The position numbers and the translations under genes are program-made. DNA of 64,000 bases from Hyphomicrobiales bacterium (GTDB lineage Bacteria > Pseudomonadota > Alphaproteobacteria > Rhizobiales > Rhizobiaceae): the NCBI GenBank assembly GCA_900465685.1, contig UEGR01000011.1, positions 1 to 64,000 of the forward strand. The letters run 5' to 3'. Position 1 is the first letter of the stretch. The number at the start of each line of letters is the position of its first letter. Below, piece after piece: positions 1-64,000 of the stretch. The notes under the pieces were generated by a model. The model was given only the letters and a program-made list of their open reading frames with translations, was not told the origin of the DNA and ran no database searches.

Positions 1-43
1 GTGGGTCCTTTCTGATCTTCAAGCCGGTTATTAAAGACCTTGC

Positions 44-1045
44 TTAAAGTTCAACCGCAGCCAGTTCCTGCAAACTATAGCTTGGCTCAACAGCAACCGT
101 ATTGCGCAGAGGCTGGCCAAACCCTTCAGCCACGATCTCGAAAACATCGCCTAGTTGGGTGTGAATTTTATCGGCAAATGAAAGCGTGGCTGTGCCGAAC
201 ATATGGACATGAACATCGCCCGGCTGACGGAAAATCCCGTATTTGAAATGGTGATATTCGAGATTGGCAATCGTGTGGGACATGTTCGCCTCACCAGACA
301 AAAACGACTTTTCCCATAGAACTCTGTCATCACGCAGAATGCGACTAGTCCCCCGAATATCCAGAGGCGCAGCACCAATCCGGATTTCGGGTCCCAAGGA
401 TGCTGGACGCAGCTTGGAATGGGCAAGCCAGAGATAGTTGCCCCGCTCCGTCACATGATCGGAGAACTCATTGGCCACGGCAAACCCCAAGCGCATCGGG
501 CGACCATCATCTGCGATAACGTAAATTCCCGCTATCTCCGGCTCTTCCCCAAAGTCCTGTGCGAATGCCGGCGAAACCAATGCAGCGCCCGGTGCAGCTA
601 GCGTGTGGCCGTTGCCTTTGTAAAACCATTCCGGCTGCACGCCTGGCTCACCTGCCAACGGTTTGCCGCCTTCAAGGCCCATACGGAACATCTTCATGGA
701 ATCCGTCAGTTCGGCTTCTTCCGTCATGACCTTGGCATGCATGCTGTCACGGGTCGCAGCCGACCCCAGATGGGTGAGCCCCGTACCGGTCAAATGTAAA
801 TGTGCAGGATCGAAATGAGTAATCGGCGGCAGGTAGAGGCCATCGGCGGCAAGCCTTTCCGGTTCAAACTGCGCTCCGAAGCCTTGTCCCTTGATCTGAT
901 TGACGAGGCTCCTGCCGCTTCTGGCCGCAGCAAGCGCCAGCTCGCGCACACCCGCCGCGCCGATGACTTCACGCGCTGGTTCGCCGTCCTCCCGTGCAAG
1001 AACGCCGATCGTTCCGTTCTCGTCCTGAATTTGAGATAACAACAT
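44..1045 (-). CDS. AraD1/GguC-family protein (FAH-like fold)
   Basis: 333 aa. Full-length similarity, by recognition, to the AraD1/GguC family, relatives of fumarylacetoacetate hydrolase that usually sit beside sugar or sugar-acid catabolic genes and act on 2-keto-3-deoxy acids or related enols. The middle (GxxPEWFYKGNG, then EEPEIAGIYVIADDG) and the C-terminal GDVHVHMFGTATLSF stretch are typical. An ATG at 1045 is preferred to the upstream TTG at 1051; the ribosome site is weak for both. It is the last gene of the region A array, 25 nt after the quinone-oxidoreductase-like gene, so it probably handles a late enolic or keto-acid intermediate. The exact reaction is not known. Confidence 0.85.
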   Translation of the reverse strand: MLLSQIQDENGTIGVLAREDGEPAREVIGAAGVRELALAAARSGRSLVNQIKGQGFGAQFEPERLAADGLYLPPITHFDPAHLHLTGTGLTHLGSAATRDSMHAKVMTEEAELTDSMKMFRMGLEGGKPLAGEPGVQPEWFYKGNGHTLAAPGAALVSPAFAQDFGEEPEIAGIYVIADDGRPMRLGFAVANEFSDHVTERGNYLWLAHSKLRPASLGPEIRIGAAPLDIRGTSRILRDDRVLWEKSFLSGEANMSHTIANLEYHHFKYGIFRQPGDVHVHMFGTATLSFADKIHTQLGDVFEIVAEGFGQPLRNTVAVEPSYSLQELAAVEL

Positions 1046-1070
1046 TTCCAAACTACCTTTTGCTGGAGCG

Positions 1071-2054
1071 TTACATGCTCAGGATCAGCTTGCCGAAATT
1101 GTCGGCAGCTTCCAGCATGCGATGTGCTTCCATTGCGTCATTGAAGGACAAAACCCCGTGGATGGTCGGCGCGATTACGCCCGATGCGAGAACCGGCAAC
1201 CAGCACTGCCGGAAACGCTCGACAACTTCGGCTTTCTCATCTGCCGAATGCGGTCGCAGGGTAAAACCACGTAGCTGCAGCATCTTGGTCAGAATAGCGG
1301 GCACATCAGCCTCGGCCTTTCCGTCGCTGAGCAGCCCCACGAATGTCATGCGGCCTCGCCAGCGTAAAAGTGCGATATGACGCGCCAGATATGCGGGGCC
1401 GACAAAGTCTTCGATCACATCGATGCCATCAGGGTAGATTTCGCGGGTTGCCTCTGCAAAATCGACCTCGCGATAATTCAGAACATTTGTTACGCCCCAA
1501 TCGCGCAGGCGGCGGGCCTTGTCCTCGCGCCCCACCGTTGTAATGATTTCAGCGTTTACATGTTGCGCCATGCGGATCGCAGTACTGCCAACGGCGCTAC
1601 CGCCCGCGTGAATCAGTACCCGCTCACCTGCCTTAAGGCGCGACAATTCGAATAAGGTCTCATGGGCCGTACAGAATGTTTCAATGACCGCAGCTGCCTG
1701 CACATCATCCCAGTCTGAAGGAACCACAACGACATGCCGCCAGTCGGCGACAGCATATTCTGCATAACCACCGCCGGAAAGAAGAGCTGCAACCCGCTTG
1801 CCGCGTAGATAATTTGGTACGTCGCCGCCCGTTTCGACAACCTCACCGCCGCATTCAACACCCAGCACGGGATTTGCGCCCGCAGGTAGTGGATAGACAC
1901 CTGCTCGCTGCATAGCATCAAGCCGATTGACCCCAACAGCGCCAACACGGATCAACACCTCATTCGCAGTCGGTGTCGGGCGCTCCACTTGCATAAAACG
2001 GAGCGCTTCCGGCCCACCCGGTTCCGGAGCATGACAGATTTTCATCATAGACAC
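1071..2054 (-). CDS. Zinc-free MDR dehydrogenase, quinone-oxidoreductase-like
   Basis: 327 aa medium-chain dehydrogenase/reductase of the QOR type. N-terminal GroES-like domain (GVECGGEVVETG near residues 65-76) and an NADPH-binding Rossmann segment around residues 145-160 (VLIHAGGSAVGSTAIRMA). The structural and catalytic zinc cysteines of alcohol dehydrogenases are absent, as in quinone and enoyl reductases. The GTG start at 2054 follows a good GGAGGAAA ribosome site; ATGs lie 6 and 9 nt downstream. Three nucleotides separate it from the upstream hydrolase gene, so it is cotranscribed. Likely reduces or oxidises an enone or ketone intermediate of the region A pathway. Confidence 0.88.
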   Translation of the reverse strand: MSMMKICHAPEPGGPEALRFMQVERPTPTANEVLIRVGAVGVNRLDAMQRAGVYPLPAGANPVLGVECGGEVVETGGDVPNYLRGKRVAALLSGGGYAEYAVADWRHVVVVPSDWDDVQAAAVIETFCTAHETLFELSRLKAGERVLIHAGGSAVGSTAIRMAQHVNAEIITTVGREDKARRLRDWGVTNVLNYREVDFAEATREIYPDGIDVIEDFVGPAYLARHIALLRWRGRMTFVGLLSDGKAEADVPAILTKMLQLRGFTLRPHSADEKAEVVERFRQCWLPVLASGVIAPTIHGVLSFNDAMEAHRMLEAADNFGKLILSM

Positions 2055-2057
2055 GGA

Positions 2058-2978
2058 TCAGTTTCCTCCAGTTTGCTCGGCAGGCTTGCGCATTTCGGCA
2101 TGGAACCATTGTTCCTGAATGAAGCGATACTCCCCTTCATATCCGCGCCTGACACGAGCAAAACCGGGAAAGTGGATATGCATTCCGCCAACAAGGAGGT
2201 CTTCATCGACACAGCGCTGCAGAATCCTGCGACGCGACAAAGCAGCAGCAGGCGTATCGGTGTCGAAAATCATCCCAACATCAGGATCGGCAAGCTGCAC
2301 CTCGGGCACATGAACAGTGTCGCCCCAAATGATCATTGCTTCACTGCGGGAGCGCAGAATGTAGCAGCTGTGTCCCGGCGTATGTCCAACGGATGGAACA
2401 GCAGCGATCCCAGGCAGAACTTCGCACTCAGCATTGAAAATGCGCACGTTATCAGCGAGATAAGGCGTTATCTGAATGCGTCCAGCATCAAAGTAAACGC
2501 GCTTCTGGCGCTCCGTAGCGCGAGCTTTTGCCTCGTCATCGAACCAATGCCGAATTTCCGCCTCATGAACATGAACAACCGCTTGCGGAAAAATTTTAGC
2601 GCCGGTTTCCGGATTGGTGAGACCATTGGAATGATCTGGATGGATATGGGTCAAAAGCACGTCAGTGACCGCTTCTGGCGCGATATCCAGCCGTGCGAGA
2701 AGTTCGGGCAATCGCCCGCAAGTTGGCCCCATGATGTCGCCCGAACCGCTGTCGATAAGGATAACCCGGCTGTCATACCGGACAAGAAACGCGTTGATCG
2801 AGACAACTGGAGGCGCGATCCGTGTCTCAGCTGTCAGAAACCGTTCCAGCCGCGCAGCATTGCCATCACGGAAAATATCGAAAGTGTCGTAGGCGACGTA
2901 GCCGTCGCAAAGCGTTGTGACCAACATATCGCCCAGCGGGCGATGATAAATAGCTGGTATCTGTTCGAAGCCGCTCAT
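2058..2978 (-). CDS. Metallo-beta-lactamase-fold hydrolase, copy 1
   Basis: 306 aa. Carries the dinuclear metal motif THIHPDHS (HxHxDH, from about residue 111), then GHTPGHS, a metal-ligand aspartate in WGDTVHVPE and a C-terminal MHIHFPGF. This is the layout of the lactonase / glyoxalase-II-like branch of the superfamily, with no signal peptide. Its start overlaps the last 4 nt of the upstream acyl-CoA synthetase gene, so the two are translationally coupled. A second, clearly related copy lies at 10301-11188 in the same array. Lactone or thioester hydrolysis is plausible from the family; the substrate is not determinable. Confidence 0.9.
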   Translation of the reverse strand: MSGFEQIPAIYHRPLGDMLVTTLCDGYVAYDTFDIFRDGNAARLERFLTAETRIAPPVVSINAFLVRYDSRVILIDSGSGDIMGPTCGRLPELLARLDIAPEAVTDVLLTHIHPDHSNGLTNPETGAKIFPQAVVHVHEAEIRHWFDDEAKARATERQKRVYFDAGRIQITPYLADNVRIFNAECEVLPGIAAVPSVGHTPGHSCYILRSRSEAMIIWGDTVHVPEVQLADPDVGMIFDTDTPAAALSRRRILQRCVDEDLLVGGMHIHFPGFARVRRGYEGEYRFIQEQWFHAEMRKPAEQTGGN

Positions 2979-4510
2979 ATCTGCCTGCCTTTCCCGACGA
3001 GTGCCGGTTGCGGCGTTTCAATGAGGTCGTAAAGCTCCGCAAGCCGACGGCGCAGTTCGGCGCGTGACAGTTTGCCGATTGCATTGCGCGGCAACTCATC
3101 AATGGCGACAAAAAGCCTTGGCCGCTTGTACGAGGTCATGCTGGCCAGTGCAGGGGCCAGACGCTCCTGCCAATCCGATGGTGGACATTCGGCAACCAAA
3201 GTGACTATTTCACCCCAATATTCCGACGGAAAGCCGAGCGCGATTATTTCGGTTTCGGGAAGTGCGGCGGCCAGCGCTCGCTCGACCTCATCTGGGGCTA
3301 CTTTGTAGCCGCCGGTTTTCATCATGTCGGACTGGCGTGCCACGAGAAAAAGACAGCCCGTCCGGTCAATCCTTCCTAGATCACCGGTATCGTGAAACTC
3401 TCCGGGCGCAAGCATCTTCAGGCCGCTAACCGTGATGTAGCCCCGAAACATATGCGGGCTATGCAGGAAAATATGCCCCGGCTCGCCGTCTCGAAGTACG
3501 CGACTTTCATCGTCGCGAATTTCAATCCGCACGCCCGTTGCCGCCCAGCCGACGCTCAGCCCCTCATCGGTGCTGACGTTTCCGGCATAGGCTTCGGCGG
3601 TCTCGGGAGGTGAGAGCACGGTGATGGGATTGAACATCTCGCTTTTCCCGTAGGTGACGCGGATGATCTCACCAAATTGCGCAACAGCCTTGTGATACAG
3701 CATCGGGGACAGAGGAGCCGTTCCTGTCAGGATCGTATGCAATTGCGGCTTGGCACTGTCGGTTTGTTCCAACGCCTCGGTCAACTTGGCGAGCACTGTC
3801 GGCGGCGCAAACATTTCAGTGATCGAACCTGACGCCAGAAGCGGCAGAACGGCGGCTGTATTCACACCATGCATCAGATGCACGCTCGCGCCTTCGGCAA
3901 GATAAGCGAAGGTCAGCAGTGAACTCCCATGCGAAAAGGGCGTCATCAAGAGAATGCGGTTTTGCCCGCCCGGACGAGTGGGAAGAACCGAACGCAAGAG
4001 AAGCCCCGCCGTCCAGCGTCCGAGATGGGTGTGGATAGCACCCTTAGCGGGCCCCGTGGTGCCACTTGTGAAAACGATACGGCTCGGCGTTTCCGGCTCC
4101 ACATCCGGCCACCCTTCCGCCGTCAGCGGGCGCGGTGCGCATTTGCGCACATCCTCCACCGCAACGCACGGCGTCAGCGTCGGCGTTGTCGCTTGGTCGA
4201 GAAGCACAATCCGAGTACCCGTGCAGGAGACCGCGTGATCGAACTCTTTCTGGCTGAGTACGGGATTAATCGGGACCTCTGTCGCTCCAGTCAGCGCAAC
4301 GGCATAGCTTGCCGCCGCTGCCAGCATCGAATTTTGAAAAACCGTTGCGATAAAATCGCCGGGACCAAAGCCAAGCGCACTCAGACAATCGGCAATGCCC
4401 GCCGCACGGTCAACAATCTCAGCGATTGTATGGCTACCCTCAGCATCAATGATGCCGACACGCTGACCATAGCGTCCGCGCATGGTCGCAAGTTCATTTC
4501 CCCAATGCAT
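2975..4510 (-). CDS. AMP-dependent acyl-CoA synthetase/ligase
   Basis: 511 aa ANL-superfamily enzyme. The P-loop-like core motif TSGTTGPAKG lies near residues 148-157; motif A5 reads YGKSE, followed by DTGDLGRID and the hinge region ending KTGGYKV. The C-terminal catalytic lysine is in PRNAIGKLSR. It should convert a free carboxylic acid plus ATP and CoA to the acyl-CoA in the cytoplasm. The array also has a CaiB/BaiF CoA-transferase, so there are two separate ways to make CoA thioesters, perhaps at two stages of the pathway or for two acids. Substrate unknown. Confidence 0.92.
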   Translation of the reverse strand: MHWGNELATMRGRYGQRVGIIDAEGSHTIAEIVDRAAGIADCLSALGFGPGDFIATVFQNSMLAAAASYAVALTGATEVPINPVLSQKEFDHAVSCTGTRIVLLDQATTPTLTPCVAVEDVRKCAPRPLTAEGWPDVEPETPSRIVFTSGTTGPAKGAIHTHLGRWTAGLLLRSVLPTRPGGQNRILLMTPFSHGSSLLTFAYLAEGASVHLMHGVNTAAVLPLLASGSITEMFAPPTVLAKLTEALEQTDSAKPQLHTILTGTAPLSPMLYHKAVAQFGEIIRVTYGKSEMFNPITVLSPPETAEAYAGNVSTDEGLSVGWAATGVRIEIRDDESRVLRDGEPGHIFLHSPHMFRGYITVSGLKMLAPGEFHDTGDLGRIDRTGCLFLVARQSDMMKTGGYKVAPDEVERALAAALPETEIIALGFPSEYWGEIVTLVAECPPSDWQERLAPALASMTSYKRPRLFVAIDELPRNAIGKLSRAELRRRLAELYDLIETPQPALVGKGRQI

Positions 4511-4525
4511 TTGGTCCTCCCGTGC

Positions 4526-5707
4526 TCACAGTACTTCCTCGGGAAAATGTTCAGGCCCAAGCGGGTCCTCATTGTTCGCCGCCAAGGCCCGGGACCATTT
4601 TTCCAACCACCAACCATAGGGTTCAGGCCAACTGGAAAAATCGCGTTCTACTCCCATCTCCCAGGCCACATGGCGCACCCAAAAAGGGTTGAACAGCATC
4701 TGGCGGCCGATACAGATCAAATCGGCCTTGCCCTCGCAGAGAATGGTTTCAGCATATTGGCCCGTGCGGATCATACCGACAGCGGCGGTTGGCATTCCTG
4801 CTTCGCGACGCAGTCTTTCAGACAGTGCCACCTGATAGCCCGGTCCCCGCGACAGGTTCGAGTTGGTCGCGCCAGCACGCATATTGCCGCCAGAGGAACA
4901 GTCGATGAGATCGACACCCGCAGCCTTCAGCGCTCGGGACAGCACGACGCTTTCGTCTTCGGTCCAGCCGCCGTCGATCCAGTCCGTCACCGAAAGCCTC
5001 GCAAAAAGCGGCATCGAATCCGGCATAATTGAGCGAAGCCGGTCAACCACCATCAGGGGCAGGCGCATTCGGTTTTCAAGATTACCGCCAAAACGGTCGG
5101 TGCGCTGATTGGCCAATGGCGAAAGAAAGCTCTGGAGCAGATAGCCATGCGCCAAATGTAGTTCGAGCAAATCAAACCCTGCGAGAATAGCCCGACGAGC
5201 ACCCGCTGCGTAGGCATCAACGATACCATCAATCTGCTGTTCACTCATTTCGACCGGCGTTAGCCAGCTTTCCGATAACGGAATGGGTGAAGCTCCCATC
5301 GGATAAAGCTGAATATCGCCCGCAGCCAGATTGCGCTCAGAAATCGGACCGTTACCTTCGTGCGCGCGCTGTTGCCCGCCCTTGCGCCCGCCATGACTGA
5401 TCTGGATTGCAGTCTTCGCGCCATAGCGTTTCATCTCGGAGACCAATCGCGCCATTGGCTCGATATGGCTGTCGGACCAAAGACCGGGATCGCCGTTGCT
5501 CACACGACCGGCGCGGGTCACGAAAGTCTGCTCCATGATGACAAGACCCGCGCCTCCCATGGCCATGCGTTCATAATGCGCGAACTGAAAGGGCGTCAGG
5601 CACCCGTCTTCAGCCGAATAAGTACCCATGGGCGAAACGACAATGCGATTTTTCAGAGTCACGCCGCGCACATGGTAGGGATGGAATAGAAGTGGTCCTT
5701 TTGTCAT
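4526..5707 (-). CDS. Old Yellow Enzyme-family NADH:flavin oxidoreductase, copy 1
   Basis: 393 aa single-domain FMN ene-reductase of the YqjM-like class. Substrate-anchoring histidines occur as HLAHGYL (about 184 and 187), followed by the FLSPLANQRTD and GGNLENR segments of the family. The active-site loop reads SPMGTYSAE: the tyrosine is kept, but the cysteine that tunes the flavin in YqjM (SPMCMYS) is a glycine at about residue 28. Ends 15 nt before the acyl-CoA synthetase start. A close paralogue is at 7933-9135. Expected to reduce an activated C=C bond (enone, enoate or butenolide). Confidence 0.92.
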   Translation of the reverse strand: MTKGPLLFHPYHVRGVTLKNRIVVSPMGTYSAEDGCLTPFQFAHYERMAMGGAGLVIMEQTFVTRAGRVSNGDPGLWSDSHIEPMARLVSEMKRYGAKTAIQISHGGRKGGQQRAHEGNGPISERNLAAGDIQLYPMGASPIPLSESWLTPVEMSEQQIDGIVDAYAAGARRAILAGFDLLELHLAHGYLLQSFLSPLANQRTDRFGGNLENRMRLPLMVVDRLRSIMPDSMPLFARLSVTDWIDGGWTEDESVVLSRALKAAGVDLIDCSSGGNMRAGATNSNLSRGPGYQVALSERLRREAGMPTAAVGMIRTGQYAETILCEGKADLICIGRQMLFNPFWVRHVAWEMGVERDFSSWPEPYGWWLEKWSRALAANNEDPLGPEHFPEEVL

Positions 5708-5721
5708 CTGGTATTCCGATC

Positions 5722-7104
5722 CTATCGGTTACCGGTCAATGCGAGCGTGTCACGCAAAACGTCGGCAATCGGAATATTCGCCCCGTCATCAAGCGCCGCG
5801 AAGAGTTTCGCGGCGTGATCACGCGCAACACCAACCGGGGCTCCAAGCTTGGTCAACCTGCGCTCGAACACATCCAGAGAACGTTCCTGTGTTTGATAGA
5901 TCAGATTGCGTGGCATTTCCTGAGAATGCGCTTCGCGTTCACTGCCATCCTTCATGGTCACCGTCAGCAGCGAATCCCACGCACCGTTAACCGCGTCGGG
6001 GATAACAGCCGTCTTGGCGATCAGATCGAGGACCAGCGGATCGTTGCGCAGCTCATTGCCCATGTCATAGGTGATGTCACCTTGCGACAGCATAGTCGCC
6101 ACTGCAAAAGCGGTGCTTGCCTGCGTCTGAACCAAACGTTCGTAAGGGCCCTTAAAGTTGGTGCCTGGATAGGCCGTGAATGGCTCCCAGAGTGTCACCT
6201 TGATGTCAGCAATCTCGCGCGGATCGATTTTGTCCAAGTAGAGCTTCTGCGCAGCCATGGCTGCTGCCATGTTGTCCCCGAGTGTTGCGTAGGGCTTCGC
6301 TTGTATGGAGTTCATGATCGCCGGATCGGGGGGCAGAGACCACACTTCCGGGGTGGCATCCATACCGGCCACTGTGGCCAGAAAACCTTTCGGACCATCA
6401 AGAGCCTGCGGCGCGCCCGTGACGCCTGCCTCGGCAAGACAGGCTGCAATCAGCCCGCCCTGTGCTGCGCGGCCATTCTGTACACGCCATTCATCGGCAC
6501 CAGCACGAACCGGTTCTAACGTGCCTGCGGTGGTGGATGCAGCGATCGAAACAGCGGAGCCTGCTTGTGTCGCATTTAATCCGAGAAGAGCAGCACTACC
6601 GGCAGCAGCAGCGATAGTGCCGAAGGTTGGGCTGGTGCGAAATCCGCGTGCAATCAGTTTTCGCGCGACGACCTCATCACGCCCGAGCCAGTTGATCACA
6701 CTATAGCCAGCGACCAGCGCGCGAAGCACGTCTTCAAGCGTCGCACCGTTGCGCTCACCAAGCGCGACAATAGCAGGGGGCACAAGCGAGCCGGGATGTG
6801 TCCAGGATTCATGGTCCGTGTCATCCTGAAAATGCGCATGAACCGCGACGCCATTGGCGAAGGCAGCTTCGCTTGCCGAAAAACGTGCGCCGGATATCCA
6901 TGCGGTCGCGGAATTGGGGGCACCCTCACCCAGCGGATACGACAAAGCAACCGCCGCCCGCGCAGTGGGTTCTGTGCGCGCCGAAAGTGCCAAACCCAAT
7001 GCATCGAGCAGGCAGATCAAAGCCTTTTCCCGAACGGAACGTTCCAGTATCAATGTGGAATAACTGGCAAGGTAGTCGCCAAGAATCTGGCTTGCGATTT
7101 TCAT
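5722..7104 (-). CDS. MmgE/PrpD-family protein, copy 1
   Basis: 460 aa, normal length for the MmgE/PrpD family, which includes 2-methylcitrate dehydratase, cis-aconitate decarboxylase and iminodisuccinate epimerase. The helical N-terminal domain contains HAHFQDDTDHES-WTHPGS (about residues 89-106), the place of the usual DFDD...HP active-site signature; the lid region carries KPYATLGDNMAAA. Members act on branched or tricarboxylic acids by dehydration, decarboxylation or epimerisation. It starts 49 nt downstream of the Asp/Glu-racemase-fold gene. A diverged second copy lies at 11243-12598. The reaction cannot be assigned from sequence. Confidence 0.9.
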   Translation of the reverse strand: MKIASQILGDYLASYSTLILERSVREKALICLLDALGLALSARTEPTARAAVALSYPLGEGAPNSATAWISGARFSASEAAFANGVAVHAHFQDDTDHESWTHPGSLVPPAIVALGERNGATLEDVLRALVAGYSVINWLGRDEVVARKLIARGFRTSPTFGTIAAAAGSAALLGLNATQAGSAVSIAASTTAGTLEPVRAGADEWRVQNGRAAQGGLIAACLAEAGVTGAPQALDGPKGFLATVAGMDATPEVWSLPPDPAIMNSIQAKPYATLGDNMAAAMAAQKLYLDKIDPREIADIKVTLWEPFTAYPGTNFKGPYERLVQTQASTAFAVATMLSQGDITYDMGNELRNDPLVLDLIAKTAVIPDAVNGAWDSLLTVTMKDGSEREAHSQEMPRNLIYQTQERSLDVFERRLTKLGAPVGVARDHAAKLFAALDDGANIPIADVLRDTLALTGNR

Positions 7105-7153
7105 AGTGTCCTTCTCCCAAAAGACGAATTTTTTATTGCGGTGGCCCTACCGC

Positions 7154-7906
7154 CTATCCGCGGCTGTAAAGCCAGGCACGGCTGGTTCCCATACCTGCCT
7201 TGCGCAGGCGCACGAGGCTCAAGGCATGGCTCCAGGCCGCAGCGAAAACATCCAGCACTGTCGCTTTGTCGATCTGTTTGAGGCCTTCGCGTGCCAGAAT
7301 TTCCGCCATCACGCCCTCGGCTGGAACAATAACTTCCGCCCCCCGCGCAATTAGCTCCCGCGCAGTTGCCGTAAACGTTTCAATTAATTGAGCGGGCTCG
7401 TCGCGCGCTGCAATAAGCTCATATTCGTCCATGCCGGGCGATAGCGCCGTGACCTCCAGGACCCGTGTTTCCAAATGATGCTTGGCCACCGAGAGCTTGG
7501 TCATGTAGGCAACATTCGGAGCGTTCGAAATCAGACCAATTTGTCCACCAAGCGAACAACCGGTCAGCAGAGCAGCTTCCGTCAGCGAAACAACCGGAAT
7601 ATCGACAGCCGTACGCATCTCTCGCAGATATGGCTCGCTAAATGACCCCATGATGAAGGCGTCATAGCCCTGCTTCTCTGCCTCGACAGCCTGCTCTACG
7701 ATAGGTGCAAGCACACGATGATAGAGATAGGCGTTGCCAAGAGCATCGCTTGGGCTCTGGTCGCCGTAAGTACCCTCCGGTAAGCCCTGAACACGCACTT
7801 CAGCCTCGCCATCCAGCAAATTGCGGGCATGGGCTTCTATACCGCGCTTGTAGGCGTCAATTCGGCTCAACTCATTGACCGATTGGTGCCAGAATTTCAT
7901 TGCCAT
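7154..7906 (-). CDS. Asp/Glu-racemase-superfamily protein lacking both catalytic cysteines
   Basis: 250 aa with the two-lobed fold of the Asp/Glu/hydantoin racemase superfamily. In racemases and maleate isomerase two cysteines act as acid and base. Here the first site reads MGSFSEPYL (about residues 87-94), where hydantoin racemases have a cysteine before F, and the second reads VPAEGVM (about 194-200), where they have LGCAGM. The only nearby cysteine, in LLTGCSLGG, is not at either site. A two-base racemase mechanism is therefore unlikely; a decarboxylase, isomerase or lyase role, or loss of function, is possible. It starts 26 nt after the upstream reductase gene and shares its transcript. 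Confidence 0.8.
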   Translation of the reverse strand: MAMKFWHQSVNELSRIDAYKRGIEAHARNLLDGEAEVRVQGLPEGTYGDQSPSDALGNAYLYHRVLAPIVEQAVEAEKQGYDAFIMGSFSEPYLREMRTAVDIPVVSLTEAALLTGCSLGGQIGLISNAPNVAYMTKLSVAKHHLETRVLEVTALSPGMDEYELIAARDEPAQLIETFTATARELIARGAEVIVPAEGVMAEILAREGLKQIDKATVLDVFAAAWSHALSLVRLRKAGMGTSRAWLYSRG

Positions 7907-7932
7907 GCTTTTTCCTCCCTAAGTTCTCCCGT

Positions 7933-9135
7933 TCAGGCGGAAGCTTGGCTCTTCACAGCTGCGGCGGTGGGAAACACCTCTGGTCCCATCGGCTTTTCGC
8001 CGTTGGACGAAAGTGCCCGGCCCCATTTTTCGAGCCACCAGCCATATTGCGGCGGCCAACCGGAGAAATCGCGATTAACGCCAAGCGCCTCGGCCGCATG
8101 ATGTGCCCAGAACGGATCAAACAGCGCCTGACGGCCCAGGCAAATCAGATCAGCACGGTCTTCCTGCAATATGGCTTCCGCGAATTCCGGCGTCCGGATC
8201 ATGCCGACAGCGGCAGTTGGAATGCCCGTTTCCTTGCGTATCTGCTCAGCGAAAGGCACCTGATAACCCGGACCACGACCAAGGCTGGAATTGGTAGCAC
8301 CGATGCGCAGATTGCCGCCGGAGGAACAGTCGACAAGATCGACACCCGAGTCGGACAATGCGCGCGCCAGAACGACACTGTCCTCCATCGTCCAACCACC
8401 ATCGATCCAGTCTGTGGCTGAAATGCGCGCGAGAAGCGGCATGGAATCAGGGATGACCTGCCTTACGGCGCGCACGACTTCCAGTGGAAAGCGCATGCGA
8501 TTTTCGAGACTGCCGCCATAGTCGTCAGTGCGCTGATTGGCGAGCGGCGACAGAAAGTTCTGCAAAAGATAGCCATGCGCCATATGGATCTCGATGAGGT
8601 CGAAACCTGCAAGCATCGCGCGTTTTGCTGCGGCGACAAAAGCCGACCGAAGGCCTTCAAGGTGATCCAGAGAAATCGGTTCCGGCGTCAGCCAGCCCTC
8701 GCCTAGTGGCAGCGCCGATGGCGCCAGTGGTACCCATTGTTCTTCCCCCATCGCCAGATCGCGTTCGGTCAAGGGTCCGTTACCGCGAATGGCTCGCTGC
8801 ATACTGCCCTTGCGCCCACCGTGATTCAGCTGAATGCCGGTCTTCGCACCATAAGATTTCATATGGCTGACAATCGACCGCATTCCAGCAATCTGGCTGT
8901 CATCCCACAGGCCCGGATCACCATTCGTCACGCGGCCACGTCGGGTGATAGAGGTCTGCTCCACCATGACCAACCCAGCGCCACCCATGGCAAAATTCGC
9001 GTAATGCGTATGGTGAAAGGGCTGCAATTGCCCGTTCTCCGCCGAGTAGGTTCCCATCGGCGAAATCACGATACGGTTTTTCAGCGTCACACCACGCAGT
9101 TTGAATTCGGAAAATAATCGGACATTCGTCGGCAT
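7933..9135 (-). CDS. Old Yellow Enzyme-family NADH:flavin oxidoreductase, copy 2
   Basis: 400 aa paralogue of the enzyme at 4526-5707, alike over the whole length with identical blocks such as SPMGTYSAE, AMGGAGLV, AHGYLLQ, FLSPLANQRTD and TDWIDGGWT. It too has glycine instead of the YqjM active-site cysteine while keeping HMAHGYL. The start at 9135 (MPTNVRLF) is chosen because GGAGGAG lies a few nt upstream; an in-frame extension to 9174 lacks such a site. The C-terminal tail ends in AAAVKSQASA, beyond the end of copy 1. Probably an ene-reductase acting on a stereoisomer or analogue of the copy 1 substrate (inference). Confidence 0.92.
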   Translation of the reverse strand: MPTNVRLFSEFKLRGVTLKNRIVISPMGTYSAENGQLQPFHHTHYANFAMGGAGLVMVEQTSITRRGRVTNGDPGLWDDSQIAGMRSIVSHMKSYGAKTGIQLNHGGRKGSMQRAIRGNGPLTERDLAMGEEQWVPLAPSALPLGEGWLTPEPISLDHLEGLRSAFVAAAKRAMLAGFDLIEIHMAHGYLLQNFLSPLANQRTDDYGGSLENRMRFPLEVVRAVRQVIPDSMPLLARISATDWIDGGWTMEDSVVLARALSDSGVDLVDCSSGGNLRIGATNSSLGRGPGYQVPFAEQIRKETGIPTAAVGMIRTPEFAEAILQEDRADLICLGRQALFDPFWAHHAAEALGVNRDFSGWPPQYGWWLEKWGRALSSNGEKPMGPEVFPTAAAVKSQASA

Positions 9136-9243
9136 TTTTGCTCCTCCACAAATTTCCCGGACCATGCCTGTCAAAAGGCATAGCTCTCCCGTTCCGCGAC
9201 CATGCGAGCGCGGATTGCATCATTCCCTGTTGGCGATTGCCGG

Positions 9244-10278
9244 TTACTTCGGCGTCAAATCCCCCACGAGCGGCGGCGTGCAGGACGCCTGCGCATTGAA
9301 CGTGGTTGGAATGATGACGCGACGTGGCTCTTCCCTTTTCCCGTGCGCAATCAGATCAAGCAACAAGGCCGCAGCCGTCGCGCCCACTTCATTTTGATCC
9401 CAGCTGACGACAGCAATCGGCGGCTGATGCAGATCGGCCAGTTCGCTTTGCCCGGACCCCACGACCGAAATATCCTGCGGAATGCGCAGTCCCCGCGTGC
9501 GAACCGCTTTCAACACACCCGCGAGCATATCGATGCCGCCTGCAATAATGGCTGTCGGAGGCTGTGACATTCCAAGCAGGGAAGACGTCACTCGATAAGC
9601 CTGATCGCGTAAAAAGCTCTCTGCAATGATCAGTTCCGGTGCTGGTTCCAAACCGCGCTCCTTGTAAGCACGCATGAAGCCGCGAACGCGTGCGCCACCC
9701 GGGTGCAATCTGGTCGGGCCTGTCAAAAGTGCGATGCGACGATGACCAAGATCAAGCAAATGGCCTGTCGCCTGAGCAATACCAGCCTCGTGATCGGCAT
9801 AGACGGCGTTGCACCATGACGGTTGATCACGATCAATCATTACGAATGGCACAGGTAACGTGCGCAACAGCTCTTCGAACTCGCCTTCTATCGGCGTATA
9901 AGGCCCCATCAATACGCCATCGACCTGCCCGCTCGAAAAGCTGCGCAGCAATTCAACCTCGCGGTTGCGGCGGCCTTCGGAATTCGCGATCAGCAGTGCA
10001 TAACCGGACTCATTGAGCATGTTATGTGCCGTGGATACAAAACCGCCCAGCTGCGCAATATTGATTTCGCGCAGGATGCAGCCCACCGTCTTTGTCCGCC
10101 CCATGCGCATCGACTTTGCGGCGGCATTGGGCACGTAGCCCAATTCCGCAATCGCGCTTTCAACCGCCTTGCGGATCTGCGGACGCACATCGGCAGCATC
10201 GTTGACCACGCGCGAAACCGTACCGATCGATACGTTAGCGAGCAAAGCGACATCGCGTATGGTAGGGGTTTTGGCCAT
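9244..10278 (-). CDS. LacI-family transcriptional regulator
   Basis: 344 aa. An N-terminal helix-turn-helix (TIRDVALLANVSIGTVSRVV, about residues 5-24) and hinge helix (NAAAKSMRMGRTKTVG) precede a periplasmic-binding-protein-like effector domain. The ATG at 10278 places the HTH at the correct distance from the N-terminus; the longer open frame to 10467 overlaps the upstream hydrolase gene. The gene lies inside the catabolic array with 22 nt to the preceding hydrolase, so it is probably transcribed with its targets. Its likely operator is the near-palindrome centred on CG at 21346-21361, ahead of the first transporter gene. Repressor role inferred from family and site position. Confidence 0.93.
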   Translation of the reverse strand: MAKTPTIRDVALLANVSIGTVSRVVNDAADVRPQIRKAVESAIAELGYVPNAAAKSMRMGRTKTVGCILREINIAQLGGFVSTAHNMLNESGYALLIANSEGRRNREVELLRSFSSGQVDGVLMGPYTPIEGEFEELLRTLPVPFVMIDRDQPSWCNAVYADHEAGIAQATGHLLDLGHRRIALLTGPTRLHPGGARVRGFMRAYKERGLEPAPELIIAESFLRDQAYRVTSSLLGMSQPPTAIIAGGIDMLAGVLKAVRTRGLRIPQDISVVGSGQSELADLHQPPIAVVSWDQNEVGATAAALLLDLIAHGKREEPRRVIIPTTFNAQASCTPPLVGDLTPK

Positions 10279-10300
10279 GTTCAATCCGTAGCGAAGCCTT

Positions 10301-11188
10301 TCAGATTTCAAAGTTCCATTGTTCGGTAGCGACCCTATATCCGGTTCCCTCCCGCACAAGCCAGCCGAATCCGGGGAAATGAATATGCATTCCGGCAACG
10401 AGCATGTCCTGTTCGAAAATCCGCGCCAGCAGGTTTGTGCGGTTACGAGCCGCCATATCCGGATCATGATCGAAGCTCATTGAAACTTCGGGACGGGCAA
10501 CCTGAATTTCGGGAACATGTGCAAGATCGCCCCAGACAATCATCTGCTTGCCTTCCGAATTCAAGAGCCAGGTACTGTGGCCCGGCGTATGGCCCGCGCA
10601 TTCCACAAGCGTAATGCCTGGCAGCACCTCTTCACCATCGTCAGCAAGTCTTAGTCGCCCGTCACGATACGGGTCCACCTGCTCACGCGCCCAACCGAAG
10701 TAACGAAGCCGCTTACGTTCGTCTGCTGCTTGCATTTCGGCATCTGAGTACCAGTGCTCGATTTCCTTGCGGTTGGCGATCACCGTCGCATTCGCAAACA
10801 ATCGTTCACCCGTCACAGGATCGGTCAGTCCACAGGAATGATCCGGATGGCAATGTGTGAGGAGAATATGGTCCACCTCCTCCGGCCGCACGCCAGCTAC
10901 CTCCAGATTTTCGAACAATTTGCCCGCCGTCGGACCGAATTTTTCACCGGAACCACAATCAATCAACACGGTGCCGGCAGGACCGCGCAGGAGGAAACAA
11001 TTGACCGAGATTCTCGGCGGTGAAACCCGATGATCCCGCGCCATCATCTCATCGACTTCATGCGGTTCGAATTCACGGAAAATATTATAACCCATCTCAA
11101 CATAGCCGTCGGAAAGGGCTGTCACGAGAAAAGAACCGAAGCGGCGATGATAGACGCCGGGTATCTGTCGGGTGGGCAAGCTGTTCAT
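10301..11188 (-). CDS. Metallo-beta-lactamase-fold hydrolase, copy 2
   Basis: 295 aa paralogue of the hydrolase at 2058-2978. Metal motif THCHPDHS near residue 112, then GHTPGHS, WGDLAHVPE and MHIHFPGFG, in the same order and spacing as copy 1. Begins at ATG 11188, directly after an in-frame GTG; no strong ribosome site is visible for either. It lies 54 nt after the MmgE/PrpD copy 2 gene. As with copy 1, lactonase or thioesterase chemistry is possible but the substrate cannot be read from the sequence. Confidence 0.9.
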   Translation of the reverse strand: MNSLPTRQIPGVYHRRFGSFLVTALSDGYVEMGYNIFREFEPHEVDEMMARDHRVSPPRISVNCFLLRGPAGTVLIDCGSGEKFGPTAGKLFENLEVAGVRPEEVDHILLTHCHPDHSCGLTDPVTGERLFANATVIANRKEIEHWYSDAEMQAADERKRLRYFGWAREQVDPYRDGRLRLADDGEEVLPGITLVECAGHTPGHSTWLLNSEGKQMIVWGDLAHVPEIQVARPEVSMSFDHDPDMAARNRTNLLARIFEQDMLVAGMHIHFPGFGWLVREGTGYRVATEQWNFEI

Positions 11189-11242
11189 CACAAATCGTTC
11201 CAGATCAAATATGTATGCATTTCATATCGGGCCGTTGCTTCA

Positions 11243-12598
11243 TCACACCAGATCAAGCTCGCGCAGATCTTTCATTGCCTCAATGCGGTATAGCTTTTCA
11301 AACAACGGACCCAGCTTTTCTTCGGGCAGGAGAATGCCAGCGCAATCCTCGAATTTTTTCTTCAAAGCTTCACGGTCAAGCTGCATCTGCCAGCTTCCAC
11401 GTGCATGTTCCACCGGTTCATGACGCAGCACTGTGCCATCTTTCAGGGTGATCCAGACGAGATCGAACGGTGCGAACGGTAGATCTTCGCCCGCTTCTTC
11501 TCCACTGACCGTCACCTCGACACGCTCCAGCATAGACTGCACGTCGCTGCGACTGACGAATTCATCTGTCAACTCCTTCAGTCCCACTCGTCGGGCCACG
11601 ACAGCACTCGCCATTGCGAACTCCATCGAGAATTTGGCTGCCAGACCGGTCTGCGGACGGGCGTTGCGCAACATGAGTTGCTGGGTCACACCTGTATGAA
11701 CATTGATTTTCGCGATTTCGGATGGAGCAATATCGTTTTCATCAACAAGATCGAGCATGGCATCAATAGAACGATGGGTCGCATAGCATGTGGGATAGCG
11801 TTTAATATTGACGCCATAACGCGCAGCCATCGATTCCTCACCAATTTTGAACGCATCGGCGCTCAAGATCGGAGCCCCTGACGGTGAAAACGATTGCAGG
11901 AAACCCACCCGGTGCTCAAGCGCATCAGTGCTACCGGTGTAGCCTGTCTTGGCAAGCCGCGCAGCCTGAATGCCTGATTGCGCCGTTCGTCCGGCATGCA
12001 ACGACTTGGTCATAGAACCAAAATTTGCAACCAAACCAGCCGCCAGCGAAGCAGCAATGGCCAACGCATGTGCGGTTTCTTCAGAAGAAAGCTTGTTGAG
12101 CCTAGCAGCACCAGCAGCACAGGCCAGTGTTCCCATGATCGCGGTGGGATGGAACCCACGGTCATGCAAGCGTCCCACCTCCAGCGCTGCCAGATGAGCC
12201 CATAATTCGTAACCGACGAGATAGGCTTCCAGCGCCTCCTGGCCAGAGGATTGCAGCGCATATCCTTCCGCCAAGATCATGGGCACCAATACCGCACTGG
12301 GATGACCGGCAAGCGCCACATCATCAAAGTCCAGAACATGGGCCGCCACGCCATTGACGAGTGCGGCATCCGCCGCACCATATCGCTGGCCGTTGACGGC
12401 ACCGGGTGCGTCATTGCTTCCACTGGCAGGCGTTGCAATCGTCGCGACGAGTTCGACCGCCGGTTCGCGCGCGCCAGCAAGCATAGTGCCGACACAGTCC
12501 ACGATACCGATGCGTGCGGCGTGAACCGCCTCTGCCGGAACATGAGCGAGGTCGAAATCCTTGATGAACTCCGCGGCCTTGATCGTGATGCTATCCAT
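11243..12598 (-). CDS. MmgE/PrpD-family protein, copy 2
   Basis: 451 aa MmgE/PrpD protein, diverged from copy 1. Here the classical signature is better kept: HVLDFDDVALAGHPSAV near residues 80-96, and later KRYPTCYATHRSIDA in the lid region. The start at 12598 (MDSITIKAAEF) follows GAGG at suitable spacing; an upstream extension to 12697 would run far into the acyl-CoA dehydrogenase gene. The 8-nt spacing to that gene's stop supports cotranscription. Family members dehydrate, decarboxylate or epimerise branched carboxylic acids. Confidence 0.9.
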   Translation of the reverse strand: MDSITIKAAEFIKDFDLAHVPAEAVHAARIGIVDCVGTMLAGAREPAVELVATIATPASGSNDAPGAVNGQRYGAADAALVNGVAAHVLDFDDVALAGHPSAVLVPMILAEGYALQSSGQEALEAYLVGYELWAHLAALEVGRLHDRGFHPTAIMGTLACAAGAARLNKLSSEETAHALAIAASLAAGLVANFGSMTKSLHAGRTAQSGIQAARLAKTGYTGSTDALEHRVGFLQSFSPSGAPILSADAFKIGEESMAARYGVNIKRYPTCYATHRSIDAMLDLVDENDIAPSEIAKINVHTGVTQQLMLRNARPQTGLAAKFSMEFAMASAVVARRVGLKELTDEFVSRSDVQSMLERVEVTVSGEEAGEDLPFAPFDLVWITLKDGTVLRHEPVEHARGSWQMQLDREALKKKFEDCAGILLPEEKLGPLFEKLYRIEAMKDLRELDLV

Positions 12599-12606
12599 GA
12601 TGGACC

Positions 12607-13785
12607 TCAATAGGACCGTGGGAGACCCAACATGTGCTGACCGACATAGGCCAGGATCATGTTGGTCGAGATCGGCGCAGTCTGATAAATGCGGCACTCA
12701 CGCCACTTCCGTTCAATGCCGTATTCCACTGCATAACCGAAGCCGCCAAACGTCTGCAGCGCAGTATCAGCTGCTTTCCAGGTCGCCTCCGAGGCAAGCA
12801 GTTTGGCAATATTGGCTTCGCCACCGCAGGGCTGGTGCGCGTCGAACAAGGCAGCAGCCTTACGGGCCATGAGATCGGCGGCTTCAAGTTCCGCATGGGC
12901 GCGAGCAATAGGGAATTGCACACCCTGATTGGCGCCAATTTCGCGATTGAAAACGCGACGTTCCTTGGCATATTCCACCGCGCGGCGGATCATATAGCGG
13001 CCATCTCCAACACATTCCGACGCAACGAGAATGCGTTCTGCATTCATACCATCCAGAATGTAGCGGAAACCTTTGCCTTCCTCACCGATTAGTGCTGACG
13101 CCGGTACGCGTAGATTTTCGATGAAAACTTCCGTCGTGTTGTGGTTGATCAATGCGTTGATCGGGCGAATATCAACACCGTTTCCGCGCGCTTCACGCAG
13201 ATCGATCAGGAAAACCGAAATGCCGTCCGTTTTCTTGGCAACCTGATCAAGCGGCGTGGTGCGGGCTAGAAGCAGAAGGAGATCAGAATAAAGCGCGCGC
13301 GACGTCCAGACTTTCTGGCCGTTGATCACATAGTGATCACCGTCACGCACGGCACGGGTTTTGAGCTGCGTCGTGTCCGAACCAGTCGTCGGCTCTGTCA
13401 CGCCAAAAGCCTGGAGGCGCAGCCGCCCAGCGGCAATCTCGGGCAAGTAAGTGCGCTTCTGCTCCTCAGAACCGTGGCGCAGCAATGTGCCCATGATATA
13501 CATTTGGGCATGTGCAGGGCTCGCCTGACAGCCACAGGCATTGATTTCTTCCAAAATCACAGCCGCAGCGCGCAGTGGCAATCCAGCTCCGCCAAATTCT
13601 TCCGGGATGAGCGCCGCCAGAAAGCCCCCATCCGTCAATTCCTGTACAAATTCAGACGGGTATCCAGATTTTTCATCCAGTTTTGCCCAGTAATCGAGCG
13701 GATAGTTTTCACAAATTCGACGGATCGATTCACGCAGTTCCGGAAAGTCTTCGCCCAGTTCCATGGTAGCGACAGTATTGGTCAT
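12607..13785 (-). CDS. Acyl-CoA dehydrogenase with an isovaleryl-CoA-dehydrogenase-type catalytic site
   Basis: 392 aa FAD acyl-CoA dehydrogenase with the usual three-domain layout; FAD/substrate motif FGVTEPTTGSDTTQ near residues 127-140. The catalytic glutamate of short/medium-chain enzymes (IYEGT) is replaced by glutamine in RIYQTAPIS (about residue 368). A glutamate is instead present in MNAERILVASE (about residue 250), matching the position of the base in isovaleryl-CoA dehydrogenase (DLERLVLA). This points to a branched or otherwise unusual acyl-CoA. Ends 8 nt before MmgE/PrpD copy 2 and follows the lyase gene by 9 nt. Electrons would pass to ETF, which is not encoded here. Confidence 0.92.
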   Translation of the reverse strand: MTNTVATMELGEDFPELRESIRRICENYPLDYWAKLDEKSGYPSEFVQELTDGGFLAALIPEEFGGAGLPLRAAAVILEEINACGCQASPAHAQMYIMGTLLRHGSEEQKRTYLPEIAAGRLRLQAFGVTEPTTGSDTTQLKTRAVRDGDHYVINGQKVWTSRALYSDLLLLLARTTPLDQVAKKTDGISVFLIDLREARGNGVDIRPINALINHNTTEVFIENLRVPASALIGEEGKGFRYILDGMNAERILVASECVGDGRYMIRRAVEYAKERRVFNREIGANQGVQFPIARAHAELEAADLMARKAAALFDAHQPCGGEANIAKLLASEATWKAADTALQTFGGFGYAVEYGIERKWRECRIYQTAPISTNMILAYVGQHMLGLPRSY

Positions 13786-13794
13786 AGCGTAGTC

Positions 13795-14721
13795 TCACTT
13801 TGCAACTGAAAATGTATTGGGAAGACCGGCGCGTGCTATCGCGCCACTGTAGCGTTCTTCTTGGCCAAGCCACGTTTCGACATCGCGGCGGATATCCAGC
13901 AGGGCGTCAATGTCGACACCAGTAGAAAAGCCCATGCTTTCAAGCATATATGCCGTATCTTCCGTGTTGATGTTGCCTGTTGCACCCGGTGCAAACGGAC
14001 ATCCGCCAAGCCCGGCCAGCGAACTGTCGAACGCACGGACGCCGGTTTCCAACGCGGCTGCCACATTGGCGAGGCCGAGGCCGCGCGTATCGTGGAAATG
14101 ACAGATGATGCGGCGTCCATCTGCGATCTCGACAATCGGCGGCAGGATTTCGTGGACCTGCGCCGGATTGCCGTAACCGACCGTATCCGCCACGATCAGC
14201 TCGTCTGCCCCCATATCCGTCACACGGCGCGCAATCTCGAACACGCGTTCCGGCGCGACATAACCTTGCAGTGTGCACCCAAAACTGGTTGCCAGCCCAC
14301 AGGCGAGCACCATATCGCGACCAGCCTCCGACTGTTTTAGCGCCACGATGCGCCCGAATTCCACGACCGCCTCTTCCGTAGAGCGACGGACATTGGCCTG
14401 ACTATGGGCTTCAGAAACTGAAAGCACGTAGTTGATATGGCGAAAGCCAGCGGCAAGCGCCCGCTCGGCGCCTTTGAGATTGGGCACCAGTGCTGAACAG
14501 ACCACGCCAGAAAAGTCAGGCAAGCTGGTAGCCAAAACGTCGGCATCAGCAAATTGCGGCACGATCTTCGGCGGTACAAAAGAAGTCAGTTCGATTTCGC
14601 GGACACCAGCCGCAATAAGCCGCCTTGCCCATTCGCGTTTGCGATCGGTCTCGAGAAAACGTTTTGCCATCTGAATTCCGTCGCGAAGTCCCACTTCGCG
14701 CAAGGTCACATGCTCTGCCAT
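13795..14721 (-). CDS. Hydroxymethylglutaryl-CoA-lyase-family enzyme
   Basis: 308 aa DRE-TIM metallolyase, the usual length. REVGLRDGIQ at residues 8-17 carries the divalent-metal/acid arginine-aspartate pair, HFHDTRGLGLAN gives the metal-binding histidines, and the flexible-loop signature GLGGCPFAPGATGN contains the active-site cysteine. The family cleaves 3-hydroxy-3-alkylglutaryl-CoA compounds to acetyl-CoA plus a 3-keto acid. With the neighbouring isovaleryl-type dehydrogenase and hydratase it resembles leucine or acyclic-terpenoid degradation, but no biotin carboxylase is present here, so the 3-hydroxy-3-alkyl acyl-CoA would have to arise another way. True substrate uncertain. Confidence 0.92.
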   Translation of the reverse strand: MAEHVTLREVGLRDGIQMAKRFLETDRKREWARRLIAAGVREIELTSFVPPKIVPQFADADVLATSLPDFSGVVCSALVPNLKGAERALAAGFRHINYVLSVSEAHSQANVRRSTEEAVVEFGRIVALKQSEAGRDMVLACGLATSFGCTLQGYVAPERVFEIARRVTDMGADELIVADTVGYGNPAQVHEILPPIVEIADGRRIICHFHDTRGLGLANVAAALETGVRAFDSSLAGLGGCPFAPGATGNINTEDTAYMLESMGFSTGVDIDALLDIRRDVETWLGQEERYSGAIARAGLPNTFSVAK

Positions 14722-14724
14722 GAC

Positions 14725-15519
14725 CTAAACTCCCCTGAAGACAGGTGGGCGCTTTTCATTGAAAGCCCGCACGCCTTCGTGACGGTCCTCCGTCGACACC
14801 ATGCGGTTGTAGCATTCGATCTCGAAAGCCAGACCGTCAGCCAGTGACATTTGCAAACCGCGATGAATAGACTGCTTGGCCTGGCGCACAGAAATAGGCG
14901 CGTTGCCCGCTATACGACGCGCAGTGGCAAGTGCTGCACCAAGAAGCTCGGCCTGCGGGAACACACGATTGATAAGCCCCCACTCAAATGCCTCTTGCGC
15001 CGCAAAAGGCAGGCCAGTGAGGATAACTTCCTTGGCGCGTCGTTCTCCCATGGCGCGCGGCAGGTTCTGCGTACCACCCGCACCTGGCATGATGCCGAGC
15101 GTTACCTCGGTCAATGCGAAACGTGCATTTTCAGACGCATAGGCAAAATCAAGAGCTGCCGTAATCTCGCAGCCCCCACCATAGGCCGCACCATTGATTG
15201 CACCGATCAGCGGCACCGGACAGGCAATTATTGCGCGGAGCATGCGCTCAAACATTGCATGCTGGCGCAACCATTGCGCATCGGTCATGCCATTGCGTTC
15301 CTTCAGGTCACCGCCTGCGCAGAAGGCCTTTTCGCCGGAACCCGTCAGCACAATCGCGCGCACGCCTTCGGAAACGACCTGGAACCTCTCGAAAAGGTCC
15401 ATCAGTTCCTCGCCCATCCGGGTGTTCATCGCATTGGCTGCTTGCGGCCTATTAAGCCGGACTAACAGCACATGGTCATCGATGCGCTCCAGTTCGAGCG
15501 TTTCATAAGTGCGTTCCAT
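14725..15519 (-). CDS. Enoyl-CoA hydratase/isomerase (crotonase family)
   Basis: 264 aa crotonase. Oxyanion-hole segments EKAFCAGGDLKE and GAAYGGGCE are present, and both hydratase glutamates appear conserved: one in ALTEVTLGIMPGAGGT and one in AKEVILTG. That favours true hydration of a 2-enoyl-CoA rather than isomerase-only activity. It shares one nucleotide with the end of the upstream CoA-transferase gene and is 3 nt from the lyase gene, so it sits in the core of the acyl-CoA part of the array. Confidence 0.92.
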   Translation of the reverse strand: MERTYETLELERIDDHVLLVRLNRPQAANAMNTRMGEELMDLFERFQVVSEGVRAIVLTGSGEKAFCAGGDLKERNGMTDAQWLRQHAMFERMLRAIIACPVPLIGAINGAAYGGGCEITAALDFAYASENARFALTEVTLGIMPGAGGTQNLPRAMGERRAKEVILTGLPFAAQEAFEWGLINRVFPQAELLGAALATARRIAGNAPISVRQAKQSIHRGLQMSLADGLAFEIECYNRMVSTEDRHEGVRAFNEKRPPVFRGV

Positions 15520-16652
15520 CAGCTTTCCTGTCGAATTGTCTGGTTGTGCGCTCCAAGTGTGGGCGCTGAACCGCCCGACGTTGGGCGAGCGTCATCAATG
15601 GTGAATGGGAGGCCGATCCACTTCTGCCCGTCAGCTTCCGTCACAATACCAACAGCCTCGGTCTGCGGATGGGTCCAGACCTTGTCGATGGTCAAAAGCG
15701 GGCAATTCGGCACACTGACAGCGTCGAGTTTTTCGCCGAGTTCGCTGACCGTGAGTTTAGCGACCGCGGCCGCGATCTGTGGTATCAACTCGTCGCGCAG
15801 CAACACTCTGTCGCGGTTCTGCGCAAACCTCTGATCTTTAGCCAGATGCTCCAGCCCCGGTAACGCCTGGCAGAGTTTTGCAAACAACCGGTCATTGCCC
15901 GCTGCGATCATCACCCAGCCGTCATCAGCCTCGAAGGCCTGATAGGGCACAATTTCAGCCAGGCCGGAACCATGAGGCTTGCGCACTTCGCCTGCAACCG
16001 CATGCGCGGCAAGCGGGATGGTCATCCAGGCAAGCCCAGTCTCAAACAAAGACGTTGCGATATGCGCGCCTTCGCCATTTTTATTGCGCTCAAGAAGGGC
16101 TGCCAACAGGCCGATGACGGTCCACATCCCCGACCCCATATCCACCAGCGACACACCGACGCGGACGGGAGGACGATCCGCTTCGCCGGTGATGGACATG
16201 ATGCCAGAGGAAGCCTGCGCCAGCGGATCATAACCAAGCTTGCGCGACAGCGGGCCAGTTTTGCCAAAAGCGCCGATATCACACCAGATCATACCAGGCG
16301 CCTGCCGCCGCATCTCGTCGACATCAACACCGAATTTGGTGAGCAGACCAGGTCTCAGGTTCTGGATAACAGCATCAGCCCCAAGGATCAGCTTCTTGAG
16401 ATGCGCACATTGTTCTGGGTCTGAAAAATCGAGTGTGAGACTTTCCTTTCCCCGGTTTAGAGCGTGAAATGCGGTGGCGTCTTCTTTGAAGAAGGGGGGC
16501 CCCCAACCGCGCGCATAATCCCCAGTGGAAGGGTTTTCAATCTTGATTACCCGTGCTCCCAACTCTGCCAGAATAAGGCCTGCATAGGGAGCGGCCACGC
16601 TGTGCCCCAGCTCGAGAACGGTAAGACCGTGAAGTGGTGCGGATTTACCCAA
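15519..16652 (-). CDS. CaiB/BaiF-family (class III) CoA-transferase
   Basis: 377 aa class III CoA-transferase. N-terminal GLTVLELGHSVAAPYAGLIL and GWGPPFF are family hallmarks; the catalytic aspartate that forms the acyl anhydride is in WCDIGAFGKTGP (about residue 129). It moves CoA between carboxylic acids without ATP. The start is TTG at 16652, with AGGAGAAT at good spacing and no ATG near the N-terminus. It is the first enzyme gene after the transporter, so it probably activates the imported acid. Confidence 0.92.
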   Translation of the reverse strand: MGKSAPLHGLTVLELGHSVAAPYAGLILAELGARVIKIENPSTGDYARGWGPPFFKEDATAFHALNRGKESLTLDFSDPEQCAHLKKLILGADAVIQNLRPGLLTKFGVDVDEMRRQAPGMIWCDIGAFGKTGPLSRKLGYDPLAQASSGIMSITGEADRPPVRVGVSLVDMGSGMWTVIGLLAALLERNKNGEGAHIATSLFETGLAWMTIPLAAHAVAGEVRKPHGSGLAEIVPYQAFEADDGWVMIAAGNDRLFAKLCQALPGLEHLAKDQRFAQNRDRVLLRDELIPQIAAAVAKLTVSELGEKLDAVSVPNCPLLTIDKVWTHPQTEAVGIVTEADGQKWIGLPFTIDDARPTSGGSAPTLGAHNQTIRQES

Positions 16653-16688
16653 AATAATTCTCCTGTCGAATTTCGGAGACCAAACGGA

Positions 16689-17381
16689 TCAGAGATATTC
16701 CTCCGCCAGTGCGGCGCCTCTGATTTCATTGGTCGTTCCCGAACGGCGGATGAGACCGCCGCGCATGATGTGTCCGCTATGCGCAATTTTGAGTGCTGGC
16801 CGCGCCATCTGCTCGGTCATGAGCACTGCGATACCGTCCTCTTGCATCTGACGTACGGCGGTCGAAATCTGTTGGATCCAGACCGGGGCGAGACCCAGAA
16901 ACGGCTCATCCAAAAGCAATAGTTTCGGGCCACCGCACATCGCTCTGGCAATCGCCACCAATTGCTGTTGGCCACCCGAAAGTTGACCTGCTGGCTGGGC
17001 CTGACGTTCAGCCAGAAAAGGGAAACTTGCCACAAGACGATCCCAGGCCTTCGACTGATCACGTGTGCCGAGCGAACCGGCACCTGCCAGCACGTTGTCC
17101 TTGACACTCATGGTTGGAAAAACGCGTCGTCCTTCGGGTGAGTAGCCAATACCTAGCCGGGCGCGCGCATCACTCGAAAGACCGGAAATATCACGGCCAT
17201 CGAAACTGATCTGGCCACGAGCCGCTCTGACGAGCCCGATAACAGCATTGATCAGACTCGACTTCCCTGCGCCATTGGCCCCGATGAGAAGTACTGTCTG
17301 GCCGGCTTCGACTGCGATATCGACACCAGACAATGCGTGCGTGCCGCTATAGGTCACATGCAAATCACGAATGCTGAGCAT
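16689..17381 (-). CDS. Branched-chain-type ABC transporter ATPase (LivF-like)
   Basis: 230 aa ATPase. Walker A GANGAGKSS, signature LSGGQQQLVAIARAM, Walker B LLLLDEPFLGLAP. Starts at 17381 (MLSIRDLHV) behind a strong GAGGAGGAA site located inside the end of the preceding ATPase gene, giving a 17-nt overlap; the longer in-frame start has no such site. With the adjoining LivG-like ATPase it forms the heterodimeric motor for the two permeases and the periplasmic binding protein encoded upstream. Confidence 0.95.
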   Translation of the reverse strand: MLSIRDLHVTYSGTHALSGVDIAVEAGQTVLLIGANGAGKSSLINAVIGLVRAARGQISFDGRDISGLSSDARARLGIGYSPEGRRVFPTMSVKDNVLAGAGSLGTRDQSKAWDRLVASFPFLAERQAQPAGQLSGGQQQLVAIARAMCGGPKLLLLDEPFLGLAPVWIQQISTAVRQMQEDGIAVLMTEQMARPALKIAHSGHIMRGGLIRRSGTTNEIRGAALAEEYL

Positions 17382-18123
17382 CGTCTTCCTCCTCATCGCT
17401 GCCCCCAAGATAGGCATTGATTACATCCGGATTTGTCAGCACCGTTTCCGGCGGGCCTTCTGCAATGAGCTTGCCGCCATCGAGAACAATGACCGACGGA
17501 CACAGACGCTTGATCAATTCCATATCGTGCTCAACCAGAAGCACACCGCAGCCGAAGGCTTCTTGAGCGAAACGCACATATGTATCGATGTTGGTGCGCT
17601 CGGATTTTTCCAACCCTGCCGCCGGTTCATCGAGCAGAAGCACCTTTGGCTGTGTTGCAAGTGCCATGGTGAGACCCAGCATCTTCTGAAGTCCGTAGGG
17701 AAGAATTTCCGCACTGCGCGTCCAGTTTTCGACGAGACCAAACTGGTCAAGCAGCGGAGACAGCTGTTCGAGTGCCGACCGCCCTCTCTTTGAAAAGCGG
17801 AGCGCCGAAAGAAGATTGTCCTCGACGGTGTAGCCATTGAAGGTTGCGGTCTGCTGGAAGCTGCGCACCAGACCTCGACCAGCATTCTCATAGACAGGCT
17901 TGCCGTCGATCTGCGTGTCGCCAAGAAGAACACGGCCCGAGCTTGGCTTCAGTCGACCCGAGATGATGTTGATCATCGTGGTCTTGCCGGCACCGTTTGG
18001 TCCAATGACACCGAGAAGTCCGCCGGCTGGCAAGGTGAAACTGACATCGGTGAAGACCTTCAGTCCGCCGAATGCCTTGGAGATACGATCCGCTTTCAGG
18101 GCATTTGTTGAAGTCCGGTTCAT
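17365..18123 (-). CDS. Branched-chain-type ABC transporter ATPase (LivG-like)
   Basis: 252 aa ATPase with Walker A GPNGAGKTT, Walker B KVLLLDEPAAGLE and the switch histidine in LLVEHDMELI. The signature region reads LPYGLQKMLGLTMAL, a variant of LSxGxQ common in LivG proteins. The C-terminus matches the LivG type (GPPETVLTNPDVINAYLGG). Its start overlaps the LivM-like permease stop by 4 nt. Cytoplasmic face of an importer for a small hydrophobic acid or amide. Confidence 0.95.
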   Translation of the reverse strand: MNRTSTNALKADRISKAFGGLKVFTDVSFTLPAGGLLGVIGPNGAGKTTMINIISGRLKPSSGRVLLGDTQIDGKPVYENAGRGLVRSFQQTATFNGYTVEDNLLSALRFSKRGRSALEQLSPLLDQFGLVENWTRSAEILPYGLQKMLGLTMALATQPKVLLLDEPAAGLEKSERTNIDTYVRFAQEAFGCGVLLVEHDMELIKRLCPSVIVLDGGKLIAEGPPETVLTNPDVINAYLGGSDEEEDDAQHS

Positions 18124-19184
18124 CGACCATTCTCCCCAATAGCAAGATTGCCTTCATGCACCGCCGCTTTGGTCCGATCTTTCCCAACCGAGCCACTATC
18201 TGTGCCGCGCAGACGCTTGATGAGCGTGATTGCGATACCGACCAGACCGCCGCGCGCCACAAGCGTCACAACAATGATCAGCACACCGAAGAGGCCAGGT
18301 GACAATTCACCGGAAAGTGCGAAGTAATTGGTCGCCGAGACCAGAACAATTGCACCCACAAGCGAGCCCAGAATGGTCCGCTTTCCACCAACGATCGCGT
18401 AGGTGATGTAGGTGATTGATGACATCGGAGCGAAGGACGTGGGATGGGCGGTCAAAAGCATGTTGACGAGCGCAAAGCCTGCGAAGCCCGACACGCCAGC
18501 TGCGACGCAGAACGCCATCGCCTTATATTTCCAGACCGGGAGGCCGAGGCTTTCCGCCAGCACATCGTTGGTCTCAATGGCCGCAAATTCGTAGCGATAC
18601 CAACGTGTGAAGGCGGCAGTGATCAGGAAACCGGCGAAGGCGAGTGCGCAGGTGGTGAGCACAACGTGGGAATTGTCCCACAGGTCCATACCGAACAACG
18701 TCACTGGCGGCATGCCGACAAGTCCGTTTGCTCCACCCGTCAACGGCTCAGCTTCAAACAGCAGGAGTTGGACGATTTCGGTCAGCACAAAAGTGACCAG
18801 CACGAAATACACCCCCTTCAATCGCAATATCAACGAGCCGAGCGGAATTGCACAGAGCACCGGCACGAGAAAGGCCGCTGCCGAGAGGACAAAAATGTCG
18901 GTAATGCCAAGCCTCAGGCTCAATATGGCAACGGTATAGCCACCGACAGCCATGAAAGCAGGAACGGCGAAGCTCATCAGATCGAGCCGTTGCATAATAT
19001 AGACGCCGAGTGCCGCCGTTGCCGCGATCAGGATCAAATTGGTCTGAGACAAGACCTGCGGATTGGTGCTGACAAGTGGCACAATGAAGGACAGAAGCAC
19101 CAGGCCGAGTGTGATCCAATCAGGAATACTGAAGAATGGCTGACGTCGAATGGTGATGTCTGAGGAAATGGTGGTGCGGCTCAT
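18120..19184 (-). CDS. Branched-chain-type ABC transporter permease (LivM-like)
   Basis: 354 aa inner-membrane permease with about ten hydrophobic segments and the LivM-family stretch IETNDVLAESLGLPVWKYKAMAF split by a short loop, the coupling region for the ATPases. The last 30 or so residues are charged and unlike the membrane part. Overlaps neighbours on both sides by 4 nt (ATGA type), so translation is coupled through livH-M-G. Confidence 0.94.
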   Translation of the reverse strand: MSRTTISSDITIRRQPFFSIPDWITLGLVLLSFIVPLVSTNPQVLSQTNLILIAATAALGVYIMQRLDLMSFAVPAFMAVGGYTVAILSLRLGITDIFVLSAAAFLVPVLCAIPLGSLILRLKGVYFVLVTFVLTEIVQLLLFEAEPLTGGANGLVGMPPVTLFGMDLWDNSHVVLTTCALAFAGFLITAAFTRWYRYEFAAIETNDVLAESLGLPVWKYKAMAFCVAAGVSGFAGFALVNMLLTAHPTSFAPMSSITYITYAIVGGKRTILGSLVGAIVLVSATNYFALSGELSPGLFGVLIIVVTLVARGGLVGIAITLIKRLRGTDSGSVGKDRTKAAVHEGNLAIGENGR

Positions 19185-20047
19185 GAACGGCGGACCTCCT
19201 TGCCGAAAAGTCCCTGTGGGCGAACCACAAGCGTCACCATGACGATTGCGAAAAGCGTGAGCGCACCTTTGGATCCGCCGAGATAGACGGCAGCATAAGC
19301 TTCAACCATACCGACAATGAAGGCAGCGACGGTGGCACCGGTGACACTCCCAAGGCCACCCAGAATGACGGTAATGAACGAATAAGCGAGCGTCGCATCT
19401 CCAACATGCGGAGCGAGTGACAGGATTGGCGTGACCAGCGCACCCGTCACCCCGGCAAGCCCGGTGGCGAGAGCAAATGCAAAAGGAAAGAGCGCCTTGG
19501 TCCGCATGCCGAGCGCGCTTGCTACCGCGCGGTCTTCGGCCATTGCTCGCATGCCACGCCCGACATTGGTGCGATAGATCAGCCAATAGACCAATGCGAT
19601 AGCCACCAGACATGCGGCGAGCACAATCATATTGGCATAGGGAAAATAGATGCCACCAAAACGCCAGACCCCGGTTACAGGGAAAGAGAATTGCGGCGAT
19701 TCAGCCCCGAAAATTACCAGGATCGCTGTGGCCAGGACCAGATAGAAGCCCATCGTGACCATCAATGTCGCCTGATGATCTTCAATCACTCTTTCAAGAA
19801 TGATTGCCTCGAACAACCAACCGAGCACTGCCGTCGCCACAAGGGCTATCAACACCGCCACAGGATAAGGCAATCCGAGCATTGTAGTGCAGTAATAGGC
19901 GACGTAGCCGCCCATTACATAGAAGCCGCCGTGAGCGAAATTCACCACGCCGAGGATCCCGAAAATCAGTGTGAACCCAAGCGCAAGCAAAGTATATTGT
20001 GAGCCGAGACTGATACCAATCAGCCCCGTCGTGATGAAGCTTTCCAT
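19181..20047 (-). CDS. Branched-chain-type ABC transporter permease (LivH-like)
   Basis: 288 aa permease beginning MESFITTGLIGISLGS at ATG 20047; an upstream in-frame extension to 20179 lies inside the binding-protein gene and is not membrane-like. It has the LivH family features FGILGVVNFAHGGFY and GRGMRAMAEDRAVASALG (coupling loop). Starts 11 nt after the binding-protein stop. Forms the membrane channel with the LivM-like partner. Confidence 0.94.
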   Translation of the reverse strand: MESFITTGLIGISLGSQYTLLALGFTLIFGILGVVNFAHGGFYVMGGYVAYYCTTMLGLPYPVAVLIALVATAVLGWLFEAIILERVIEDHQATLMVTMGFYLVLATAILVIFGAESPQFSFPVTGVWRFGGIYFPYANMIVLAACLVAIALVYWLIYRTNVGRGMRAMAEDRAVASALGMRTKALFPFAFALATGLAGVTGALVTPILSLAPHVGDATLAYSFITVILGGLGSVTGATVAAFIVGMVEAYAAVYLGGSKGALTLFAIVMVTLVVRPQGLFGKEVRRS

Positions 20048-20058
20048 GATACGGTGCC

Positions 20059-21234
20059 TTACTTTTCGCTGACTGCTTCCGCGCGCAGCAGAGGCTGCTT
20101 CTTGCCATCCTGAACGACGCCGATAGCGAACGGATAAGACATTTCCTGATTGATGCCGAAGAAGGACTGGCCGATCCAATGACCCTTGCCAATGTTCTCG
20201 TCTTCCACGGAAAGCTTACGCATTTCGGCAGCGATCTTCTCGGAATCGTCGACAGTGCCGGCAGCTTGCGCAGCTTTAATCATCATCCGAGCGGCAAAGA
20301 CCCATCGGAAGAAGTCGCTATTTTCCGGGCGTGGTGAACCCATCAGCTTCTTGTACTTGTCTTCCAAAGCTTGCGTGTTTTCGTCCATATAGATCGGCTC
20401 GTACCAGAGGAAATCCTTCAGCACGTCGACGCCACCGGCCACACGGGCAATTTCATCAAAACCAGGACCACCCAGACGGAAAATGGGTCCCTCGAAGCCA
20501 GCCTGACGCAATTGTTTTACGATGATGCCAGCATCGCCCGCTGGCGATGAAGCGAGATCCAGAGCCCCAGGGTTTGCGCTCATTATGCGCGTGACGATCG
20601 GCGCAAAATTGCTGGTTCCGCGCTGGTAGTATTCTTCGGAGACATTAACACCCTTCTCCTTGAATATCTGTGCATTCACGCCAGCAACATCGGTACCACC
20701 CTGATCGTTCGGAGCCACAATCGCTACGCTGTCGAACTTGAAACGCTCGCGACCAGCATCAATAATCGGACCGGCCCAACCAGACGGTCCGGGACCGATA
20801 TGGAATATGCTCGGCCATTGAGGACCAATTGCGTTCTTGGCGAAACTATCAACCATAGCAACCATGCGATTGCGTGCTGCAACAGGCTTCATACCGGTCA
20901 CTTCGGGCGAGCCGACACTCCCGACAATGACCTTGATACCCTGAGCGGCAAGCTGGTTCATCGCCGAAGCTGCACCTTCAGCGGTATATTTGGAGTCAAT
21001 CACAACAGTGGAAACCGAACATGGAGTTCCATCAATAACCAGACGCTTTTCGTCGGTTGTTTCCTTGGCGACAAAATTGACGGCGTCGCGCAAAGCAATG
21101 CCCCATTGGGCTGCCGGACCCGACAACACAGCCGGGGTACCGATCTTGAGATCACAGGCAGCAGACGCCACGCTCGTATACGCTGCAGACGCAAGTAGAA
21201 CGCCGCCCAAGAGGCGACCAAGACGCATTGACAT
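20059..21234 (-). CDS. Branched-chain-type ABC transporter substrate-binding protein (LivK-like)
   Basis: 391 aa periplasmic protein: signal peptide (charged MSMRLGR, hydrophobic core, cleavage near VASA-AC), then a type I periplasmic-binding fold starting DLKIGTPAVLSGPAAQWG. ATG 21234 lies 7 nt after GGAGGAG; an ATG 15 nt upstream overlaps that ribosome site. First gene of the array, with a promoter and LacI-type operator about 85-130 nt upstream. Such proteins bind amino acids, amides or aromatic and other small acids; the ligand is unknown. Unlike the other binding-protein genes in the window it has no stem-loop after its stop. Confidence 0.93.
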   Translation of the reverse strand: MSMRLGRLLGGVLLASAAYTSVASAACDLKIGTPAVLSGPAAQWGIALRDAVNFVAKETTDEKRLVIDGTPCSVSTVVIDSKYTAEGAASAMNQLAAQGIKVIVGSVGSPEVTGMKPVAARNRMVAMVDSFAKNAIGPQWPSIFHIGPGPSGWAGPIIDAGRERFKFDSVAIVAPNDQGGTDVAGVNAQIFKEKGVNVSEEYYQRGTSNFAPIVTRIMSANPGALDLASSPAGDAGIIVKQLRQAGFEGPIFRLGGPGFDEIARVAGGVDVLKDFLWYEPIYMDENTQALEDKYKKLMGSPRPENSDFFRWVFAARMMIKAAQAAGTVDDSEKIAAEMRKLSVEDENIGKGHWIGQSFFGINQEMSYPFAIGVVQDGKKQPLLRAEAVSEK

Positions 21235-21318
21235 ATTTTCTCCTCCCATTGTGTAGCCGCATCGTCGCTTCGCTTGTTACCAACGCGAAGTCTCCTCCTG
21301 ACTGCCAGCTACCTCGTG

Positions 21319-21347
21319 ACCATAGCTGCGAGGGAAACACCTGTCAA
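21319..21347 (-). promoter_or_regulatory. Predicted sigma-70 promoter of the region A array
   Basis: On the minus strand: -35 TTGACA (21347-21342), 17-nt spacer, -10 TATGGT (21324-21319). It faces the binding-protein gene, whose start lies about 85 nt downstream. No other good promoter was noticed further down the array, although short internal ones cannot be excluded. Confidence 0.65.
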
Positions 21348-21361
21348 TAAAACGTTTCATT
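21346..21361. promoter_or_regulatory. LacI-type operator
   Basis: AATAAAACGTTTCATT, a 16-bp inverted repeat with a single mismatched pair and the central CG typical of LacI/GalR-family operators. It overlaps the upstream two bases of the -35 box, where a bound repressor would block RNA polymerase. The only LacI-family gene in the window is at 9244-10278 inside the array. A weaker TAACGTTA core lies about 50 bp upstream at 21402-21409. Confidence 0.7.
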
Positions 21362-21762
21362 AAAAAATTTCTCAATTTCTTCTGATTATCAAATTGGAAT
21401 TTAACGTTATTTATCAATATTTTATCTGAAATCCAAGTCTAGAAGCCTTGGCGTTTCACTGCAAGCCCCAGGAAAAAATCAGCGGATGGCCATAGAAATA
21501 TGAATCGTTTTTTTATTCACTCAATACGCGGTGATGCGCCTTGAGTACCCCCACCCGAGCCGGATCGCACAAGCGGATCGGAACACTTTCCGAGAGATAA
21601 ACAGGCCAGCAATAAGAATGGATATATGAAGCGAGCATTGCAGCGCTGCGGCGCCAGGCAAAATTAGTATCGAAATCACATGGCAAAATCGCACGCTCTT
21701 GACCGGCGTTTTACACGCTTTAAGAACGCATTTATTTTAAATTATCTTGGTATCGCGGCAAT
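21362..21762. other. Intergenic stretch without a recognised gene
   Basis: About 400 nt between the array promoter and the hairpin behind the Ugp-like permease. The part next to the operator (to about 21430) is strongly AT-rich, as expected upstream of a promoter; the rest is of mixed composition. I see no convincing ORF, tRNA or repeat family in it. Confidence 0.5.
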
Positions 21763-21789
21763 CGACGGCGATACAGAATACCGCCGTCG
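21763..21789 (-). terminator. Hairpin downstream of the Ugp-like operon
   Basis: Perfect 8-bp inverted repeat CGACGGCG / CGCCGTCG with an 11-nt loop, 24 nt after the stop of the last permease gene. There is no immediate U-tract on the minus strand (AT-rich DNA begins about 18 nt later), so it may terminate weakly or protect the mRNA 3' end. Confidence 0.4.
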
Positions 21790-21812
21790 TTCAAGGTCTA
21801 GAACGCACTATA

Positions 21813-22655
21813 CTACTTGATACCCGCGCGCATAAAGCTCTGAACGAACTGGCGCTGGAACAGCAAAAAACCGATCAGCAAAGGCGCTGACGTCATCAAT
21901 GCAGCAGCCGAGATAATACTCCACTGCACACCCTGATCCGGCGATGAAAACACCTGTAGTCCAACCGTCAGGGGACGGGTGGAAACGGAATTGGTAATGA
22001 CCAGCGGCCAGAGCAGGTTGTTCCAGTGATAGCTGACCGATACGAGACCGTAGGCCACATAGATGGGCTTGGCCAACGGCACGTAGACCTTGAGAAGCGT
22101 GGTGAGTGCCCCCGCCCCTTCGACACGCGCTGCGTCGTCCAGTTCCTTCGGCACAGTGAGGAAGGTCTGGCGTAGAAGGAAAATACCAAAGGCCGACGCC
22201 ATATAAGGCAGCCCCATAGCCACAACTGTATCCACCAGACCCAACTTCGCAATGGTGCGGTAGTTTTCGACCAGCAGCACTTCCGGCATGATCATCAGCT
22301 GTACCAACACCAGCATAAAGACAATCGTTTTGCCGCGGAATTCATAGCGAGCAAAAGCATAGGCCGCCAGCGTGCAGATGATGAACTGGCTGATCAGTAT
22401 CGTGGTAATCAGCAGGAATGTGTTGAGGAAGTAGCGTCCGAAAGGCGCGGCATTCCACGCATTGCTGAAGTTCTCCAGTGTCACCGGAGCGAAGAGATCA
22501 AACCGAGCTTCATATTGCGCTGGATGAAACGCCATCCACACGGCATAGAGCAAAGGCAGTATCCAGAGCAACCCCAGCAGATAACACCCAACGGTTTCAA
22601 GGCCCCGCCAAAACGAGAATTCGCGTGGCTGATGCGGTAATGTCATTGCACTCAT
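21813..22655 (-). CDS. Sugar/glycerophosphate-type ABC permease (UgpE/MalG-like)
   Basis: 280 aa carbohydrate-type permease with about six membrane segments. The EAA-like coupling loop is in the DDAARVEGAGALTTLLKVYVPLAKP region split around the usual glycine. Starts 4 nt inside the end of the partner permease. Last gene of the four-gene minus-strand transporter unit (ATPase, binding protein, two permeases), followed by a hairpin. Confidence 0.92.
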   Translation of the reverse strand: MSAMTLPHQPREFSFWRGLETVGCYLLGLLWILPLLYAVWMAFHPAQYEARFDLFAPVTLENFSNAWNAAPFGRYFLNTFLLITTILISQFIICTLAAYAFARYEFRGKTIVFMLVLVQLMIMPEVLLVENYRTIAKLGLVDTVVAMGLPYMASAFGIFLLRQTFLTVPKELDDAARVEGAGALTTLLKVYVPLAKPIYVAYGLVSVSYHWNNLLWPLVITNSVSTRPLTVGLQVFSSPDQGVQWSIISAAALMTSAPLLIGFLLFQRQFVQSFMRAGIK

Positions 22656-23527
22656 TTGTAATGCACCTTGCGGTCAAGAACCCCGAACTGGACGAAGGCG
22701 ATAAGAGCAAGCGCCAGCAACAGCACAACCGTCAAAGCCGATGCGTAGGCCGTATCCCAGAAACGGAATGCAACATTGTAAACATAGTAGAGCAGCAGAG
22801 TGCTGGCATTGTCCGGCCCGCCACGGGTCATGACAATCACATGGTCGATCAGGCGGAACGCATTGATCACCGCATTGATCAGCACAAACAGAGTGGTTGG
22901 CATCAATAGTGGAAACGTCACACGGCGGAAGAAGTACCAGCGTCCCGTGCCTTCAAGCGCTGCCGCTTCGGACAGGCTCGGGCTGATCTGCTGTAATGCC
23001 GCCAGATAGAAGATCATGAAGAAACCGGCTTCCTTCCAGATAGCCAACACCATCAGACTGCCAAGCACGGTATCGGGATTACCCAGCCAGTTGGTTTCAT
23101 GGAAACCGAACAGGCCCAGAAACTGATCGATCAAACCATAGCCCGGCGTGTAGAAAAACAGCCAGATATTGGCAACTGCAATCATCGGCAGCACGGTCGG
23201 CATGAAGAACGACATCCGCATCAACGAGCGACCGCGAATGGACGAATTCACGATGATCGCCATCAGCATGGCCAATGCTATGGATGCAGGTACAGTGCCG
23301 AGCGCGTAGATAGCGTTATTCTTGAGGGCCGCCCAGAAAACCGGGTCGCTTATCATTGTCGTATAATGATCAACGCCGACAAAGCGAGGCGGACGCTTGC
23401 CGCGCGGCGTCTGGTAGAAGCTGTTGATGAACGTCATGACGGCTGGAATATGCGTAAACACTGCCAACAAGACAGTGGCCGGCAACAGCAGAAGCCATGG
23501 TGTTATCTGGTTTTTCGCCTGGTTCAC
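22652..23527 (-). CDS. Sugar/glycerophosphate-type ABC permease (UgpA/MalF-like)
   Basis: 291 aa. The GTG at 23527 (VNQAKNQITPW) is preferred: GGAGAA precedes it at good spacing and the protein then has UgpA length, whereas the in-frame ATG at 23653 would add 42 non-membrane residues and run over the intercistronic stem-loop. Six or so hydrophobic segments; coupling loop EAAALEGTGRWYFFRRVTFP. Pairs with the permease that overlaps its 3' end by 4 nt. Confidence 0.9.
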   Translation of the reverse strand: MNQAKNQITPWLLLLPATVLLAVFTHIPAVMTFINSFYQTPRGKRPPRFVGVDHYTTMISDPVFWAALKNNAIYALGTVPASIALAMLMAIIVNSSIRGRSLMRMSFFMPTVLPMIAVANIWLFFYTPGYGLIDQFLGLFGFHETNWLGNPDTVLGSLMVLAIWKEAGFFMIFYLAALQQISPSLSEAAALEGTGRWYFFRRVTFPLLMPTTLFVLINAVINAFRLIDHVIVMTRGGPDNASTLLLYYVYNVAFRFWDTAYASALTVVLLLALALIAFVQFGVLDRKVHYK

Positions 23528-23605
23528 GCGAGTTCTCCAGCCTTCTTGCGATGATGCGAATCGGCTCTGCCGGGCACACGCCGCATTGTCATTCTTGCAC
23601 GATAA

Positions 23606-23638
23606 AGAGCTTCGTATGGACGAGCCGCACGAAGCTCT
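23606..23638 (-). other. Intercistronic stem-loop after the UgpB-like gene
   Basis: Perfect 10-bp inverted repeat AGAGCTTCGT / ACGAAGCTCT with a 13-nt loop, 11 nt after the binding-protein stop codon and about 80 nt before the permease start. No U-tract follows. Probably stabilises the upstream message segment so that the binding protein is made in excess over the permeases. Confidence 0.65.
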
Positions 23639-23649
23639 ATGCCAACCTA

Positions 23650-24951
23650 TCACTGGTAGGGCTTAAGGATACGTTCGGCCTCGGCCTGCGCATCGTCGAG
23701 AGCTTGTTTAACGCTCTTGTTACCCGTCAGCGACGCCTCGATCGCATCGTCGATCACGCGTGCGACACGCTGATTTTCATAGGTTGAAAGTTCTGGCACC
23801 ATGTAAGGAATCTGGTCATGCGGCACCTTTGCGCCGGGGAATTCCTCAACATATTTCTTCATGGCTTCCGTTTGCCAAGCATCATCACGGGCAGCGATAT
23901 AGCCGGTCTTGATGCTCCATTCGGCAGCCTGATCCGCAGAGGAGAGCCATTTCACGAACTGGAATGCCGCCGCCTGCTTTGCCTTATCTTCAACGTTGAA
24001 AATATACGCATTGCCGCCGCTGGTCGGTGCACCATAGGCTTTGTTTTTCGGCAGGATCTGCACGCCGAACGGGAAAGGCGCATTGGTTTTCACATTGGTG
24101 AGATTGCCGCTGGTCGTGGTGATCATAGCCGCGCGACCTTCGAAGAAGTCCTTCGGATTGGTCGCCCATTCGATTACGCCGGGCTTCATCACCTTATGCT
24201 TATGGGCTAGATCGACCCAATATTGCATCGCCTCGACAACTTCAGGCGCATTGAAATAAGTGGTTTTCCCATCCGGCTCGGCAAGCTTGCCGCCATTCTG
24301 CGCAACATATCCCTGCAACAACCAGTAGGAGGTCAGCGACGACGGCACCTGCATGCCCCAGCGCGCGACGCTTCCATCAGCAGAACGCTTGGTCAACTTT
24401 GTTGCGAAGTCGACAACTTCTTTCCAGTCCTGTGGGCCTTTTTCTGGATCAAGACCAACTTCCTTGAAGGCATCCTTGTTCCAGAAGAAAACGGTGGTGC
24501 CGCGTTGGAACGGCACGCCCCATGTTTTGTCTTCGCTCTTGCTGTTGACCATGAAAACCGGCGTGAAGCCTGCAAGCCATGCCTTGTCATCGTCGGTCTT
24601 GGCCAGATCCTCATAAGGAACGATGGCATCTTCATCGATCAGCGTGAACATGTCGGTCGAGAGCATAACCGCGACTTCAGGCGCCTGACCGGATTTGAAA
24701 GCAGTCAACGATTTGCTCAGGGTTTCCGGATAGGTGCCGGAGTAGATCGGCTTTACCTTGATATCCGGATGCTGCCCTTCAAAACGGGTGATCAGATCAT
24801 CCACGATTTTGGTGACCGGACCGCCGATGGCGACCGGATAGTAGAAGCTGATTTCGACGGGTTCTGCCTGGGCTGTTCCCCAACCGCCCATTACGGCCAG
24901 CATAGCAGATGTGGCCAAGAGCGTTACAGATCGTTTTACCTGCAAATTCAT
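23650..24951 (-). CDS. ABC transporter substrate-binding protein (UgpB-like)
   Basis: 433 aa family-1 solute-binding protein. Signal peptide MNLQVKRSVTLL... with cleavage after AQA; mature start EPVEISFYYPVAIGGPV. The segments FKSGQAPEVAVML and GVPFQRGTTVFFWNKDAF are typical of UgpB/MalE-like proteins, with closest overall look to glycerol-3-phosphate/glycerophosphodiester binders. The divergent metallophosphoesterase makes a phosphodiester substrate attractive, but a plain sugar cannot be excluded. Confidence 0.9.
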   Translation of the reverse strand: MNLQVKRSVTLLATSAMLAVMGGWGTAQAEPVEISFYYPVAIGGPVTKIVDDLITRFEGQHPDIKVKPIYSGTYPETLSKSLTAFKSGQAPEVAVMLSTDMFTLIDEDAIVPYEDLAKTDDDKAWLAGFTPVFMVNSKSEDKTWGVPFQRGTTVFFWNKDAFKEVGLDPEKGPQDWKEVVDFATKLTKRSADGSVARWGMQVPSSLTSYWLLQGYVAQNGGKLAEPDGKTTYFNAPEVVEAMQYWVDLAHKHKVMKPGVIEWATNPKDFFEGRAAMITTTSGNLTNVKTNAPFPFGVQILPKNKAYGAPTSGGNAYIFNVEDKAKQAAAFQFVKWLSSADQAAEWSIKTGYIAARDDAWQTEAMKKYVEEFPGAKVPHDQIPYMVPELSTYENQRVARVIDDAIEASLTGNKSVKQALDDAQAEAERILKPYQ

Positions 24952-24996
24952 TGTTCTCTCCTCCCAAGGGATGATCGTTCCCCGATCATTTTCTGG

Positions 24997-26064
24997 TTAA
25001 ACGGCTAAGGCCGTGCGCTCGACGCGATGTCCTTCCGCCTCATCAAACACATGCACCGCAGACGGTGCCCATGTCAGACCGACGGTATCGCCGCGATTGA
25101 GGCGACGAATGCCTTCAATGCGCACCTGCAAAGACTGATCGCCCACGCGGCATTCGAGAATGCTGTCCGCACCGTGATACTCGATGGCTTCGATAGAGGC
25201 TTTTACGCGCCCCTCCTCCGCCACACGGATTTCCTCGGGGCGCAATCCCAGCACAAGTCCCCGGGCAGGATCGCTCAAAATCGCCGGTCCATTTGGGGCA
25301 CCGCTGATAGCGGCCTTGCCGTCAAAATCGGCCATACGGATGATGTTCATTGGTGGTGTCCCGATAAAACGGGCAACGAACGTAGTGGCGGGCTCCAGAT
25401 AGAGTTCGGAAGGCTTTGCCTTCTGCTCAATCTTCCCACCCTTCATCAGAATAACCTGATCGGCAAGGCTCATGGCCTCGATCTGATCATGGGTCACGTA
25501 AACCATGGTCATACCGAGTTGCTGCTGCAAGTTACGGATTTCCTTGCGCATATCGTGGCGCAGCTGCGCATCGAGATTTGAAAGCGGTTCGTCCATCAAG
25601 CACACGGAAGCTTCTGCGACGATGGCGCGCCCCAGAGCAACACGCTGCTGCTGACCGCCAGAAAGCTGCGACGGGCGCCGATCCAGCAGATGCGACAGAC
25701 CCAGAATATCGGCAGCGCGCTTCAAACGCTGGTCACGCTCACCAGCAGACACTTTGCGCACACGCAGGCCGAAAACAATGTTCTCTGCAACGGTTAAATG
25801 AGGAAACAGGGCATAGGACTGGAACACCATCGCCAGGCCCCGCTTCGCGGGCGGCGCGTTGGTGACGTCTTTGCCACCGATGATGATCTGGCCCGAGGTG
25901 ACAGAATCCAGCCCGGCGATCAAACGCAGAGAGGTGGATTTACCACAACCCGAAGGACCAAGCAGCACAGTCAGCGTGCCGGGCTCAACGGTAAAGTTCA
26001 CATCATTGACCGCGTGGAATGTCGTCCACTTCTTGTTGAGATTGACGATCTCAATTCCCGACAT
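24997..26064 (-). CDS. ABC transporter ATPase (UgpC/MalK-like)
   Basis: 355 aa. Walker A GPSGCGKST, signature LSGGQQQRVALGRA, Walker B CLMDEPLSNLDA, switch VYVTHDQIEAM, then a C-terminal TOBE/OB domain (LGLRPEEIRV, VGLTWAPSAVHVFDE). Start at 26064 (MSGIEIVNLNKKW) after GGGAGGGG; the longer frame to 26175 runs into promoter DNA. First gene of the transporter unit, with a promoter and a palindromic operator upstream. C-terminal domains of this kind can carry regulatory contacts in relatives. Confidence 0.94.
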   Translation of the reverse strand: MSGIEIVNLNKKWTTFHAVNDVNFTVEPGTLTVLLGPSGCGKSTSLRLIAGLDSVTSGQIIIGGKDVTNAPPAKRGLAMVFQSYALFPHLTVAENIVFGLRVRKVSAGERDQRLKRAADILGLSHLLDRRPSQLSGGQQQRVALGRAIVAEASVCLMDEPLSNLDAQLRHDMRKEIRNLQQQLGMTMVYVTHDQIEAMSLADQVILMKGGKIEQKAKPSELYLEPATTFVARFIGTPPMNIIRMADFDGKAAISGAPNGPAILSDPARGLVLGLRPEEIRVAEEGRVKASIEAIEYHGADSILECRVGDQSLQVRIEGIRRLNRGDTVGLTWAPSAVHVFDEAEGHRVERTALAV

Positions 26065-26177
26065 TCGCGTCCCCTCCCAATGCTTATATCTGCCTTTGAA
26101 ACCGCATCGGCGCAAAGACAGCTCCCGACTGGCAACACTTTGGGACAAACCCAAGGAACCAGTCTCCATCCGCAAAA

Positions 26178-26206
26178 AAATTATTGAACTTTTTATTCAC
26201 AGTCAA
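26178..26206 (-). promoter_or_regulatory. Predicted promoter of the Ugp-like operon
   Basis: Minus strand -35 TTGACT (26206-26201), exactly 17 nt, -10 TAATTT (26183-26178). On the other strand TTGAAC (26184-26189), 17 nt, TACTTT (26207-26212) could drive the divergent metallophosphoesterase gene, so the two promoters overlap back to back. Confidence 0.6.
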
Positions 26207-26209
26207 TAC

Positions 26210-26221
26210 TTTTGTACAAAA
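26210..26221. promoter_or_regulatory. Palindromic operator, probable SorC-family site
   Basis: Perfect 12-bp palindrome TTTTGTACAAAA. It lies 3 nt upstream of the -35 box of the transporter operon and overlaps the putative -10 of the divergent phosphoesterase promoter. A related TTTGTACA occurs at 28022-28029 ahead of surE and the SorC regulator. Shared regulation by the regulator at 28163-29143 is inferred. Confidence 0.6.
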
Positions 26222-26263
26222 TGAGTTTCTTTGTATTGGGACTCATTCATCATGGGAGCGAAC

Positions 26264-27115
26264 ATGTCCAGATTCAGCATATTACAAATTTCAGATACTC
26301 ACCTTTCGCCGCGAACCGACCATTTCCGCGAGAACAATCGCCTGCTCGCCGAACCACTGGCGGAATCAAATCATGACTTCATCATCCATACGGGCGATGT
26401 GACCCTGGACGGGATTCGTTATGACGAGGATTATGCGTTATGCCGGGATTTCTTTAAGGAATCCGGCAAAACTATCCATTTTCTTGCGGGCAATCATGAC
26501 GTTGGCGACAATCCAAACCTTTCCAAGCCGGAAAGTGAAAATGGCAGCGCCATCAATGCCGCGCGCTATGCGAGATTTGCAGATTATTTTGGCGCCGACC
26601 GCTGGGTTATCGATCAAGGCAAATGGCGAATCATCGGTATAAGCTCGATGCTGATTGGTTCCGGCTTGTCGCAGGAAGCCGAACAATATGACTGGATAGA
26701 CCAACAGATCGCGTCATCCGGTGACCGTTACCTCGCCGTATTCTCCCACCAGCCGATTTACATCGATAATATGGACAGCACCGAGCTGACCTATTGGACT
26801 GTCGATCCAAAGGGTTGGGGTCGCCTTGAGGGTCTGATCAACCACCCAAAGCTGCGGCTAATCGCCAGCGGCCACCTGCATCAGCAGCGCTCATCCAAGC
26901 GCGGCAATGTGCATCTGGAATGGTGCTCATCGATTGCGTTTACGACAACGGAAGAGCTTGTTCCGGAAATGGGTGGCACTCGCGAAGTCGGCTATATGGA
27001 ACATCACTTTTCTGATGATGGTCGCGTTGAAAGCAAAGTGCTGAAGCACGACGGTTTCGCCAATGATCACCTCGAAGACATGATCAAGGTGGTTTACCCG
27101 CTGATCGGTGGCTAA
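26264..27115 (+). CDS. Metallophosphoesterase (GpdQ / cyclic-nucleotide phosphodiesterase-like)
   Basis: 283 aa calcineurin-like phosphoesterase with all five metal motifs: SDTHL (DxH), HTGDVTLDG (GD), LAGNHDVGD (GNHD), VFSHQPI (H) and SGHLHQQ (GHxH). No signal peptide, so cytoplasmic. The ATG at 26264 follows GGGAGCG; in-frame ATGs at 26252 and 26231 are less well placed. It resembles class III phosphodiesterases such as the glycerophosphodiesterase GpdQ and cAMP phosphodiesterases. Transcribed away from a Ugp-like importer and followed by a strong terminator. Probably hydrolyses the imported phosphodiester. Confidence 0.9.
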   Translation: MSRFSILQISDTHLSPRTDHFRENNRLLAEPLAESNHDFIIHTGDVTLDGIRYDEDYALCRDFFKESGKTIHFLAGNHDVGDNPNLSKPESENGSAINAARYARFADYFGADRWVIDQGKWRIIGISSMLIGSGLSQEAEQYDWIDQQIASSGDRYLAVFSHQPIYIDNMDSTELTYWTVDPKGWGRLEGLINHPKLRLIASGHLHQQRSSKRGNVHLEWCSSIAFTTTEELVPEMGGTREVGYMEHHFSDDGRVESKVLKHDGFANDHLEDMIKVVYPLIGG

Positions 27116-27154
27116 GCTCTTAAAAGGCCAGAAACCGGCCGTTTTTAAACCAAT

Positions 27155-27191
27155 ACACCCCCGTTAGCCTCTGCCAACGGGGGTGTTTTTT
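27155..27191 (+). terminator. Rho-independent terminator of the metallophosphoesterase gene
   Basis: Perfect 11-bp stem ACACCCCCGTT / AACGGGGGTGT with a 10-nt loop, followed by a run of six T (27186-27191), 40 nt after the stop codon. A textbook plus-strand terminator. It also lies just beyond the 3' end of surE, but has no U-tract in that direction. Confidence 0.93.
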
Positions 27192-27205
27192 GCGCGCCAC
27201 AGATA

Positions 27206-27952
27206 TCAAGCAGGCTTGTGTCCAGTCACCGATGCCGGAACTTTTGAATGGCCAAACCAGTTGGGGTTGGTCACGCTGGCCTTGCCTGCGTCAATCAACG
27301 CGTTCTCATCGTTGCCGTTGGATTTGTAATCACGATCCGCTAATGGCTGGATGCGAACTGAATTCTCCGTTTCTTCGAAAAGATTCACATATTTCAGATT
27401 CTTGTCGCGGCCGATTTCAGCCATTTCCAATGCGGCGGGCAGTTTGCGCGGCAGATTGACGTTCAGCCAATGACCGTCATGCGCCCAATCGCTTCTAGTT
27501 TCCCAGAAATTGCGAATATGACTGGCAAGCCACGCCAGAGCATCTGCATCGAACGCTTCACAATCACGCGGCGCGGAAAAAGCAACCGAAGCAATGCCGT
27601 TCAGCGCGCCTTCGCGGGCAACCGCCATCGTCCCGGAATAGGACACATCCTCGGCCACATTGCGCCCGGCATTGATGCCCGACAAAACGAGATCTGGCAT
27701 TTGCTGAGCACGGAATACCCAATGAATCGCAGCGATTACGCAATCCACCGGCGTACCCGTGCAGGCGTAACGCTTGTCTGCAAGCTTGTTGACCGAAAAC
27801 CCAGCCGTGAGAGAGACACAATGACCGTTTGCACTGCGATTTCCATCCGGTGCGATGATCCACACATCGTCACTCAAAAGACGCGCGGCTTTCTCAAGCA
27901 CCGCAATGCCGGGAGCATCAATACCGTCGTCGTTTGAAATCAGAATTCGCAT
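27206..27952 (-). CDS. surE: 5'/3'-nucleotidase SurE
   Basis: 248 aa SurE. Metal/active-site motifs are complete: SNDDGIDAPG at residues 6-15, APDGNRSANGH (serine ligand), and VLSGINAGRNVAEDVSYSGT, the asparagine-containing signature. The family removes phosphate from nucleoside monophosphates and some other phosphomonoesters. It is not next to pcm or serS here, the usual setting of the housekeeping copy, but lies between a phosphodiesterase and a SorC regulator, suggesting a catabolic paralogue that dephosphorylates the diesterase product (inference). The leader contains a short CTCTCC/GGAGAG hairpin at 27973-27989. Confidence 0.93.
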   Translation of the reverse strand: MRILISNDDGIDAPGIAVLEKAARLLSDDVWIIAPDGNRSANGHCVSLTAGFSVNKLADKRYACTGTPVDCVIAAIHWVFRAQQMPDLVLSGINAGRNVAEDVSYSGTMAVAREGALNGIASVAFSAPRDCEAFDADALAWLASHIRNFWETRSDWAHDGHWLNVNLPRKLPAALEMAEIGRDKNLKYVNLFEETENSVRIQPLADRDYKSNGNDENALIDAGKASVTNPNWFGHSKVPASVTGHKPA

Positions 27953-28021
27953 TTCCCACCTCTTGAAAACCCCTCTCCCAGCAGGAGAGTCTCCGCAATT
28001 TATGTGGCAACATATGATTTA

Positions 28022-28029
28022 TTTGTACA
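28022..28029. promoter_or_regulatory. TTTGTACA site between surE and the SorC regulator
   Basis: TTTGTACA inside the AT-rich divergent region, matching the core of the 12-bp palindrome at 26210-26221. For surE it lies within the spacer of a possible TTGTGA-17-ATAAAT promoter. Weaker than the first site, as its flanks are not palindromic. Confidence 0.4.
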
Positions 28030-28077
28030 TTCTTTGCAATCACAATATTTTTGTTCATTTATGATTTCAATCAATTC

Positions 28078-28107
28078 TTGACGTAAAGGTAATTATCGCA
28101 TCATTAT
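28078..28107 (+). promoter_or_regulatory. Predicted promoter of the SorC regulator gene
   Basis: TTGACG (28078-28083), 18-nt spacer, CATTAT (28102-28107), 55 nt ahead of the start codon at 28163. It faces away from surE. Confidence 0.5.
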
Positions 28108-28162
28108 CGCACGCAAATGAGATAGTGAGCCTTCTTGGAAGAAAGACGCAAAAGGTAGAATA

Positions 28163-29143
28163 ATGGCCCGCAGCACAAAGCCGAAAACCAAGTTTCAGGC
28201 AGATCAGGACGAGCTGAAACTACGTGCCGCGTGGCTCTATTATATTGAAGGGCTGACGCAGGAGCAGGTTGCGCAGAATCTGGATATCAGCCGGATCAAG
28301 GCTTTCCGGCTGCTGGCTGCCACGCGCGACGAGGGCATCGTCCAGATTTCTCTGAATTCCCATGCCGAGCCGCTCATACGTTTGCAACGTGCGCTGGAAA
28401 AACACCTCGGGCTGTTTGAAGCCATTGTCGTGCCCTCTTCCGATCAATCCGAAGCCAGTATCTCCGCCGTGATCGGCCACGCTACCGGACGTTATCTTTC
28501 AGATCGCCTGCAAGACGGGCTGACAGTCGGCGTTGGCTGGGGTGCAACGTTGCAGGCTTGTATGAGCCATCTGAAATGGCGTGAAATCAATGACCTGTCG
28601 GTTATCTCCCTGCTCGGCGGCTTGACACATTCCATGGCTGACAATCCATCAGCCGTCGCATGGCGGCTGGCTGAGTTTTACAAGACGGAACTCTTCCAGA
28701 TCACCGCCCCCGTCTTCGTGCCTCATGTGGCTCTGGCGAAGGAGCTGTGGGAAATCCAGGAACTAAAAGCACTGAAAAGCAAAGTTTCCGACATAGATCT
28801 CGCTGTTTTGAGTGTAGCGGACGTCAGCAAACAGGCATCGATTTTCCGTCGCGGTTTGCTGACGGCACAAGATGCAGAAAGCCTGCAGGCAGCAGGCGCA
28901 GTGGGCGATGTGTTGTGCCAATTCGTTGATGAGGCAGGTGAGATTGTCGATCATCCGATTAACAAACGCGCCATGGCCATCAACCCAACGGAACTGCGCA
29001 AAGTGCCAAAAGTGATCATTTCGGCAGGAGGCGTTCGCAAAGCGCAGATCATCCGCGCCAGTATCCTGACCACAAAGGCTCAAGTGCTGATCACGGATGA
29101 GATGACTGCTCAGGAACTGTTGACGCTGAAAAGCCTGAACTGA
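28163..29143 (+). CDS. SorC/DeoR-type sugar-binding transcriptional regulator
   Basis: 326 aa. N-terminal winged-helix/HTH segment LRAAWLYYIEGLTQEQVAQN continuing LDISRIKAFRLL (about residues 18-50), then the SorC-type sugar-phosphate-binding domain (VGVGWGATLQACMSHLKW, SLLGGLTHSMADNPS). The family responds to phosphorylated sugars and usually controls adjacent import and catabolism genes. Divergent from surE; likely governs surE, the metallophosphoesterase and the Ugp-like importer through TTTGTACA sites (inference). Confidence 0.93.
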   Translation: MARSTKPKTKFQADQDELKLRAAWLYYIEGLTQEQVAQNLDISRIKAFRLLAATRDEGIVQISLNSHAEPLIRLQRALEKHLGLFEAIVVPSSDQSEASISAVIGHATGRYLSDRLQDGLTVGVGWGATLQACMSHLKWREINDLSVISLLGGLTHSMADNPSAVAWRLAEFYKTELFQITAPVFVPHVALAKELWEIQELKALKSKVSDIDLAVLSVADVSKQASIFRRGLLTAQDAESLQAAGAVGDVLCQFVDEAGEIVDHPINKRAMAINPTELRKVPKVIISAGGVRKAQIIRASILTTKAQVLITDEMTAQELLTLKSLN

Positions 29144-29248
29144 TTTCAGTTCTTGCCCTGCAACGAAGATGCCCGCAACCCAGTTCACGCGAATGTTCCT
29201 TGCTGCCGCGTGTTAATTGGCGCTCCATATAGGCAGAGGAGAAAACCA

Positions 29249-29473
29249 ATGCCATTTCGTAGCGCAGCTTACCGTGGCATATTCAGCCAGGCAGAATTGT
29301 CGTTGTTGCAACAGGCTTATAACCGCAGTTGCGAACTTTTGGGCCGGTCTCCATCGACTGATGATGACAGAGACCAACTTGCACGGGTCGTTATACGCAC
29401 TTTCGAAGACAGCGACCTTGATCCGGAGCTAACAGCACAGCGCGCCTCAGAACTGGCGCGCGTATTCGAATAA
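29249..29473 (+). CDS. Small conserved-type hypothetical protein
   Basis: 74 aa, acidic and mostly helical (SQAELSLLQQAYNRSCELLG, then DDDRDQLARVVIRTF). Starts at ATG 29249, preceded by AGAGGAGAAA at good spacing; this and the terminator right behind it support a real gene. Proteins of this look occur widely in Rhizobiales, but I know of no assigned function. It stands alone, 105 nt after the SorC regulator. Confidence 0.75.
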   Translation: MPFRSAAYRGIFSQAELSLLQQAYNRSCELLGRSPSTDDDRDQLARVVIRTFEDSDLDPELTAQRASELARVFE

Positions 29474-29497
29474 CGCAAACAACAACCCACGCATTGC

Positions 29498-29522
29498 TCA
29501 GCCCGCTTCGGGCTGATTTTTT
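29498..29522 (+). terminator. Rho-independent terminator of the small gene
   Basis: TCAGCCCG / CGGGCTGA, an 8-bp perfect stem with a 3-nt loop followed directly by TTTTTT, 24 nt after the stop codon at 29473. Confidence 0.92.
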
Positions 29523-29642
29523 GAGTAACAGGATTTCCGTCACTCATTGCCATGGCCAAGAGGCAAACGTGCACTAGTTTAGAGACGGCAATCCCATTTG
29601 CAGATGTTGAATTCATCTGAAGCTCAAGCGGAGGAAATCCCT

Positions 29643-29897
29643 ATGCAGCATAGAATTCACGAAAATATGGAAGTGATCGGTGCCGACGGCGTGCATGTCG
29701 GCACGGTTGATCGGCTGGAGGGCAACCGGATCAAGCTCAAGAAGAGCGATAATTCCGGGCAACATAGCGACCATCATCATTACATCGAGCTGGGGTTTGT
29801 CGCCGATATCGAAAGCGACAAGGTCAGGCTTTCAGCCAATGCAGATGTGGCCATCACGCTTGAGGAAGAAGCCTCGGGACGTCCGGTCGATCTGTAA
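29643..29897 (+). CDS. DUF2171-type small protein
   Basis: 84 aa, starting MQHRIHENMEVIGADG after GGAGGAAA. A PRC-barrel-like beta-rich pattern (MEVIGADGVHVGTVDRLEG, then IKLKKSDN) with a histidine cluster SDHHHYIELG in the middle and acidic C-terminal half. This matches DUF2171 proteins, which are small, cytoplasmic and of unknown function. Its own gene with no operon partner; the next gene is convergent. Confidence 0.82.
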   Translation: MQHRIHENMEVIGADGVHVGTVDRLEGNRIKLKKSDNSGQHSDHHHYIELGFVADIESDKVRLSANADVAITLEEEASGRPVDL

Positions 29898-29920
29898 CTT
29901 CGCCTTTCCCGATGACATTC

Positions 29921-29949
29921 CGGCGCAGCAGTCAGCAACTGCCGCGCCG
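29921..29949. terminator. Hairpin at a convergent gene junction
   Basis: Twelve-bp stem with one mismatch (CGGCGCAGCAGT / ACTGCCGCGCCG), loop CAGCA, between the convergent DUF2171 gene and the short-chain dehydrogenase operon. Lacks a clear U-tract on either strand; the position suggests a shared transcription end. Confidence 0.5.
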
Positions 29950-29983
29950 TAAACACGGACCGTTTAGCCTCTCAAGCACAACA

Positions 29984-30739
29984 TTAGCTCAGCACGATAC
30001 CGCCATCGACGTTGAGGCTCTGGCCGGTCACGAAGCCCGCATCATCCGAAGCCAGGAATGCGACCGGTCCGACGACATCTTCCGGGTCACCAATACGGCG
30101 CATCGCTGTCTTTTCCTGCCAGGACTGGCGCACGGCAACATCGTCCAAATTGACCCGCCCCATATCGGTCAGGATAATCCCCGGGCAGATGCAGTTGGCC
30201 GTAATCCCATAAGTGCCAACCTCCTGCGCGAGAACGCGGGTAAAGCCCATGACGGCGGCCTTCGATGCCGAATAATGGGCCTGTTCAGGCGCGCCGTGCT
30301 TACCGCCGATGGAAGCGATATTGACGATGCGGCCGTATTTCTGCTGCTTCATGTAAGGCAACACAGCCTGCACGACGAGGAATGTTCCCTTCGCATTGAC
30401 ATCGAGGACGCTATCCCAGTGCTCTTCCTTGAGGTGCTCCACATCGCTGGCAATAAGAATACCGGCATTGTTGACGATTGCATCGATACGACCAAATGCA
30501 TCAGCAGTCTTCTTGACCATCGCCTCGACGTCAGCCTTGTTGCTCACATCGGCATAGACGATTAATGCGCGGCGGCCGGTGGTCTCGATTTCCTGCGCCA
30601 CTTCCTGCAACGCATCTTTTTGACGCTCGATATCGTTGATCGCGACATCGAAGCCGCGCTTGGCCATACCAATAGCAATGGCTCGGCCAATACCGCGACT
30701 TGCACCGGTGACCAGAGCAATTTTCGCCTGTTCAGTCAT
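29984..30739 (-). CDS. Short-chain dehydrogenase/reductase 1 of the Aco-like operon
   Basis: 251 aa classical SDR: TGASRGIGRA nucleotide-binding motif (residues 11-20), NNAG (about 92-95), catalytic serine in NIASIGG and YSASK tyrosine-lysine pair, PGIILTDM. An aspartate after the second beta strand (NDIERQ) favours NAD. Last gene of the operon that begins at 40360. Likely oxidises a polyol or deoxypolyol hydroxyl taken up by the Rbs-type importer (inference from context). Confidence 0.9.
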   Translation of the reverse strand: MTEQAKIALVTGASRGIGRAIAIGMAKRGFDVAINDIERQKDALQEVAQEIETTGRRALIVYADVSNKADVEAMVKKTADAFGRIDAIVNNAGILIASDVEHLKEEHWDSVLDVNAKGTFLVVQAVLPYMKQQKYGRIVNIASIGGKHGAPEQAHYSASKAAVMGFTRVLAQEVGTYGITANCICPGIILTDMGRVNLDDVAVRQSWQEKTAMRRIGDPEDVVGPVAFLASDDAGFVTGQSLNVDGGIVLS

Positions 30740-30754
30740 CTCATTCTCCCAAAA

Positions 30755-31525
30755 TCAAAGCGCGGTGTAACCGCCATCTACGGCAAGTACTGTTCCCGTC
30801 ACGAAACTTGCGGCGTCGGACGCCAGAAAAAGAACGGCATTTGCGATCTCGCGTGGTTCTCCCAGCCGCCCCTGTGGCGTCATGCGCATCCAGGTTGAAA
30901 ACCATTCTTCATTGCTGCGGCCAGCAAGCGTAAGTTCCGTTGCGGTGTAACCCGGCGCAACCGCGTTGACCCGCACGCCTTGCTTCACCCATTCAACAGC
31001 CAAAGACTTGGTGATGAGGTTTACCCCGGCCTTGGCTGCGTTATAGGCAACCTGCGGCTGCGGATAGACGACAATCTCGCCGCACATGGAAGAGATGTTG
31101 ACAATGGCACCCCGCCCCACAGCAGCCACGCGTTTGCCAAAGGCCTGAGCACAAAAGAAGACGCCGTTGAGATTGACGTCGATCACGGCGCGCCAGTCTG
31201 CTTCGGACGTTTCGCTCGCCGGGCCGTTGCGAACAATGCCCGCATTGTTGACCAGAACGTCGGGAACGCCGACCTCGGTAGCAATCGCTTCGGCTGTTCG
31301 CTCTGCTACATCACGATCCGTGACATCCAGAATGTAGAGGCTTGCAGATGAAGGACGGCGCGCATTGAGCTCCGCGACCGTCTGCTTGCCCGCCGCTTCA
31401 TCGCGGTCCGTGATGATAACCGTCGCGCCAGCCTCAACGAAAAGCTCGGCAATGGCCCGCCCGATACCCTTTGCGCCGCCGGTTATGACGGCACGCTTAC
31501 CGGTCAGTTGAAAATCTTTGAGCAT
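30755..31525 (-). CDS. Short-chain dehydrogenase/reductase 2 of the Aco-like operon
   Basis: 256 aa classical SDR. TGGAKGIGRA, TDRDEA (acidic end of strand two, NAD preference), NNAG, NISSMCGE serine, YNAAKAG tyrosine-lysine, PGYTATELT. The kinase gene lies 22 nt upstream and SDR 1 follows 15 nt downstream. Two different SDRs beside one kinase suggest two successive hydroxyl oxidations, or oxidation plus reduction, on the same carbohydrate. Confidence 0.9.
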   Translation of the reverse strand: MLKDFQLTGKRAVITGGAKGIGRAIAELFVEAGATVIITDRDEAAGKQTVAELNARRPSSASLYILDVTDRDVAERTAEAIATEVGVPDVLVNNAGIVRNGPASETSEADWRAVIDVNLNGVFFCAQAFGKRVAAVGRGAIVNISSMCGEIVVYPQPQVAYNAAKAGVNLITKSLAVEWVKQGVRVNAVAPGYTATELTLAGRSNEEWFSTWMRMTPQGRLGEPREIANAVLFLASDAASFVTGTVLAVDGGYTAL

Positions 31526-31547
31526 TTCGTCCTCCCATCACAATGCC

Positions 31548-33041
31548 TCAGGCAGCCTGTACGGCCTTCAATGCCGGATAGAGCGCTCGATACTGCTGGT
31601 AGATTTCATTGTAGAGTGCGGTCTCGCGCGGGCGTGGCTCGATGCGTTTGCCCGGCCTCACCATCGCGGCAATGCCGTCATCAATGCTTGCGAAATGGCC
31701 AGCCCCGTGCGCGGCAAGAACCGCAGCCCCGACAGAAGGCGCATCACGCGATTGCGGCACGCAGACCGGCAACCCAGCCGTGTCGGCATGGATTTGCAGC
31801 CACAGCGGCGATGCGCTGGCCCCGCCGCCAACCGTAATTTCCTGTCCGCGATAACCAGCATCAGCCATGGCATCGAGAATGGCGCGCGTGCCGAAACTGA
31901 TACCCTCCATAATGGCGCGGAAGATGTGGTGCGGTTCATGCGCCAACGTCAGACCGACAATTGCGCCGCGAGACAAGGCATCGGTATAGGGCGTGCGGTT
32001 ACCCTGAAAATGATCCTGCACCAGAAGGCCCTCTGCACCCGGCTCCAGCGCGGCAGCCTTGGCGTTCAACGCTTCCATATCCATGGTGCCGTTCATCATG
32101 CGCCCAAGCCATGCGATGATCGACCCGGTTGAAGTCTGCCCGCCCTCGATAATGTAGCGGTCCGGATAGACCATATTGGGATAGCTGCCCCAAATGCCCG
32201 GCGCATGCAGAGGCTTATCTGCAACACCAAATTGCAAGTGAGATGAACCGGTTATCAGCGCAAGCTGACCCGGTTTGGCAACACCGAGACCGATCATGCC
32301 GATAAGTGCATCGGCTCCGCCCTGCACCACCTTCACACTCTGCGACAGGCCAAGTGCGGAAGCAGCCGATGCGCAAAGTCCGCCGATAACCTCCCCTGGC
32401 GCAACCACGCGTGACGGCCATTTTTGCAACAGAGCGTCGAGGCCAAGTTTCTCCAGAAGCGTAACCGGAAAGCCGCCGCGATCTGTCGAATAGTGCCAGC
32501 GAAGCGAAACATTGTTGAGGCTCGCCGCCTTTTCACCGGTCAGGCGCAGGGTCATGAAATCCTGATATTCGCAGATTGTATCTGCCTTTTCGAAGATCTC
32601 CGGCTCATTGCGCGCGATCCACAGCGCCTTCGGGATCATCCATTCCGCGGAGACGGGCCCTCGTCCGCCGCCATTGGCCTGCAAGGCCTGATCGCCGGTG
32701 GCAAGTACGGCATCCGCCTCGGCACTTGCGCGAACATCCATCCAGATGATCGACGGACGCAGCGGCTTGCCCTCGGCATCCAGAGCCACGACAGTGCAAC
32801 TGGTCGTCGCCAGCGTGATCGCTTCTATTGCCGATGGGTCGACAGCCGATTCCGCTATCGCCTTGCGTGCGGCCTGGACGAAGCATGACCACCAGTCTTC
32901 CGGATTTTGCTCCGCGCGCGCGCCGCTGGAAAACTTCGTCTCATAGGGAACTGCCGCGCTTGCAAGGCAAGTGCCCGACAGGTCGTAAACCCGCGCCCGG
33001 ATACTTTCCGTTCCTCCGTCGGCGGTGAGAAAATAAGCCAT
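31548..33041 (-). CDS. FGGY-family carbohydrate kinase (xylulokinase-like)
   Basis: 497 aa. Phosphate-1 motif FLTADGGTESIRARVYD at the N-terminus (GG for the usual GTxS context), IIWMDVRA with the substrate aspartate, QGGADALIGMIGLGV with the catalytic aspartate, GSSHLQFG and a C-terminal adenosine motif TVGGGASASPLWLQ. The family phosphorylates ketoses and polyols such as xylulose, ribulose, erythritol or glycerol; which one cannot be told here. Cotranscribed with two SDRs and an Aco-like complex, so the product is probably a ketose phosphate. Confidence 0.9.
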   Translation of the reverse strand: MAYFLTADGGTESIRARVYDLSGTCLASAAVPYETKFSSGARAEQNPEDWWSCFVQAARKAIAESAVDPSAIEAITLATTSCTVVALDAEGKPLRPSIIWMDVRASAEADAVLATGDQALQANGGGRGPVSAEWMIPKALWIARNEPEIFEKADTICEYQDFMTLRLTGEKAASLNNVSLRWHYSTDRGGFPVTLLEKLGLDALLQKWPSRVVAPGEVIGGLCASAASALGLSQSVKVVQGGADALIGMIGLGVAKPGQLALITGSSHLQFGVADKPLHAPGIWGSYPNMVYPDRYIIEGGQTSTGSIIAWLGRMMNGTMDMEALNAKAAALEPGAEGLLVQDHFQGNRTPYTDALSRGAIVGLTLAHEPHHIFRAIMEGISFGTRAILDAMADAGYRGQEITVGGGASASPLWLQIHADTAGLPVCVPQSRDAPSVGAAVLAAHGAGHFASIDDGIAAMVRPGKRIEPRPRETALYNEIYQQYRALYPALKAVQAA

Positions 33042-33104
33042 TCAATTCCTCCCGAGGCGGCTGCGAAAACTCCTCCAGTCTTCGCATGCCTCATCGCGCA
33101 ATTT

Positions 33105-33443
33105 TCAACTCAGGCCGCGAAATGCTTCCAGCGCCTTGCCCGCATACATGACTGCCGGGCCGCCCCCCATTTCAACGGCGACTTCAAGCGCCTCGATCAG
33201 TTCCCTTTCGGTTGCGCCGTGCCGGATTGCTGCGTCCACGTGGTAGAGGATGCAGTCTTCGCACCCCTTCACCACGGCAATGCCGACCGCAATCAGTTCA
33301 CGCTGCGCCGAAGAAAACGCGCCAGCCGCCGTTGCAGTCTTGCTGACCTTGGCAAAGCCGCTTATCAGTTCGGGTGCGGATTTTGCAAAAGCGCCAAGCC
33401 GTGCTTGCGCTTCTTTCAGACGAAGCCTGACATCGTCAGTCAT
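33105..33443 (-). CDS. Carboxymuconolactone decarboxylase / AhpD-like protein
   Basis: 112 aa, all-helical AhpD-like fold. Redox motif CEDCILYHVDAAIRHGAT (about residues 65-82), a CxxC with the downstream histidine found in AhpD-type proteins, so disulfide or peroxidase-linked chemistry is more likely than decarboxylation. It overlaps the end of the E2 gene by 8 nt. AhpD needs a lipoylated partner in mycobacteria; being coupled to a lipoyl-E2 gene is suggestive. Confidence 0.88.
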   Translation of the reverse strand: MTDDVRLRLKEAQARLGAFAKSAPELISGFAKVSKTATAAGAFSSAQRELIAVGIAVVKGCEDCILYHVDAAIRHGATERELIEALEVAVEMGGGPAVMYAGKALEAFRGLS

Positions 33444-34740
33444 GGGATCCTCCCGTGGAATTTATAATCAGATCAAGCACTTCTTTGGATTGGTCCCATT
33501 GCGGCATATGGCCGGACTGACCGAGGAAATGTATGGCAATGGACGGTGGCAATGCGGTCGCCTGTTGCCATGGGATGATGCGATCCAGCAGTCCAACCAG
33601 AACACGAACCGGCTTTGCACGGGAAAGCCTTTCCAGCGCCGGAACGATGTCGGAAGTTTGCCCCGAAGGACCGACAATCGCTGCGGAAAGCGCCTTGAGA
33701 CGCCCCTTGGCCATGGTTTTCGCAAACTCCGCTGCCAGTTCGGGTGAAAGCTCCACTGGCTTGGCCGCGATACGGCGCAACAGATGGCTGACTTCGCCAG
33801 CCGTCGTTGCATTGGCCATACCGGAGATAAAGCCGGCATCGACTTCAGAACCAAGTCCAGCAGGCGCGATAAGCGTCAGGCTCGAAATGCGGCCTGCATG
33901 GGCATCCGCGAATTGCGTGGCTGCGACGGCACCAAGAGAATGCGCGACGACGTCAACCTCGGCAATTCCCAGAGCATCAAGGAACACAGGCAGGAAGGCG
34001 CTGAGTTCAGCCGCGTTCGCAGCATCGATTGTCGTCAGTCCGTGGGCAGGCAGATCAGGCACGATAACGCGGCAATTCGCACGCCGCAGACCCGCTGCAA
34101 TGCCACTCCATGTCGTCCGGTCACCAGAAAAACCGTGCAGCAAGATGATTGTACGACCGTTCTTCGGCCCCTGATCCAGATAGGCAATACGGCCATTTGC
34201 AAGATCGGCAAAATGCACAGCACTATTGGATTTCGAACCGCCGGAAGCCGCAAGCACGTCTTCCTTCTCGATCCGGCCCCGACGCCCGCTGCCCGAAAGC
34301 GAATTGATGTCGATGCCATTCTGGCGAGCAACCTTGCGAGCAAGCGGCGTTGCGCGAACACGCTCGCCGCTGTTTGGTGAAGCCGCAGGTTTGGCAACGG
34401 AAGCTTCCACAGCCTCCTGAACTGCTTCAACGTCTTGAGCGGTCGCCGCCGATGCTTCCGGCGCTTCATCTTCACCGTCGCTGGTCCAATCGGGTCCAGT
34501 GCCGATATCGATGCGGGCCAGAGGCGCGCCTACAACCACATGGTCGCCAATAGCGCCGATCCACTCATTGAGCGTGCCGTCGCCCAAGGCCGGAAACTCG
34601 GCTACGGTCTTGTCGGTTTCGATTTCAATGATCGAATCCCCACGCTTGAAACTGTCACCCGGCTTGACGAGGTAGCCGACAATCTTGCCCTCCTCCATCG
34701 TCTCGCCAAGGCGTGGCATTTTCAAAATCCGTTCACTCAT
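33436..34740 (-). CDS. acoC: AcoC-like dihydrolipoyl acyltransferase with alpha/beta-hydrolase domain
   Basis: 434 aa. Domains in order: lipoyl domain with the modified lysine in ETDKTVAEF (about residues 42-50); Ala-rich linker; E3-binding domain (RATPLARKVARQNGIDI, about 129-145); then an alpha/beta-hydrolase domain with nucleophile VAHSLGA, GLLDRIIPW aspartate and GHMPQWD histidine. This is the architecture of acetoin-dehydrogenase E2 (AcoC), not of the CAT-type pyruvate E2. E1 genes follow the expected order upstream. No E3 (lipoamide dehydrogenase) gene is present in the window. Confidence 0.9.
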   Translation of the reverse strand: MSERILKMPRLGETMEEGKIVGYLVKPGDSFKRGDSIIEIETDKTVAEFPALGDGTLNEWIGAIGDHVVVGAPLARIDIGTGPDWTSDGEDEAPEASAATAQDVEAVQEAVEASVAKPAASPNSGERVRATPLARKVARQNGIDINSLSGSGRRGRIEKEDVLAASGGSKSNSAVHFADLANGRIAYLDQGPKNGRTIILLHGFSGDRTTWSGIAAGLRRANCRVIVPDLPAHGLTTIDAANAAELSAFLPVFLDALGIAEVDVVAHSLGAVAATQFADAHAGRISSLTLIAPAGLGSEVDAGFISGMANATTAGEVSHLLRRIAAKPVELSPELAAEFAKTMAKGRLKALSAAIVGPSGQTSDIVPALERLSRAKPVRVLVGLLDRIIPWQQATALPPSIAIHFLGQSGHMPQWDQSKEVLDLIINSTGGSHD

Positions 34741-35711
34741 GACAACATTCTCTCGGCAACGGAGCGGATGAAATCGGTCGTCGGAACGCTACCGGTTTCA
34801 AGTTCCTGCGAAACTGAAATCGGAATGTCCTCACCGGCTACACGCACCACCGGCTGTTCGAGGTAGTCGAAGCATTCCTCGGTAATCCGAGCGGCAAGCT
34901 CTGCCGCAACACCGGCAGTCATCACGCCTTCCGAGACAACCATCGCCTTGCCGACGCGTTCGACATGTTCGCGCACGGTGTCGAAATCCAGCGGATTGAG
35001 CGTGCGCAGGTCGATGACCGTCGCTTCAATGTCCTTGGCGGACAGCTTCTCGGCGGCATCGAGCGCATAATGCAGCTGGCGCGAATAGGTGACGATGACG
35101 ATGTCCTTGCCAGTACGGCGCACAGCGGCCTTGCCCCATGCCAGCGGCTCGGCGTCGAGATCGACCTCTTCCTTGCGGGTGTAGAGCGCCTTGTGCTCGA
35201 TGAAGACCACAGGGTCGGGCTTCGTCAGGCTCTGACGCAGCAGATGGTAAGCGTCCTGAACCGTGGCTGGCATGGCGAGACGCAGACCCGGCGTATGCAT
35301 GATCCAGGCTTCAAGGCTCTGCGAGTGTTGGGCGCCAGCGGAACGCCCGGTGCCGCCCTGGGTGCGCAGAACCATCGGCACGCCGATCTGGCCTCCGAAC
35401 ATATAGCGGATCTTGGCTGCCTGATTGGCAAGCTGGTCCATCGTCATGCCCAGAAAATCGATATACATCAGCTCGGCAACTGGACGCAGCCCGGTCATGG
35501 CAGCGCCAACCGCAGCACCGACAATGGCCGGTTCGGAGATCGGCGTGTCGATCAGGCGTTCGGGGCCGTATTTGCCGATGAGATCCTTCGTGACACCATA
35601 AGCGCCACCATAGCGCCCCACCTCTTCGCCGATCACGACGATGGTGTTGTCTTCCGCCATGGCGTCATCCAGCGCTTTGCGCAGCGCGTCGCGGTAAGTC
35701 ATGGCAACCAT
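34737..35711 (-). CDS. acoB: AcoB-like 2-oxo acid/acetoin dehydrogenase E1 beta
   Basis: 324 aa transketolase-like E1 beta. GEEVGRYGGAYGVT (glutamate near residue 28 that activates thiamine diphosphate), DTPISEPAIVGAAVGAA, RTQGGTGRSAGAQHSQSLEAW split over the usual loop, and a C-terminal transketolase domain. Overlaps acoC by 4 nt and abuts acoA in a TAATG junction. Works as an alpha2-beta2 heterotetramer with the preceding subunit. Confidence 0.9.
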   Translation of the reverse strand: MVAMTYRDALRKALDDAMAEDNTIVVIGEEVGRYGGAYGVTKDLIGKYGPERLIDTPISEPAIVGAAVGAAMTGLRPVAELMYIDFLGMTMDQLANQAAKIRYMFGGQIGVPMVLRTQGGTGRSAGAQHSQSLEAWIMHTPGLRLAMPATVQDAYHLLRQSLTKPDPVVFIEHKALYTRKEEVDLDAEPLAWGKAAVRRTGKDIVIVTYSRQLHYALDAAEKLSAKDIEATVIDLRTLNPLDFDTVREHVERVGKAMVVSEGVMTAGVAAELAARITEECFDYLEQPVVRVAGEDIPISVSQELETGSVPTTDFIRSVAERMLS

Positions 35712-36778
35712 TATGCTTCATCCTTGGAAAGTACGCGGTCGATACGGGTGCGAACGGGTTCGGGCTCAGGTTCGCCCACCGCGTAAACATCCTTGAACAT
35801 GGAGGTGAGCGGCGGCGCCTTAGACTCGACAGTGAAATCGATAGTGGCGTCCATCTCGGCCGTGATGTCGCCATCCATGGCGTCGAGTGCAGCTTCCTGC
35901 GCCAGACCGGACGAAACAAGCCGATCGCGGGTGAACTTCACCGGATCCTTCTTGCGTCCTTCCAGTTCCTCTGCCTCTGCGCGATATGGGCTCTTGTCCA
36001 TGCGCGCATGACCAAAGAACCGATAGCAGGTGACCGACAGGAAGCCCGGCTTGCCGAGCCGCGCATCGTCGATCAACCCTTGAGCAGCGTTCTTGACTTC
36101 CTCGACATCGATGCCATCGACAACAGCCCCGTTAAGGCCGAACGCATGCGCGCGCTGATCGAAAGCCGTGTTGGCGGTGGCCTGATCGACCCGCGTTCCC
36201 ATGCCGTACTGATTGTTGATGCAGACGAACACCACCGGCAGACCCCAGAGGGCCGCCATGTTCATGCTCTCATAAAGAATGCCCTGCTGCATCGCGCCGT
36301 CACCAAAGAAAGCGAGCGAAACGGAATTCTTCTTCAGATATTTGCTCGACAGTCCCGCACCAACGACGGCGGGAATACCGCCACCGACGATGGCGTTGGC
36401 GCCCAGATGACCGAGCGCCATGTCGGCAATGTGCATGGAACCGCCCTTGCCGTGACAATAGCCGGTTTCCTTGCCGCCGATTTCAGCCATCATCTGCCTC
36501 GGATCAGCGCCACGCGCCAGAAAGATACCGTGGCCCCGATGATGGGTTGTGAAGGTGTCCTGCGGCTGCATGGCGGCACATACACCGGCGGCAGCACCTT
36601 CTTCACCAATGGAAAGGTGAAGCATCGAACCTGCCGTCTGGCCGCGCACGAAGAGTTCGCCGACGCGTTCTTCGAAAGTGCGGATGCGACGCATCGTTCT
36701 ATAGAGTTCGAGAAGATTGGAATTACTCGGATTTTGCACGTGCGCCTCCGACAGACCTGTCTGTTGCAAATTTTTCAT
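35711..36778 (-). CDS. acoA: AcoA-like 2-oxo acid/acetoin dehydrogenase E1 alpha
   Basis: 355 aa thiamine-diphosphate-binding E1 alpha. FFGDGAMQQGILYESMNMA followed by VFVCINN is the GDG...NN cofactor motif (about residues 180-210); HRGHGIFLARG and GKGGSMH are family blocks. The C-terminal HARMDKSPYRAEAE matches acetoin/pyruvate E1 alpha. It follows the transport genes by 19 nt, so sugar import and this cleavage complex share one transcript. Substrate probably a C2-C3 alpha-hydroxyketone rather than housekeeping pyruvate (inference). Confidence 0.9.
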   Translation of the reverse strand: MKNLQQTGLSEAHVQNPSNSNLLELYRTMRRIRTFEERVGELFVRGQTAGSMLHLSIGEEGAAAGVCAAMQPQDTFTTHHRGHGIFLARGADPRQMMAEIGGKETGYCHGKGGSMHIADMALGHLGANAIVGGGIPAVVGAGLSSKYLKKNSVSLAFFGDGAMQQGILYESMNMAALWGLPVVFVCINNQYGMGTRVDQATANTAFDQRAHAFGLNGAVVDGIDVEEVKNAAQGLIDDARLGKPGFLSVTCYRFFGHARMDKSPYRAEAEELEGRKKDPVKFTRDRLVSSGLAQEAALDAMDGDITAEMDATIDFTVESKAPPLTSMFKDVYAVGEPEPEPVRTRIDRVLSKDEA

Positions 36779-36797
36779 GGTGTCCGGTTCAGTGCCC

Positions 36798-37802
36798 TCA
36801 CAGGAGCTTTAGTTTGGTGGTGCGCGAAACAACCGCGACCGCGACGAGAATGATGAGGCCTTTCACGATGCTCTGGATGTAGGTGTCCATGCCAATCAGA
36901 TTGAGGCCGTTATTGATGACGCCGATAAACAGCGCCCCGAAGAAGGTTCCGGCAACCGTTGCCGTGCCGGGACGAAACATGGTCATGCCGATGAAAACCG
37001 TGGCTAACCCGTCGAGGAGATAGCGCTCACCGGCATTGGGCTGGCCGGAACCGAGGCGCGCCGCCAGAAGCGCCCCCGCGACCGCTGCAAAGATAGAGCA
37101 GACGATCAGCGCAGCCGCACGATAGAAGCGACCATTGACGCCCGAAAGTTCGGCAGCCTTGAGATTGCCGCCAACCGCGTAGATGTAACGACCGAAGACG
37201 GTGCGCTCCATGATGAACCAGGCGACAAACACGACGATGACCATTGCATAGGCAAGCACGGGAATACCGAAAAGCTGTCCCTGTCCCAGCCAGAGATAGC
37301 TGGCCGGAAGGCCACCATAGATCGCCCGTCCGCCGGTCATCAGAAAGTTGATGCCATAAAGAATGGAGCCGATGGCAAGCGTGGCAATCAGCGAAGGCAC
37401 GCCGACAAGAGTGACAAGCGCCGCATTGACGGCCCCCACGACAAACCCTGCCCCCAATCCAGCAAGCAAAGCCAATGGCAGTGGCGTGCCCGCGACCAGC
37501 AGCAGCGGCACCAAAATGCCCGCCATGCCAACCATATAGCCGACCGAAAGGTCCATTTCGCGCGCGGCAAAACCGAAGGTCAGGCCCGCGCCGACGATGG
37601 TGAGCATGGCAATCTGCTGAAGAATGTTGAGCAGATTATTGGCTGTCAAAAAACGGTCCACCGTCAGCGAGAAGCCCGCAAACAGCAGGAGCAACACGAA
37701 GAGCGTTGAATATTTCAGCAGCCATTCGCCCTTGAGCTTCTTGCCGAAGCTCTGCGCATGACGCGACGATTGCGGGGCAACGGCGGGGTTCTGTGTATTC
37801 AT
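36798..37802 (-). CDS. Sugar ABC transporter permease (RbsC-like)
   Basis: 334 aa permease with about ten hydrophobic segments; blocks LTFGFAAREMDLSVGYMVG and GVPSLIATLAIGSILYG are typical of RbsC/AraH, as is AELSGVNGRFYR. Starts 4 nt inside the ATPase gene. Imports a monosaccharide, polyol or deoxy derivative with the RbsA- and RbsB-like partners. Confidence 0.93.
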   Translation of the reverse strand: MNTQNPAVAPQSSRHAQSFGKKLKGEWLLKYSTLFVLLLLFAGFSLTVDRFLTANNLLNILQQIAMLTIVGAGLTFGFAAREMDLSVGYMVGMAGILVPLLLVAGTPLPLALLAGLGAGFVVGAVNAALVTLVGVPSLIATLAIGSILYGINFLMTGGRAIYGGLPASYLWLGQGQLFGIPVLAYAMVIVVFVAWFIMERTVFGRYIYAVGGNLKAAELSGVNGRFYRAAALIVCSIFAAVAGALLAARLGSGQPNAGERYLLDGLATVFIGMTMFRPGTATVAGTFFGALFIGVINNGLNLIGMDTYIQSIVKGLIILVAVAVVSRTTKLKLL

Positions 37803-39313
37803 TGGATAACTCCTGCCATTGCGGCAATAAACTTCGCTTCGGAAAAGGCCTCACGCGGAATTTCCGCGCCCGGAGAGCCATTCACGAAGGGGATGACGCG
37901 GTCTGCCACGTCGGCAATTTCCAGAAGGTCGGACGAGGTGACCAGAATGGCCACGCCCTTGTCGGCGAGCCTGCGCATCTGTGCGTGAATTTCACGCTTC
38001 GCGCCGATATCGACACCCTCCGTCGGCTCGATGAAAATCATCAGCCGGTAGTGGTCGTCTGCGCCGTAAAGCCACTTGCCGATCGACACCTTCTGCTTGT
38101 TGCCGCCGCTCAGATCCTTCACGAACTGATTACGCGAATGCGCCTTCACGTTCAGTAGCTGCATGGTGCGGTCGGCTTCCTGCGCTTCACGGCGCATCGA
38201 CAGAACGCCTGTGCCGCCCAAGGCCGCAAAGGACGGATGCACCATGGCAAGGTTTTCACGCACATCCCAATCGCCGATCAGCGAATATTCCATGCGGTGA
38301 TCGGGAACCAGCGCAACACCCTTTTTTTGCATGGTGCGCGCATCGATCCGGGCAATCGTTTCACCCTGAAAACGGCAGGTGCCGCTGGTGACGCCGCTTG
38401 CCGCATAAAGCGAACGGGCAAAGCCAAAATGGCCAGCGCCAGTCAAGCCGATCAGCCCGACGATCTCACCCGCACGGATGGAAAATTTGTCAACGTGCAG
38501 ACCGCCTGCATGCCAATCGCTGACTTCCAGCACCACAGGACCGAAACTGCGATTGTCACTGGCTTCCTGCGCCATCGCCGTCTTGCCGCCCGAGCGTTGC
38601 AGCATCATATCGATCAACCCGGCTTCGCTCGCTTCCGTGGCCTGAAGCGTCGCAATGTGACGACCATCGCGCAGAACTGTAATTCTATCGCTCAATGCCT
38701 TGATTTCAGAAAGGAAATGGCTGATCAAAACGATCCCGACGCCTTGCTGCGGCAGGGTCTTGATGATCTCCCAAAGGCTCTCTTTTTCGCGCGCGGGCAA
38801 CGTTGCCGTGGGTTCATCGAGGATGAGCAGACGGACATTGCCACGCAGTGCGCGGACAATTTCGATGATCTTCTGATCTGCCATAGGCAGCATATCGACC
38901 TGCTCGTCGAGGTCGATGGAAACTTGCGGGAACCAGCGCTTGAGCAAGTCATTGGCGCGCGACAGCAGCTTGCGCTTGTCAATAACACCAAGGCCCATGC
39001 GAGGCTCGTCGCCCAGCAGAATATTCTGCGCGCCGGTCAATCCGGGAACGAGACTGCCCTCCTGCGACACATGCGCGATACCCTTGCGCAGCGCATCACC
39101 GGCACTTGCAAGCTTCACCTCGGTGCCATCAATGGTGATCGTGCCCGAAGTCGGGCTTTTGCTGCCGCCAAGAATACTGACCAGAGTGGTCTTTCCGGCG
39201 CCGTTTTCTCCGATCAGTCCATGCACCTCATCAAACCGAAACTCGGCGCTCACCTGATCCAGCGCCAGCGTTCCGGGATAGGACATAACGATCTGCGACA
39301 GGCTTACGGCCAT
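37799..39313 (-). CDS. Sugar ABC transporter ATPase (RbsA-like, two nucleotide-binding domains)
   Basis: 504 aa with two ATPase halves. Domain 1: Walker A GENGAGKTT, Walker B LILDEPTATL. Domain 2 is degenerate as in RbsA: GLTGAGHFGFARSLY in place of Walker A, but LSGGNKQKVSIGKWL is kept; its Walker B reads LMIFIEPTEGVD, with the aspartate lost. Hence one catalytic and one degenerate ATP site per chain is expected. Begins 93 nt after the binding-protein gene, beyond a stem-loop. Confidence 0.93.
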   Translation of the reverse strand: MAVSLSQIVMSYPGTLALDQVSAEFRFDEVHGLIGENGAGKTTLVSILGGSKSPTSGTITIDGTEVKLASAGDALRKGIAHVSQEGSLVPGLTGAQNILLGDEPRMGLGVIDKRKLLSRANDLLKRWFPQVSIDLDEQVDMLPMADQKIIEIVRALRGNVRLLILDEPTATLPAREKESLWEIIKTLPQQGVGIVLISHFLSEIKALSDRITVLRDGRHIATLQATEASEAGLIDMMLQRSGGKTAMAQEASDNRSFGPVVLEVSDWHAGGLHVDKFSIRAGEIVGLIGLTGAGHFGFARSLYAASGVTSGTCRFQGETIARIDARTMQKKGVALVPDHRMEYSLIGDWDVRENLAMVHPSFAALGGTGVLSMRREAQEADRTMQLLNVKAHSRNQFVKDLSGGNKQKVSIGKWLYGADDHYRLMIFIEPTEGVDIGAKREIHAQMRRLADKGVAILVTSSDLLEIADVADRVIPFVNGSPGAEIPREAFSEAKFIAAMAGVIQ

Positions 39314-39349
39314 CGGAGAACTCCCATGAATTCAATCTACTCTAAAAGG

Positions 39350-39380
39350 GGCCGGAGCGCGGAACGTTCACGCTCCGGCC
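39350..39380 (-). other. Intercistronic stem-loop after the RbsB-like gene
   Basis: Perfect 10-bp inverted repeat GGCCGGAGCG / CGCTCCGGCC with an 11-nt loop, 26 nt after the binding-protein stop. On the minus strand it is followed by CCTTTTAG, so partial termination is possible in addition to mRNA stabilisation. Confidence 0.7.
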
Positions 39381-39406
39381 AGATGCAGGCAACTTTGGGG
39401 GCTTGC

Positions 39407-40360
39407 CTACTTCTTCGGGAGGAAGTCCTTGCAGTTCTGCTTGGTGACGAGCGGCGCATCGAGATAAACGGTCTTCGACGGAATGACCTTTGCAGCGTCT
39501 TCCTTCTTGACCACAATGCTCTCGATCCATTCGCCGGTCTGTGCGCCCATCTTTTCAAATGGCTGCGAAACCGTTGCGATCATCAGGCTGTCAGGCTTGC
39601 AGACTTCTTCGATCGCCTGCGGATGGCCGTCGATGCCGATGACTTTGACATTCTTCAATCCGGCGGCGTTCAGCGCGTTGATGGCGGCCTGTGCAGGCTC
39701 ATCCCAAGGCGCCCAAACAGCATTGATGTCTTCGCCAAAGCGCGATGCATAGTCCTGCATGGTCTTGGTCGTATCTTCGAAGAAGGCCGTGTAATCGATA
39801 TTGTGCTCGGCAATGACCTTCACTTCCGGATATTCCTTCAGCACGGTTTCCATCACGTCGCCGCGCTTGCGGGTGCCGTGGTGCTCTGCCATGCGCAGGA
39901 AGATCAGATTGCCCTTGCCGCCCATTTCATTAAGCAAATATGGCGACACATCAGCCGACATGGCCCAGTTATTGGTAGTGACATCGACCACAACGCCGTC
40001 AACCTGACCGCTATCAATGGCGAAAACCGGAATTTTGGCCGCAACAGCGGAATCGATGGCGGCACGCGAGGCGCGCAGATCCGACATGCTAACGATGATT
40101 GCGTCTACACCGCGCGAGGCAGCATCCTGAATGTTCGACGCCGTGCGTTCGCCCGAGCCACCGCTATCCAGAACGCTGATGCTCCAATCCTTGTTGGTTT
40201 CCTTGAGCCAGGCATCAAAGCCAGCTTTTGCACGCTGCTCGGACTGCGCCGCAGCGTTGGAATGCACCCAGGCCACATTGGTAGCCGACGCGCTTGCCGT
40301 GCCCATGAGCATGGCCAGAGCTGCGACAGCCATGGTTTTCCTGAAAAGTCCCGAACCCAT
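39407..40360 (-). CDS. Sugar ABC transporter substrate-binding protein (RbsB-like)
   Basis: 317 aa. Signal peptide MGSGLFRKTMAVAALAMLMG, cleaved near SASA, then a type I periplasmic-binding fold (NVAWVHSNAAAQSEQRAKAGF; VDAIIVSMSD; VWAPWDEPAQAA; VIGIDGHPQAIE). ATG 40360 has GGGAGGAAAA in front; the longer frame upstream has no ribosome site. First gene of the ten-gene operon. Ligand likely a carbohydrate or polyol; identity unknown. Confidence 0.92.
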   Translation of the reverse strand: MGSGLFRKTMAVAALAMLMGTASASATNVAWVHSNAAAQSEQRAKAGFDAWLKETNKDWSISVLDSGGSGERTASNIQDAASRGVDAIIVSMSDLRASRAAIDSAVAAKIPVFAIDSGQVDGVVVDVTTNNWAMSADVSPYLLNEMGGKGNLIFLRMAEHHGTRKRGDVMETVLKEYPEVKVIAEHNIDYTAFFEDTTKTMQDYASRFGEDINAVWAPWDEPAQAAINALNAAGLKNVKVIGIDGHPQAIEEVCKPDSLMIATVSQPFEKMGAQTGEWIESIVVKKEDAAKVIPSKTVYLDAPLVTKQNCKDFLPKK

Positions 40361-40618
40361 TTTTTCCTCCCACAAGCCATGTGGTTGGCTCCACAACTGG
40401 CTTTGAATTACTGTTTCCCGGCACACATGCAGTTCAGTTCGAGCTGGTCAGTGCCTGTTACGGATGGCGCCATCGCCTCCCGCACTCCTCCACACCCGAT
40501 GCACTGGCGAATGTCGGTCTCTGCTCCTCCAGAAACGCCATTCGGCTGCCTGTGCTTCAGGTTCCATTCCGATTGACCTGCCCGCTCTTTCGCGCTCTTG
40601 TCCGCCGGAACGATTGGT

Positions 40619-40647
40619 ATTAAGCGTCGGCAAATTACAAATGTCAA
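40619..40647 (-). promoter_or_regulatory. Predicted promoter of the Rbs/Aco-like operon
   Basis: Minus-strand TTGACA (40647-40642), 17 nt, CTTAAT (40624-40619). The -35 box straddles the inner edge of one arm of the large inverted repeat, so a protein bound there would block the promoter. The leader to the first start codon is about 250 nt and contains the 12-bp palindrome GATGGCGCCATC at 40463-40474, of unknown role. Confidence 0.5.
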
Positions 40648-40672
40648 ATAGAAATACATTTGTAATTTGCCG
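40628..40672. promoter_or_regulatory. 17-bp-arm perfect inverted repeat, probable SorC operator
   Basis: CGGCAAATTACAAATGT (40628-40644), 11-nt spacer, ACATTTGTAATTTGCCG (40656-40672), with no mismatch. It lies in the 335-nt divergent region between the RbsB-like gene and the SorC regulator, ending 23 nt before the regulator start codon and overlapping the -35 of the operon. Size and position fit a tetrameric SorC-type regulator binding both strands' control region. A 45-nt RNA hairpin is the alternative. Confidence 0.75.
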
Positions 40673-40695
40673 TGCAGAAATTGAGCGAGGGACAG

Positions 40696-41670
40696 ATGAG
40701 TGAATCCGAAGACAGCCTCATGGTGCGCGTGGCGTGGCTCTATTACGTTGGCGGATTCAACCAGGAGGCGACCGCATCCCGACTGGGCCTAACCCGGGCG
40801 CGCGTGAACAAGATATTGGGCGAGGCCCGCGAAAGCGGCCTTGTCAGCATTTCCATCGACCACCAGAACGCAGGCACATTGCCCGTGGAAAACGAGCTGA
40901 TGCGCCGCCATGGATTGGATTTTTGTATTTCAACACCGCCATTTGGCTTTCATGCAGATGAAGATACGGCATCGGAAATCCGCAAGCAGGTTTCATTCCG
41001 GGCCGTCGGTGTTGCCGCTGCCACTTATCTGAAAAGCTTTCTGGCCGACAATGAGGAAGCCACCATCGGCACCGGCTGGGGACGAACCATCGAGCAGATG
41101 ACATTGCAACTTGCGGGTGTACGCGCACCGCAGGCGCGCTTCATCTCCGTCATGGGATCGCTGACCGCGAACTCCGCCTATAATCCATTTGAAGTTGTGC
41201 ACATGCTGGCGCGGCGGACGGGCGGGCAAGGCTTTTTCCTGCCGGTTCCGTTCATCGCTGATTCCGCAGAAGACCGAAAAGTGCTCATTTCGCAGCGCTC
41301 TGTGGCGCGCGCGCTGGAGATTGCCCGCACAGCGTCGGTTTGCTTCATCAGCGCTGGCGAGTTGACGGAGGATTCCCTGTTGCGCCGCCAGAACATGCTC
41401 AGCAAATCCGAGCTGGAAAGCCTGCGTGCCGCCGGTGCAATCGGCGACACCAACGGCATTTTCTTCGACAAGGATGGTCAGCAGGTCGAGCACGAGATGA
41501 ACCAGCGCACCATCGCACTCAGCTTTGCCGAGCTGAAGAAAGTTCAGGTCGTGCTGCTCATCGCTGGGCAAGAGAAAGCTGCGGCAGCGAAGGCGCTTCT
41601 GAAAAGCGGCATCGTCAACGGCCTCATCATCGATGGTGACGCCGCTGACACGCTGCTGGCGCTTTCATAA
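40696..41670 (+). CDS. SorC/DeoR-type sugar-binding transcriptional regulator 2
   Basis: 324 aa. HTH region VRVAWLYYVGGFNQEATASR continuing LGLTRARVNKIL (about residues 9-40), then the SorC effector domain (GTGWGRTIEQMTLQLAGV, SVMGSLTANSAYNPFEVVHM). ATG 40696 follows GAGGGAC; a GTG 24 nt upstream is inside the inverted repeat and less likely. Divergent from the Rbs/Aco-like operon, which it most likely controls in response to a phosphorylated sugar made by the FGGY kinase. Ends 8 nt before the convergent betC stop. Confidence 0.93.
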   Translation: MSESEDSLMVRVAWLYYVGGFNQEATASRLGLTRARVNKILGEARESGLVSISIDHQNAGTLPVENELMRRHGLDFCISTPPFGFHADEDTASEIRKQVSFRAVGVAAATYLKSFLADNEEATIGTGWGRTIEQMTLQLAGVRAPQARFISVMGSLTANSAYNPFEVVHMLARRTGGQGFFLPVPFIADSAEDRKVLISQRSVARALEIARTASVCFISAGELTEDSLLRRQNMLSKSELESLRAAGAIGDTNGIFFDKDGQQVEHEMNQRTIALSFAELKKVQVVLLIAGQEKAAAAKALLKSGIVNGLIIDGDAADTLLALS

Positions 41671-41678
41671 CGCGTGCC

Positions 41679-43190
41679 TTACCCGCGCGGAAAGCGCTGG
41701 TTGTCCTCCAGCACATTCAGGTCCATGTGGTTTCGCATATAGCGTTCCGACGCCTTTTGCAGCGGCTGATAATCCCACGGATAATATGCCCCGTTGCGCA
41801 AGGCCGGATAGACCACATGGCGGCGGGCCTGACTGGCGCGAACATGCGCATCGAAGAGATTGAGGTTCCAGCGGCCCAGCGCCTTTTCCATCAGTTGTTC
41901 AAGTATCACGCGATGCTCGGACCTTGCCGCCAAATTGTGCAACTCATCCGGATCATCCGCGAGATTGAACAATTGCGGTGGGTCAACACGGCAAAGATTG
42001 ATCTTCCATTGTCCTTCACGCAGCGAAACCATCGGCGCAACCGTGCCTTCAGCCGCATATTCGCATGGCACCGCACCGCGTTCCTTCGTGCCAACCGCGA
42101 CCTCCAGCAACGAAACACCATCGGTCCATGGCATGATGCCGTTGAGGTCGATACCCGCCAGATCGGCCAGCGTCGGCAACACGTCCAGCGTTGAGGCGGG
42201 CGCAGCGATCAAACCCACCGGCATCTGTGGCGCAGCGATCATCAGCGGCACACGTGCGGAGCCTTCGAAAAAGCTCATCTTGAACCACATGCCGCGTTCA
42301 CCCAGCATGTCACCGTGGTCGGAGGTGAAGATGACAATCGTATCGTCTGCCATATTGCAACGCTCGATCACATCCAGCAGGCCGCCGATTTTCTCATCGA
42401 CATAGGAAATATTGGCGAAATAGGCCTGCCGCGCTGCCCTGATCTGTTCACGGGTCAGTTCGTAATCCTCAGCCTTGGAAGCGCGAAGCAACCGCTCGCT
42501 ATGCGGATCGATTTCGCTTTCCGCCAGCGGTCCGATCTTCGGGTCAAGTTCTGGAATATCCGCATACAGGTCAAAGAAGCGCTTGCGCGCCACGTAAGGA
42601 TCATGCGGATGGGTGAAGCTGACGGTCAGGCACCAAGGGCGTTCATCATGGCCCCGCGCCAGATCGTAAAGCTTTGCCTCGGCCTGATAGGCGACTTCGT
42701 CATCATATTCGAGTTGGTTGGTGATTTCCGCAAAACCGGCCCCGGTGATGGAACCCAGATTGTGATACCACCAGTCGATGCGCTCTCCCGGTTTGCGATA
42801 ATCCGGCGTCCAGCCAAAATCAGCAGGATAGATGTCCGTCGTCAGACGCTGCTCGAAGCCGTGTAGCTGGTCGGGGCCGACAAAATGCATCTTGCCGGAA
42901 AGCGCGGTCTGATACCCCGCATTGCGCAAGTGGTGCGCATAGGTTGGTATCTCGGATGAGAATTCGGCTGCATTGTCATAAACGCCGGTGCGGAATGGCA
43001 GCTGGCCCGACATCAGAGAAGCGCGCGCCGGAGCGCAAAGCGGGCTTGCCGTGTAGCAATTCGCAAAACGGGTGGAACGCTCGGCAAGCTTGCGCAAATG
43101 CGGGACATGCAGAAAGTCGGCTGGGCCATCCGGGAAAAACGTCCCGTTCAACTGGTCAACCATGAGAATGAGGATATTCGGCTTTTTCAT
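41679..43190 (-). CDS. betC: Choline-sulfatase
   Basis: 503 aa type I sulfatase. Formylglycine motif CAPARASLMSG (Cys near residue 52), metal ligands in LMVDQLN and IFTSDHGDMLGE, and the choline-sulfatase-specific N-terminal stretch NGTFFPDGPADFLHVP plus the C-terminal tail rich in MRNHMDLNVLED. Converts choline-O-sulfate to choline and sulfate in the cytoplasm, feeding glycine betaine synthesis or carbon use. ATG 43190 matches the N-terminus of known BetC; ATG 43211 would add seven residues. Second gene after choX, separated by a stem-loop. Confidence 0.93.
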   Translation of the reverse strand: MKKPNILILMVDQLNGTFFPDGPADFLHVPHLRKLAERSTRFANCYTASPLCAPARASLMSGQLPFRTGVYDNAAEFSSEIPTYAHHLRNAGYQTALSGKMHFVGPDQLHGFEQRLTTDIYPADFGWTPDYRKPGERIDWWYHNLGSITGAGFAEITNQLEYDDEVAYQAEAKLYDLARGHDERPWCLTVSFTHPHDPYVARKRFFDLYADIPELDPKIGPLAESEIDPHSERLLRASKAEDYELTREQIRAARQAYFANISYVDEKIGGLLDVIERCNMADDTIVIFTSDHGDMLGERGMWFKMSFFEGSARVPLMIAAPQMPVGLIAAPASTLDVLPTLADLAGIDLNGIMPWTDGVSLLEVAVGTKERGAVPCEYAAEGTVAPMVSLREGQWKINLCRVDPPQLFNLADDPDELHNLAARSEHRVILEQLMEKALGRWNLNLFDAHVRASQARRHVVYPALRNGAYYPWDYQPLQKASERYMRNHMDLNVLEDNQRFPRG

Positions 43191-43227
43191 CTGTGCGGAA
43201 CCATCTGGCATAAGTGAAACGCGAAAT

Positions 43228-43249
43228 GGCGGGCATCGAAATGCCCGCC
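43228..43249 (-). other. Intercistronic stem-loop between choX and betC
   Basis: Perfect 9-bp inverted repeat GGCGGGCAT / ATGCCCGCC closed by a CGAA (UUCG on the minus-strand RNA) tetraloop, 22 nt after the choX stop. UUCG loops are exceptionally stable. Likely sets a higher level of the binding protein than of the sulfatase. Confidence 0.7.
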
Positions 43250-43271
43250 TTGCAATCTTTACGTTTGACGA

Positions 43272-44216
43272 TCAGATACCGAGGCTTGCCTTGACGGCGG
43301 CAGCGCCTGGTTCGCCCTTCAGCGTGGTCACGCCAGCCAGCCATTTGTCGATCTGTTCCGGATGGGCTTTCAGCCATTCCTTTGCAGCCGCCGAACCTTC
43401 CGCGCCCTCGTCCAGAATCTTGCCCATCAGCTCGTTTTCAATATCCACGGTGAAGGTGAGGTTCTTGAAGAAGGTTGCAGCATTCGGGCAGTTCGCCGAC
43501 CAGCCGGTGCGGGCGAGCGTGTAGACTTCAGCACCGCCAAAGTTAGGGCCGAAATAATCATCGCCACCAGACAGATATTCAATCTTCAGCTTGGTGTTCA
43601 TAGGATGCGGAGCCCAGGCAAGAAACACGACCCAGCCCTTGTCCTTGTTCTTGCGGTCCACCTGCGCAAGCATGGCCTGCTCGCTGGATTCCACGATCTT
43701 CCAGCCGTTCAGCTTGAATTTCGGATCTTCGATGATTTTTTGGATATTCTGGTTGGCAGGAGCACCCGGCTCGATACCGTAAATCTCCTTGCCGAATTTA
43801 TCGCCATGGGCAGCAAGATCGGCAAAATCCTTGATGCCTTCGCTCGCGACATAATCCGGCACTGCGAGCGTGAATTTTGCGCCTTCCAGATTTTTGACGA
43901 TCACCTCAGCCGCTTTAGCCTTGTCGAGATCATCGCGGAATTTCTGCTGTGCTGGCATCCAGTTGCCAAGGAAGACATCGAGATTGCCAGTTTTGAGGGC
44001 TTCATAGCCAATCGGCACAGACATTGTCTTCACATCGGGCTTATAGCCAAGGCCAGTCAGCAGCACACTTGCAATGGAATTGGTCGAGGTAATATCAGTC
44101 CAGCCTGGATCGGACAGGCGGATTGTTTCGCATGCAGCCGGATCGGCAGCATAAGCCGTTCCCGCCAGCCCCGTGAACGCCGCAAACGCCAGTGCAGTCA
44201 TCTTCAAATAACGCAT
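43272..44216 (-). CDS. choX: Choline-binding periplasmic protein of an ABC importer
   Basis: 314 aa. Signal peptide MRYLKMTALAFAAFTG, cleaved after AYA; mature protein begins DPAACETIRLSDPGWTDITS, and keeps tryptophans and tyrosines of the quaternary-amine cage (GNWMPAQQKF, FLAWAPHPMN). Best match is ChoX/ProX-type choline binders. The start at 44216 is preceded by GAGGGG. The permease and ATPase partners (choWV) are not in this window, so they must lie elsewhere. Confidence 0.9.
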   Translation of the reverse strand: MRYLKMTALAFAAFTGLAGTAYAADPAACETIRLSDPGWTDITSTNSIASVLLTGLGYKPDVKTMSVPIGYEALKTGNLDVFLGNWMPAQQKFRDDLDKAKAAEVIVKNLEGAKFTLAVPDYVASEGIKDFADLAAHGDKFGKEIYGIEPGAPANQNIQKIIEDPKFKLNGWKIVESSEQAMLAQVDRKNKDKGWVVFLAWAPHPMNTKLKIEYLSGGDDYFGPNFGGAEVYTLARTGWSANCPNAATFFKNLTFTVDIENELMGKILDEGAEGSAAAKEWLKAHPEQIDKWLAGVTTLKGEPGAAAVKASLGI

Positions 44217-44356
44217 CGGAGACCCCTCGTTGATGGATGCATTCCGCATCTCGTACAATCAAAAGCCGTTATGGCTTGCATTTCGACTTTCAGGAAAACA
44301 CCATTTGCGCTAAGGAAAAACCCATTCATTTTTTATCGACGATATAAAGGTTCTTT

Positions 44357-45253
44357 ATGGTTTCTCCATCCTGGGATCTTGGCAGCCTTGGCGTTTTCGA
44401 AGCGGTCGGACGTTTGGAAAATCTGACCCTCGCAGCACGCGAACTCGGCATGACGCAACCTGCCGTCAGCTATCAAATAAAACGCATGGAAGACCGTTTG
44501 GGCGTCACGCTGTTTGCAAGGCGGGCGCGCGGCGTTGAAATTCTGCCGGATGGGCGGATTCTCTATGCGGCTGTGCGGGCTGGTCTGGATGGAATCGAAG
44601 ACGCCGTGCAGCAGATCAGGCGCAGGCAGCGCTCACCCGGTTTGCGGATTGCAACGGATTATGGCTTTGCGACTTTCTGGCTGATGCCGCGCGTGGCGCA
44701 GTTCAGGCCGAAACATCCCGAGGTCGACGTGCGCATCACGGCTTCCTCCATGCTCCAGCCGCTCGACTATCGCGAGGCCGACATCGCGATCCTGTTCGGC
44801 GGACGCAATGATTTCCCCAAGGGCTCCGTCCCTTTCATCGGCGAACAAGTAGTGCCGGTCTGCTCACCCGCTTTTCTCGAAAAAAGCGGCGGCTTTCCCA
44901 AAGGCAAAGGGCTAGGCGCAGCCTCGCTGCTGCATCTCGACACATTGCAGGGTGATCGCTGGTTCACTTGGCAATCATGGCTGAATGCCATCGGTGAGGA
45001 AATCGTCGACGGCAATTATGGCCTCGTCTTCAATACCTATAATCTGGTGATTGAAGCGGCGATTGCCGATCAGGGTGTTGCGCTCGGCTGGGCGGGGCTG
45101 ATCGACGGCGCGGTGCAGCGCGGACAACTTGTCCATGCCTGCGACATATCCCAGACAAGCGATAACGGCTATTGGCTGGTCTTCAATCCAGACATTTCCG
45201 ACAGAGCACAGGCACTTGCGATGGAACTCATCGAGACGCCTAACGACCGCTGA
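44357..45253 (+). CDS. LysR-family regulator of choline-sulfate genes
   Basis: 298 aa LysR-type. N-terminal winged HTH (LGVFEAVGRLENLTLAAREL, then GMTQPAVSYQIKRMEDRLG, residues 9-47) and a type II periplasmic-binding effector domain. Transcribed away from choX across a 140-nt AT-rich gap, the classical LysR arrangement, so it probably activates choX-betC in response to choline or choline sulfate. The gap was too short of clear dyads to name a binding site. Ends 14 nt from the convergent gene. Confidence 0.92.
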   Translation: MVSPSWDLGSLGVFEAVGRLENLTLAARELGMTQPAVSYQIKRMEDRLGVTLFARRARGVEILPDGRILYAAVRAGLDGIEDAVQQIRRRQRSPGLRIATDYGFATFWLMPRVAQFRPKHPEVDVRITASSMLQPLDYREADIAILFGGRNDFPKGSVPFIGEQVVPVCSPAFLEKSGGFPKGKGLGAASLLHLDTLQGDRWFTWQSWLNAIGEEIVDGNYGLVFNTYNLVIEAAIADQGVALGWAGLIDGAVQRGQLVHACDISQTSDNGYWLVFNPDISDRAQALAMELIETPNDR

Positions 45254-45267
45254 CGCGGCGGGTGGCC

Positions 45268-46080
45268 CTATTCCACGAAGCCTACAATCGGGCCAAACCC
45301 ACCATGCCAGGATATGTCGTTACGGCCCAGTGCAGGGCTATAGATGCCTGTACCGTTTCCGCCATCGAGAAACAGGGCATTCGGACATTTCAGATGGTCG
45401 CGAAACATGCGCGCGAAATCATAGAAGTTCACCGGGTCTTCGCTGATTGCAAAACGCACAGCGCCATTCTCGCAAACGCCGACGCCACTGCGGCGCGTGC
45501 GGTCCGTCGAGCCTGCAATGAAAGCCGGGTGCAATTTGTTGCGGATGACCAGCATCGGACCGGATTGGGTCGCAAAACTGGCCTTCGGCTTGCGTTTTAA
45601 GAACGTGTCGGTAGGGAGAATTCCCGCACCCTTGTCATCCCAGAAGAAAACGCCGTTCGGCTTTTTGTAGAAATTCGGCACAGGACCGCCTGCACTTTCG
45701 CCTTTTTGTCTGTTGGCTGGACGCAGTTCCTGTTCAGTCTCGACATAAAGGCCGATCGGCGCAAAATCAGTTCCGTACATTCCGGCATTCATCGCGAAAA
45801 CCAGCGTGTGACCGCCATTGCTGACGGCCTTGGCAACGCTCGAGAATGTCTGATAGGGCTCGCCATCAGCCCCTTTCCAGAACAGCCTTAGCCCGGCGAT
45901 GCCGTTTTCCGGTTTGCAGATGATATATTTCGTATTCTCGAAACTATCCGCCTCACATATCCCCGGCTTGTCCGTTTCCTGAGCCTGAACGGGACAGGAC
46001 ATCGCCGCCACGAGCATCATGGCCACAGTGGAAAATCTGCGCTTCAGATAGATCTTCAATGCCGCTGCTTCTTTCTTCAT
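45268..46080 (-). CDS. Exported phosphodiester-glycosidase-family protein (DUF2233)
   Basis: 270 aa. Basic N-terminus and hydrophobic stretch STVAMMLVAAMSC with cleavage near VQA, so exported or lipoprotein-like (a cysteine follows the core). The domain matches DUF2233/NAGPA-type phosphodiester glycosidases: FAMNAGMYGTDFAPIGLYVE, NFYKKPNGVFFW, ATQSGPMLVI and FLDGGNGTG, which carry the conserved N, P, G and DGG residues. Possible role in removing phosphodiester-linked sugars in the envelope. Single gene, 45 nt downstream of sitD. Confidence 0.85.
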   Translation of the reverse strand: MKKEAAALKIYLKRRFSTVAMMLVAAMSCPVQAQETDKPGICEADSFENTKYIICKPENGIAGLRLFWKGADGEPYQTFSSVAKAVSNGGHTLVFAMNAGMYGTDFAPIGLYVETEQELRPANRQKGESAGGPVPNFYKKPNGVFFWDDKGAGILPTDTFLKRKPKASFATQSGPMLVIRNKLHPAFIAGSTDRTRRSGVGVCENGAVRFAISEDPVNFYDFARMFRDHLKCPNALFLDGGNGTGIYSPALGRNDISWHGGFGPIVGFVE

Positions 46081-46125
46081 CTCGCCACTATGCAGAAATT
46101 GGGAGATTCGAAGAAGCCCCTGCGA

Positions 46126-46971
46126 TCAAGCCATCTCCGACGCCTCGATCCGGGCTGCCTTGCGCGTGGCAAAAATGAAGGCCGTAGCGAAAGTCATTGA
46201 AAGCAAAAGCACAATCGTCGGTGCAGGCGCGCTGTCGATGAAGAACGACAGATAGACGCCCGTGAAAGAACCAACCGCCGCGATAACAGCAGACAGCAAC
46301 AGCATGGTGCTGAACTTGCGCGTCAGGAGAAACGCAATGGCACCCGGCGCGATCAGCATGGCAATGGCGAGGATGATGCCAACGGCCTGCAACGCGCCCA
46401 CAATCGTCAGCGAGATAAGGCTGAGCAGCCCGTAATGCAGGAGGCTGACCCGAAGGCCAACGGCCCTCGCCTGCGCGGGATCGAAGGCGTGCAAAAGGAA
46501 GTCTTTCCATTTGCCGCCGATGATTACCACGGTGAGGACCGCGATGAGCCCCGCCTGTCCGATATCGAACCACGAAACACCGAGCATATCGCCAAACAGA
46601 ATGTGGTCGAGATGGACGTCCGGCCTCACTTTGACATAGAGCACCAGCCCCAGCCCGAACATGCCGGAAAACACCACGCCCATGACCGTATCCTGCTTGA
46701 TGCGGCTGTTATCTTTCAAAAAGCCGGTCGCGATGGCGCAGAACATGCCCGCGACGAAGGCTCCCACGGCATAGGGAAAGCCCACGACATAGGCAATCAC
46801 CACGCCGGGAAACACCGCGTGACTGATTGCATCGCCCATCAGCGACCAGCCCTTAAGAACCAGAAAGCAGGACAGTAGCGCCATGGGGATTGCCACAGTG
46901 ACCGAAATCACCAGCGCATTGACCATGAACGGAAATTCGAATGGCGAAAGAAGAGTGTCGATAATGCTCAT
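46126..46971 (-). CDS. sitD: Manganese/iron ABC transporter permease (SitD-like)
   Basis: 281 aa ABC-3 family permease with eight or so membrane spans; family blocks LKGWSLMGDAISHAVFPGVV, LHAFDPAQARAVGL and MLIAPGAIAFLLT. Overlaps sitC by 4 nt. Second of two paralogous permeases, the hallmark of Sit/Yfe systems compared with single-permease Znu systems. Confidence 0.92.
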   Translation of the reverse strand: MSIIDTLLSPFEFPFMVNALVISVTVAIPMALLSCFLVLKGWSLMGDAISHAVFPGVVIAYVVGFPYAVGAFVAGMFCAIATGFLKDNSRIKQDTVMGVVFSGMFGLGLVLYVKVRPDVHLDHILFGDMLGVSWFDIGQAGLIAVLTVVIIGGKWKDFLLHAFDPAQARAVGLRVSLLHYGLLSLISLTIVGALQAVGIILAIAMLIAPGAIAFLLTRKFSTMLLLSAVIAAVGSFTGVYLSFFIDSAPAPTIVLLLSMTFATAFIFATRKAARIEASEMA

Positions 46972-47834
46972 TGCGACCCCCCCAGCGCCTGTGTCTCAGC
47001 GGCGCGGCGTCGGCTCGCAAGCATGCCATGCTTGGGTGCGAAGAAGAATGCGCACAGGAAAATGGCCGTCTGCAACACAACAATGATGCCGCCCGTTGCA
47101 CCGTCGAGGAAGTAGCTTGCATAGGCTCCGACAAAACTGGTGGCAGCACCGATCATCACGGCGATGACCAGCAGTCGCGGAAAGCGGTCCGTCAGCAGAT
47201 AGGCCGTCGCACCCGGTGTAACCACCATGCAAATGACGAGGAAAGCGCCAACGGTCTGAAGCGCGGCAACTGTCGAGGCGGAAAGAAGCGTGAAGAACAT
47301 GATCTTCAAAGCGGTCGGATTGAGGCCAATCGAACGCGCATGGCTTTCATCGAAGAATGTGACCATCAGGTCTTTCCATTTGACGAGCAAAATGGCGAGC
47401 GACACGAAGCCGATGATACCAAGCTGAAGCTTGTCGCCCGGCGTGATCGCGAGAATATTGCCGAGCACGATGGTCTGGATGTTGACCGAGGTTGGTGAGA
47501 TCGACACCATGAACAGGCCCAACCCAAAGAAGCCTGAGAAGATCAGGCCGATAATGGCGTCTTCCTTCAGCTTGGTTCGTTGGTTCAAGAACAGCATGGC
47601 TGCCGCCGCCAGCCCGCCGGAAAAGAACGCGCCGATGGAAAACGGCAATCCCAGCATATAAGCCCCGGCAACACCGGGAACGATGGAATGAGACAAGGCA
47701 TCGCCGATCAGCGACCAGCCCTTGAGCATCAGATAGCAGGACAGGAAAGCGCAAACACCACCGACCAGCGCCGACACCCACATGGCATCAAGCATGTAGC
47801 CATAGGTAAATGGCTGGAGAAGCGTTCCCATCAT
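46968..47834 (-). CDS. sitC: Manganese/iron ABC transporter permease (SitC-like)
   Basis: 288 aa ABC-3 permease, paralogue of sit[53 protein letters not shown]. Overlaps neighbours by 4 nt on both sides, so sitB-C-D are translationally coupled. Confidence 0.93.
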
Positions 47835-48736
47835 TGCTGCCCTCCCTCTCCATCGCCCGTATTGCGAATGGCTGCCTTGCCACCCTGAAGGATCAGCGGG
47901 CGTTCATCGTCGGTAATCACGCCAATGGAGGCAGAAGCTCCGCCTTGCGCTTCGTTCAAAACGAAATGACGCAGAACGCCACCAAAGGTCATTTCCAGAT
48001 TTTTCTGGGTGAAGGTGTCCGCAGTCAGCCCATAGGCCAGCACCGTGCCCTTAATGAGGATCGTGCGGTCGCAAAACTCCGGCACAGAACCCAAATTGTG
48101 CGTTGAAACCAGCATCACGCGACCTTCGTCGCGCAGTTCACGCAACAGCGTAATGATCTGCTCTTCGGTCTTCACATCGACGCCCGTAAACGGCTCATCG
48201 AGAAGGATGACGCGACCGTCCTGCGCCAACGCACGGGCAAGGAAAACGCGCTTTTTCTGTCCACCGGACAGCTCGCCGATTTGGCGCTTGCGAAACTCGC
48301 TCATATTCACGCGAGCAAGCGCATTGGCCACCGCTTCATGATCGGCAGTCTTCGGTATCCGCATCATGCCCATATGGCCATAGCGGCCCATCATCACCAC
48401 ATCCTCGACCAGAACCGGAAAATTCCAGTCCACCTCTTCCGATTGCGGCACATAGGCGACGAGGTTCTTGCGCAAGGCTTCCTCAACCGTCATGCCCAGC
48501 ACCCGGATTGAGCCACGCGCAACACGCACAAAGCCCATGATCGCCTTGAACAAGGTCGACTTGCCCGACCCGTTGACGCCGACAAGCGCGGCAATCGTGC
48601 CGGTCGGAATGCGAAAACTCGCATCGCGCAAGGCGGTCAGGCCGTTGCGATAGGTCACGGTAGCGCCATCGACAGCGATGCCGCCATTTTCAGAACCGGA
48701 ACCGAAATGGCTCTGCCAGTCGGGTTGAGCATTCAT
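47831..48736 (-). CDS. sitB: Manganese/iron ABC transporter ATPase (SitB-like)
   Basis: 301 aa. Walker [10 protein letters not shown], signature [15 protein letters not shown], Walker [13 protein letters not shown], switch STHNLG. The C-terminal extension beyond 250 residues is typical of rhizobial SitB. Starts 72 nt after sitA, beyond a stem-loop. Confidence 0.93.
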
Positions 48737-48765
48737 CGGACAAATCTTTCATAAGGATCGAGTAA

Positions 48766-48788
48766 GCGCCCGCCACAATGGCGGGCGC
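48766..48788 (-). other. Intercistronic stem-loop between sitA and sitB
   Basis: Perfect 9-bp inverted repeat GCGCCCGCC / GGCGGGCGC with a 5-nt loop, 20 nt after the sitA stop; very GC-rich, no U-tract. Probable message-stabilising element that keeps sitA expression above sitBCD. Confidence 0.7.
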
Positions 48789-48808
48789 CGGCATGGGCAA
48801 TGATCGGA

Positions 48809-49723
48809 TCAGGACTGATGGGTTAGTCCCTTGACGATGGTGTCGGAGGTGACGCGCAAGAGATCGATATAGGTTGGCACCGGGCCATCCGCGTCCGTCA
48901 GAGAATCCACATAGAGCACGCCGCCATAGCGAGCGCCGGTTTCGCGGGCCACCTGTTCAGCGGGAGCGGACGAAATCGTGCTTTCGGAGAAGACAACGGT
49001 GATGCCATTCTTGCGCACGGCATCAATCACCTTGCGCACCTGTTGCGGCGTGCCCTGCTGGTCGGCATTGATCGGCCAGAGATACAGTTCCTTCAGACCG
49101 AAATCGCGCGCGAGATAGGAAAATGCCCCTTCGCTCGAAACGAGCCAGCGCTTGCCTTCCGGAACGGTGGCAAGCTTCGCCTTGATCGGCTCTATCGCGG
49201 CCCGGATCTTCTGCTTGTAGGCTTCGGCATTCACCTTATAGGTGTCGGCATTTGCCGGATCATATTTGACGAAGGCATCACGGATATTATCGACATAGAT
49301 CAGCGCAACAGTGGGCGACATCCAGGCATGGGGGTTCGGCTTGCCACTATAGGGGCCTTCGGTAATGCCGATCGGCGTGACACCGTCTGACACCACAACA
49401 CTCGGCACGTCCTTCAGATTGTGAAAGAACTTTTCAAACCAGAGTTCGAGGTTAAGCCCGTTCCATAGGACAAGCTGCGCGCCCTGCGCCCGTTTTATGT
49501 CGCCCGGTGTCGGCTGGTAATTATGGATTTCCGCACCGGGCTTGGTGATCGATTCCACGACGGCGGCGTCGCCTGCAACATTTCGCGCAATATCGGCAAT
49601 GACTGTGAAGGTTGTGACAGCCTTGAACTTTTCCTGTGCTGCGGAGGGCGCAACGGCCAATACTGCCGCCAGCGCCGCTCCCGCCATTCCGGTCAGGACC
49701 AATCGTCTCAGCTTGTTGAACAT
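48809..49723 (-). CDS. sitA: Manganese/iron ABC transporter substrate-binding protein (SitA-like)
   Basis: 304 aa cluster A-I metal-binding protein. Signal peptide with cleavage near SAAQ, then TFTVIADIARNVAGD. The four metal ligands are in place: GAEIHNYQP (His), PNPHAWMSP (His), SSEGAFSYLARDFG (Glu) and YVDSLTDADG (Asp), the His-His-Glu-Asp set of Mn(II)/Fe(II) binders; no His-rich loop of zinc proteins. First gene of sitABCD with a Mur-box-like site about 115 nt upstream. Confidence 0.93.
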   Translation of the reverse strand: MFNKLRRLVLTGMAGAALAAVLAVAPSAAQEKFKAVTTFTVIADIARNVAGDAAVVESITKPGAEIHNYQPTPGDIKRAQGAQLVLWNGLNLELWFEKFFHNLKDVPSVVVSDGVTPIGITEGPYSGKPNPHAWMSPTVALIYVDNIRDAFVKYDPANADTYKVNAEAYKQKIRAAIEPIKAKLATVPEGKRWLVSSEGAFSYLARDFGLKELYLWPINADQQGTPQQVRKVIDAVRKNGITVVFSESTISSAPAEQVARETGARYGGVLYVDSLTDADGPVPTYIDLLRVTSDTIVKGLTHQS

Positions 49724-49837
49724 CTATTCCTCACTCTTGCTATTAGGAGTTATTTGCAACTGAAATATAGTATTCCGGCCTGCAAACGGGATCACTTGCA
49801 CACCGGAAAGAATCCACTGGGCTCCCATATTCTGCAA

Positions 49838-49854
49838 TTGCAAATTAATTGCAA
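49838..49854. promoter_or_regulatory. Mur-box-like operator ahead of sitABCD
   Basis: TTGCAA-ATTAA-TTGCAA, within a longer TGCAATTGCAAATT context. In rhizobia the Fur-family manganese regulator Mur binds TTGCAA-rich palindromes ahead of sitABCD. One further TTGCAA half-site lies at 49754-49759 close to the start codon. Repression by Mur when Mn is sufficient is inferred. Confidence 0.6.
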
Positions 49855-49942
49855 TAAGGAATTGCTAAAACGCGGAATTTTTGCCCGCAAAGCGGGTGCA
49901 GTCTTCAACAAGCCCCTAAAACCGCATGCCGCGACCGACCAT

Positions 49943-50089
49943 TAGAGCATTTCCAGCAAAAGTGCGTAGCGCCTACGCAGGGAAATCAGTCCACTGGACT
50001 GATTTCTGATCCTGCTTCGATGCGCAGGATAATGCGTAAAAACAACTAGATAGGGTGGTTCCACGATTCCGTTTTAACCGGAACCACTC
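49943..50089. repeat. Palindromic intergenic repeat with a smaller palindrome nested in it
   Basis: Begins TAGAGCATTTCCAGCAAAAG and ends in an inverted repeat GTGGTTCC (50055-50062) / GGAACCAC (50080-50087), the pattern of short Rhizobiales intergenic elements. Between AAGTGCG and TGCGCAGGATAATGCG is an extra segment centred on a perfect 12-bp-arm palindrome at 49982-50006 (GAAATCAGTCCA / TGGACTGATTTC), as if one element had inserted into another. Confidence 0.65.
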
Positions 50090-50115
50090 AAGGCCAGTTG
50101 CGGCATGATTGATGA

Positions 50116-50210
50116 GAGCCCATCCCAAAAAGTGTGAAACAGTTCTCGGGCTGCGCGTAAAGACTGAAGCCACAAGCGCCGCTCTGGCTTCAATCAGATT
50201 GGCGCTCTTG
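50116..50210. repeat. Palindromic intergenic repeat, second copy type
   Basis: Starts GAGCCCATCCCAAAAAGTGT, then GAAACAGTTCTCGGG, and ends with inverted segments GAAGCC/GGCTTC and CAAGCGCC/GGCGCTCTTG. The head closely matches the repeat at 55981-56082 (CATCCCGAAAAGTGTGAAAC). Lies between sitA's upstream region and the end of the next operon. Confidence 0.6.
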
Positions 50211-50225
50211 AAGCTGCGACGCCGC

Positions 50226-51137
50226 CTATTCCTTCACCGCCCCGGTCATTGACGACACATAGTAGTCAACGAAGAAGGAATAGAGGATCACCACCGGCAG
50301 CGAACCGAACAAGGCACCCGCCATCAGCGCGCCCCATTCGAAAATATCGCCGCGCACCAGCTCGGTCAACACGCCCACTGGAACAGTCTTGTTTTCCGAA
50401 GACTGAATAAATGTCAGCGCATAGATGAATTCGTTCCAGGAAAGAGTGAAGGCGAAGATGCCCGCCGAGATCAAACCCGGCACTGCCAGCGGAAGGATGA
50501 TCTTGAGCAGAATCTGCCAGCGATTGGCGCCATCCACCAGCGCACTTTCTTCCAGCTCGAAGGGAATGGAGCGGAAATATCCCATCAGCAGCCATGTGCA
50601 GAACGGAATGAGGAAGGTGGGATAGGTGAAGATCAGCGCCAGACGCGAGTCATAGATGCCGAGCTTGAACACGATGAACGCCAGCGGAATGAACAGGATC
50701 GATGGCGGCACCAGATAGGCCAGAAAGATGAACAGGCCGACAGAGCGTGAGCCGGTGAACCGGATGCGTTCAATCGCATAAGCTCCCAAAACCGATGCAA
50801 TCAGCGACAGGAATGTGGAAGCCGTCGCCACCAGCATCGTGTTCCACAGCCAGCCCGGATAAGAGGTCTCGAATAGCAGATATTTGATATGGTCGAGTGT
50901 TGGCCCCACCACCCAGAAGGGGCTGAAGTTCTCATAATCCGTCAGCTGCGAATTGGGTTTTACGGCAGTAATCGCCATCCAGTAAAACGGAAACAGCAGC
51001 ACGAAGACGAACAGCGCTATGGGTATGTAAATCGTCACCACCCGCCGCGGCAGGCGATTGAGATAGGACATGCCTTGGCTATCGTCCTTCAAAGCGGCTT
51101 CATTGGAAGGTGCCTTGGACTTCATGGTCATCTCCAT
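50226..51137 (-). CDS. Sugar-type ABC transporter permease (MalG/UgpE-like)
   Basis: 303 aa permease with an N-terminal soluble stretch, about six membrane spans and coupling loop EESALVDGANRWQILLKIILP. Start placed at ATG 51137 after GGGAG, 2 nt beyond the preceding stop; ATG 51125, with GGAG 6 nt ahead, is an equally good alternative. Last gene of the transporter unit linked to the tetronate genes by a shared candidate operator. Confidence 0.9.
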   Translation of the reverse strand: MEMTMKSKAPSNEAALKDDSQGMSYLNRLPRRVVTIYIPIALFVFVLLFPFYWMAITAVKPNSQLTDYENFSPFWVVGPTLDHIKYLLFETSYPGWLWNTMLVATASTFLSLIASVLGAYAIERIRFTGSRSVGLFIFLAYLVPPSILFIPLAFIVFKLGIYDSRLALIFTYPTFLIPFCTWLLMGYFRSIPFELEESALVDGANRWQILLKIILPLAVPGLISAGIFAFTLSWNEFIYALTFIQSSENKTVPVGVLTELVRGDIFEWGALMAGALFGSLPVVILYSFFVDYYVSSMTGAVKE

Positions 51138-51139
51138 TG

Positions 51140-52102
51140 TCAGTCGCTCCCGCCCTGCTGCCATTTGCGACGTTGCAAGCCGAAGAAAGAAAACATGATG
51201 GCGGCAAGCAGGAACGGGATCATCGCGACGGCAATCGCTGCGCCCTCACCCAATTGGCCGCCGGGAATGGCGCGCTGGAAGGACAGGGTCGCCATCAGAT
51301 GGGTTGCATTGACGGGACCGCCCTTGGTCAGAACGTAGATCAGCTGGAAATCCGTGAAGGTGAACAGCACGGAGAAGGTCATCACAACGGCGATGATCGG
51401 CGTCAGCATCGGCAATGTTACATGCCGGAAACGCTGCCAGCTTGAGGCGCCATCCAGCGAAGCCGCTTCCTGCAACGAGGCCGGAATAGTCTGCAAACCG
51501 GCGAGAAGCGAGATTGCCACGAAGGGAATGCCGCGCCAGACATTGGCCGCAATCACAGAAAGCCGCGCATTGGTCGGATCGCCAAGGAAGTTGATGGGCT
51601 GCTCGATGAGACCCATTTTGATCAGCGACCATGAAATGATCGAGAACTGGGAATCGTATATCCACCAGAATGCCAGCGCTGAAAGCACCGTCGGCACCAC
51701 CCATGGCAGCAGCACGATGGCGCGGAAGAAGGATTTGCACGGCAGGTTTTCGTTCAGCAGCAGCGCAAGCCAGAGGCCGAGACCGAATTTCAGCACCGAC
51801 GCGACGGTTGTGTAGAGCACCGTATTGAACACCGACAACCAGAAGACGCTGTCATCCCACAGGAATTCGTAATTTTCCAAGCCGATGAAAATGCCATCGC
51901 GGCCAATCTTCGTGTCGGTAAAGCCGAGCCAGACGCCAAGACCGAGCGGATAGGTCAGAAAGCAGACCAGAAAGACCGCTGCGGGCAGCATGAACAGAAA
52001 GCCCAGCATGTTGTGATTGTTTGCCAGGCGAGACATGAAAGGCCGTTTTATCGCACCGGGGTCTCCGGATAGTCCGCCACCGGTAGAATTGGTCATCGTC
52101 AT
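51140..52102 (-). CDS. Sugar-type ABC transporter permease (MalF/UgpA-like)
   Basis: 320 aa; an N-terminal polar segment (MTMTNSTGGGLSGDPGAIKR) precedes the first membrane span, and the coupling loop reads EAASLDGASSWQRFRHVTLP. ATG 52102 follows GGAGATG; a further ATG lies 6 nt inside. Located 69 nt after the binding-protein stop, behind a stem-loop. Confidence 0.9.
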   Translation of the reverse strand: MTMTNSTGGGLSGDPGAIKRPFMSRLANNHNMLGFLFMLPAAVFLVCFLTYPLGLGVWLGFTDTKIGRDGIFIGLENYEFLWDDSVFWLSVFNTVLYTTVASVLKFGLGLWLALLLNENLPCKSFFRAIVLLPWVVPTVLSALAFWWIYDSQFSIISWSLIKMGLIEQPINFLGDPTNARLSVIAANVWRGIPFVAISLLAGLQTIPASLQEAASLDGASSWQRFRHVTLPMLTPIIAVVMTFSVLFTFTDFQLIYVLTKGGPVNATHLMATLSFQRAIPGGQLGEGAAIAVAMIPFLLAAIMFSFFGLQRRKWQQGGSD

Positions 52103-52133
52103 GGATACACATCTCCAGAACCACAAAAGAAAC

Positions 52134-52160
52134 GAGGCGCGGGGCATACCCTCGCGCCTC
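52134..52160 (-). other. Intercistronic stem-loop after the region F binding-protein gene
   Basis: GAGGCGCG / CGCGCCTC with three further G:C pairs inside, one bulged T and a CATA loop; 11 nt after the stop. On the minus strand it is followed by GTTTCTTTTG, so it may act as a leaky terminator as well as a stabiliser. Confidence 0.7.
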
Positions 52161-52171
52161 AGCTCTAGCGA

Positions 52172-53482
52172 CTAGACGCGATAATAGCGGTTTGCGCGTT
52201 TCTCAGCGCTCGCGACAGCTTCTTCCGGTGTGGAAGCGCCTGTGACAGCGGCGGCAAACATGTCGACCAGAACATAGTCGGCCATGACGGCTGCCGAAGC
52301 ATAGCCGAGCGGACCGGCATAACCGTTCGGACGCAGCGTTTCCGAAGCGCGGGCATAAGGCGCGTGGATCGGATTTGCCTTCCAGACCGGATTATCCGCA
52401 AACGCCTTGAGCGGCTGGCAGCAATAGGCGCTGGAGCCTTCGAGCCAGGCATTCATCTGGTCGGCTTCCATCATGAACTTGATGTAAGCCTTGGCTGCTT
52501 CCGGATATTTCGTATGCTTGAACAACAGAAGCGAACTGGTCTGATGCAGCTCGACGCTCTTGCCGACCGGACCGACGGGGAAGTTCGTGCTGCGCATGTC
52601 AGCAGCAAATTCCGCCAGTTTCGGGTCGTTTTTCGCAGCGTAATAGATGGAAACGCCATTGGCCGTCAGCGACACCTGCCCCGCAAGGAAAGCGCGGTTG
52701 TTATTGATGTCGAGCCAGCTTTCCGTACCCGGAATGAAGGTCTTGTAAAGCTCCTTGGCATAATTGATGGCGGCAATCGTTTCCGGCGAATTGATCGTCA
52801 CCTTGCCGCTTTCATCCACCATCTGTGCACCATGGCTCCAGAGCAGCCAATGCGCATAGTTGTTGCCGTCACCGACAGCCTTGCCATGCGGGAAACCGGC
52901 AGGCGTTCCCTTGGCCTTCATGGCCTTGCACAGCTCAAGGAACCCTTTCGTGTCCTGCGGGAACTCGTTGAAACCAGCCGCTTTCATGTGGCTGTCACGA
53001 TAGACAATCGCATTGCCGATGGCCGTCAGTGGCATGGCGATGAACTTGCCGTCACGGGTCGCGTAACCCTTGAGGCCGTCATAGAAGCCGCCATATTTCC
53101 CGTCGAGATAAGTGCCAAGCTCGGTCAGATCGACCAGCTTGTCGGGATATTGATGGGCATCGTCGAACCAGCACATCACGATATCGGGGCCGGAACCCAC
53201 ATTGGCGGCAACCGCAGCCTTCGGACGAATATCTTCCCAGCTTTCCTTGTCGATACGGACTTCGACGCCGGTGGCTTCAGTGAACTTCTTGGTGTTGGCG
53301 AGCCAGCTGTCCTCGTCGCCCTTCACGAAAGGCGTCCAGCGCAACACGCGCAGACTGGCACCAGCTTCCGGCTTATATTCCGGTTCGGCTGCGAAAGACG
53401 GACGAATGCCAATGCCCGAAAGACCAGCCGCACCAACAAGACTTGCCGTTCCCGTCAGGAATGTTCTTCTTCTGATAGTCAT
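52172..53482 (-). CDS. ABC transporter substrate-binding protein with Tat-type signal
   Basis: 436 aa family-1 solute-binding protein. N-terminus MTIRRRTFLTGTASLVGAAG has the RRxFL twin-arginine motif followed by a weak hydrophobic core, so export through Tat is likely. The mature part (LRVLRWTPFVKGDEDSW; GPDIVMCWFDDAHQYPDK; KNDPKLAEFAADM) is MalE/UgpB-like. Because its transcription unit and the tetronate genes share a candidate GntR site, a four-carbon sugar acid or its precursor is a reasonable ligand, unproven. Confidence 0.9.
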   Translation of the reverse strand: MTIRRRTFLTGTASLVGAAGLSGIGIRPSFAAEPEYKPEAGASLRVLRWTPFVKGDEDSWLANTKKFTEATGVEVRIDKESWEDIRPKAAVAANVGSGPDIVMCWFDDAHQYPDKLVDLTELGTYLDGKYGGFYDGLKGYATRDGKFIAMPLTAIGNAIVYRDSHMKAAGFNEFPQDTKGFLELCKAMKAKGTPAGFPHGKAVGDGNNYAHWLLWSHGAQMVDESGKVTINSPETIAAINYAKELYKTFIPGTESWLDINNNRAFLAGQVSLTANGVSIYYAAKNDPKLAEFAADMRSTNFPVGPVGKSVELHQTSSLLLFKHTKYPEAAKAYIKFMMEADQMNAWLEGSSAYCCQPLKAFADNPVWKANPIHAPYARASETLRPNGYAGPLGYASAAVMADYVLVDMFAAAVTGASTPEEAVASAEKRANRYYRV

Positions 53483-53623
53483 TATGCTCCTCCTCCAAAA
53501 ATGGGACTTTGCTACGCCGCATTCGCTGTCCCTACAGGCGAAAACGGGTATCTGGTGAAATGCGATTTCCCAGAAAAGACACGGCCTCCGGCTCTCCCCT
53601 CCTTCAGCGTGTCTTGTGTAAAT

Positions 53624-54691
53624 TCATGCAATAAGACGCATGCCACTCTCTTCGTCGAAGAGGTGAACATTGCCTGGATCGATCGAAATATTGATCGCCT
53701 CTCCGGGGCGCACATCGACGCGCTCGCGGAAAACACAGGTGACTTCGGTACCGCCGAAATTCACCACCATCTGCGTTTCGTAGCCGGTTGGTTCTATCAC
53801 CACCACGGGCGCAGCCAGCCCGGCACCGTCAAGCCGGATATATTCCGGACGCAGGCCGTAAACGAGGTCTCGTCCCGCCGCCTGCGGATAGCTGCGCGAC
53901 AATGGCAGCCTTGTGCCATCGGTAGCCACGAACACCTGCGGATTTTGTGGATCGAGCTTGCCCTTGATCATGTTCATGGCCGGGGAACCGATAAAGCCAG
54001 CCACAAACAGATTGTTGGGATTATCATAGAGTTCCAGCGGCGAACCGACCTGCTCTACAATGCCGTCATGCATGACGACGATCTTGTCGGCCATGGTCAT
54101 GGCCTCAATCTGATCATGTGTCACGTAGACAGTCGTCGTTTTCAAGCGGTGATGCAGTTCCTTGATCTCGGCACGCATCGCCACGCGCAGCTTGGCGTCG
54201 AGGTTCGACAAAGGCTCATCGAACAGGAAGACCTGCGGATCGCGAACGATGGCGCGGCCCATGGCCACACGCTGGCGCTGACCACCGGAAAGCTGACGTG
54301 GATAACGGTCGAGCAGCTTGGTCAGGCCCAGAATGCCCGCGGCATAATTCACGCGCTTGTCGATTTCCGCCTGTGGGGCTGAATTCAGCATCAGCGAAAA
54401 CGCCATGTTCTTGGCGACCGTCATATGCGGGTAAAGCGCATAGTTCTGGAACACCATGGCGATATCGCGTTCCTTGGGCGGCAGATTGTTCACCGGCCGT
54501 CCACCAATGCGGATTTCGCCGCCGGAGATATTCTCCAGCCCGGCCAGCATGCGCAGCAAGGTCGATTTTCCGCACCCCGAAGGGCCGACGAGAATGACGA
54601 ACTCGCCGTCTTCAATATCGATATTGACGCCTTTGATGACGGGGAAATTGCCGAAAGACTTTTTCACTTCGGCGAACTGAACAGTGGCCAT
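53624..54691 (-). CDS. ABC transporter ATPase (MalK/UgpC-like)
   Basis: 355 aa. Walker A GPSGCGKST, LSGGQRQRVAMGRA signature, Walker B VFLFDEPLSNLDA, VYVTHDQIEAM, then TOBE-type C-terminal domain (YGLRPEYIRLDG; SIDPGNVHLFDEES). ATG 54691 follows GGGAGGAG. In this unit the ATPase gene comes first and the binding protein second, with a 141-nt gap between them holding an 8-bp dyad AAGACACG / CGTGTCTT (53576-53615). Confidence 0.94.
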   Translation of the reverse strand: MATVQFAEVKKSFGNFPVIKGVNIDIEDGEFVILVGPSGCGKSTLLRMLAGLENISGGEIRIGGRPVNNLPPKERDIAMVFQNYALYPHMTVAKNMAFSLMLNSAPQAEIDKRVNYAAGILGLTKLLDRYPRQLSGGQRQRVAMGRAIVRDPQVFLFDEPLSNLDAKLRVAMRAEIKELHHRLKTTTVYVTHDQIEAMTMADKIVVMHDGIVEQVGSPLELYDNPNNLFVAGFIGSPAMNMIKGKLDPQNPQVFVATDGTRLPLSRSYPQAAGRDLVYGLRPEYIRLDGAGLAAPVVVIEPTGYETQMVVNFGGTEVTCVFRERVDVRPGEAINISIDPGNVHLFDEESGMRLIA

Positions 54692-54772
54692 GCATCTCCT
54701 CCCAGACTGCATTCTGTTTTTTCAGAAGATGTGAATGACGGCTCCTCACTTCCGTCATGCCCATCTTCCCTG

Positions 54773-54818
54773 GTACGCATCTTGTCCGAAAACCGTTTCA
54801 CACACTCGGGATGCGTAC
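54773..54818. repeat. Partial palindromic intergenic repeat
   Basis: Inverted repeat GTACGCAT / ATGCGTAC enclosing CCGAAAACCGTTTCACAC, the reverse complement of the head of the repeat at 55981-56082. A short, inverted copy in the 207-nt gap between the SDR gene and the ATPase gene. Confidence 0.55.
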
Positions 54819-54898
54819 GCGCGAATATTCTCCTTACTTCGGTATTTGCTGCGCCGAATTCCTCTTCCGGCGCCTGTTGTTCTTGTCTCGCTGACTAT

Positions 54899-55675
54899 TT
54901 AGCCCCGGCCCACAAAAGGCATCTTGGTTGCCATGACGGTCATGGTCAGCACATTGGCGTCCAGCGGCAGGCTTGCCATATAGACGACCGCATTGGCGAC
55001 ATGCGCTGGATCAATGGTTGGCTCCGCCGCCATGGTTCCATTGGCCTGAATGACACCTGTCGAAATCTTCTGCGTCATATCGCTGGCGGCATTGCCAATA
55101 TCGATCTGGCCGCAGGCGATATCGAAGTTGCGACCGTCGAGCGCGGTCGATTTGGTCAGGCCCGCAATGGCGTGTTTCGTCGCGGTATAAGGCGCTGAAT
55201 TGGGGCGCGGTGTGGTCGCAGAAATGGACCCATTATTGATGATACGGCCCCCACGCGGATTTTGCGCTTTCATCACCCGGAAAGCCTGCTGGGTGCACAG
55301 AAATGCGCCCGTCAGATTGGCACCGACAATCGCGCTCCAGTCTTCGAATGTGACGTCTTCAATCGGCACACCCGGAACGAGAACGCCCGCATTGTTGACC
55401 AGAAGATCGAGCCGCCCGAACTTTTCAACAATCGCATCGAAAAGTTTGCGCACGGCGACCGGATCGCCCACATCGGCTGCGATTGGGTGGAAGCTCCCGC
55501 CGGTTTGTGATGCAAGATCGGACGCCGCCTTTTCCAGCACATCGATGCGACGACCAGAAATCACGACATGATAACCTTGTGCTCCGAGGGCCTTGGCGAT
55601 AGCGCGCCCTACACCTGTACCGCCGCCGGTGACAAGCGCAATGGCCCCACTCTTCGCACCTGTTGCCTCACTCAT
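54899..55675 (-). CDS. Short-chain dehydrogenase of the region F transporter unit
   Basis: 258 aa classical [19 protein letters not shown], catalytic serine in [18 protein letters not shown] tyrosine-lysine, and an SGRRIDV sequence after strand two that would favour NADP. First gene of the unit reading into the ABC importer. The upstream region has a CCACTTGTCCA site shared with the GntR promoter. Probably oxidises or reduces the imported tetrose derivative before the DenD/LtnD steps (inference). Confidence 0.88.
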
Positions 55676-55980
55676 CGCAGCATTCCTCCGTGTTGCGGCT
55701 CCGGCCTCAGAGCGCGTTCAATCTGAATTTTCTGTTGAAGCAAGATCCTGTCGATCCTCGCAACCCGGAGGGCGGATATGCTTCGGCCTGCATGCATTAT
55801 CGAATTTCAATATTAGGTCGATGCTGCGCAGCCGATACTCGGCGCGCTTACTGCGTATGCCGTCAATTCCCTGCCGGTACCGTTCTATCCTTAACTGGTA
55901 AGGTGAACGGACCACTTGTCCATTGATGGCCGGTCAAACGCCGTGAGTCAATCTCGTTTTGCCGCAATTGGGAAACATTC
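55676..55980. other. Intergenic region upstream of the SDR-ABC unit
   Basis: About 300 nt without a convincing gene; small frames here lack ribosome sites and family resemblance. Contains a candidate GntR operator at 55912-55922. No clear -35/-10 pair could be fixed, but it must hold the promoter for the SDR-ABC unit if that unit is not read from otnI. Confidence 0.5.
55912..55922. promoter_or_regulatory. Candidate GntR operator ahead of the SDR-ABC unit
   Basis: CCACTTGTCCA, differing at one base from CCACTAGTCCA at 61757-61767 in the promoter of the FadR-type regulator. Located 237 nt upstream of the SDR start codon. Confidence 0.4.
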
Positions 55981-56082
55981 GAGCACATCCCGAAAAGTGT
56001 GAAACGGTTTTCGGAAAAGATGTGCGTGAAAACAGATAGCTAGAGCGCCGATCTGATTCAGTCAGATCGAAATGCGCTCTAG
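55981..56082. repeat. Palindromic intergenic repeat
   Basis: Starts GAGCACATCCCGAAAAGTGT, contains CCGAAAA...TTTTCGG, and ends with TAGAGCGC / GCGCTCTA enclosing GATCTGA / TCAGATC. Same family as the repeats at 50116-50210 and, inverted, 54773-54818. It follows the otnI stop by about 30 nt and may form the end of the tetronate transcript. Confidence 0.65.
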
Positions 56083-56112
56083 CTAAATTGATTGCGCGGC
56101 CCGCTGCTATCA

Positions 56113-56883
56113 TCACAAAGTCCTCAATCCAGACAGCCATGACAGCCCGGCGTCAGTCGTGGTTTTCGGGCGATATTCGGCACCAAGCGGCTTTTCATAG
56201 CCGAGTGTATCGAGCAATCGAACGATATGCCGGTAATCCAGTTCCCCGTGGTCGGGTTCTGCACGGTCAGGTACAGCGGCAATCTGGACATGGCCGATAT
56301 GCGGTTGCAACGCTTCCAACCGCTTACTGATATCGCCTTCCATGATCTGAAGGTGGTAGCAATCGAACATCAGCTTCAGGTTGCTTGCTGCCACTTGGCT
56401 AATGATTGCAATGGCTTGTCCCGATGTCTTCAGAAAATATCCCGGTGCATCGCGGTGGTTCAGCGGTTCGATCAGAATTGTTATGCCATGAGCGGCGGCA
56501 CGCTCGCAGGCATAGGTGAGATTGGCGACGAATGTGCGATGCGCCGCCTCACCTTCCGTCTTTCCCGCCATGACATGGATATTAAGCGCTCCTATGGCGA
56601 CCGCATAATCGACTGCCTGACGAATCGCTGCCTGCGCCTCGTCTTCCCGTCCCGGAATCGCCGCCAGACCATTATCACCGGCCTCGACATTACCGCGACT
56701 TGTGTTGAGGCCGAGCATCGTCAGCCCGGTTTCACGCAACGCTGCCGCAACCGCGCCCGCATCAAAATTATAGGGCCAGTGGCATTCCACGGCATCAAAC
56801 CCGGCGGCTTTTGCCGCGCGGATGGCATCAGGCAGCGGCAGTTCCTGCCAGAGAAAGCCGAGATTGGCTGAAAAACTGGCCAT
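56113..56883 (-). CDS. otnI: 2-oxo-tetronate isomerase (hydroxypyruvate isomerase-like)
   Basis: 256 aa TIM-barrel isomerase of the Hyi/OtnI type: start MASFSANLGFLWQELPLPDA, metal-binding glutamate in ILIEPLNHRDAPGYF, and later LMFDCYHLQIMEGD and HVQIAAVPDRAEPDHGELDY. Interconverts 2- and 3-oxo-tetronate in four-carbon acid sugar degradation. Starts at 56883, one nt beyond the otnC stop. Last gene of the tetronate unit. Confidence 0.92.
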   Translation of the reverse strand: MASFSANLGFLWQELPLPDAIRAAKAAGFDAVECHWPYNFDAGAVAAALRETGLTMLGLNTSRGNVEAGDNGLAAIPGREDEAQAAIRQAVDYAVAIGALNIHVMAGKTEGEAAHRTFVANLTYACERAAAHGITILIEPLNHRDAPGYFLKTSGQAIAIISQVAASNLKLMFDCYHLQIMEGDISKRLEALQPHIGHVQIAAVPDRAEPDHGELDYRHIVRLLDTLGYEKPLGAEYRPKTTTDAGLSWLSGLRTL

Positions 56884-56884
56884 A

Positions 56885-57535
56885 TCAATCCCACTCCACA
56901 TCAAATTTGTCGACGATCTGGCGAATTTGCGCCTCCGTCAGCATGTTCGGTTTCAAGCCGCGTGTGAGCATGGCGAGCTTCGCCGTTTCCTCAAGTTCTT
57001 CAACGGCATAGACAGCCGCTTCCAGATCCTTGGCGGCAACAACCGGCCCGTGATTTGCTAGCATTACGGCGCTGCGCTTGCCGGCCAGACCGCGGATCGC
57101 ATCGCCCATGGCAGGATCGCCGGGGATGAAATAAGGCAGCAATTTCACCTTACCGAGTTTCATGATCGAATAGGCCGTCAGCGGCGGCAGCATATTGTCC
57201 GGGTCCACATCCGGCAGCATGGACAGCGCGACGGAATGGCAGGAATGCAGATGCACAACCGCGCCCGTCTTGGCTGCCCGCGTTTCATAGAAAGCGGCAT
57301 GCAGCGGCATTTCCTTGGTTGGCTTGTCGCCACCGACGAAGTTGCCCTGCTGATCGAAAAGCGACAGCCTTGACGGATCGAGATTGCCAAAAGAACTACC
57401 TGTGGGGGTGACGAGCAGCCGTCCGTCCGACAGGCGCGCCGAAATATTGCCCGACGAACCGCCTGTCAGCCCTCGGTCGAACATGGACTTCGCCATCAGG
57501 CATATGGTTTCGCGGAGTTTCGCTTCTTCGCTCAT
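56885..57535 (-). CDS. otnC: 3-oxo-tetronate 4-phosphate decarboxylase
   Basis: 216 aa class II aldolase/adducin fold. Zinc ligands in VVHLHSCHSVALS and MLANHGPVV, plus LTGGSSGNISARL at the N-terminus. In the OtnK-OtnC pathway it decarboxylates 3-oxo-tetronate 4-phosphate to dihydroxyacetone phosphate. Overlaps the kinase gene by 4 nt, so kinase and decarboxylase are coupled. Confidence 0.93.
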   Translation of the reverse strand: MSEEAKLRETICLMAKSMFDRGLTGGSSGNISARLSDGRLLVTPTGSSFGNLDPSRLSLFDQQGNFVGGDKPTKEMPLHAAFYETRAAKTGAVVHLHSCHSVALSMLPDVDPDNMLPPLTAYSIMKLGKVKLLPYFIPGDPAMGDAIRGLAGKRSAVMLANHGPVVAAKDLEAAVYAVEELEETAKLAMLTRGLKPNMLTEAQIRQIVDKFDVEWD

Positions 57536-58812
57536 GCGGCCTCCAGCTTGCGCAGCGCCGTTTCAAAGAAGGTCTCGGAACCGAAATTGCCGGATTTGAG
57601 CGCAAGCGCGACCGCATCGCCTTCCACCGAGGCGAAAGTCCATGGAACGCCGGGCGCGATCTCCTGCCCCACCATCACGCGGGAAACCCCGAGCGACTGT
57701 GCGACTGCACCGGATGTTTCACCACCCGCCACCACAAAACGGCGAATACCGAGGCTAAAAGCCTCGCGCGCCAGTGCGGCAAGAGCCTCTTCGACAATCC
57801 GGCCTGCGCGCTCCACACCGAGCTTTTCCTGCGCGGCACGGACCGATGCCGGTTCCGCACCGGCATAGATGAGCTTTGGCTCATCCACCGGACGCTGCCG
57901 GAGCCAGGCGACGGCCTCACCTGCGCCATGCTCTGCCAGTTCCAGCGGATCGAGACGATAGCTCGCCGCCTTGTCCGCATAATGTGCAACCTGTTTCAGC
58001 GTCATCGCCGAACAGCTGCCGGAAAGCACGATCTGGCCCTCGCCAACAACAGGGGCCTGCGCCTCGTGTCTGCTTTGCTGCAATTGTCCTGCTTTAGCGA
58101 GAAGGCCAGGCAACGGCATGGCAAGCGCGCTACCGCCGGTGAGCAAGGGCAGATCCAGCGTCGCCTCGGCAATGGTTCCCAGATCTTCATCGGCAACTGC
58201 ATCGACGATGACATGCGCCACGCCCTGCCCGGCGAGTTCGGCAAGCCGCGCCTTCAAGGCATCGGCACCACGCGCCACAACGAGGCGATTGGCCAGCCCG
58301 ACCTTGCCTTTGACCTGCGGCTGCAACAAGCGCACCAGACTGGAATCCCGCATCGGCGTCAGCGGATGATCCTTCATCGGGCTTTCATCCAGCGGCTGCT
58401 CGCCGACGAAAAGATGCCCCATGAAAATGCTGCGACCATTTTCGGGAAAAGCTGGGCAATAGATCGTCTGCGACGCGCCGATGTCAGCCATCAGCGCTTC
58501 CGCCACCGGCCCGATATTGCCTTCAGCGGTGCTGTCGAAAGTTGAACAATATTTCCAGCAGAACCGCTGCGCACCGGCGGCTTTCAGCCATGCATAGGCT
58601 GCACGAACCTGACTGACGGCCTCATCAACCGGGATGGTCCGGCATTTCAGCGCGATGATCTCGAAAGGGGCGGTCGTTGTCGCGTCCGAGGCTTGATCTT
58701 CGTCTGGCAATCCGAAGCGCAGGGAAACCGGATAACCGCTGCGGGCCAGCAGCCCGGCGAGGTCCGTGGCTCCGGTGAAGTCATCGGCAATGGCGCCCAA
58801 TACGATAGCCAT
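57532..58812 (-). CDS. otnK: 3-oxo-tetronate 4-kinase (four-carbon acid sugar kinase)
   Basis: 426 aa DUF1537 kinase. The substrate motif GAIADDFTGATDLAGLLA is at residues 6-23; the C-terminal nucleotide-binding domain has VVAGGETSGAVAQSLG. Phosphorylates 3-oxo-tetronate on O4. Overlaps otnC by 4 nt and follows ltnD by 2 nt. Length and motifs are those of functional OtnK. Confidence 0.94.
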   Translation of the reverse strand: MAIVLGAIADDFTGATDLAGLLARSGYPVSLRFGLPDEDQASDATTTAPFEIIALKCRTIPVDEAVSQVRAAYAWLKAAGAQRFCWKYCSTFDSTAEGNIGPVAEALMADIGASQTIYCPAFPENGRSIFMGHLFVGEQPLDESPMKDHPLTPMRDSSLVRLLQPQVKGKVGLANRLVVARGADALKARLAELAGQGVAHVIVDAVADEDLGTIAEATLDLPLLTGGSALAMPLPGLLAKAGQLQQSRHEAQAPVVGEGQIVLSGSCSAMTLKQVAHYADKAASYRLDPLELAEHGAGEAVAWLRQRPVDEPKLIYAGAEPASVRAAQEKLGVERAGRIVEEALAALAREAFSLGIRRFVVAGGETSGAVAQSLGVSRVMVGQEIAPGVPWTFASVEGDAVALALKSGNFGSETFFETALRKLEAA

Positions 58813-58814
58813 GG

Positions 58815-59729
58815 TTATTTCTCCGCGTCCGGCATGCCCGGCAGGACAATGCCGCTACGGGCGGCCAGAATCTTGGCCACGGCGGCATCATCTTCGAGGC
58901 CGAAACCGGCTTCGGATGCCTGACTGAACAGCGTCAGCGCGGCTTCACTCAACGGCGTGGAGCCGCCTGCATCGGATGCTTCGCCCGTGACAATGCCCAT
59001 ATCCTTGACGAAAATATTGACCGCAGAGCGCGGCGTATAATCGCCATCGACGATGTGCGGCCCGCGATTTTCAAACATCCAGGACGAACCGGCGGAAACG
59101 CGGATGACATCGAACACAGTTTGCAGATCGAGGCCAACCTTGGCAGCGAGCGTCAGCGCTTCAGCAGCAGCAGCAATGTGAACACCTGCCAGTAACTGAT
59201 TGATCATCTTGACTTTTGATCCAAGGCCCGGCTCTTCGCCAAGCCGGAACACTTTGGCCGCAACAGCATCAAGAGCGGTCGAGGCTTTGGCGAAAGCCGC
59301 GTCCGCGCCTGACCCCATAACTGTCATTTCGCCGGTCAGCGCCTTTTGATAGCCGCCGGAAACCGGCGCATCGATGACGGCCATGCCCGCGGCTTCAAGC
59401 TTGGCTGCGATCTCGACCGTGACACTGGGCGCCATCGTTACGCACAGGAGGAACACGGTGCCGGGTGCCGCAGTCTGCACCGCGCCTTTCGGGCCAAACA
59501 GCACTTCCTTCGCCTGATCGGAATTGACCACGAAGACAAAGACGATATCGCTTTTGCCTGCATCGGCAGGCGATGAAAAAGCTTCGCCACCTTCCGCCGT
59601 AAACCGCTTCAGCACTTCGTCGCGGATATCCACGCCCTTGACCTGAAAACCTGCGCGCAACAGGGACAGGGCAGCGCCCCACCCCATCGAGCCAAGACCG
59701 ATCACCGTTGCCGTATTGCCCGGCGCCAT
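58815..59729 (-). CDS. ltnD: L-threonate dehydrogenase
   Basis: 304 aa beta-hydroxyacid dehydrogenase. N-terminal Rossmann motif GLGSMGWGAALSLLRAG with aspartate at VDI (NAD), DAPVSGGYQKALTG substrate motif, and the catalytic lysine in KVKMINQLLAG. Grouping with otnK, otnC and otnI identifies it as LtnD, which oxidises L-threonate to 2-oxo-tetronate. First gene of the coupled ltnD-otnK-otnC-otnI block; a 9/11 match to the GntR site lies about 30 nt upstream. Confidence 0.92.
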   Translation of the reverse strand: MAPGNTATVIGLGSMGWGAALSLLRAGFQVKGVDIRDEVLKRFTAEGGEAFSSPADAGKSDIVFVFVVNSDQAKEVLFGPKGAVQTAAPGTVFLLCVTMAPSVTVEIAAKLEAAGMAVIDAPVSGGYQKALTGEMTVMGSGADAAFAKASTALDAVAAKVFRLGEEPGLGSKVKMINQLLAGVHIAAAAEALTLAAKVGLDLQTVFDVIRVSAGSSWMFENRGPHIVDGDYTPRSAVNIFVKDMGIVTGEASDAGGSTPLSEAALTLFSQASEAGFGLEDDAAVAKILAARSGIVLPGMPDAEK

Positions 59730-59757
59730 GCGAAACCTCCCGTTATTTTCTACGTTA

Positions 59758-59768
59758 CCGCTCGTCCA
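59758..59768. promoter_or_regulatory. Weak candidate GntR operator ahead of ltnD
   Basis: CCGCTCGTCCA, matching 9 of 11 bases of CCACTAGTCCA at 61757-61767, 29 nt upstream of the ltnD start. Confidence 0.25.
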
Positions 59769-59787
59769 TATCGAGGCCGTTCAGGCT

Positions 59788-59865
59788 CTAGTGGATTGAA
59801 TTTGACGTTTGAATCCCGGCTGAAATAGATGCTGTTTCAAACGTCAAATTCGAAAAATCCACTAG
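59788..59865. repeat. CTAGTGG-ended palindromic element A
   Basis: 78-bp inverted repeat bounded by CTAGTGGATT and AATCCACTAG. Left arm 59788-59813 (CTAGTGGATT then GAATTTGACGTTTGAA) pairs with right arm 59836-59865 (TTCAAACGTCAAATTC then, after a 4-nt bulge GAAA, AATCCACTAG). No coding capacity. Looks like a MITE or mobile palindromic element, or its excision footprint. Confidence 0.8.
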
Positions 59866-59878
59866 ATACATATACTTC

Positions 59879-59954
59879 CTAGTGGTCTTTATGATTCCAA
59901 CATTTGCTCAGCGCTTGGAACCCACGGATGCAAATGTTGGAATCAGACCACTAG
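59879..59954. repeat. CTAGTGG-ended palindromic element B
   Basis: 76-bp inverted repeat bounded by CTAGTGGTC and GACCACTAG. Left arm CTAGTGGTC, a 4-nt-longer TTTAT linker, GATTCCAACATTTGC; right arm GCAAATGTTGGAATC, A, GACCACTAG. Thirteen bp from element A, with the same termini but unrelated interior. Its last bases CTA at 59951-59953 are, on the minus strand, the TAG stop of the denD gene. Confidence 0.8.
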
Positions 59955-60925
59955 GACAGCTCATCCTCGATATGGATGCGGATGATTTCATCGAAGGACT
60001 TGTCGCCGACGAAACCGAGCGCGGTGGCGCGGCTTGCATCGAAATCCTGTGCCCATCCGGACACGATGCTTTCGATCAACGGATCGGACTGGCGACGGAT
60101 GAGCGCAACTGCCTTGTCGCCAGCGACACGGCGCAGGGCTTCAATCTGCTCGCCAACGGTGGCAGACAAACCCGGCATGTTCAGAACGCAGCGATGACCG
60201 ACTTTGGCCAGATCGATGGTCGCAGCGTGCAGCAGGAAGCCAACGGCGCGGCGCGGGCTTACATGCCAATGCCGCACCGATTCATCGACCGGCAGGATCG
60301 CTTCCTGCCCGACCAGAGGTTCGCGAAGAATATTCGAGAAGAAGCCTGATGCCGCCTTGTTTGGCTTGCCGGGACGAATACAGACCGTCGGCAGACGAAT
60401 GCCGATGCCATCCAGAAGGCCTTTGCGGGCATAATCCGCGAGTAGCAGCTCGCCGATTGCTTTCTGCGCGCCATAGCTGGTGCGGGGCGTCAGGAAAAAC
60501 TCGTCGTCGATCTTTTCCGGGAATGGCGAACCGAACACGGCAATGGACGATGTGAAGACAACGCGCGGCTTGTAGGGCGTTTTTTCGCCTTCCTTGCGGA
60601 TCGCTTCGAGCAGATAGCGCGTACCGTCGAGATTGATCGCATAGCCCTTGTCGAAATCGAGTTCCGCCTCGCCGGAAACGATGGCGGCGAGATGAAAGAT
60701 AAGGTCCGGTCGCTTGGCAATCAGTGCGCGCGTGACAGAGGGATCGGAAATATCCCCTGCGCTCGCATGGACTGTGCCTGTAAAGCCTTCTGGCGGAGTT
60801 GGAGCAATAACATCCACCAGCGTCAGTTGCTCGACGGGCTTTCCGTCAATACTGCCGTCTCGAGCGATTGCTTCGGAAAGCTTGCGGCCAACCATCCCTG
60901 CCGCGCCGATAATCAAAACATGCAT
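59951..60925 (-). CDS. denD: D-erythronate dehydrogenase
   Basis: 324 aa extended SDR/epimerase-type dehydrogenase. IIGAAGMVGRKLSEAI Rossmann motif, catalytic serine/threonine in VVFTSSIAVFG, YGAQKAIGELLL tyrosine-lysine, and C-terminal RHWHVSPRRAVGFL. With otnK/otnC/otnI this is DenD, oxidising D-erythronate to 2-oxo-tetronate. Its stop codon is supplied by the CTAG end of palindromic element B. Begins 47 nt after the regulator gene and is probably cotranscribed with it. Confidence 0.92.
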   Translation of the reverse strand: MHVLIIGAAGMVGRKLSEAIARDGSIDGKPVEQLTLVDVIAPTPPEGFTGTVHASAGDISDPSVTRALIAKRPDLIFHLAAIVSGEAELDFDKGYAINLDGTRYLLEAIRKEGEKTPYKPRVVFTSSIAVFGSPFPEKIDDEFFLTPRTSYGAQKAIGELLLADYARKGLLDGIGIRLPTVCIRPGKPNKAASGFFSNILREPLVGQEAILPVDESVRHWHVSPRRAVGFLLHAATIDLAKVGHRCVLNMPGLSATVGEQIEALRRVAGDKAVALIRRQSDPLIESIVSGWAQDFDASRATALGFVGDKSFDEIIRIHIEDELS

Positions 60926-60972
60926 TCAATTCTGCCTTTCCCATTCATGGATGCTGCCAGCATCCAACGCCC

Positions 60973-61728
60973 TCAGCCGCGCTTGTCGCGCACCTTGGCA
61001 AGCAAGTTCTTTGTTGAAACGTAAATCCGCTCTTCATGCGCGGCGAAGGCCGCCATGGCCGCGTTCCGGTCGCGCTTTTCCAGCGCCTGCAAGATCGCCT
61101 GATGGTCGGAAAAACTGCCATCAATCGCGCCCGGCTGCGCAACGGCGCGCCGGCGATGCTCCAGCATATAGGTGTATAGATCGGTGACGATGTCGGCGAG
61201 CAACGGATTTCCGCATTCGCGATAAATGGTGACATGAAACTCGCGGTCGCAGATGAGAAAGCGCACGGGGTCGTTCAGACAGTCGATCTGCGCCTTGAGC
61301 GAGCTGCGCAATATATCCAGCGCTTCGTCTGAAATACGCTCGGCGGCATCGCCGACAATCTGCTGCTCGACCAGAAGCCGCGCCGCATGCACGGCATGAA
61401 CATCATAAAGATCGACATTGAGCCGCGATGTTATGCCAACCGCCATGCCGGAAAGATCCGCTTTGGCAACGCGCGTGCGCGATCCGTGCGAGACTTCCAG
61501 CACGCCACGCGCAGCAAGCGTTTGGATAGCGCTGCGTACCGTCTGACGGCTGACCGAAAGCGCTGCGGACAGTTCCCGCTCGCCCGGCAGCTCATCGCCA
61601 ACCGCCAGCAAACCGGACGCAATAAGGGCAGCAATCTTGTCGGCGATCACATCCTTGATGGTGCGCCGCTCCAGATTTCGCCCCAGACCCGTATTTTTAT
61701 CGAGCAGAAGATTATGTGCGACGATCAA
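60973..61728 (-). CDS. FadR-subfamily GntR transcriptional regulator
   Basis: 251 aa with an N-terminal winged helix (IKDVIADKIAALIASGLLAVGD split, then ELSAALSVSRQTVRSAIQTL) and an all-helical FadR/FCD effector domain with EFHVTIYRECGNPLL. The start is taken as TTG 61728, preceded by AGGAAC. The only upstream ATG (61800) coincides with the -35 box of a good promoter and the residues it would add look non-coding. First gene of the tetronate locus; probably represses it in response to a sugar acid. Confidence 0.82.
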   Translation of the reverse strand: MIVAHNLLLDKNTGLGRNLERRTIKDVIADKIAALIASGLLAVGDELPGERELSAALSVSRQTVRSAIQTLAARGVLEVSHGSRTRVAKADLSGMAVGITSRLNVDLYDVHAVHAARLLVEQQIVGDAAERISDEALDILRSSLKAQIDCLNDPVRFLICDREFHVTIYRECGNPLLADIVTDLYTYMLEHRRRAVAQPGAIDGSFSDHQAILQALEKRDRNAAMAAFAAHEERIYVSTKNLLAKVRDKRG

Positions 61729-61756
61729 CGGAGTTCCTACTGACCCACTGGTCTTT

Positions 61757-61767
61757 CCACTAGTCCA
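61757..61767. promoter_or_regulatory. Candidate autoregulatory GntR operator
   Basis: CCACTAGTCCA with an ACTAGT palindromic core, inside a wider dyad CTGGTC (61748-61753) / GTCCAG (61763-61768). It lies at the expected transcription start, just downstream of the -10. Related sites occur at 55912 and 59758. Confidence 0.5.
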
Positions 61768-61772
61768 GTTGG

Positions 61773-61800
61773 AATTTATCGATATCGCGGTTGCTGTCAA
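61773..61800 (-). promoter_or_regulatory. Predicted promoter of the GntR-denD genes
   Basis: Minus-strand -35 TTGACA (61800-61795), 16 nt, -10 TAAATT (61778-61773). The expected start of transcription falls on the GntR operator, leaving a leader of about 40 nt to the TTG start at 61728. Confidence 0.65.
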
Positions 61801-61817
61801 GAGCCAGCAAGGCTCCT

Positions 61818-61843
61818 CGCCGCGATCAATTCTGATCGCGGCG
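61818..61843 (-). terminator. Hairpin at the end of the ssu operon
   Basis: Perfect 11-bp inverted repeat CGCCGCGATCA / TGATCGCGGCG with a 4-nt loop, 29 nt after the ssuB stop. Very stable, but with no clear U-tract on the minus strand; probably the 3' end of the ssu transcript and insulation from the GntR promoter. Confidence 0.6.
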
Positions 61844-61872
61844 TCTTCATACCATCTTTCGGGGGATGTTGC

Positions 61873-62640
61873 TTAGACTGCGTCCAGAATCTGCTTCTGC
61901 AAATCAATCGCACGAGCATCGGCGAGTTCACGTCGCGGACGTTCCAGATCGATGTCGATATCAAGCGCAATGGACCCTTCGCGCAGCACGATCACACGGT
62001 CTGCGAGAGCAACGGCTTCCGACACATCGTGGGTGATCAGCACAGTGGTAAAGCCGCGCTCAGTCCAGATACGCTCCAGAAGACGGTGCATCTCGATACG
62101 TGTCAGCGCATCAAGTGCGCCAAAGGGTTCGTCCAGCAGCAGAATTTTCGGATCGCTGACCAGCGCCCTTGCCAGCGCAACGCGTTGCCGCTGGCCACCA
62201 GACAGAACGGAGGGCCAGTCATTGCCGCGCCCTTCCAGCCCGACATCGGACAAAACCGAAAGTGCGGCCTCACGCCAGTTCTCACCGCGTGCTATGCCCA
62301 CATTGTCGGTCACACGCTGCCACGGCACGAGCCGCGCTTCCTGAAAAAGCAGACGCACTGACGGGCTGATCCCGGTCAGCGCTTCTCCGCCAACGGCTAC
62401 GCGCCCGCCATCGGGCAGATCGAGCCCCGAAATCAGGCGCAGAAGCGTGGACTTGCCACCACCGGAACGCCCGACAACGGCCAGAAACTGCCCAGATGGC
62501 ACCTCCAGATTGAAGTGCCGTAACACTTTGAGGCTACCGAATGTACGATCGACATGAGAAAGCGAAATGGGCGACCCGCCCTTCGCATCCGCGCCACGAG
62601 CTACCGTTTCCACATCATATGTGTCCTGAACCGCAGCCAT
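61873..62640 (-). CDS. ssuB: Aliphatic sulfonate-type ABC transporter ATPase (SsuB-like)
   Basis: 255 aa. Walker A GRSGGGKST, signature LSGGQRQRVALARAL, Walker B ILLLDEPFGALDA, LITHDVSEA. ATG 62640 shares one base with the permease stop; a much longer open frame upstream is out of phase with the permease and is not coding. Belongs to the nitrate/sulfonate/taurine family. Confidence 0.9.
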   Translation of the reverse strand: MAAVQDTYDVETVARGADAKGGSPISLSHVDRTFGSLKVLRHFNLEVPSGQFLAVVGRSGGGKSTLLRLISGLDLPDGGRVAVGGEALTGISPSVRLLFQEARLVPWQRVTDNVGIARGENWREAALSVLSDVGLEGRGNDWPSVLSGGQRQRVALARALVSDPKILLLDEPFGALDALTRIEMHRLLERIWTERGFTTVLITHDVSEAVALADRVIVLREGSIALDIDIDLERPRRELADARAIDLQKQILDAV

Positions 62641-63479
62641 CAGCTTTTGCCTTTTTCCGACTGATAGGCCGGATGCCAGACGAGCACTCGCTTTTCGATG
62701 AGACGGGTTGCTGTGTCGGCTACCTTGCCAAGCAGTGCGTAGATGATGATGCCCAGAAGCACCACATCGGTCATTAGAAACTCGCGCGCATTCATGGTCA
62801 TATAGCCGATGCCGCTGGTGGCGGAGATGGTCTCGGCAACGATCAGCGTCAACCACATGAAGCCCAGAGCATAGCGCAGACCGACGAGGATCGACGGCAG
62901 CGCGCCAGGCAAAATAATACGCTGGATCAGAGCTTTGCGATCCAATCCGTAGACATGCACCATCTCGATCAATTGCGGATCGATGGTTCGCACGCCGTAG
63001 AACGTGTTGATATAGATCGGGAAGAAAACACCGATGGAAACCAGAAATATCTTGGCGGTTTCGTCGATGCCGAACCACAGGATGACAAGCGGAACAAGCG
63101 CCAGATGCGGTATGTTGCGCAACATCTGCAAGGTGCTGTCGAGTAGGGTTTCGGCGGGCTTCCACAGACCGTTGACGATACCGGCGACAAAGCCCAGCCC
63201 GCCGCCAATAACGAGACCGATCAGGGCGCGCTGCGTTGAAATATAGGTATGATAGATCAGCGTGCCATCCAGCAGCGATTTCCAGAACGCCGCCGCCACT
63301 GTGCTGGGTGCAGGCATCAATCGCGCCGTGATCAAGCCCGTGCGCGCAGCAATTTCCCAGGCGATCAAAAGAACGATCGGCAGCGCCCATGGTGCAAGCG
63401 CTTTGCCAAGCGTTTTAAGACGCGGGACATCAGCTGTCCTGCTCTTTCCGGCAAAGCCAGAAATTGTTGAATCCGCCAT
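62640..63479 (-). CDS. ssuC: Aliphatic sulfonate-type ABC transporter permease (SsuC-like)
   Basis: 279 aa, about six membrane spans; GLVIGGGLGFVAGIVNGLW, MLRNIPHLALVPLVILWFG and the coupling region RIILPGALPSILVGLRYALG are typical of SsuC/TauC. Overlaps ssuA by one nt and ssuB by one nt. Substrate probably an organosulfonate or sulfate ester. Confidence 0.9.
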   Translation of the reverse strand: MADSTISGFAGKSRTADVPRLKTLGKALAPWALPIVLLIAWEIAARTGLITARLMPAPSTVAAAFWKSLLDGTLIYHTYISTQRALIGLVIGGGLGFVAGIVNGLWKPAETLLDSTLQMLRNIPHLALVPLVILWFGIDETAKIFLVSIGVFFPIYINTFYGVRTIDPQLIEMVHVYGLDRKALIQRIILPGALPSILVGLRYALGFMWLTLIVAETISATSGIGYMTMNAREFLMTDVVLLGIIIYALLGKVADTATRLIEKRVLVWHPAYQSEKGKS

Positions 63480-64000
63480 CAGGCCGCTCCCTTGCGCGTC
63501 ACCTCGGCAATGGAAATTTCCTTCGGAATGAGGCCGAGTTTGAAGAAAGTGTCTGCAATTGCCTGTTGCTGGGCGATGACCGATGCGTCAAGCGGCTTGA
63601 CGCCGTAGGACTGACGCTCGACGGCGCGGACAAGAACATTCTCCGGAATGCCGACCGAAGACGCAAGCTCGGCTGCGACCGTCGCTGTGTTGTTCTTGAT
63701 CCAGTCATCGATTTCGGCAATCGCATCGATAACGATATCGACGGCTTCCGGGTTCGCATCCACGAAAGGCTGCGCACCGAGATAGAACTGGTGATTGGGA
63801 ACGAGGCCTTCGCCATTGCGCAATTCGCGCGCTTCAATGGCAATTTCCGCAGCCGCCTGAAACGGATCCCAAATGACCCATGCATCGACCGCACCGCGCT
63901 CGAAAGCAGCGCGTGCATCAGCTGGCGGCAGGAAGGTGGTTTTGATATCGGTATAGGCAAGCCCGGCATCTTCCAGCGCCTTGACCAGAAGATAGTGAAC
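63479..64000 (-). CDS. ssuA: Aliphatic sulfonate-binding protein (SsuA-like), 5' end outside the window
   Basis: Open from the window end to the stop at 63479: the C-terminal 173 residues of a binding protein. Segments HYLLVKALEDAGLAYTDIK, then TTFLPPADARAAFERGAVDA and WVIWDPFQAAAE are characteristic of SsuA. A TTG inside (63823) is an internal leucine, not a start. The signal peptide and first half are not visible. Confidence 0.88.
   Translation of the reverse strand, partial: VHYLLVKALEDAGLAYTDIKTTFLPPADARAAFERGAVDAWVIWDPFQAAAEIAIEARELRNGEGLVPNHQFYLGAQPFVDANPEAVDIVIDAIAEIDDWIKNNTATVAAELASSVGIPENVLVRAVERQSYGVKPLDASVIAQQQAIADTFFKLGLIPKEISIAEVTRKGAA

What the first reader, a model, noticed from the sequence alone, without database searches (positions are those of the whole stretch)
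44..21361. Twenty-gene LacI-controlled catabolic array with no known substrate
All 20 genes from the LivK-like gene to the AraD1-like gene are colinear with small gaps or overlaps, and one promoter with a LacI-type operator lies ahead of the first. The mix (CoA-transferase plus acyl-CoA synthetase, acyl-CoA dehydrogenase, hydratase, HMG-CoA-lyase-like enzyme, ene-reductases, lactonase-like MBL hydrolases, MmgE/PrpD proteins, AraD1) does not match any pathway I know. Working idea: import of a small branched acid or unsaturated lactone, C=C reduction, ring opening, CoA activation and lyase cleavage.
Basis: partly seen in the sequence, partly recalled or inferred. Interest (0 to 1): 0.8.

Follow-up and report, generated by a model that had tools for sequence, protein, structure and literature searches.

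The report
Gene array for branched dicarboxylate breakdown
A conserved 20-gene bacterial array appears to reduce and open a lactone-type acid and feed it into a variant of the itaconate/methylsuccinate breakdown route in which the last two enzymes are replaced by unrelated ones, probably of the opposite handedness.

Summary
The array is real: 20 colinear minus-strand genes (21234 to 44), gaps of -53 to about 105 bp, led by one promoter whose -35 box overlaps a LacI-type operator; the operator core is identical in 12 of 12 upstream regions examined. Twenty genes are colinear in four other genomes, 19 (no AraD1) in two, and 17-18 are seen in Rhizobium, Paracoccus and Methylobacterium, where the fetched DNA ends. 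"No known pathway" is half right. The acyl-CoA dehydrogenase is about 60% identical to that of the P. aeruginosa/C. necator-type itaconate/methylsuccinate cluster and shares its unusual catalytic layout; CoA-transferase and MmgE/PrpD genes accompany both. What differs is the final pair: crotonase hydratase plus HMG-CoA-lyase-type lyase here, hot-dog hydratase plus CitE lyase there. In 105 related loci the two pairs never mix (32 against 8; 65 others have no complete pair in range). I read the block as a branched C5-type dicarboxylate route of opposite stereochemistry, fed by ene-reductases and dihydrocoumarin-hydrolase-like lactonases. The imported compound, C5 against C6 (HMG), and the roles of PrpD2, the racemase-like protein, ACS and QOR are not settled.

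The parts
21499..21514 (.). second, weaker operator-like site about 150 bp upstream of the first
   Evidence: 3 mismatches; a second site of 11 of 14 or more in 6 of 12 upstream regions
21346..21361 (.). LacI-type operator AATGAAACGTTTTATT
   Evidence: core TGAAACGTTTTATTGAC in 12 of 12 upstream regions; only exact match to the generalised pattern in the genome
21319..21347 (-). sigma-70-like promoter TTGACA-17-TATGGT overlapping the operator
   Evidence: 10 of 12 matches
20059..21234 (-). LivK-like solute-binding protein
   Evidence: Peripla_BP_6
19181..20050 (-). LivH-like permease
   Evidence: BPD_transp_2
18120..19184 (-). LivM-like permease
   Evidence: BPD_transp_2
17365..18123 (-). LivG-like ATPase
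16689..17417 (-). LivF-like ATPase
15519..16652 (-). class III (CaiB) CoA-transferase, Asp171
   Evidence: PF02515; nearest NCBIfam models are dicarboxylate CoA-transferases, below cut-off
14725..15519 (-). crotonase-fold enoyl-CoA hydratase, Glu118 and Glu138 present (roles recalled)
   Evidence: PF00378
13795..14721 (-). HMG-CoA-lyase-type lyase, R13 D14 H208 H210 C241 present
   Evidence: NF004283 289.4 bits against cut-off 246; predicted fold pLDDT 89.3, best solved match 6nds
12607..13785 (-). acyl-CoA dehydrogenase of the methylsuccinyl-C4-CoA dehydrogenase type; usual catalytic Glu aligns with Pro371, Glu250 conserved
11243..12598 (-). MmgE/PrpD protein 1; catalytic His and both Lys kept, second base Tyr replaced by Asp146
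10301..11191 (-). MBL lactonase 1 (dihydrocoumarin hydrolase / MPH relatives), HxHxDH complete
9244..10278 (-). LacI-family regulator, inside the array
   Evidence: PF00356
7933..9135 (-). ene-reductase 1 (YqjM/XenA-class OYE)
7154..7906 (-). Asp/Glu/hydantoin-racemase-fold protein with a single Cys (117)
   Evidence: PF01177
5722..7104 (-). MmgE/PrpD protein 2, lacks the conserved His152 and Lys202
4526..5707 (-). ene-reductase 2 (OYE family)
2975..4510 (-). AMP-forming acyl-CoA synthetase
   Evidence: PF00501
2058..2978 (-). MBL lactonase-like 2
1071..2054 (-). quinone-oxidoreductase-like (PIG3) reductase
   Evidence: TIGR02824 340 bits against 296.8
44..1045 (-). AraD1/GguC protein; variable tail, missing in two of six other genomes whose block end was seen
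   Evidence: NF040903 507.9 bits against 340

Best explanation
A LacI-repressed catabolic operon for a branched short-chain dicarboxylate that reaches the cell as an (unsaturated) lactone-type acid. Inferred: the Liv transporter imports it, OYE1/2 reduce the conjugated C=C, MBL1/2 open the lactone to a 2-substituted succinate, and PrpD1 (perhaps with PrpD2 and the racemase-like protein) interconverts stereoisomers, as methylsuccinate isomerase does. Best supported, by homology only: the CoA-transferase makes the C4-CoA ester and the dehydrogenase forms a mesaconyl-C4-CoA-type product. Inferred from fold: crotonase hydratase and HMGL-type lyase then form and cleave a tertiary beta-hydroxyacyl-CoA of the opposite hand to the (S)-citramalyl-CoA of the Pseudomonas route, giving acetyl-CoA and a 2-oxoacid (pyruvate if the substituent is methyl).
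For: The dehydrogenase is 60% and 59% identical to those of two clusters ordered LysR-Ich-ACAD-PrpD-CaiB-CitE (L162, L163), the arrangement whose enzymes are assayed in PMC12290011. Between the two dehydrogenase clades only 3 of 392 columns are conserved differently at 80% or more on each side. The usual catalytic Glu aligns with Pro371 and Glu250 stands in helix G, also in the reference rows. Of 105 dehydrogenase loci, 33 have HMGL within 7.5 kb (32 with crotonase, 0 with hot-dog hydratase) and 8 have CitE (8 hot-dog, 0 crotonase of 45% or more); Fisher p 1.3e-8, not corrected for kinship. L121 carries CoAT-ACAD-CitE-hot-dog contiguously with a dehydrogenase 72% identical to the window's. PMC6689899 (passages): a CitE-type lyase cleaves (S)-citramalyl-CoA and (R)-HMG-CoA, while the Pseudomonas HMGL PA2011 is (S)-HMG-CoA-specific; hence the opposite-hand inference. 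Best solved match 6nds, an HMG-CoA lyase with CoA and 3-methylmalate, a C5 hydroxydiacid (Z tied with human HMGCL). MBL1 lies within 7.5 kb of the core in 14 of 33 HMGL loci, 8 of them block carriers, the window included. Operator footprint 12 of 12.
Against: No activity, ligand or growth data. PrpD1 is only 27-29% identical to the four presumed isomerases and has Asp for the second-base Tyr. The CoA-transferase is only about 36% identical to the CaiB of the reference clusters. In one pocket segment the reference dehydrogenases L161-L163 read HGQMYNMF against HAQMYIMG here, though CitE-linked L137 reads as the window does. HMGL and crotonase are the leucine-pathway pair, so a C6 (HMG) route fits as well. 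The lyase swap does not fix carbon number, since a CitE enzyme also cleaves (R)-HMG-CoA. Mammals are reported to pair crotonase AUH with CitE-type CLYBL, so the fold-handedness pairing is not strict. 64 of 105 loci have neither lyase in range. The association may rest on as few as two changes on the dehydrogenase tree, and in L102 CitE and the hot-dog gene lie on the other strand several kb away. The genome already has a CitE-type cluster (L145). Nothing identifies the imported compound.
Confidence: 0.5

Rival explanations
1. C6 route: a 3-methylglutarate-type diacid. The CoA-transferase makes 3-methylglutaryl-CoA, the dehydrogenase 3-methylglutaconyl-CoA, the crotonase (S)-HMG-CoA, and the lyase acetoacetate plus acetyl-CoA, with a methyl-substituted lactone as precursor.
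For: HMGL passes the NF004283 cut-off; crotonase plus HMGL is the leucine pair; the CoA-transferase's solved relatives include succinate-hydroxymethylglutarate CoA-transferase 9br6; the Glu250 position is that of isovaleryl-CoA dehydrogenase (recalled, not compared here).
Against: The dehydrogenase shares motifs with presumed methylsuccinyl-CoA dehydrogenases; characterised MmgE/PrpD enzymes share a four-carbon 1,4-diacid substrate core (PMC12290011, section 14); L121 pairs the same dehydrogenase type with Ich/Ccl-like proteins; the reference cluster's CaiB has the same top NCBIfam model and human SUGCT is also named for itaconyl-CoA (PMC12460153, passages), so the transferase does not favour C6; the genome has a canonical HMGL elsewhere.
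Confidence: 0.25
2. Same chemistry on a bulkier 2-alkyl- or 2-hydroxymethyl-succinate (for example from paraconic- or aconic-type lactones), releasing acetyl-CoA and a substituted 2-oxoacid that ACS, QOR, AraD1 and neighbours process.
For: Two lactonase-like proteins, two ene-reductases and an extra acyl-CoA synthetase; PMC12290011 notes room for larger C3 substituents in the isomerase; PA0880 of the Pseudomonas cluster is a 2-hydroxyparaconate lactonase (PMC9875883, passages); AraD1 is followed by an acetaldehyde dehydrogenase gene in three genomes and, in two of them, an aldolase gene.
Against: No gene fixes the side chain; AraD1 is absent from two of six other block genomes.
Confidence: 0.15
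3. Several short operons of unrelated pathways that merely lie side by side.
For: 105-bp gap before OYE1; partial versions in Bradyrhizobium and others lack sub-blocks.
Against: 19-20 genes colinear in six other genomes of two genera and 17-18 seen in loci of five named genera; conserved operator ahead of the first gene.
Confidence: 0.1

Closest known systems
P. aeruginosa PA0878-0883 / C. necator E6A55_22580-22600 itaconate-methylsuccinate cluster (Ich, Mcd, Msi, Ict, Ccl)
   Same: CaiB CoA-transferase, acyl-CoA dehydrogenase of the same type, MmgE/PrpD; in P. aeruginosa also a lactonase for an itaconate-derived lactone
   Different: crotonase instead of hot-dog Ich; HMGL instead of CitE Ccl; LacI instead of LysR; Liv ABC importer; unrelated MBL proteins, ene-reductases, second PrpD, ACS, QOR
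Leucine lower pathway (methylglutaconyl-CoA hydratase, HMG-CoA lyase)
   Same: folds of the last two enzymes
   Different: no carboxylase among the 20 genes; dehydrogenase and CoA-transferase belong with the diacid route
Dihydrocoumarin hydrolase / methyl parathion hydrolase type MBL enzymes
   Same: sequence relatives of MBL1 and complete metal ligands
   Different: clustered with aliphatic diacid genes; no aromatic-ring genes among the 20
Coumarin route (ene-reductase then lactonase; recalled, no call)
   Same: order of reduction then ring opening would be alike
   Different: no hydroxylase or ring-cleavage dioxygenase among the 20 genes

Membership tests
Itaconate/methylsuccinate (BSCD) cluster | class III CoA-transferase | tested here: met
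   PF02515, Asp171; about 36% to the reference CaiB
Itaconate/methylsuccinate (BSCD) cluster | dehydrogenase of the methylsuccinyl-C4-CoA type | tested here: met
   by sequence only: 60% identity, shared motifs; activity not testable here
Itaconate/methylsuccinate (BSCD) cluster | MmgE/PrpD methylsuccinate isomerase residues | tested here: inconclusive
   PrpD1 keeps three His and two Lys; Glu reads Asp, Tyr reads Asp; 27-29% identity
Itaconate/methylsuccinate (BSCD) cluster | Ich hot-dog hydratase | tested here: not met
   none of the 20 genes matches such a family; a crotonase is present
Itaconate/methylsuccinate (BSCD) cluster | CitE-type citramalyl-CoA lyase | tested here: not met
   HMGL-type instead
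HMG-CoA lyase (DRE-TIM) | family score and catalytic residues | tested here: met
   289.4 bits against 246; R13, D14, H208, H210, C241; fold
HMG-CoA lyase (DRE-TIM) | acts on (S)-HMG-CoA | not testable with these tools
   needs an enzyme assay
Class III OYE ene-reductase | His/His/Tyr active site | tested here: met
   HxAHGYL at 185 (OYE1) and 184 (OYE2); the flavin-side Cys position reads Gly (SPMGTYS) (residue roles recalled)
MBL lactonase | HxHxDH and the other metal ligands | tested here: met
   both proteins; lactonase activity not testable here
AidB AHL lactonase | NCBIfam cut-off 360 bits | tested here: not met
   198.6 (MBL2) and 210.2 (MBL1) bits
Asp/Glu/hydantoin racemase | two catalytic Cys | tested here: not met
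   only one Cys in the protein, Cys117 (two-Cys requirement recalled)

The most novel reading that the evidence does not exclude
An opposite-hand branched-C5 route: a crotonase and an HMGL-type lyase acting as (R)-citramalyl-CoA-forming hydratase and (R)-citramalyl-CoA lyase, replacing the Ich/Ccl pair as a unit in many Proteobacteria, here coupled to a reductive lactone-opening funnel.
Probability: 0.33. Interest if true: 0.75.

Novelty: new variant of a known kind. Interest (0 to 1): 0.55.

Why it matters
It would reveal a widespread second version of itaconate/methylsuccinate-type breakdown that annotation hides under 'HMG-CoA lyase' and 'enoyl-CoA hydratase', suggest a stereochemical rule for telling the two apart from sequence, and offer lactonase-like and ene-reductase genes tied to a small-acid pathway. 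It turns a list of orphan families into a short set of assays.

Tried and rejected
Aromatic or coumarin catabolism: no ring hydroxylase or dioxygenase family among the 20 genes. AHL quenching: AidB cut-off not met. Plasmid carriage: megablast of the block against PLSDB matched 51 records, none over 80% of it; the 20 rows listed cover 3% each, the AraD1 part. LivK ligand: solved relatives only at E 4.5e-8 or worse, no inference drawn. Two-Cys racemase activity of gene 14: only one Cys. Lyase swap as proof of C5: dropped after PMC6689899 showed that a CitE enzyme also cleaves (R)-HMG-CoA. Reading Gln368 as the replacement of the catalytic Glu: corrected to Pro371 by the alignment. The script also aligned two distant dehydrogenases to find the usual Glu; they were too distant to use. 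Literature: searches listed no paper that joins an HMGL-type lyase with itaconate/methylsuccinate clusters (two found none at all; the one hit of 86 concerns a CitE enzyme; PMC12290011 has no 'HMG-CoA lyase' in its main text; supplements not read). on lactone, ene-reductase and lactonase wording gave nothing used. This covers only the held open-access library.
Full report
Where and what. The window is the first 64 kb of contig C11 of a 5.14-Mb genome, related to Ochrobactrum: the locus of Ochrobactrum sp. Q0168 (L055) has a dehydrogenase 99% identical. Twenty minus-strand ORFs run from LivK (21234) to AraD1 (44) with gaps of -53 to 105 bp. In order: LivK, H, M, G, F; class III CoA-transferase; crotonase; HMGL-type lyase; acyl-CoA dehydrogenase; MmgE/PrpD 1; MBL 1; LacI; OYE 1; racemase-fold protein; MmgE/PrpD 2; OYE 2; acyl-CoA synthetase; MBL 2; QOR; AraD1.

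Conservation. A search of 150 genomes (own included) with MBL1 gave matches at E 1e-40 in 35; 7 of these, own included, are at 85% identity or more, and one (G102) at 52%. I fetched the surroundings for 12 of the 34 other matching genomes. In G017, G023, G025 and G030 all 20 genes are colinear; in G004 and G066 (another genus) 19, without AraD1; G102 has a dispersed, partial set; G008, G027, G043, G057 and G143 show no block around their MBL. Bradyrhizobium loci carry shorter versions.

Tail. In G017, G023 and G025 AraD1 is followed by an acetaldehyde dehydrogenase gene (cut by the contig end in G025), and in G017 and G023 by a 4-hydroxy-2-oxovalerate aldolase gene; only the G023 proteins were scanned against NCBIfam, the others are recognised by near-identical starts. 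The window's contig stops 43 bases past AraD1, and that dehydrogenase was not found in the assembly at E 1e-20.

Control. The operator AATGAAACGTTTTATT (21346-21361) overlaps the -35 box of the best promoter-like site. The core TGAAACGTTTTATTGAC is in 12 of 12 distinct upstream regions (window, six G genomes, L056, L057, L059, L060, L061; L055 and L058 left out as doubles of G025 and G004), and a second site of 11 of 14 or better in 6 of 12, 150-190 bp further up. The only exact match to the generalised pattern in the genome is this one. The LacI gene sits inside the array, so autoregulation is likely (inference).

The core is a diacid route. In L162 and L163 a dehydrogenase 60% and 59% identical to the window's lies in the order LysR, hot-dog Ich, ACAD, PrpD, CaiB, CitE. 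The dehydrogenase tree has 105 rows: 80 scan loci, 4 of the 15 listed plasmid hits, 20 of the 71 places that I chose, and the window. A 20-row clade has CitE near 6 and HMGL near none; an 85-row set has HMGL near 33 and CitE near 2; the window lies in a starred 8-row clade of block carriers. Three columns separate the two sets at 80% or more on each side. The usual catalytic Glu aligns with Pro371 and Glu250 stands in helix G, in the reference rows too. One pocket segment reads HAQMYIMG here and in CitE-linked L137, HAQMYTMG in L145, but HGQMYNMF in L161-L163, so the pocket is close but not identical.

The upper part. MBL1 matches organophosphate hydrolases and an ancestral dihydrocoumarin hydrolase best, and lies within 7.5 kb in 14 of 33 HMGL loci, 8 of them block carriers. 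Both MBLs keep the metal-ligand motifs, both OYEs the His/His/Tyr motif. PrpD1 keeps five of the seven isomerase residues named in PMC12290011, with Glu to Asp and Tyr to Asp; PrpD2 has lost His152 and Lys202. The racemase-fold protein has only Cys117. Relatives of the core have TRAP (G102, L086), MFS (L063) or TctC-like (L077, L097) genes nearby, types common for carboxylates (general knowledge). The own genome holds a second, CitE-type cluster (L145), so the block is not simply its methylsuccinate route; a different hand or a different substituent would explain keeping both.

Verdict. Real, conserved, with a conserved operator; core family identified; substrate not. C5 against C6 remains open at about 2 to 1 in my judgement.

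Noticed in passing
L145 (G000:C26:53000-72999): A second dehydrogenase (62%) in a CitE / Ich-like / CaiB cluster beside a split TPP enzyme, aldehyde dehydrogenase, FAD oxidase, SDR and PxpA: the genome's own Mcd-type locus.
   Followed up: partly
window 1-43 and L032/L044/L041: The contig ends 43 bases after AraD1; in relatives acetaldehyde dehydrogenase and 4-hydroxy-2-oxovalerate aldolase genes follow, and the former was not found in this assembly.
   Followed up: partly
L140 (G000:C33:378707-379576): Canonical HMG-CoA lyase elsewhere in the genome; the tool reports one in-frame TGA inside the match.
   Followed up: no
window 5722-7104: PrpD2 is present in every full block copy seen, yet lacks two residues thought essential in MmgE/PrpD enzymes, so it may do new chemistry.
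   Followed up: partly
L137 (Deinococcus sp. QL22 plasmid): Mcd-type dehydrogenase, CaiB, CitE and hot-dog hydratase with TPP enzyme, PxpA and PrpD: the diacid route outside Proteobacteria.
   Followed up: no
L038 (G102) 5420-12366: TRAP transporter and hydantoinase A/B genes beside a 51-79% identical version of the core: possibly lactam instead of lactone input.
   Followed up: no
window 21813-26175: Separate ABC transporter genes (two permeases, solute-binding protein, ATPase with TOBE) on the same strand upstream of the array's promoter.
   Followed up: no
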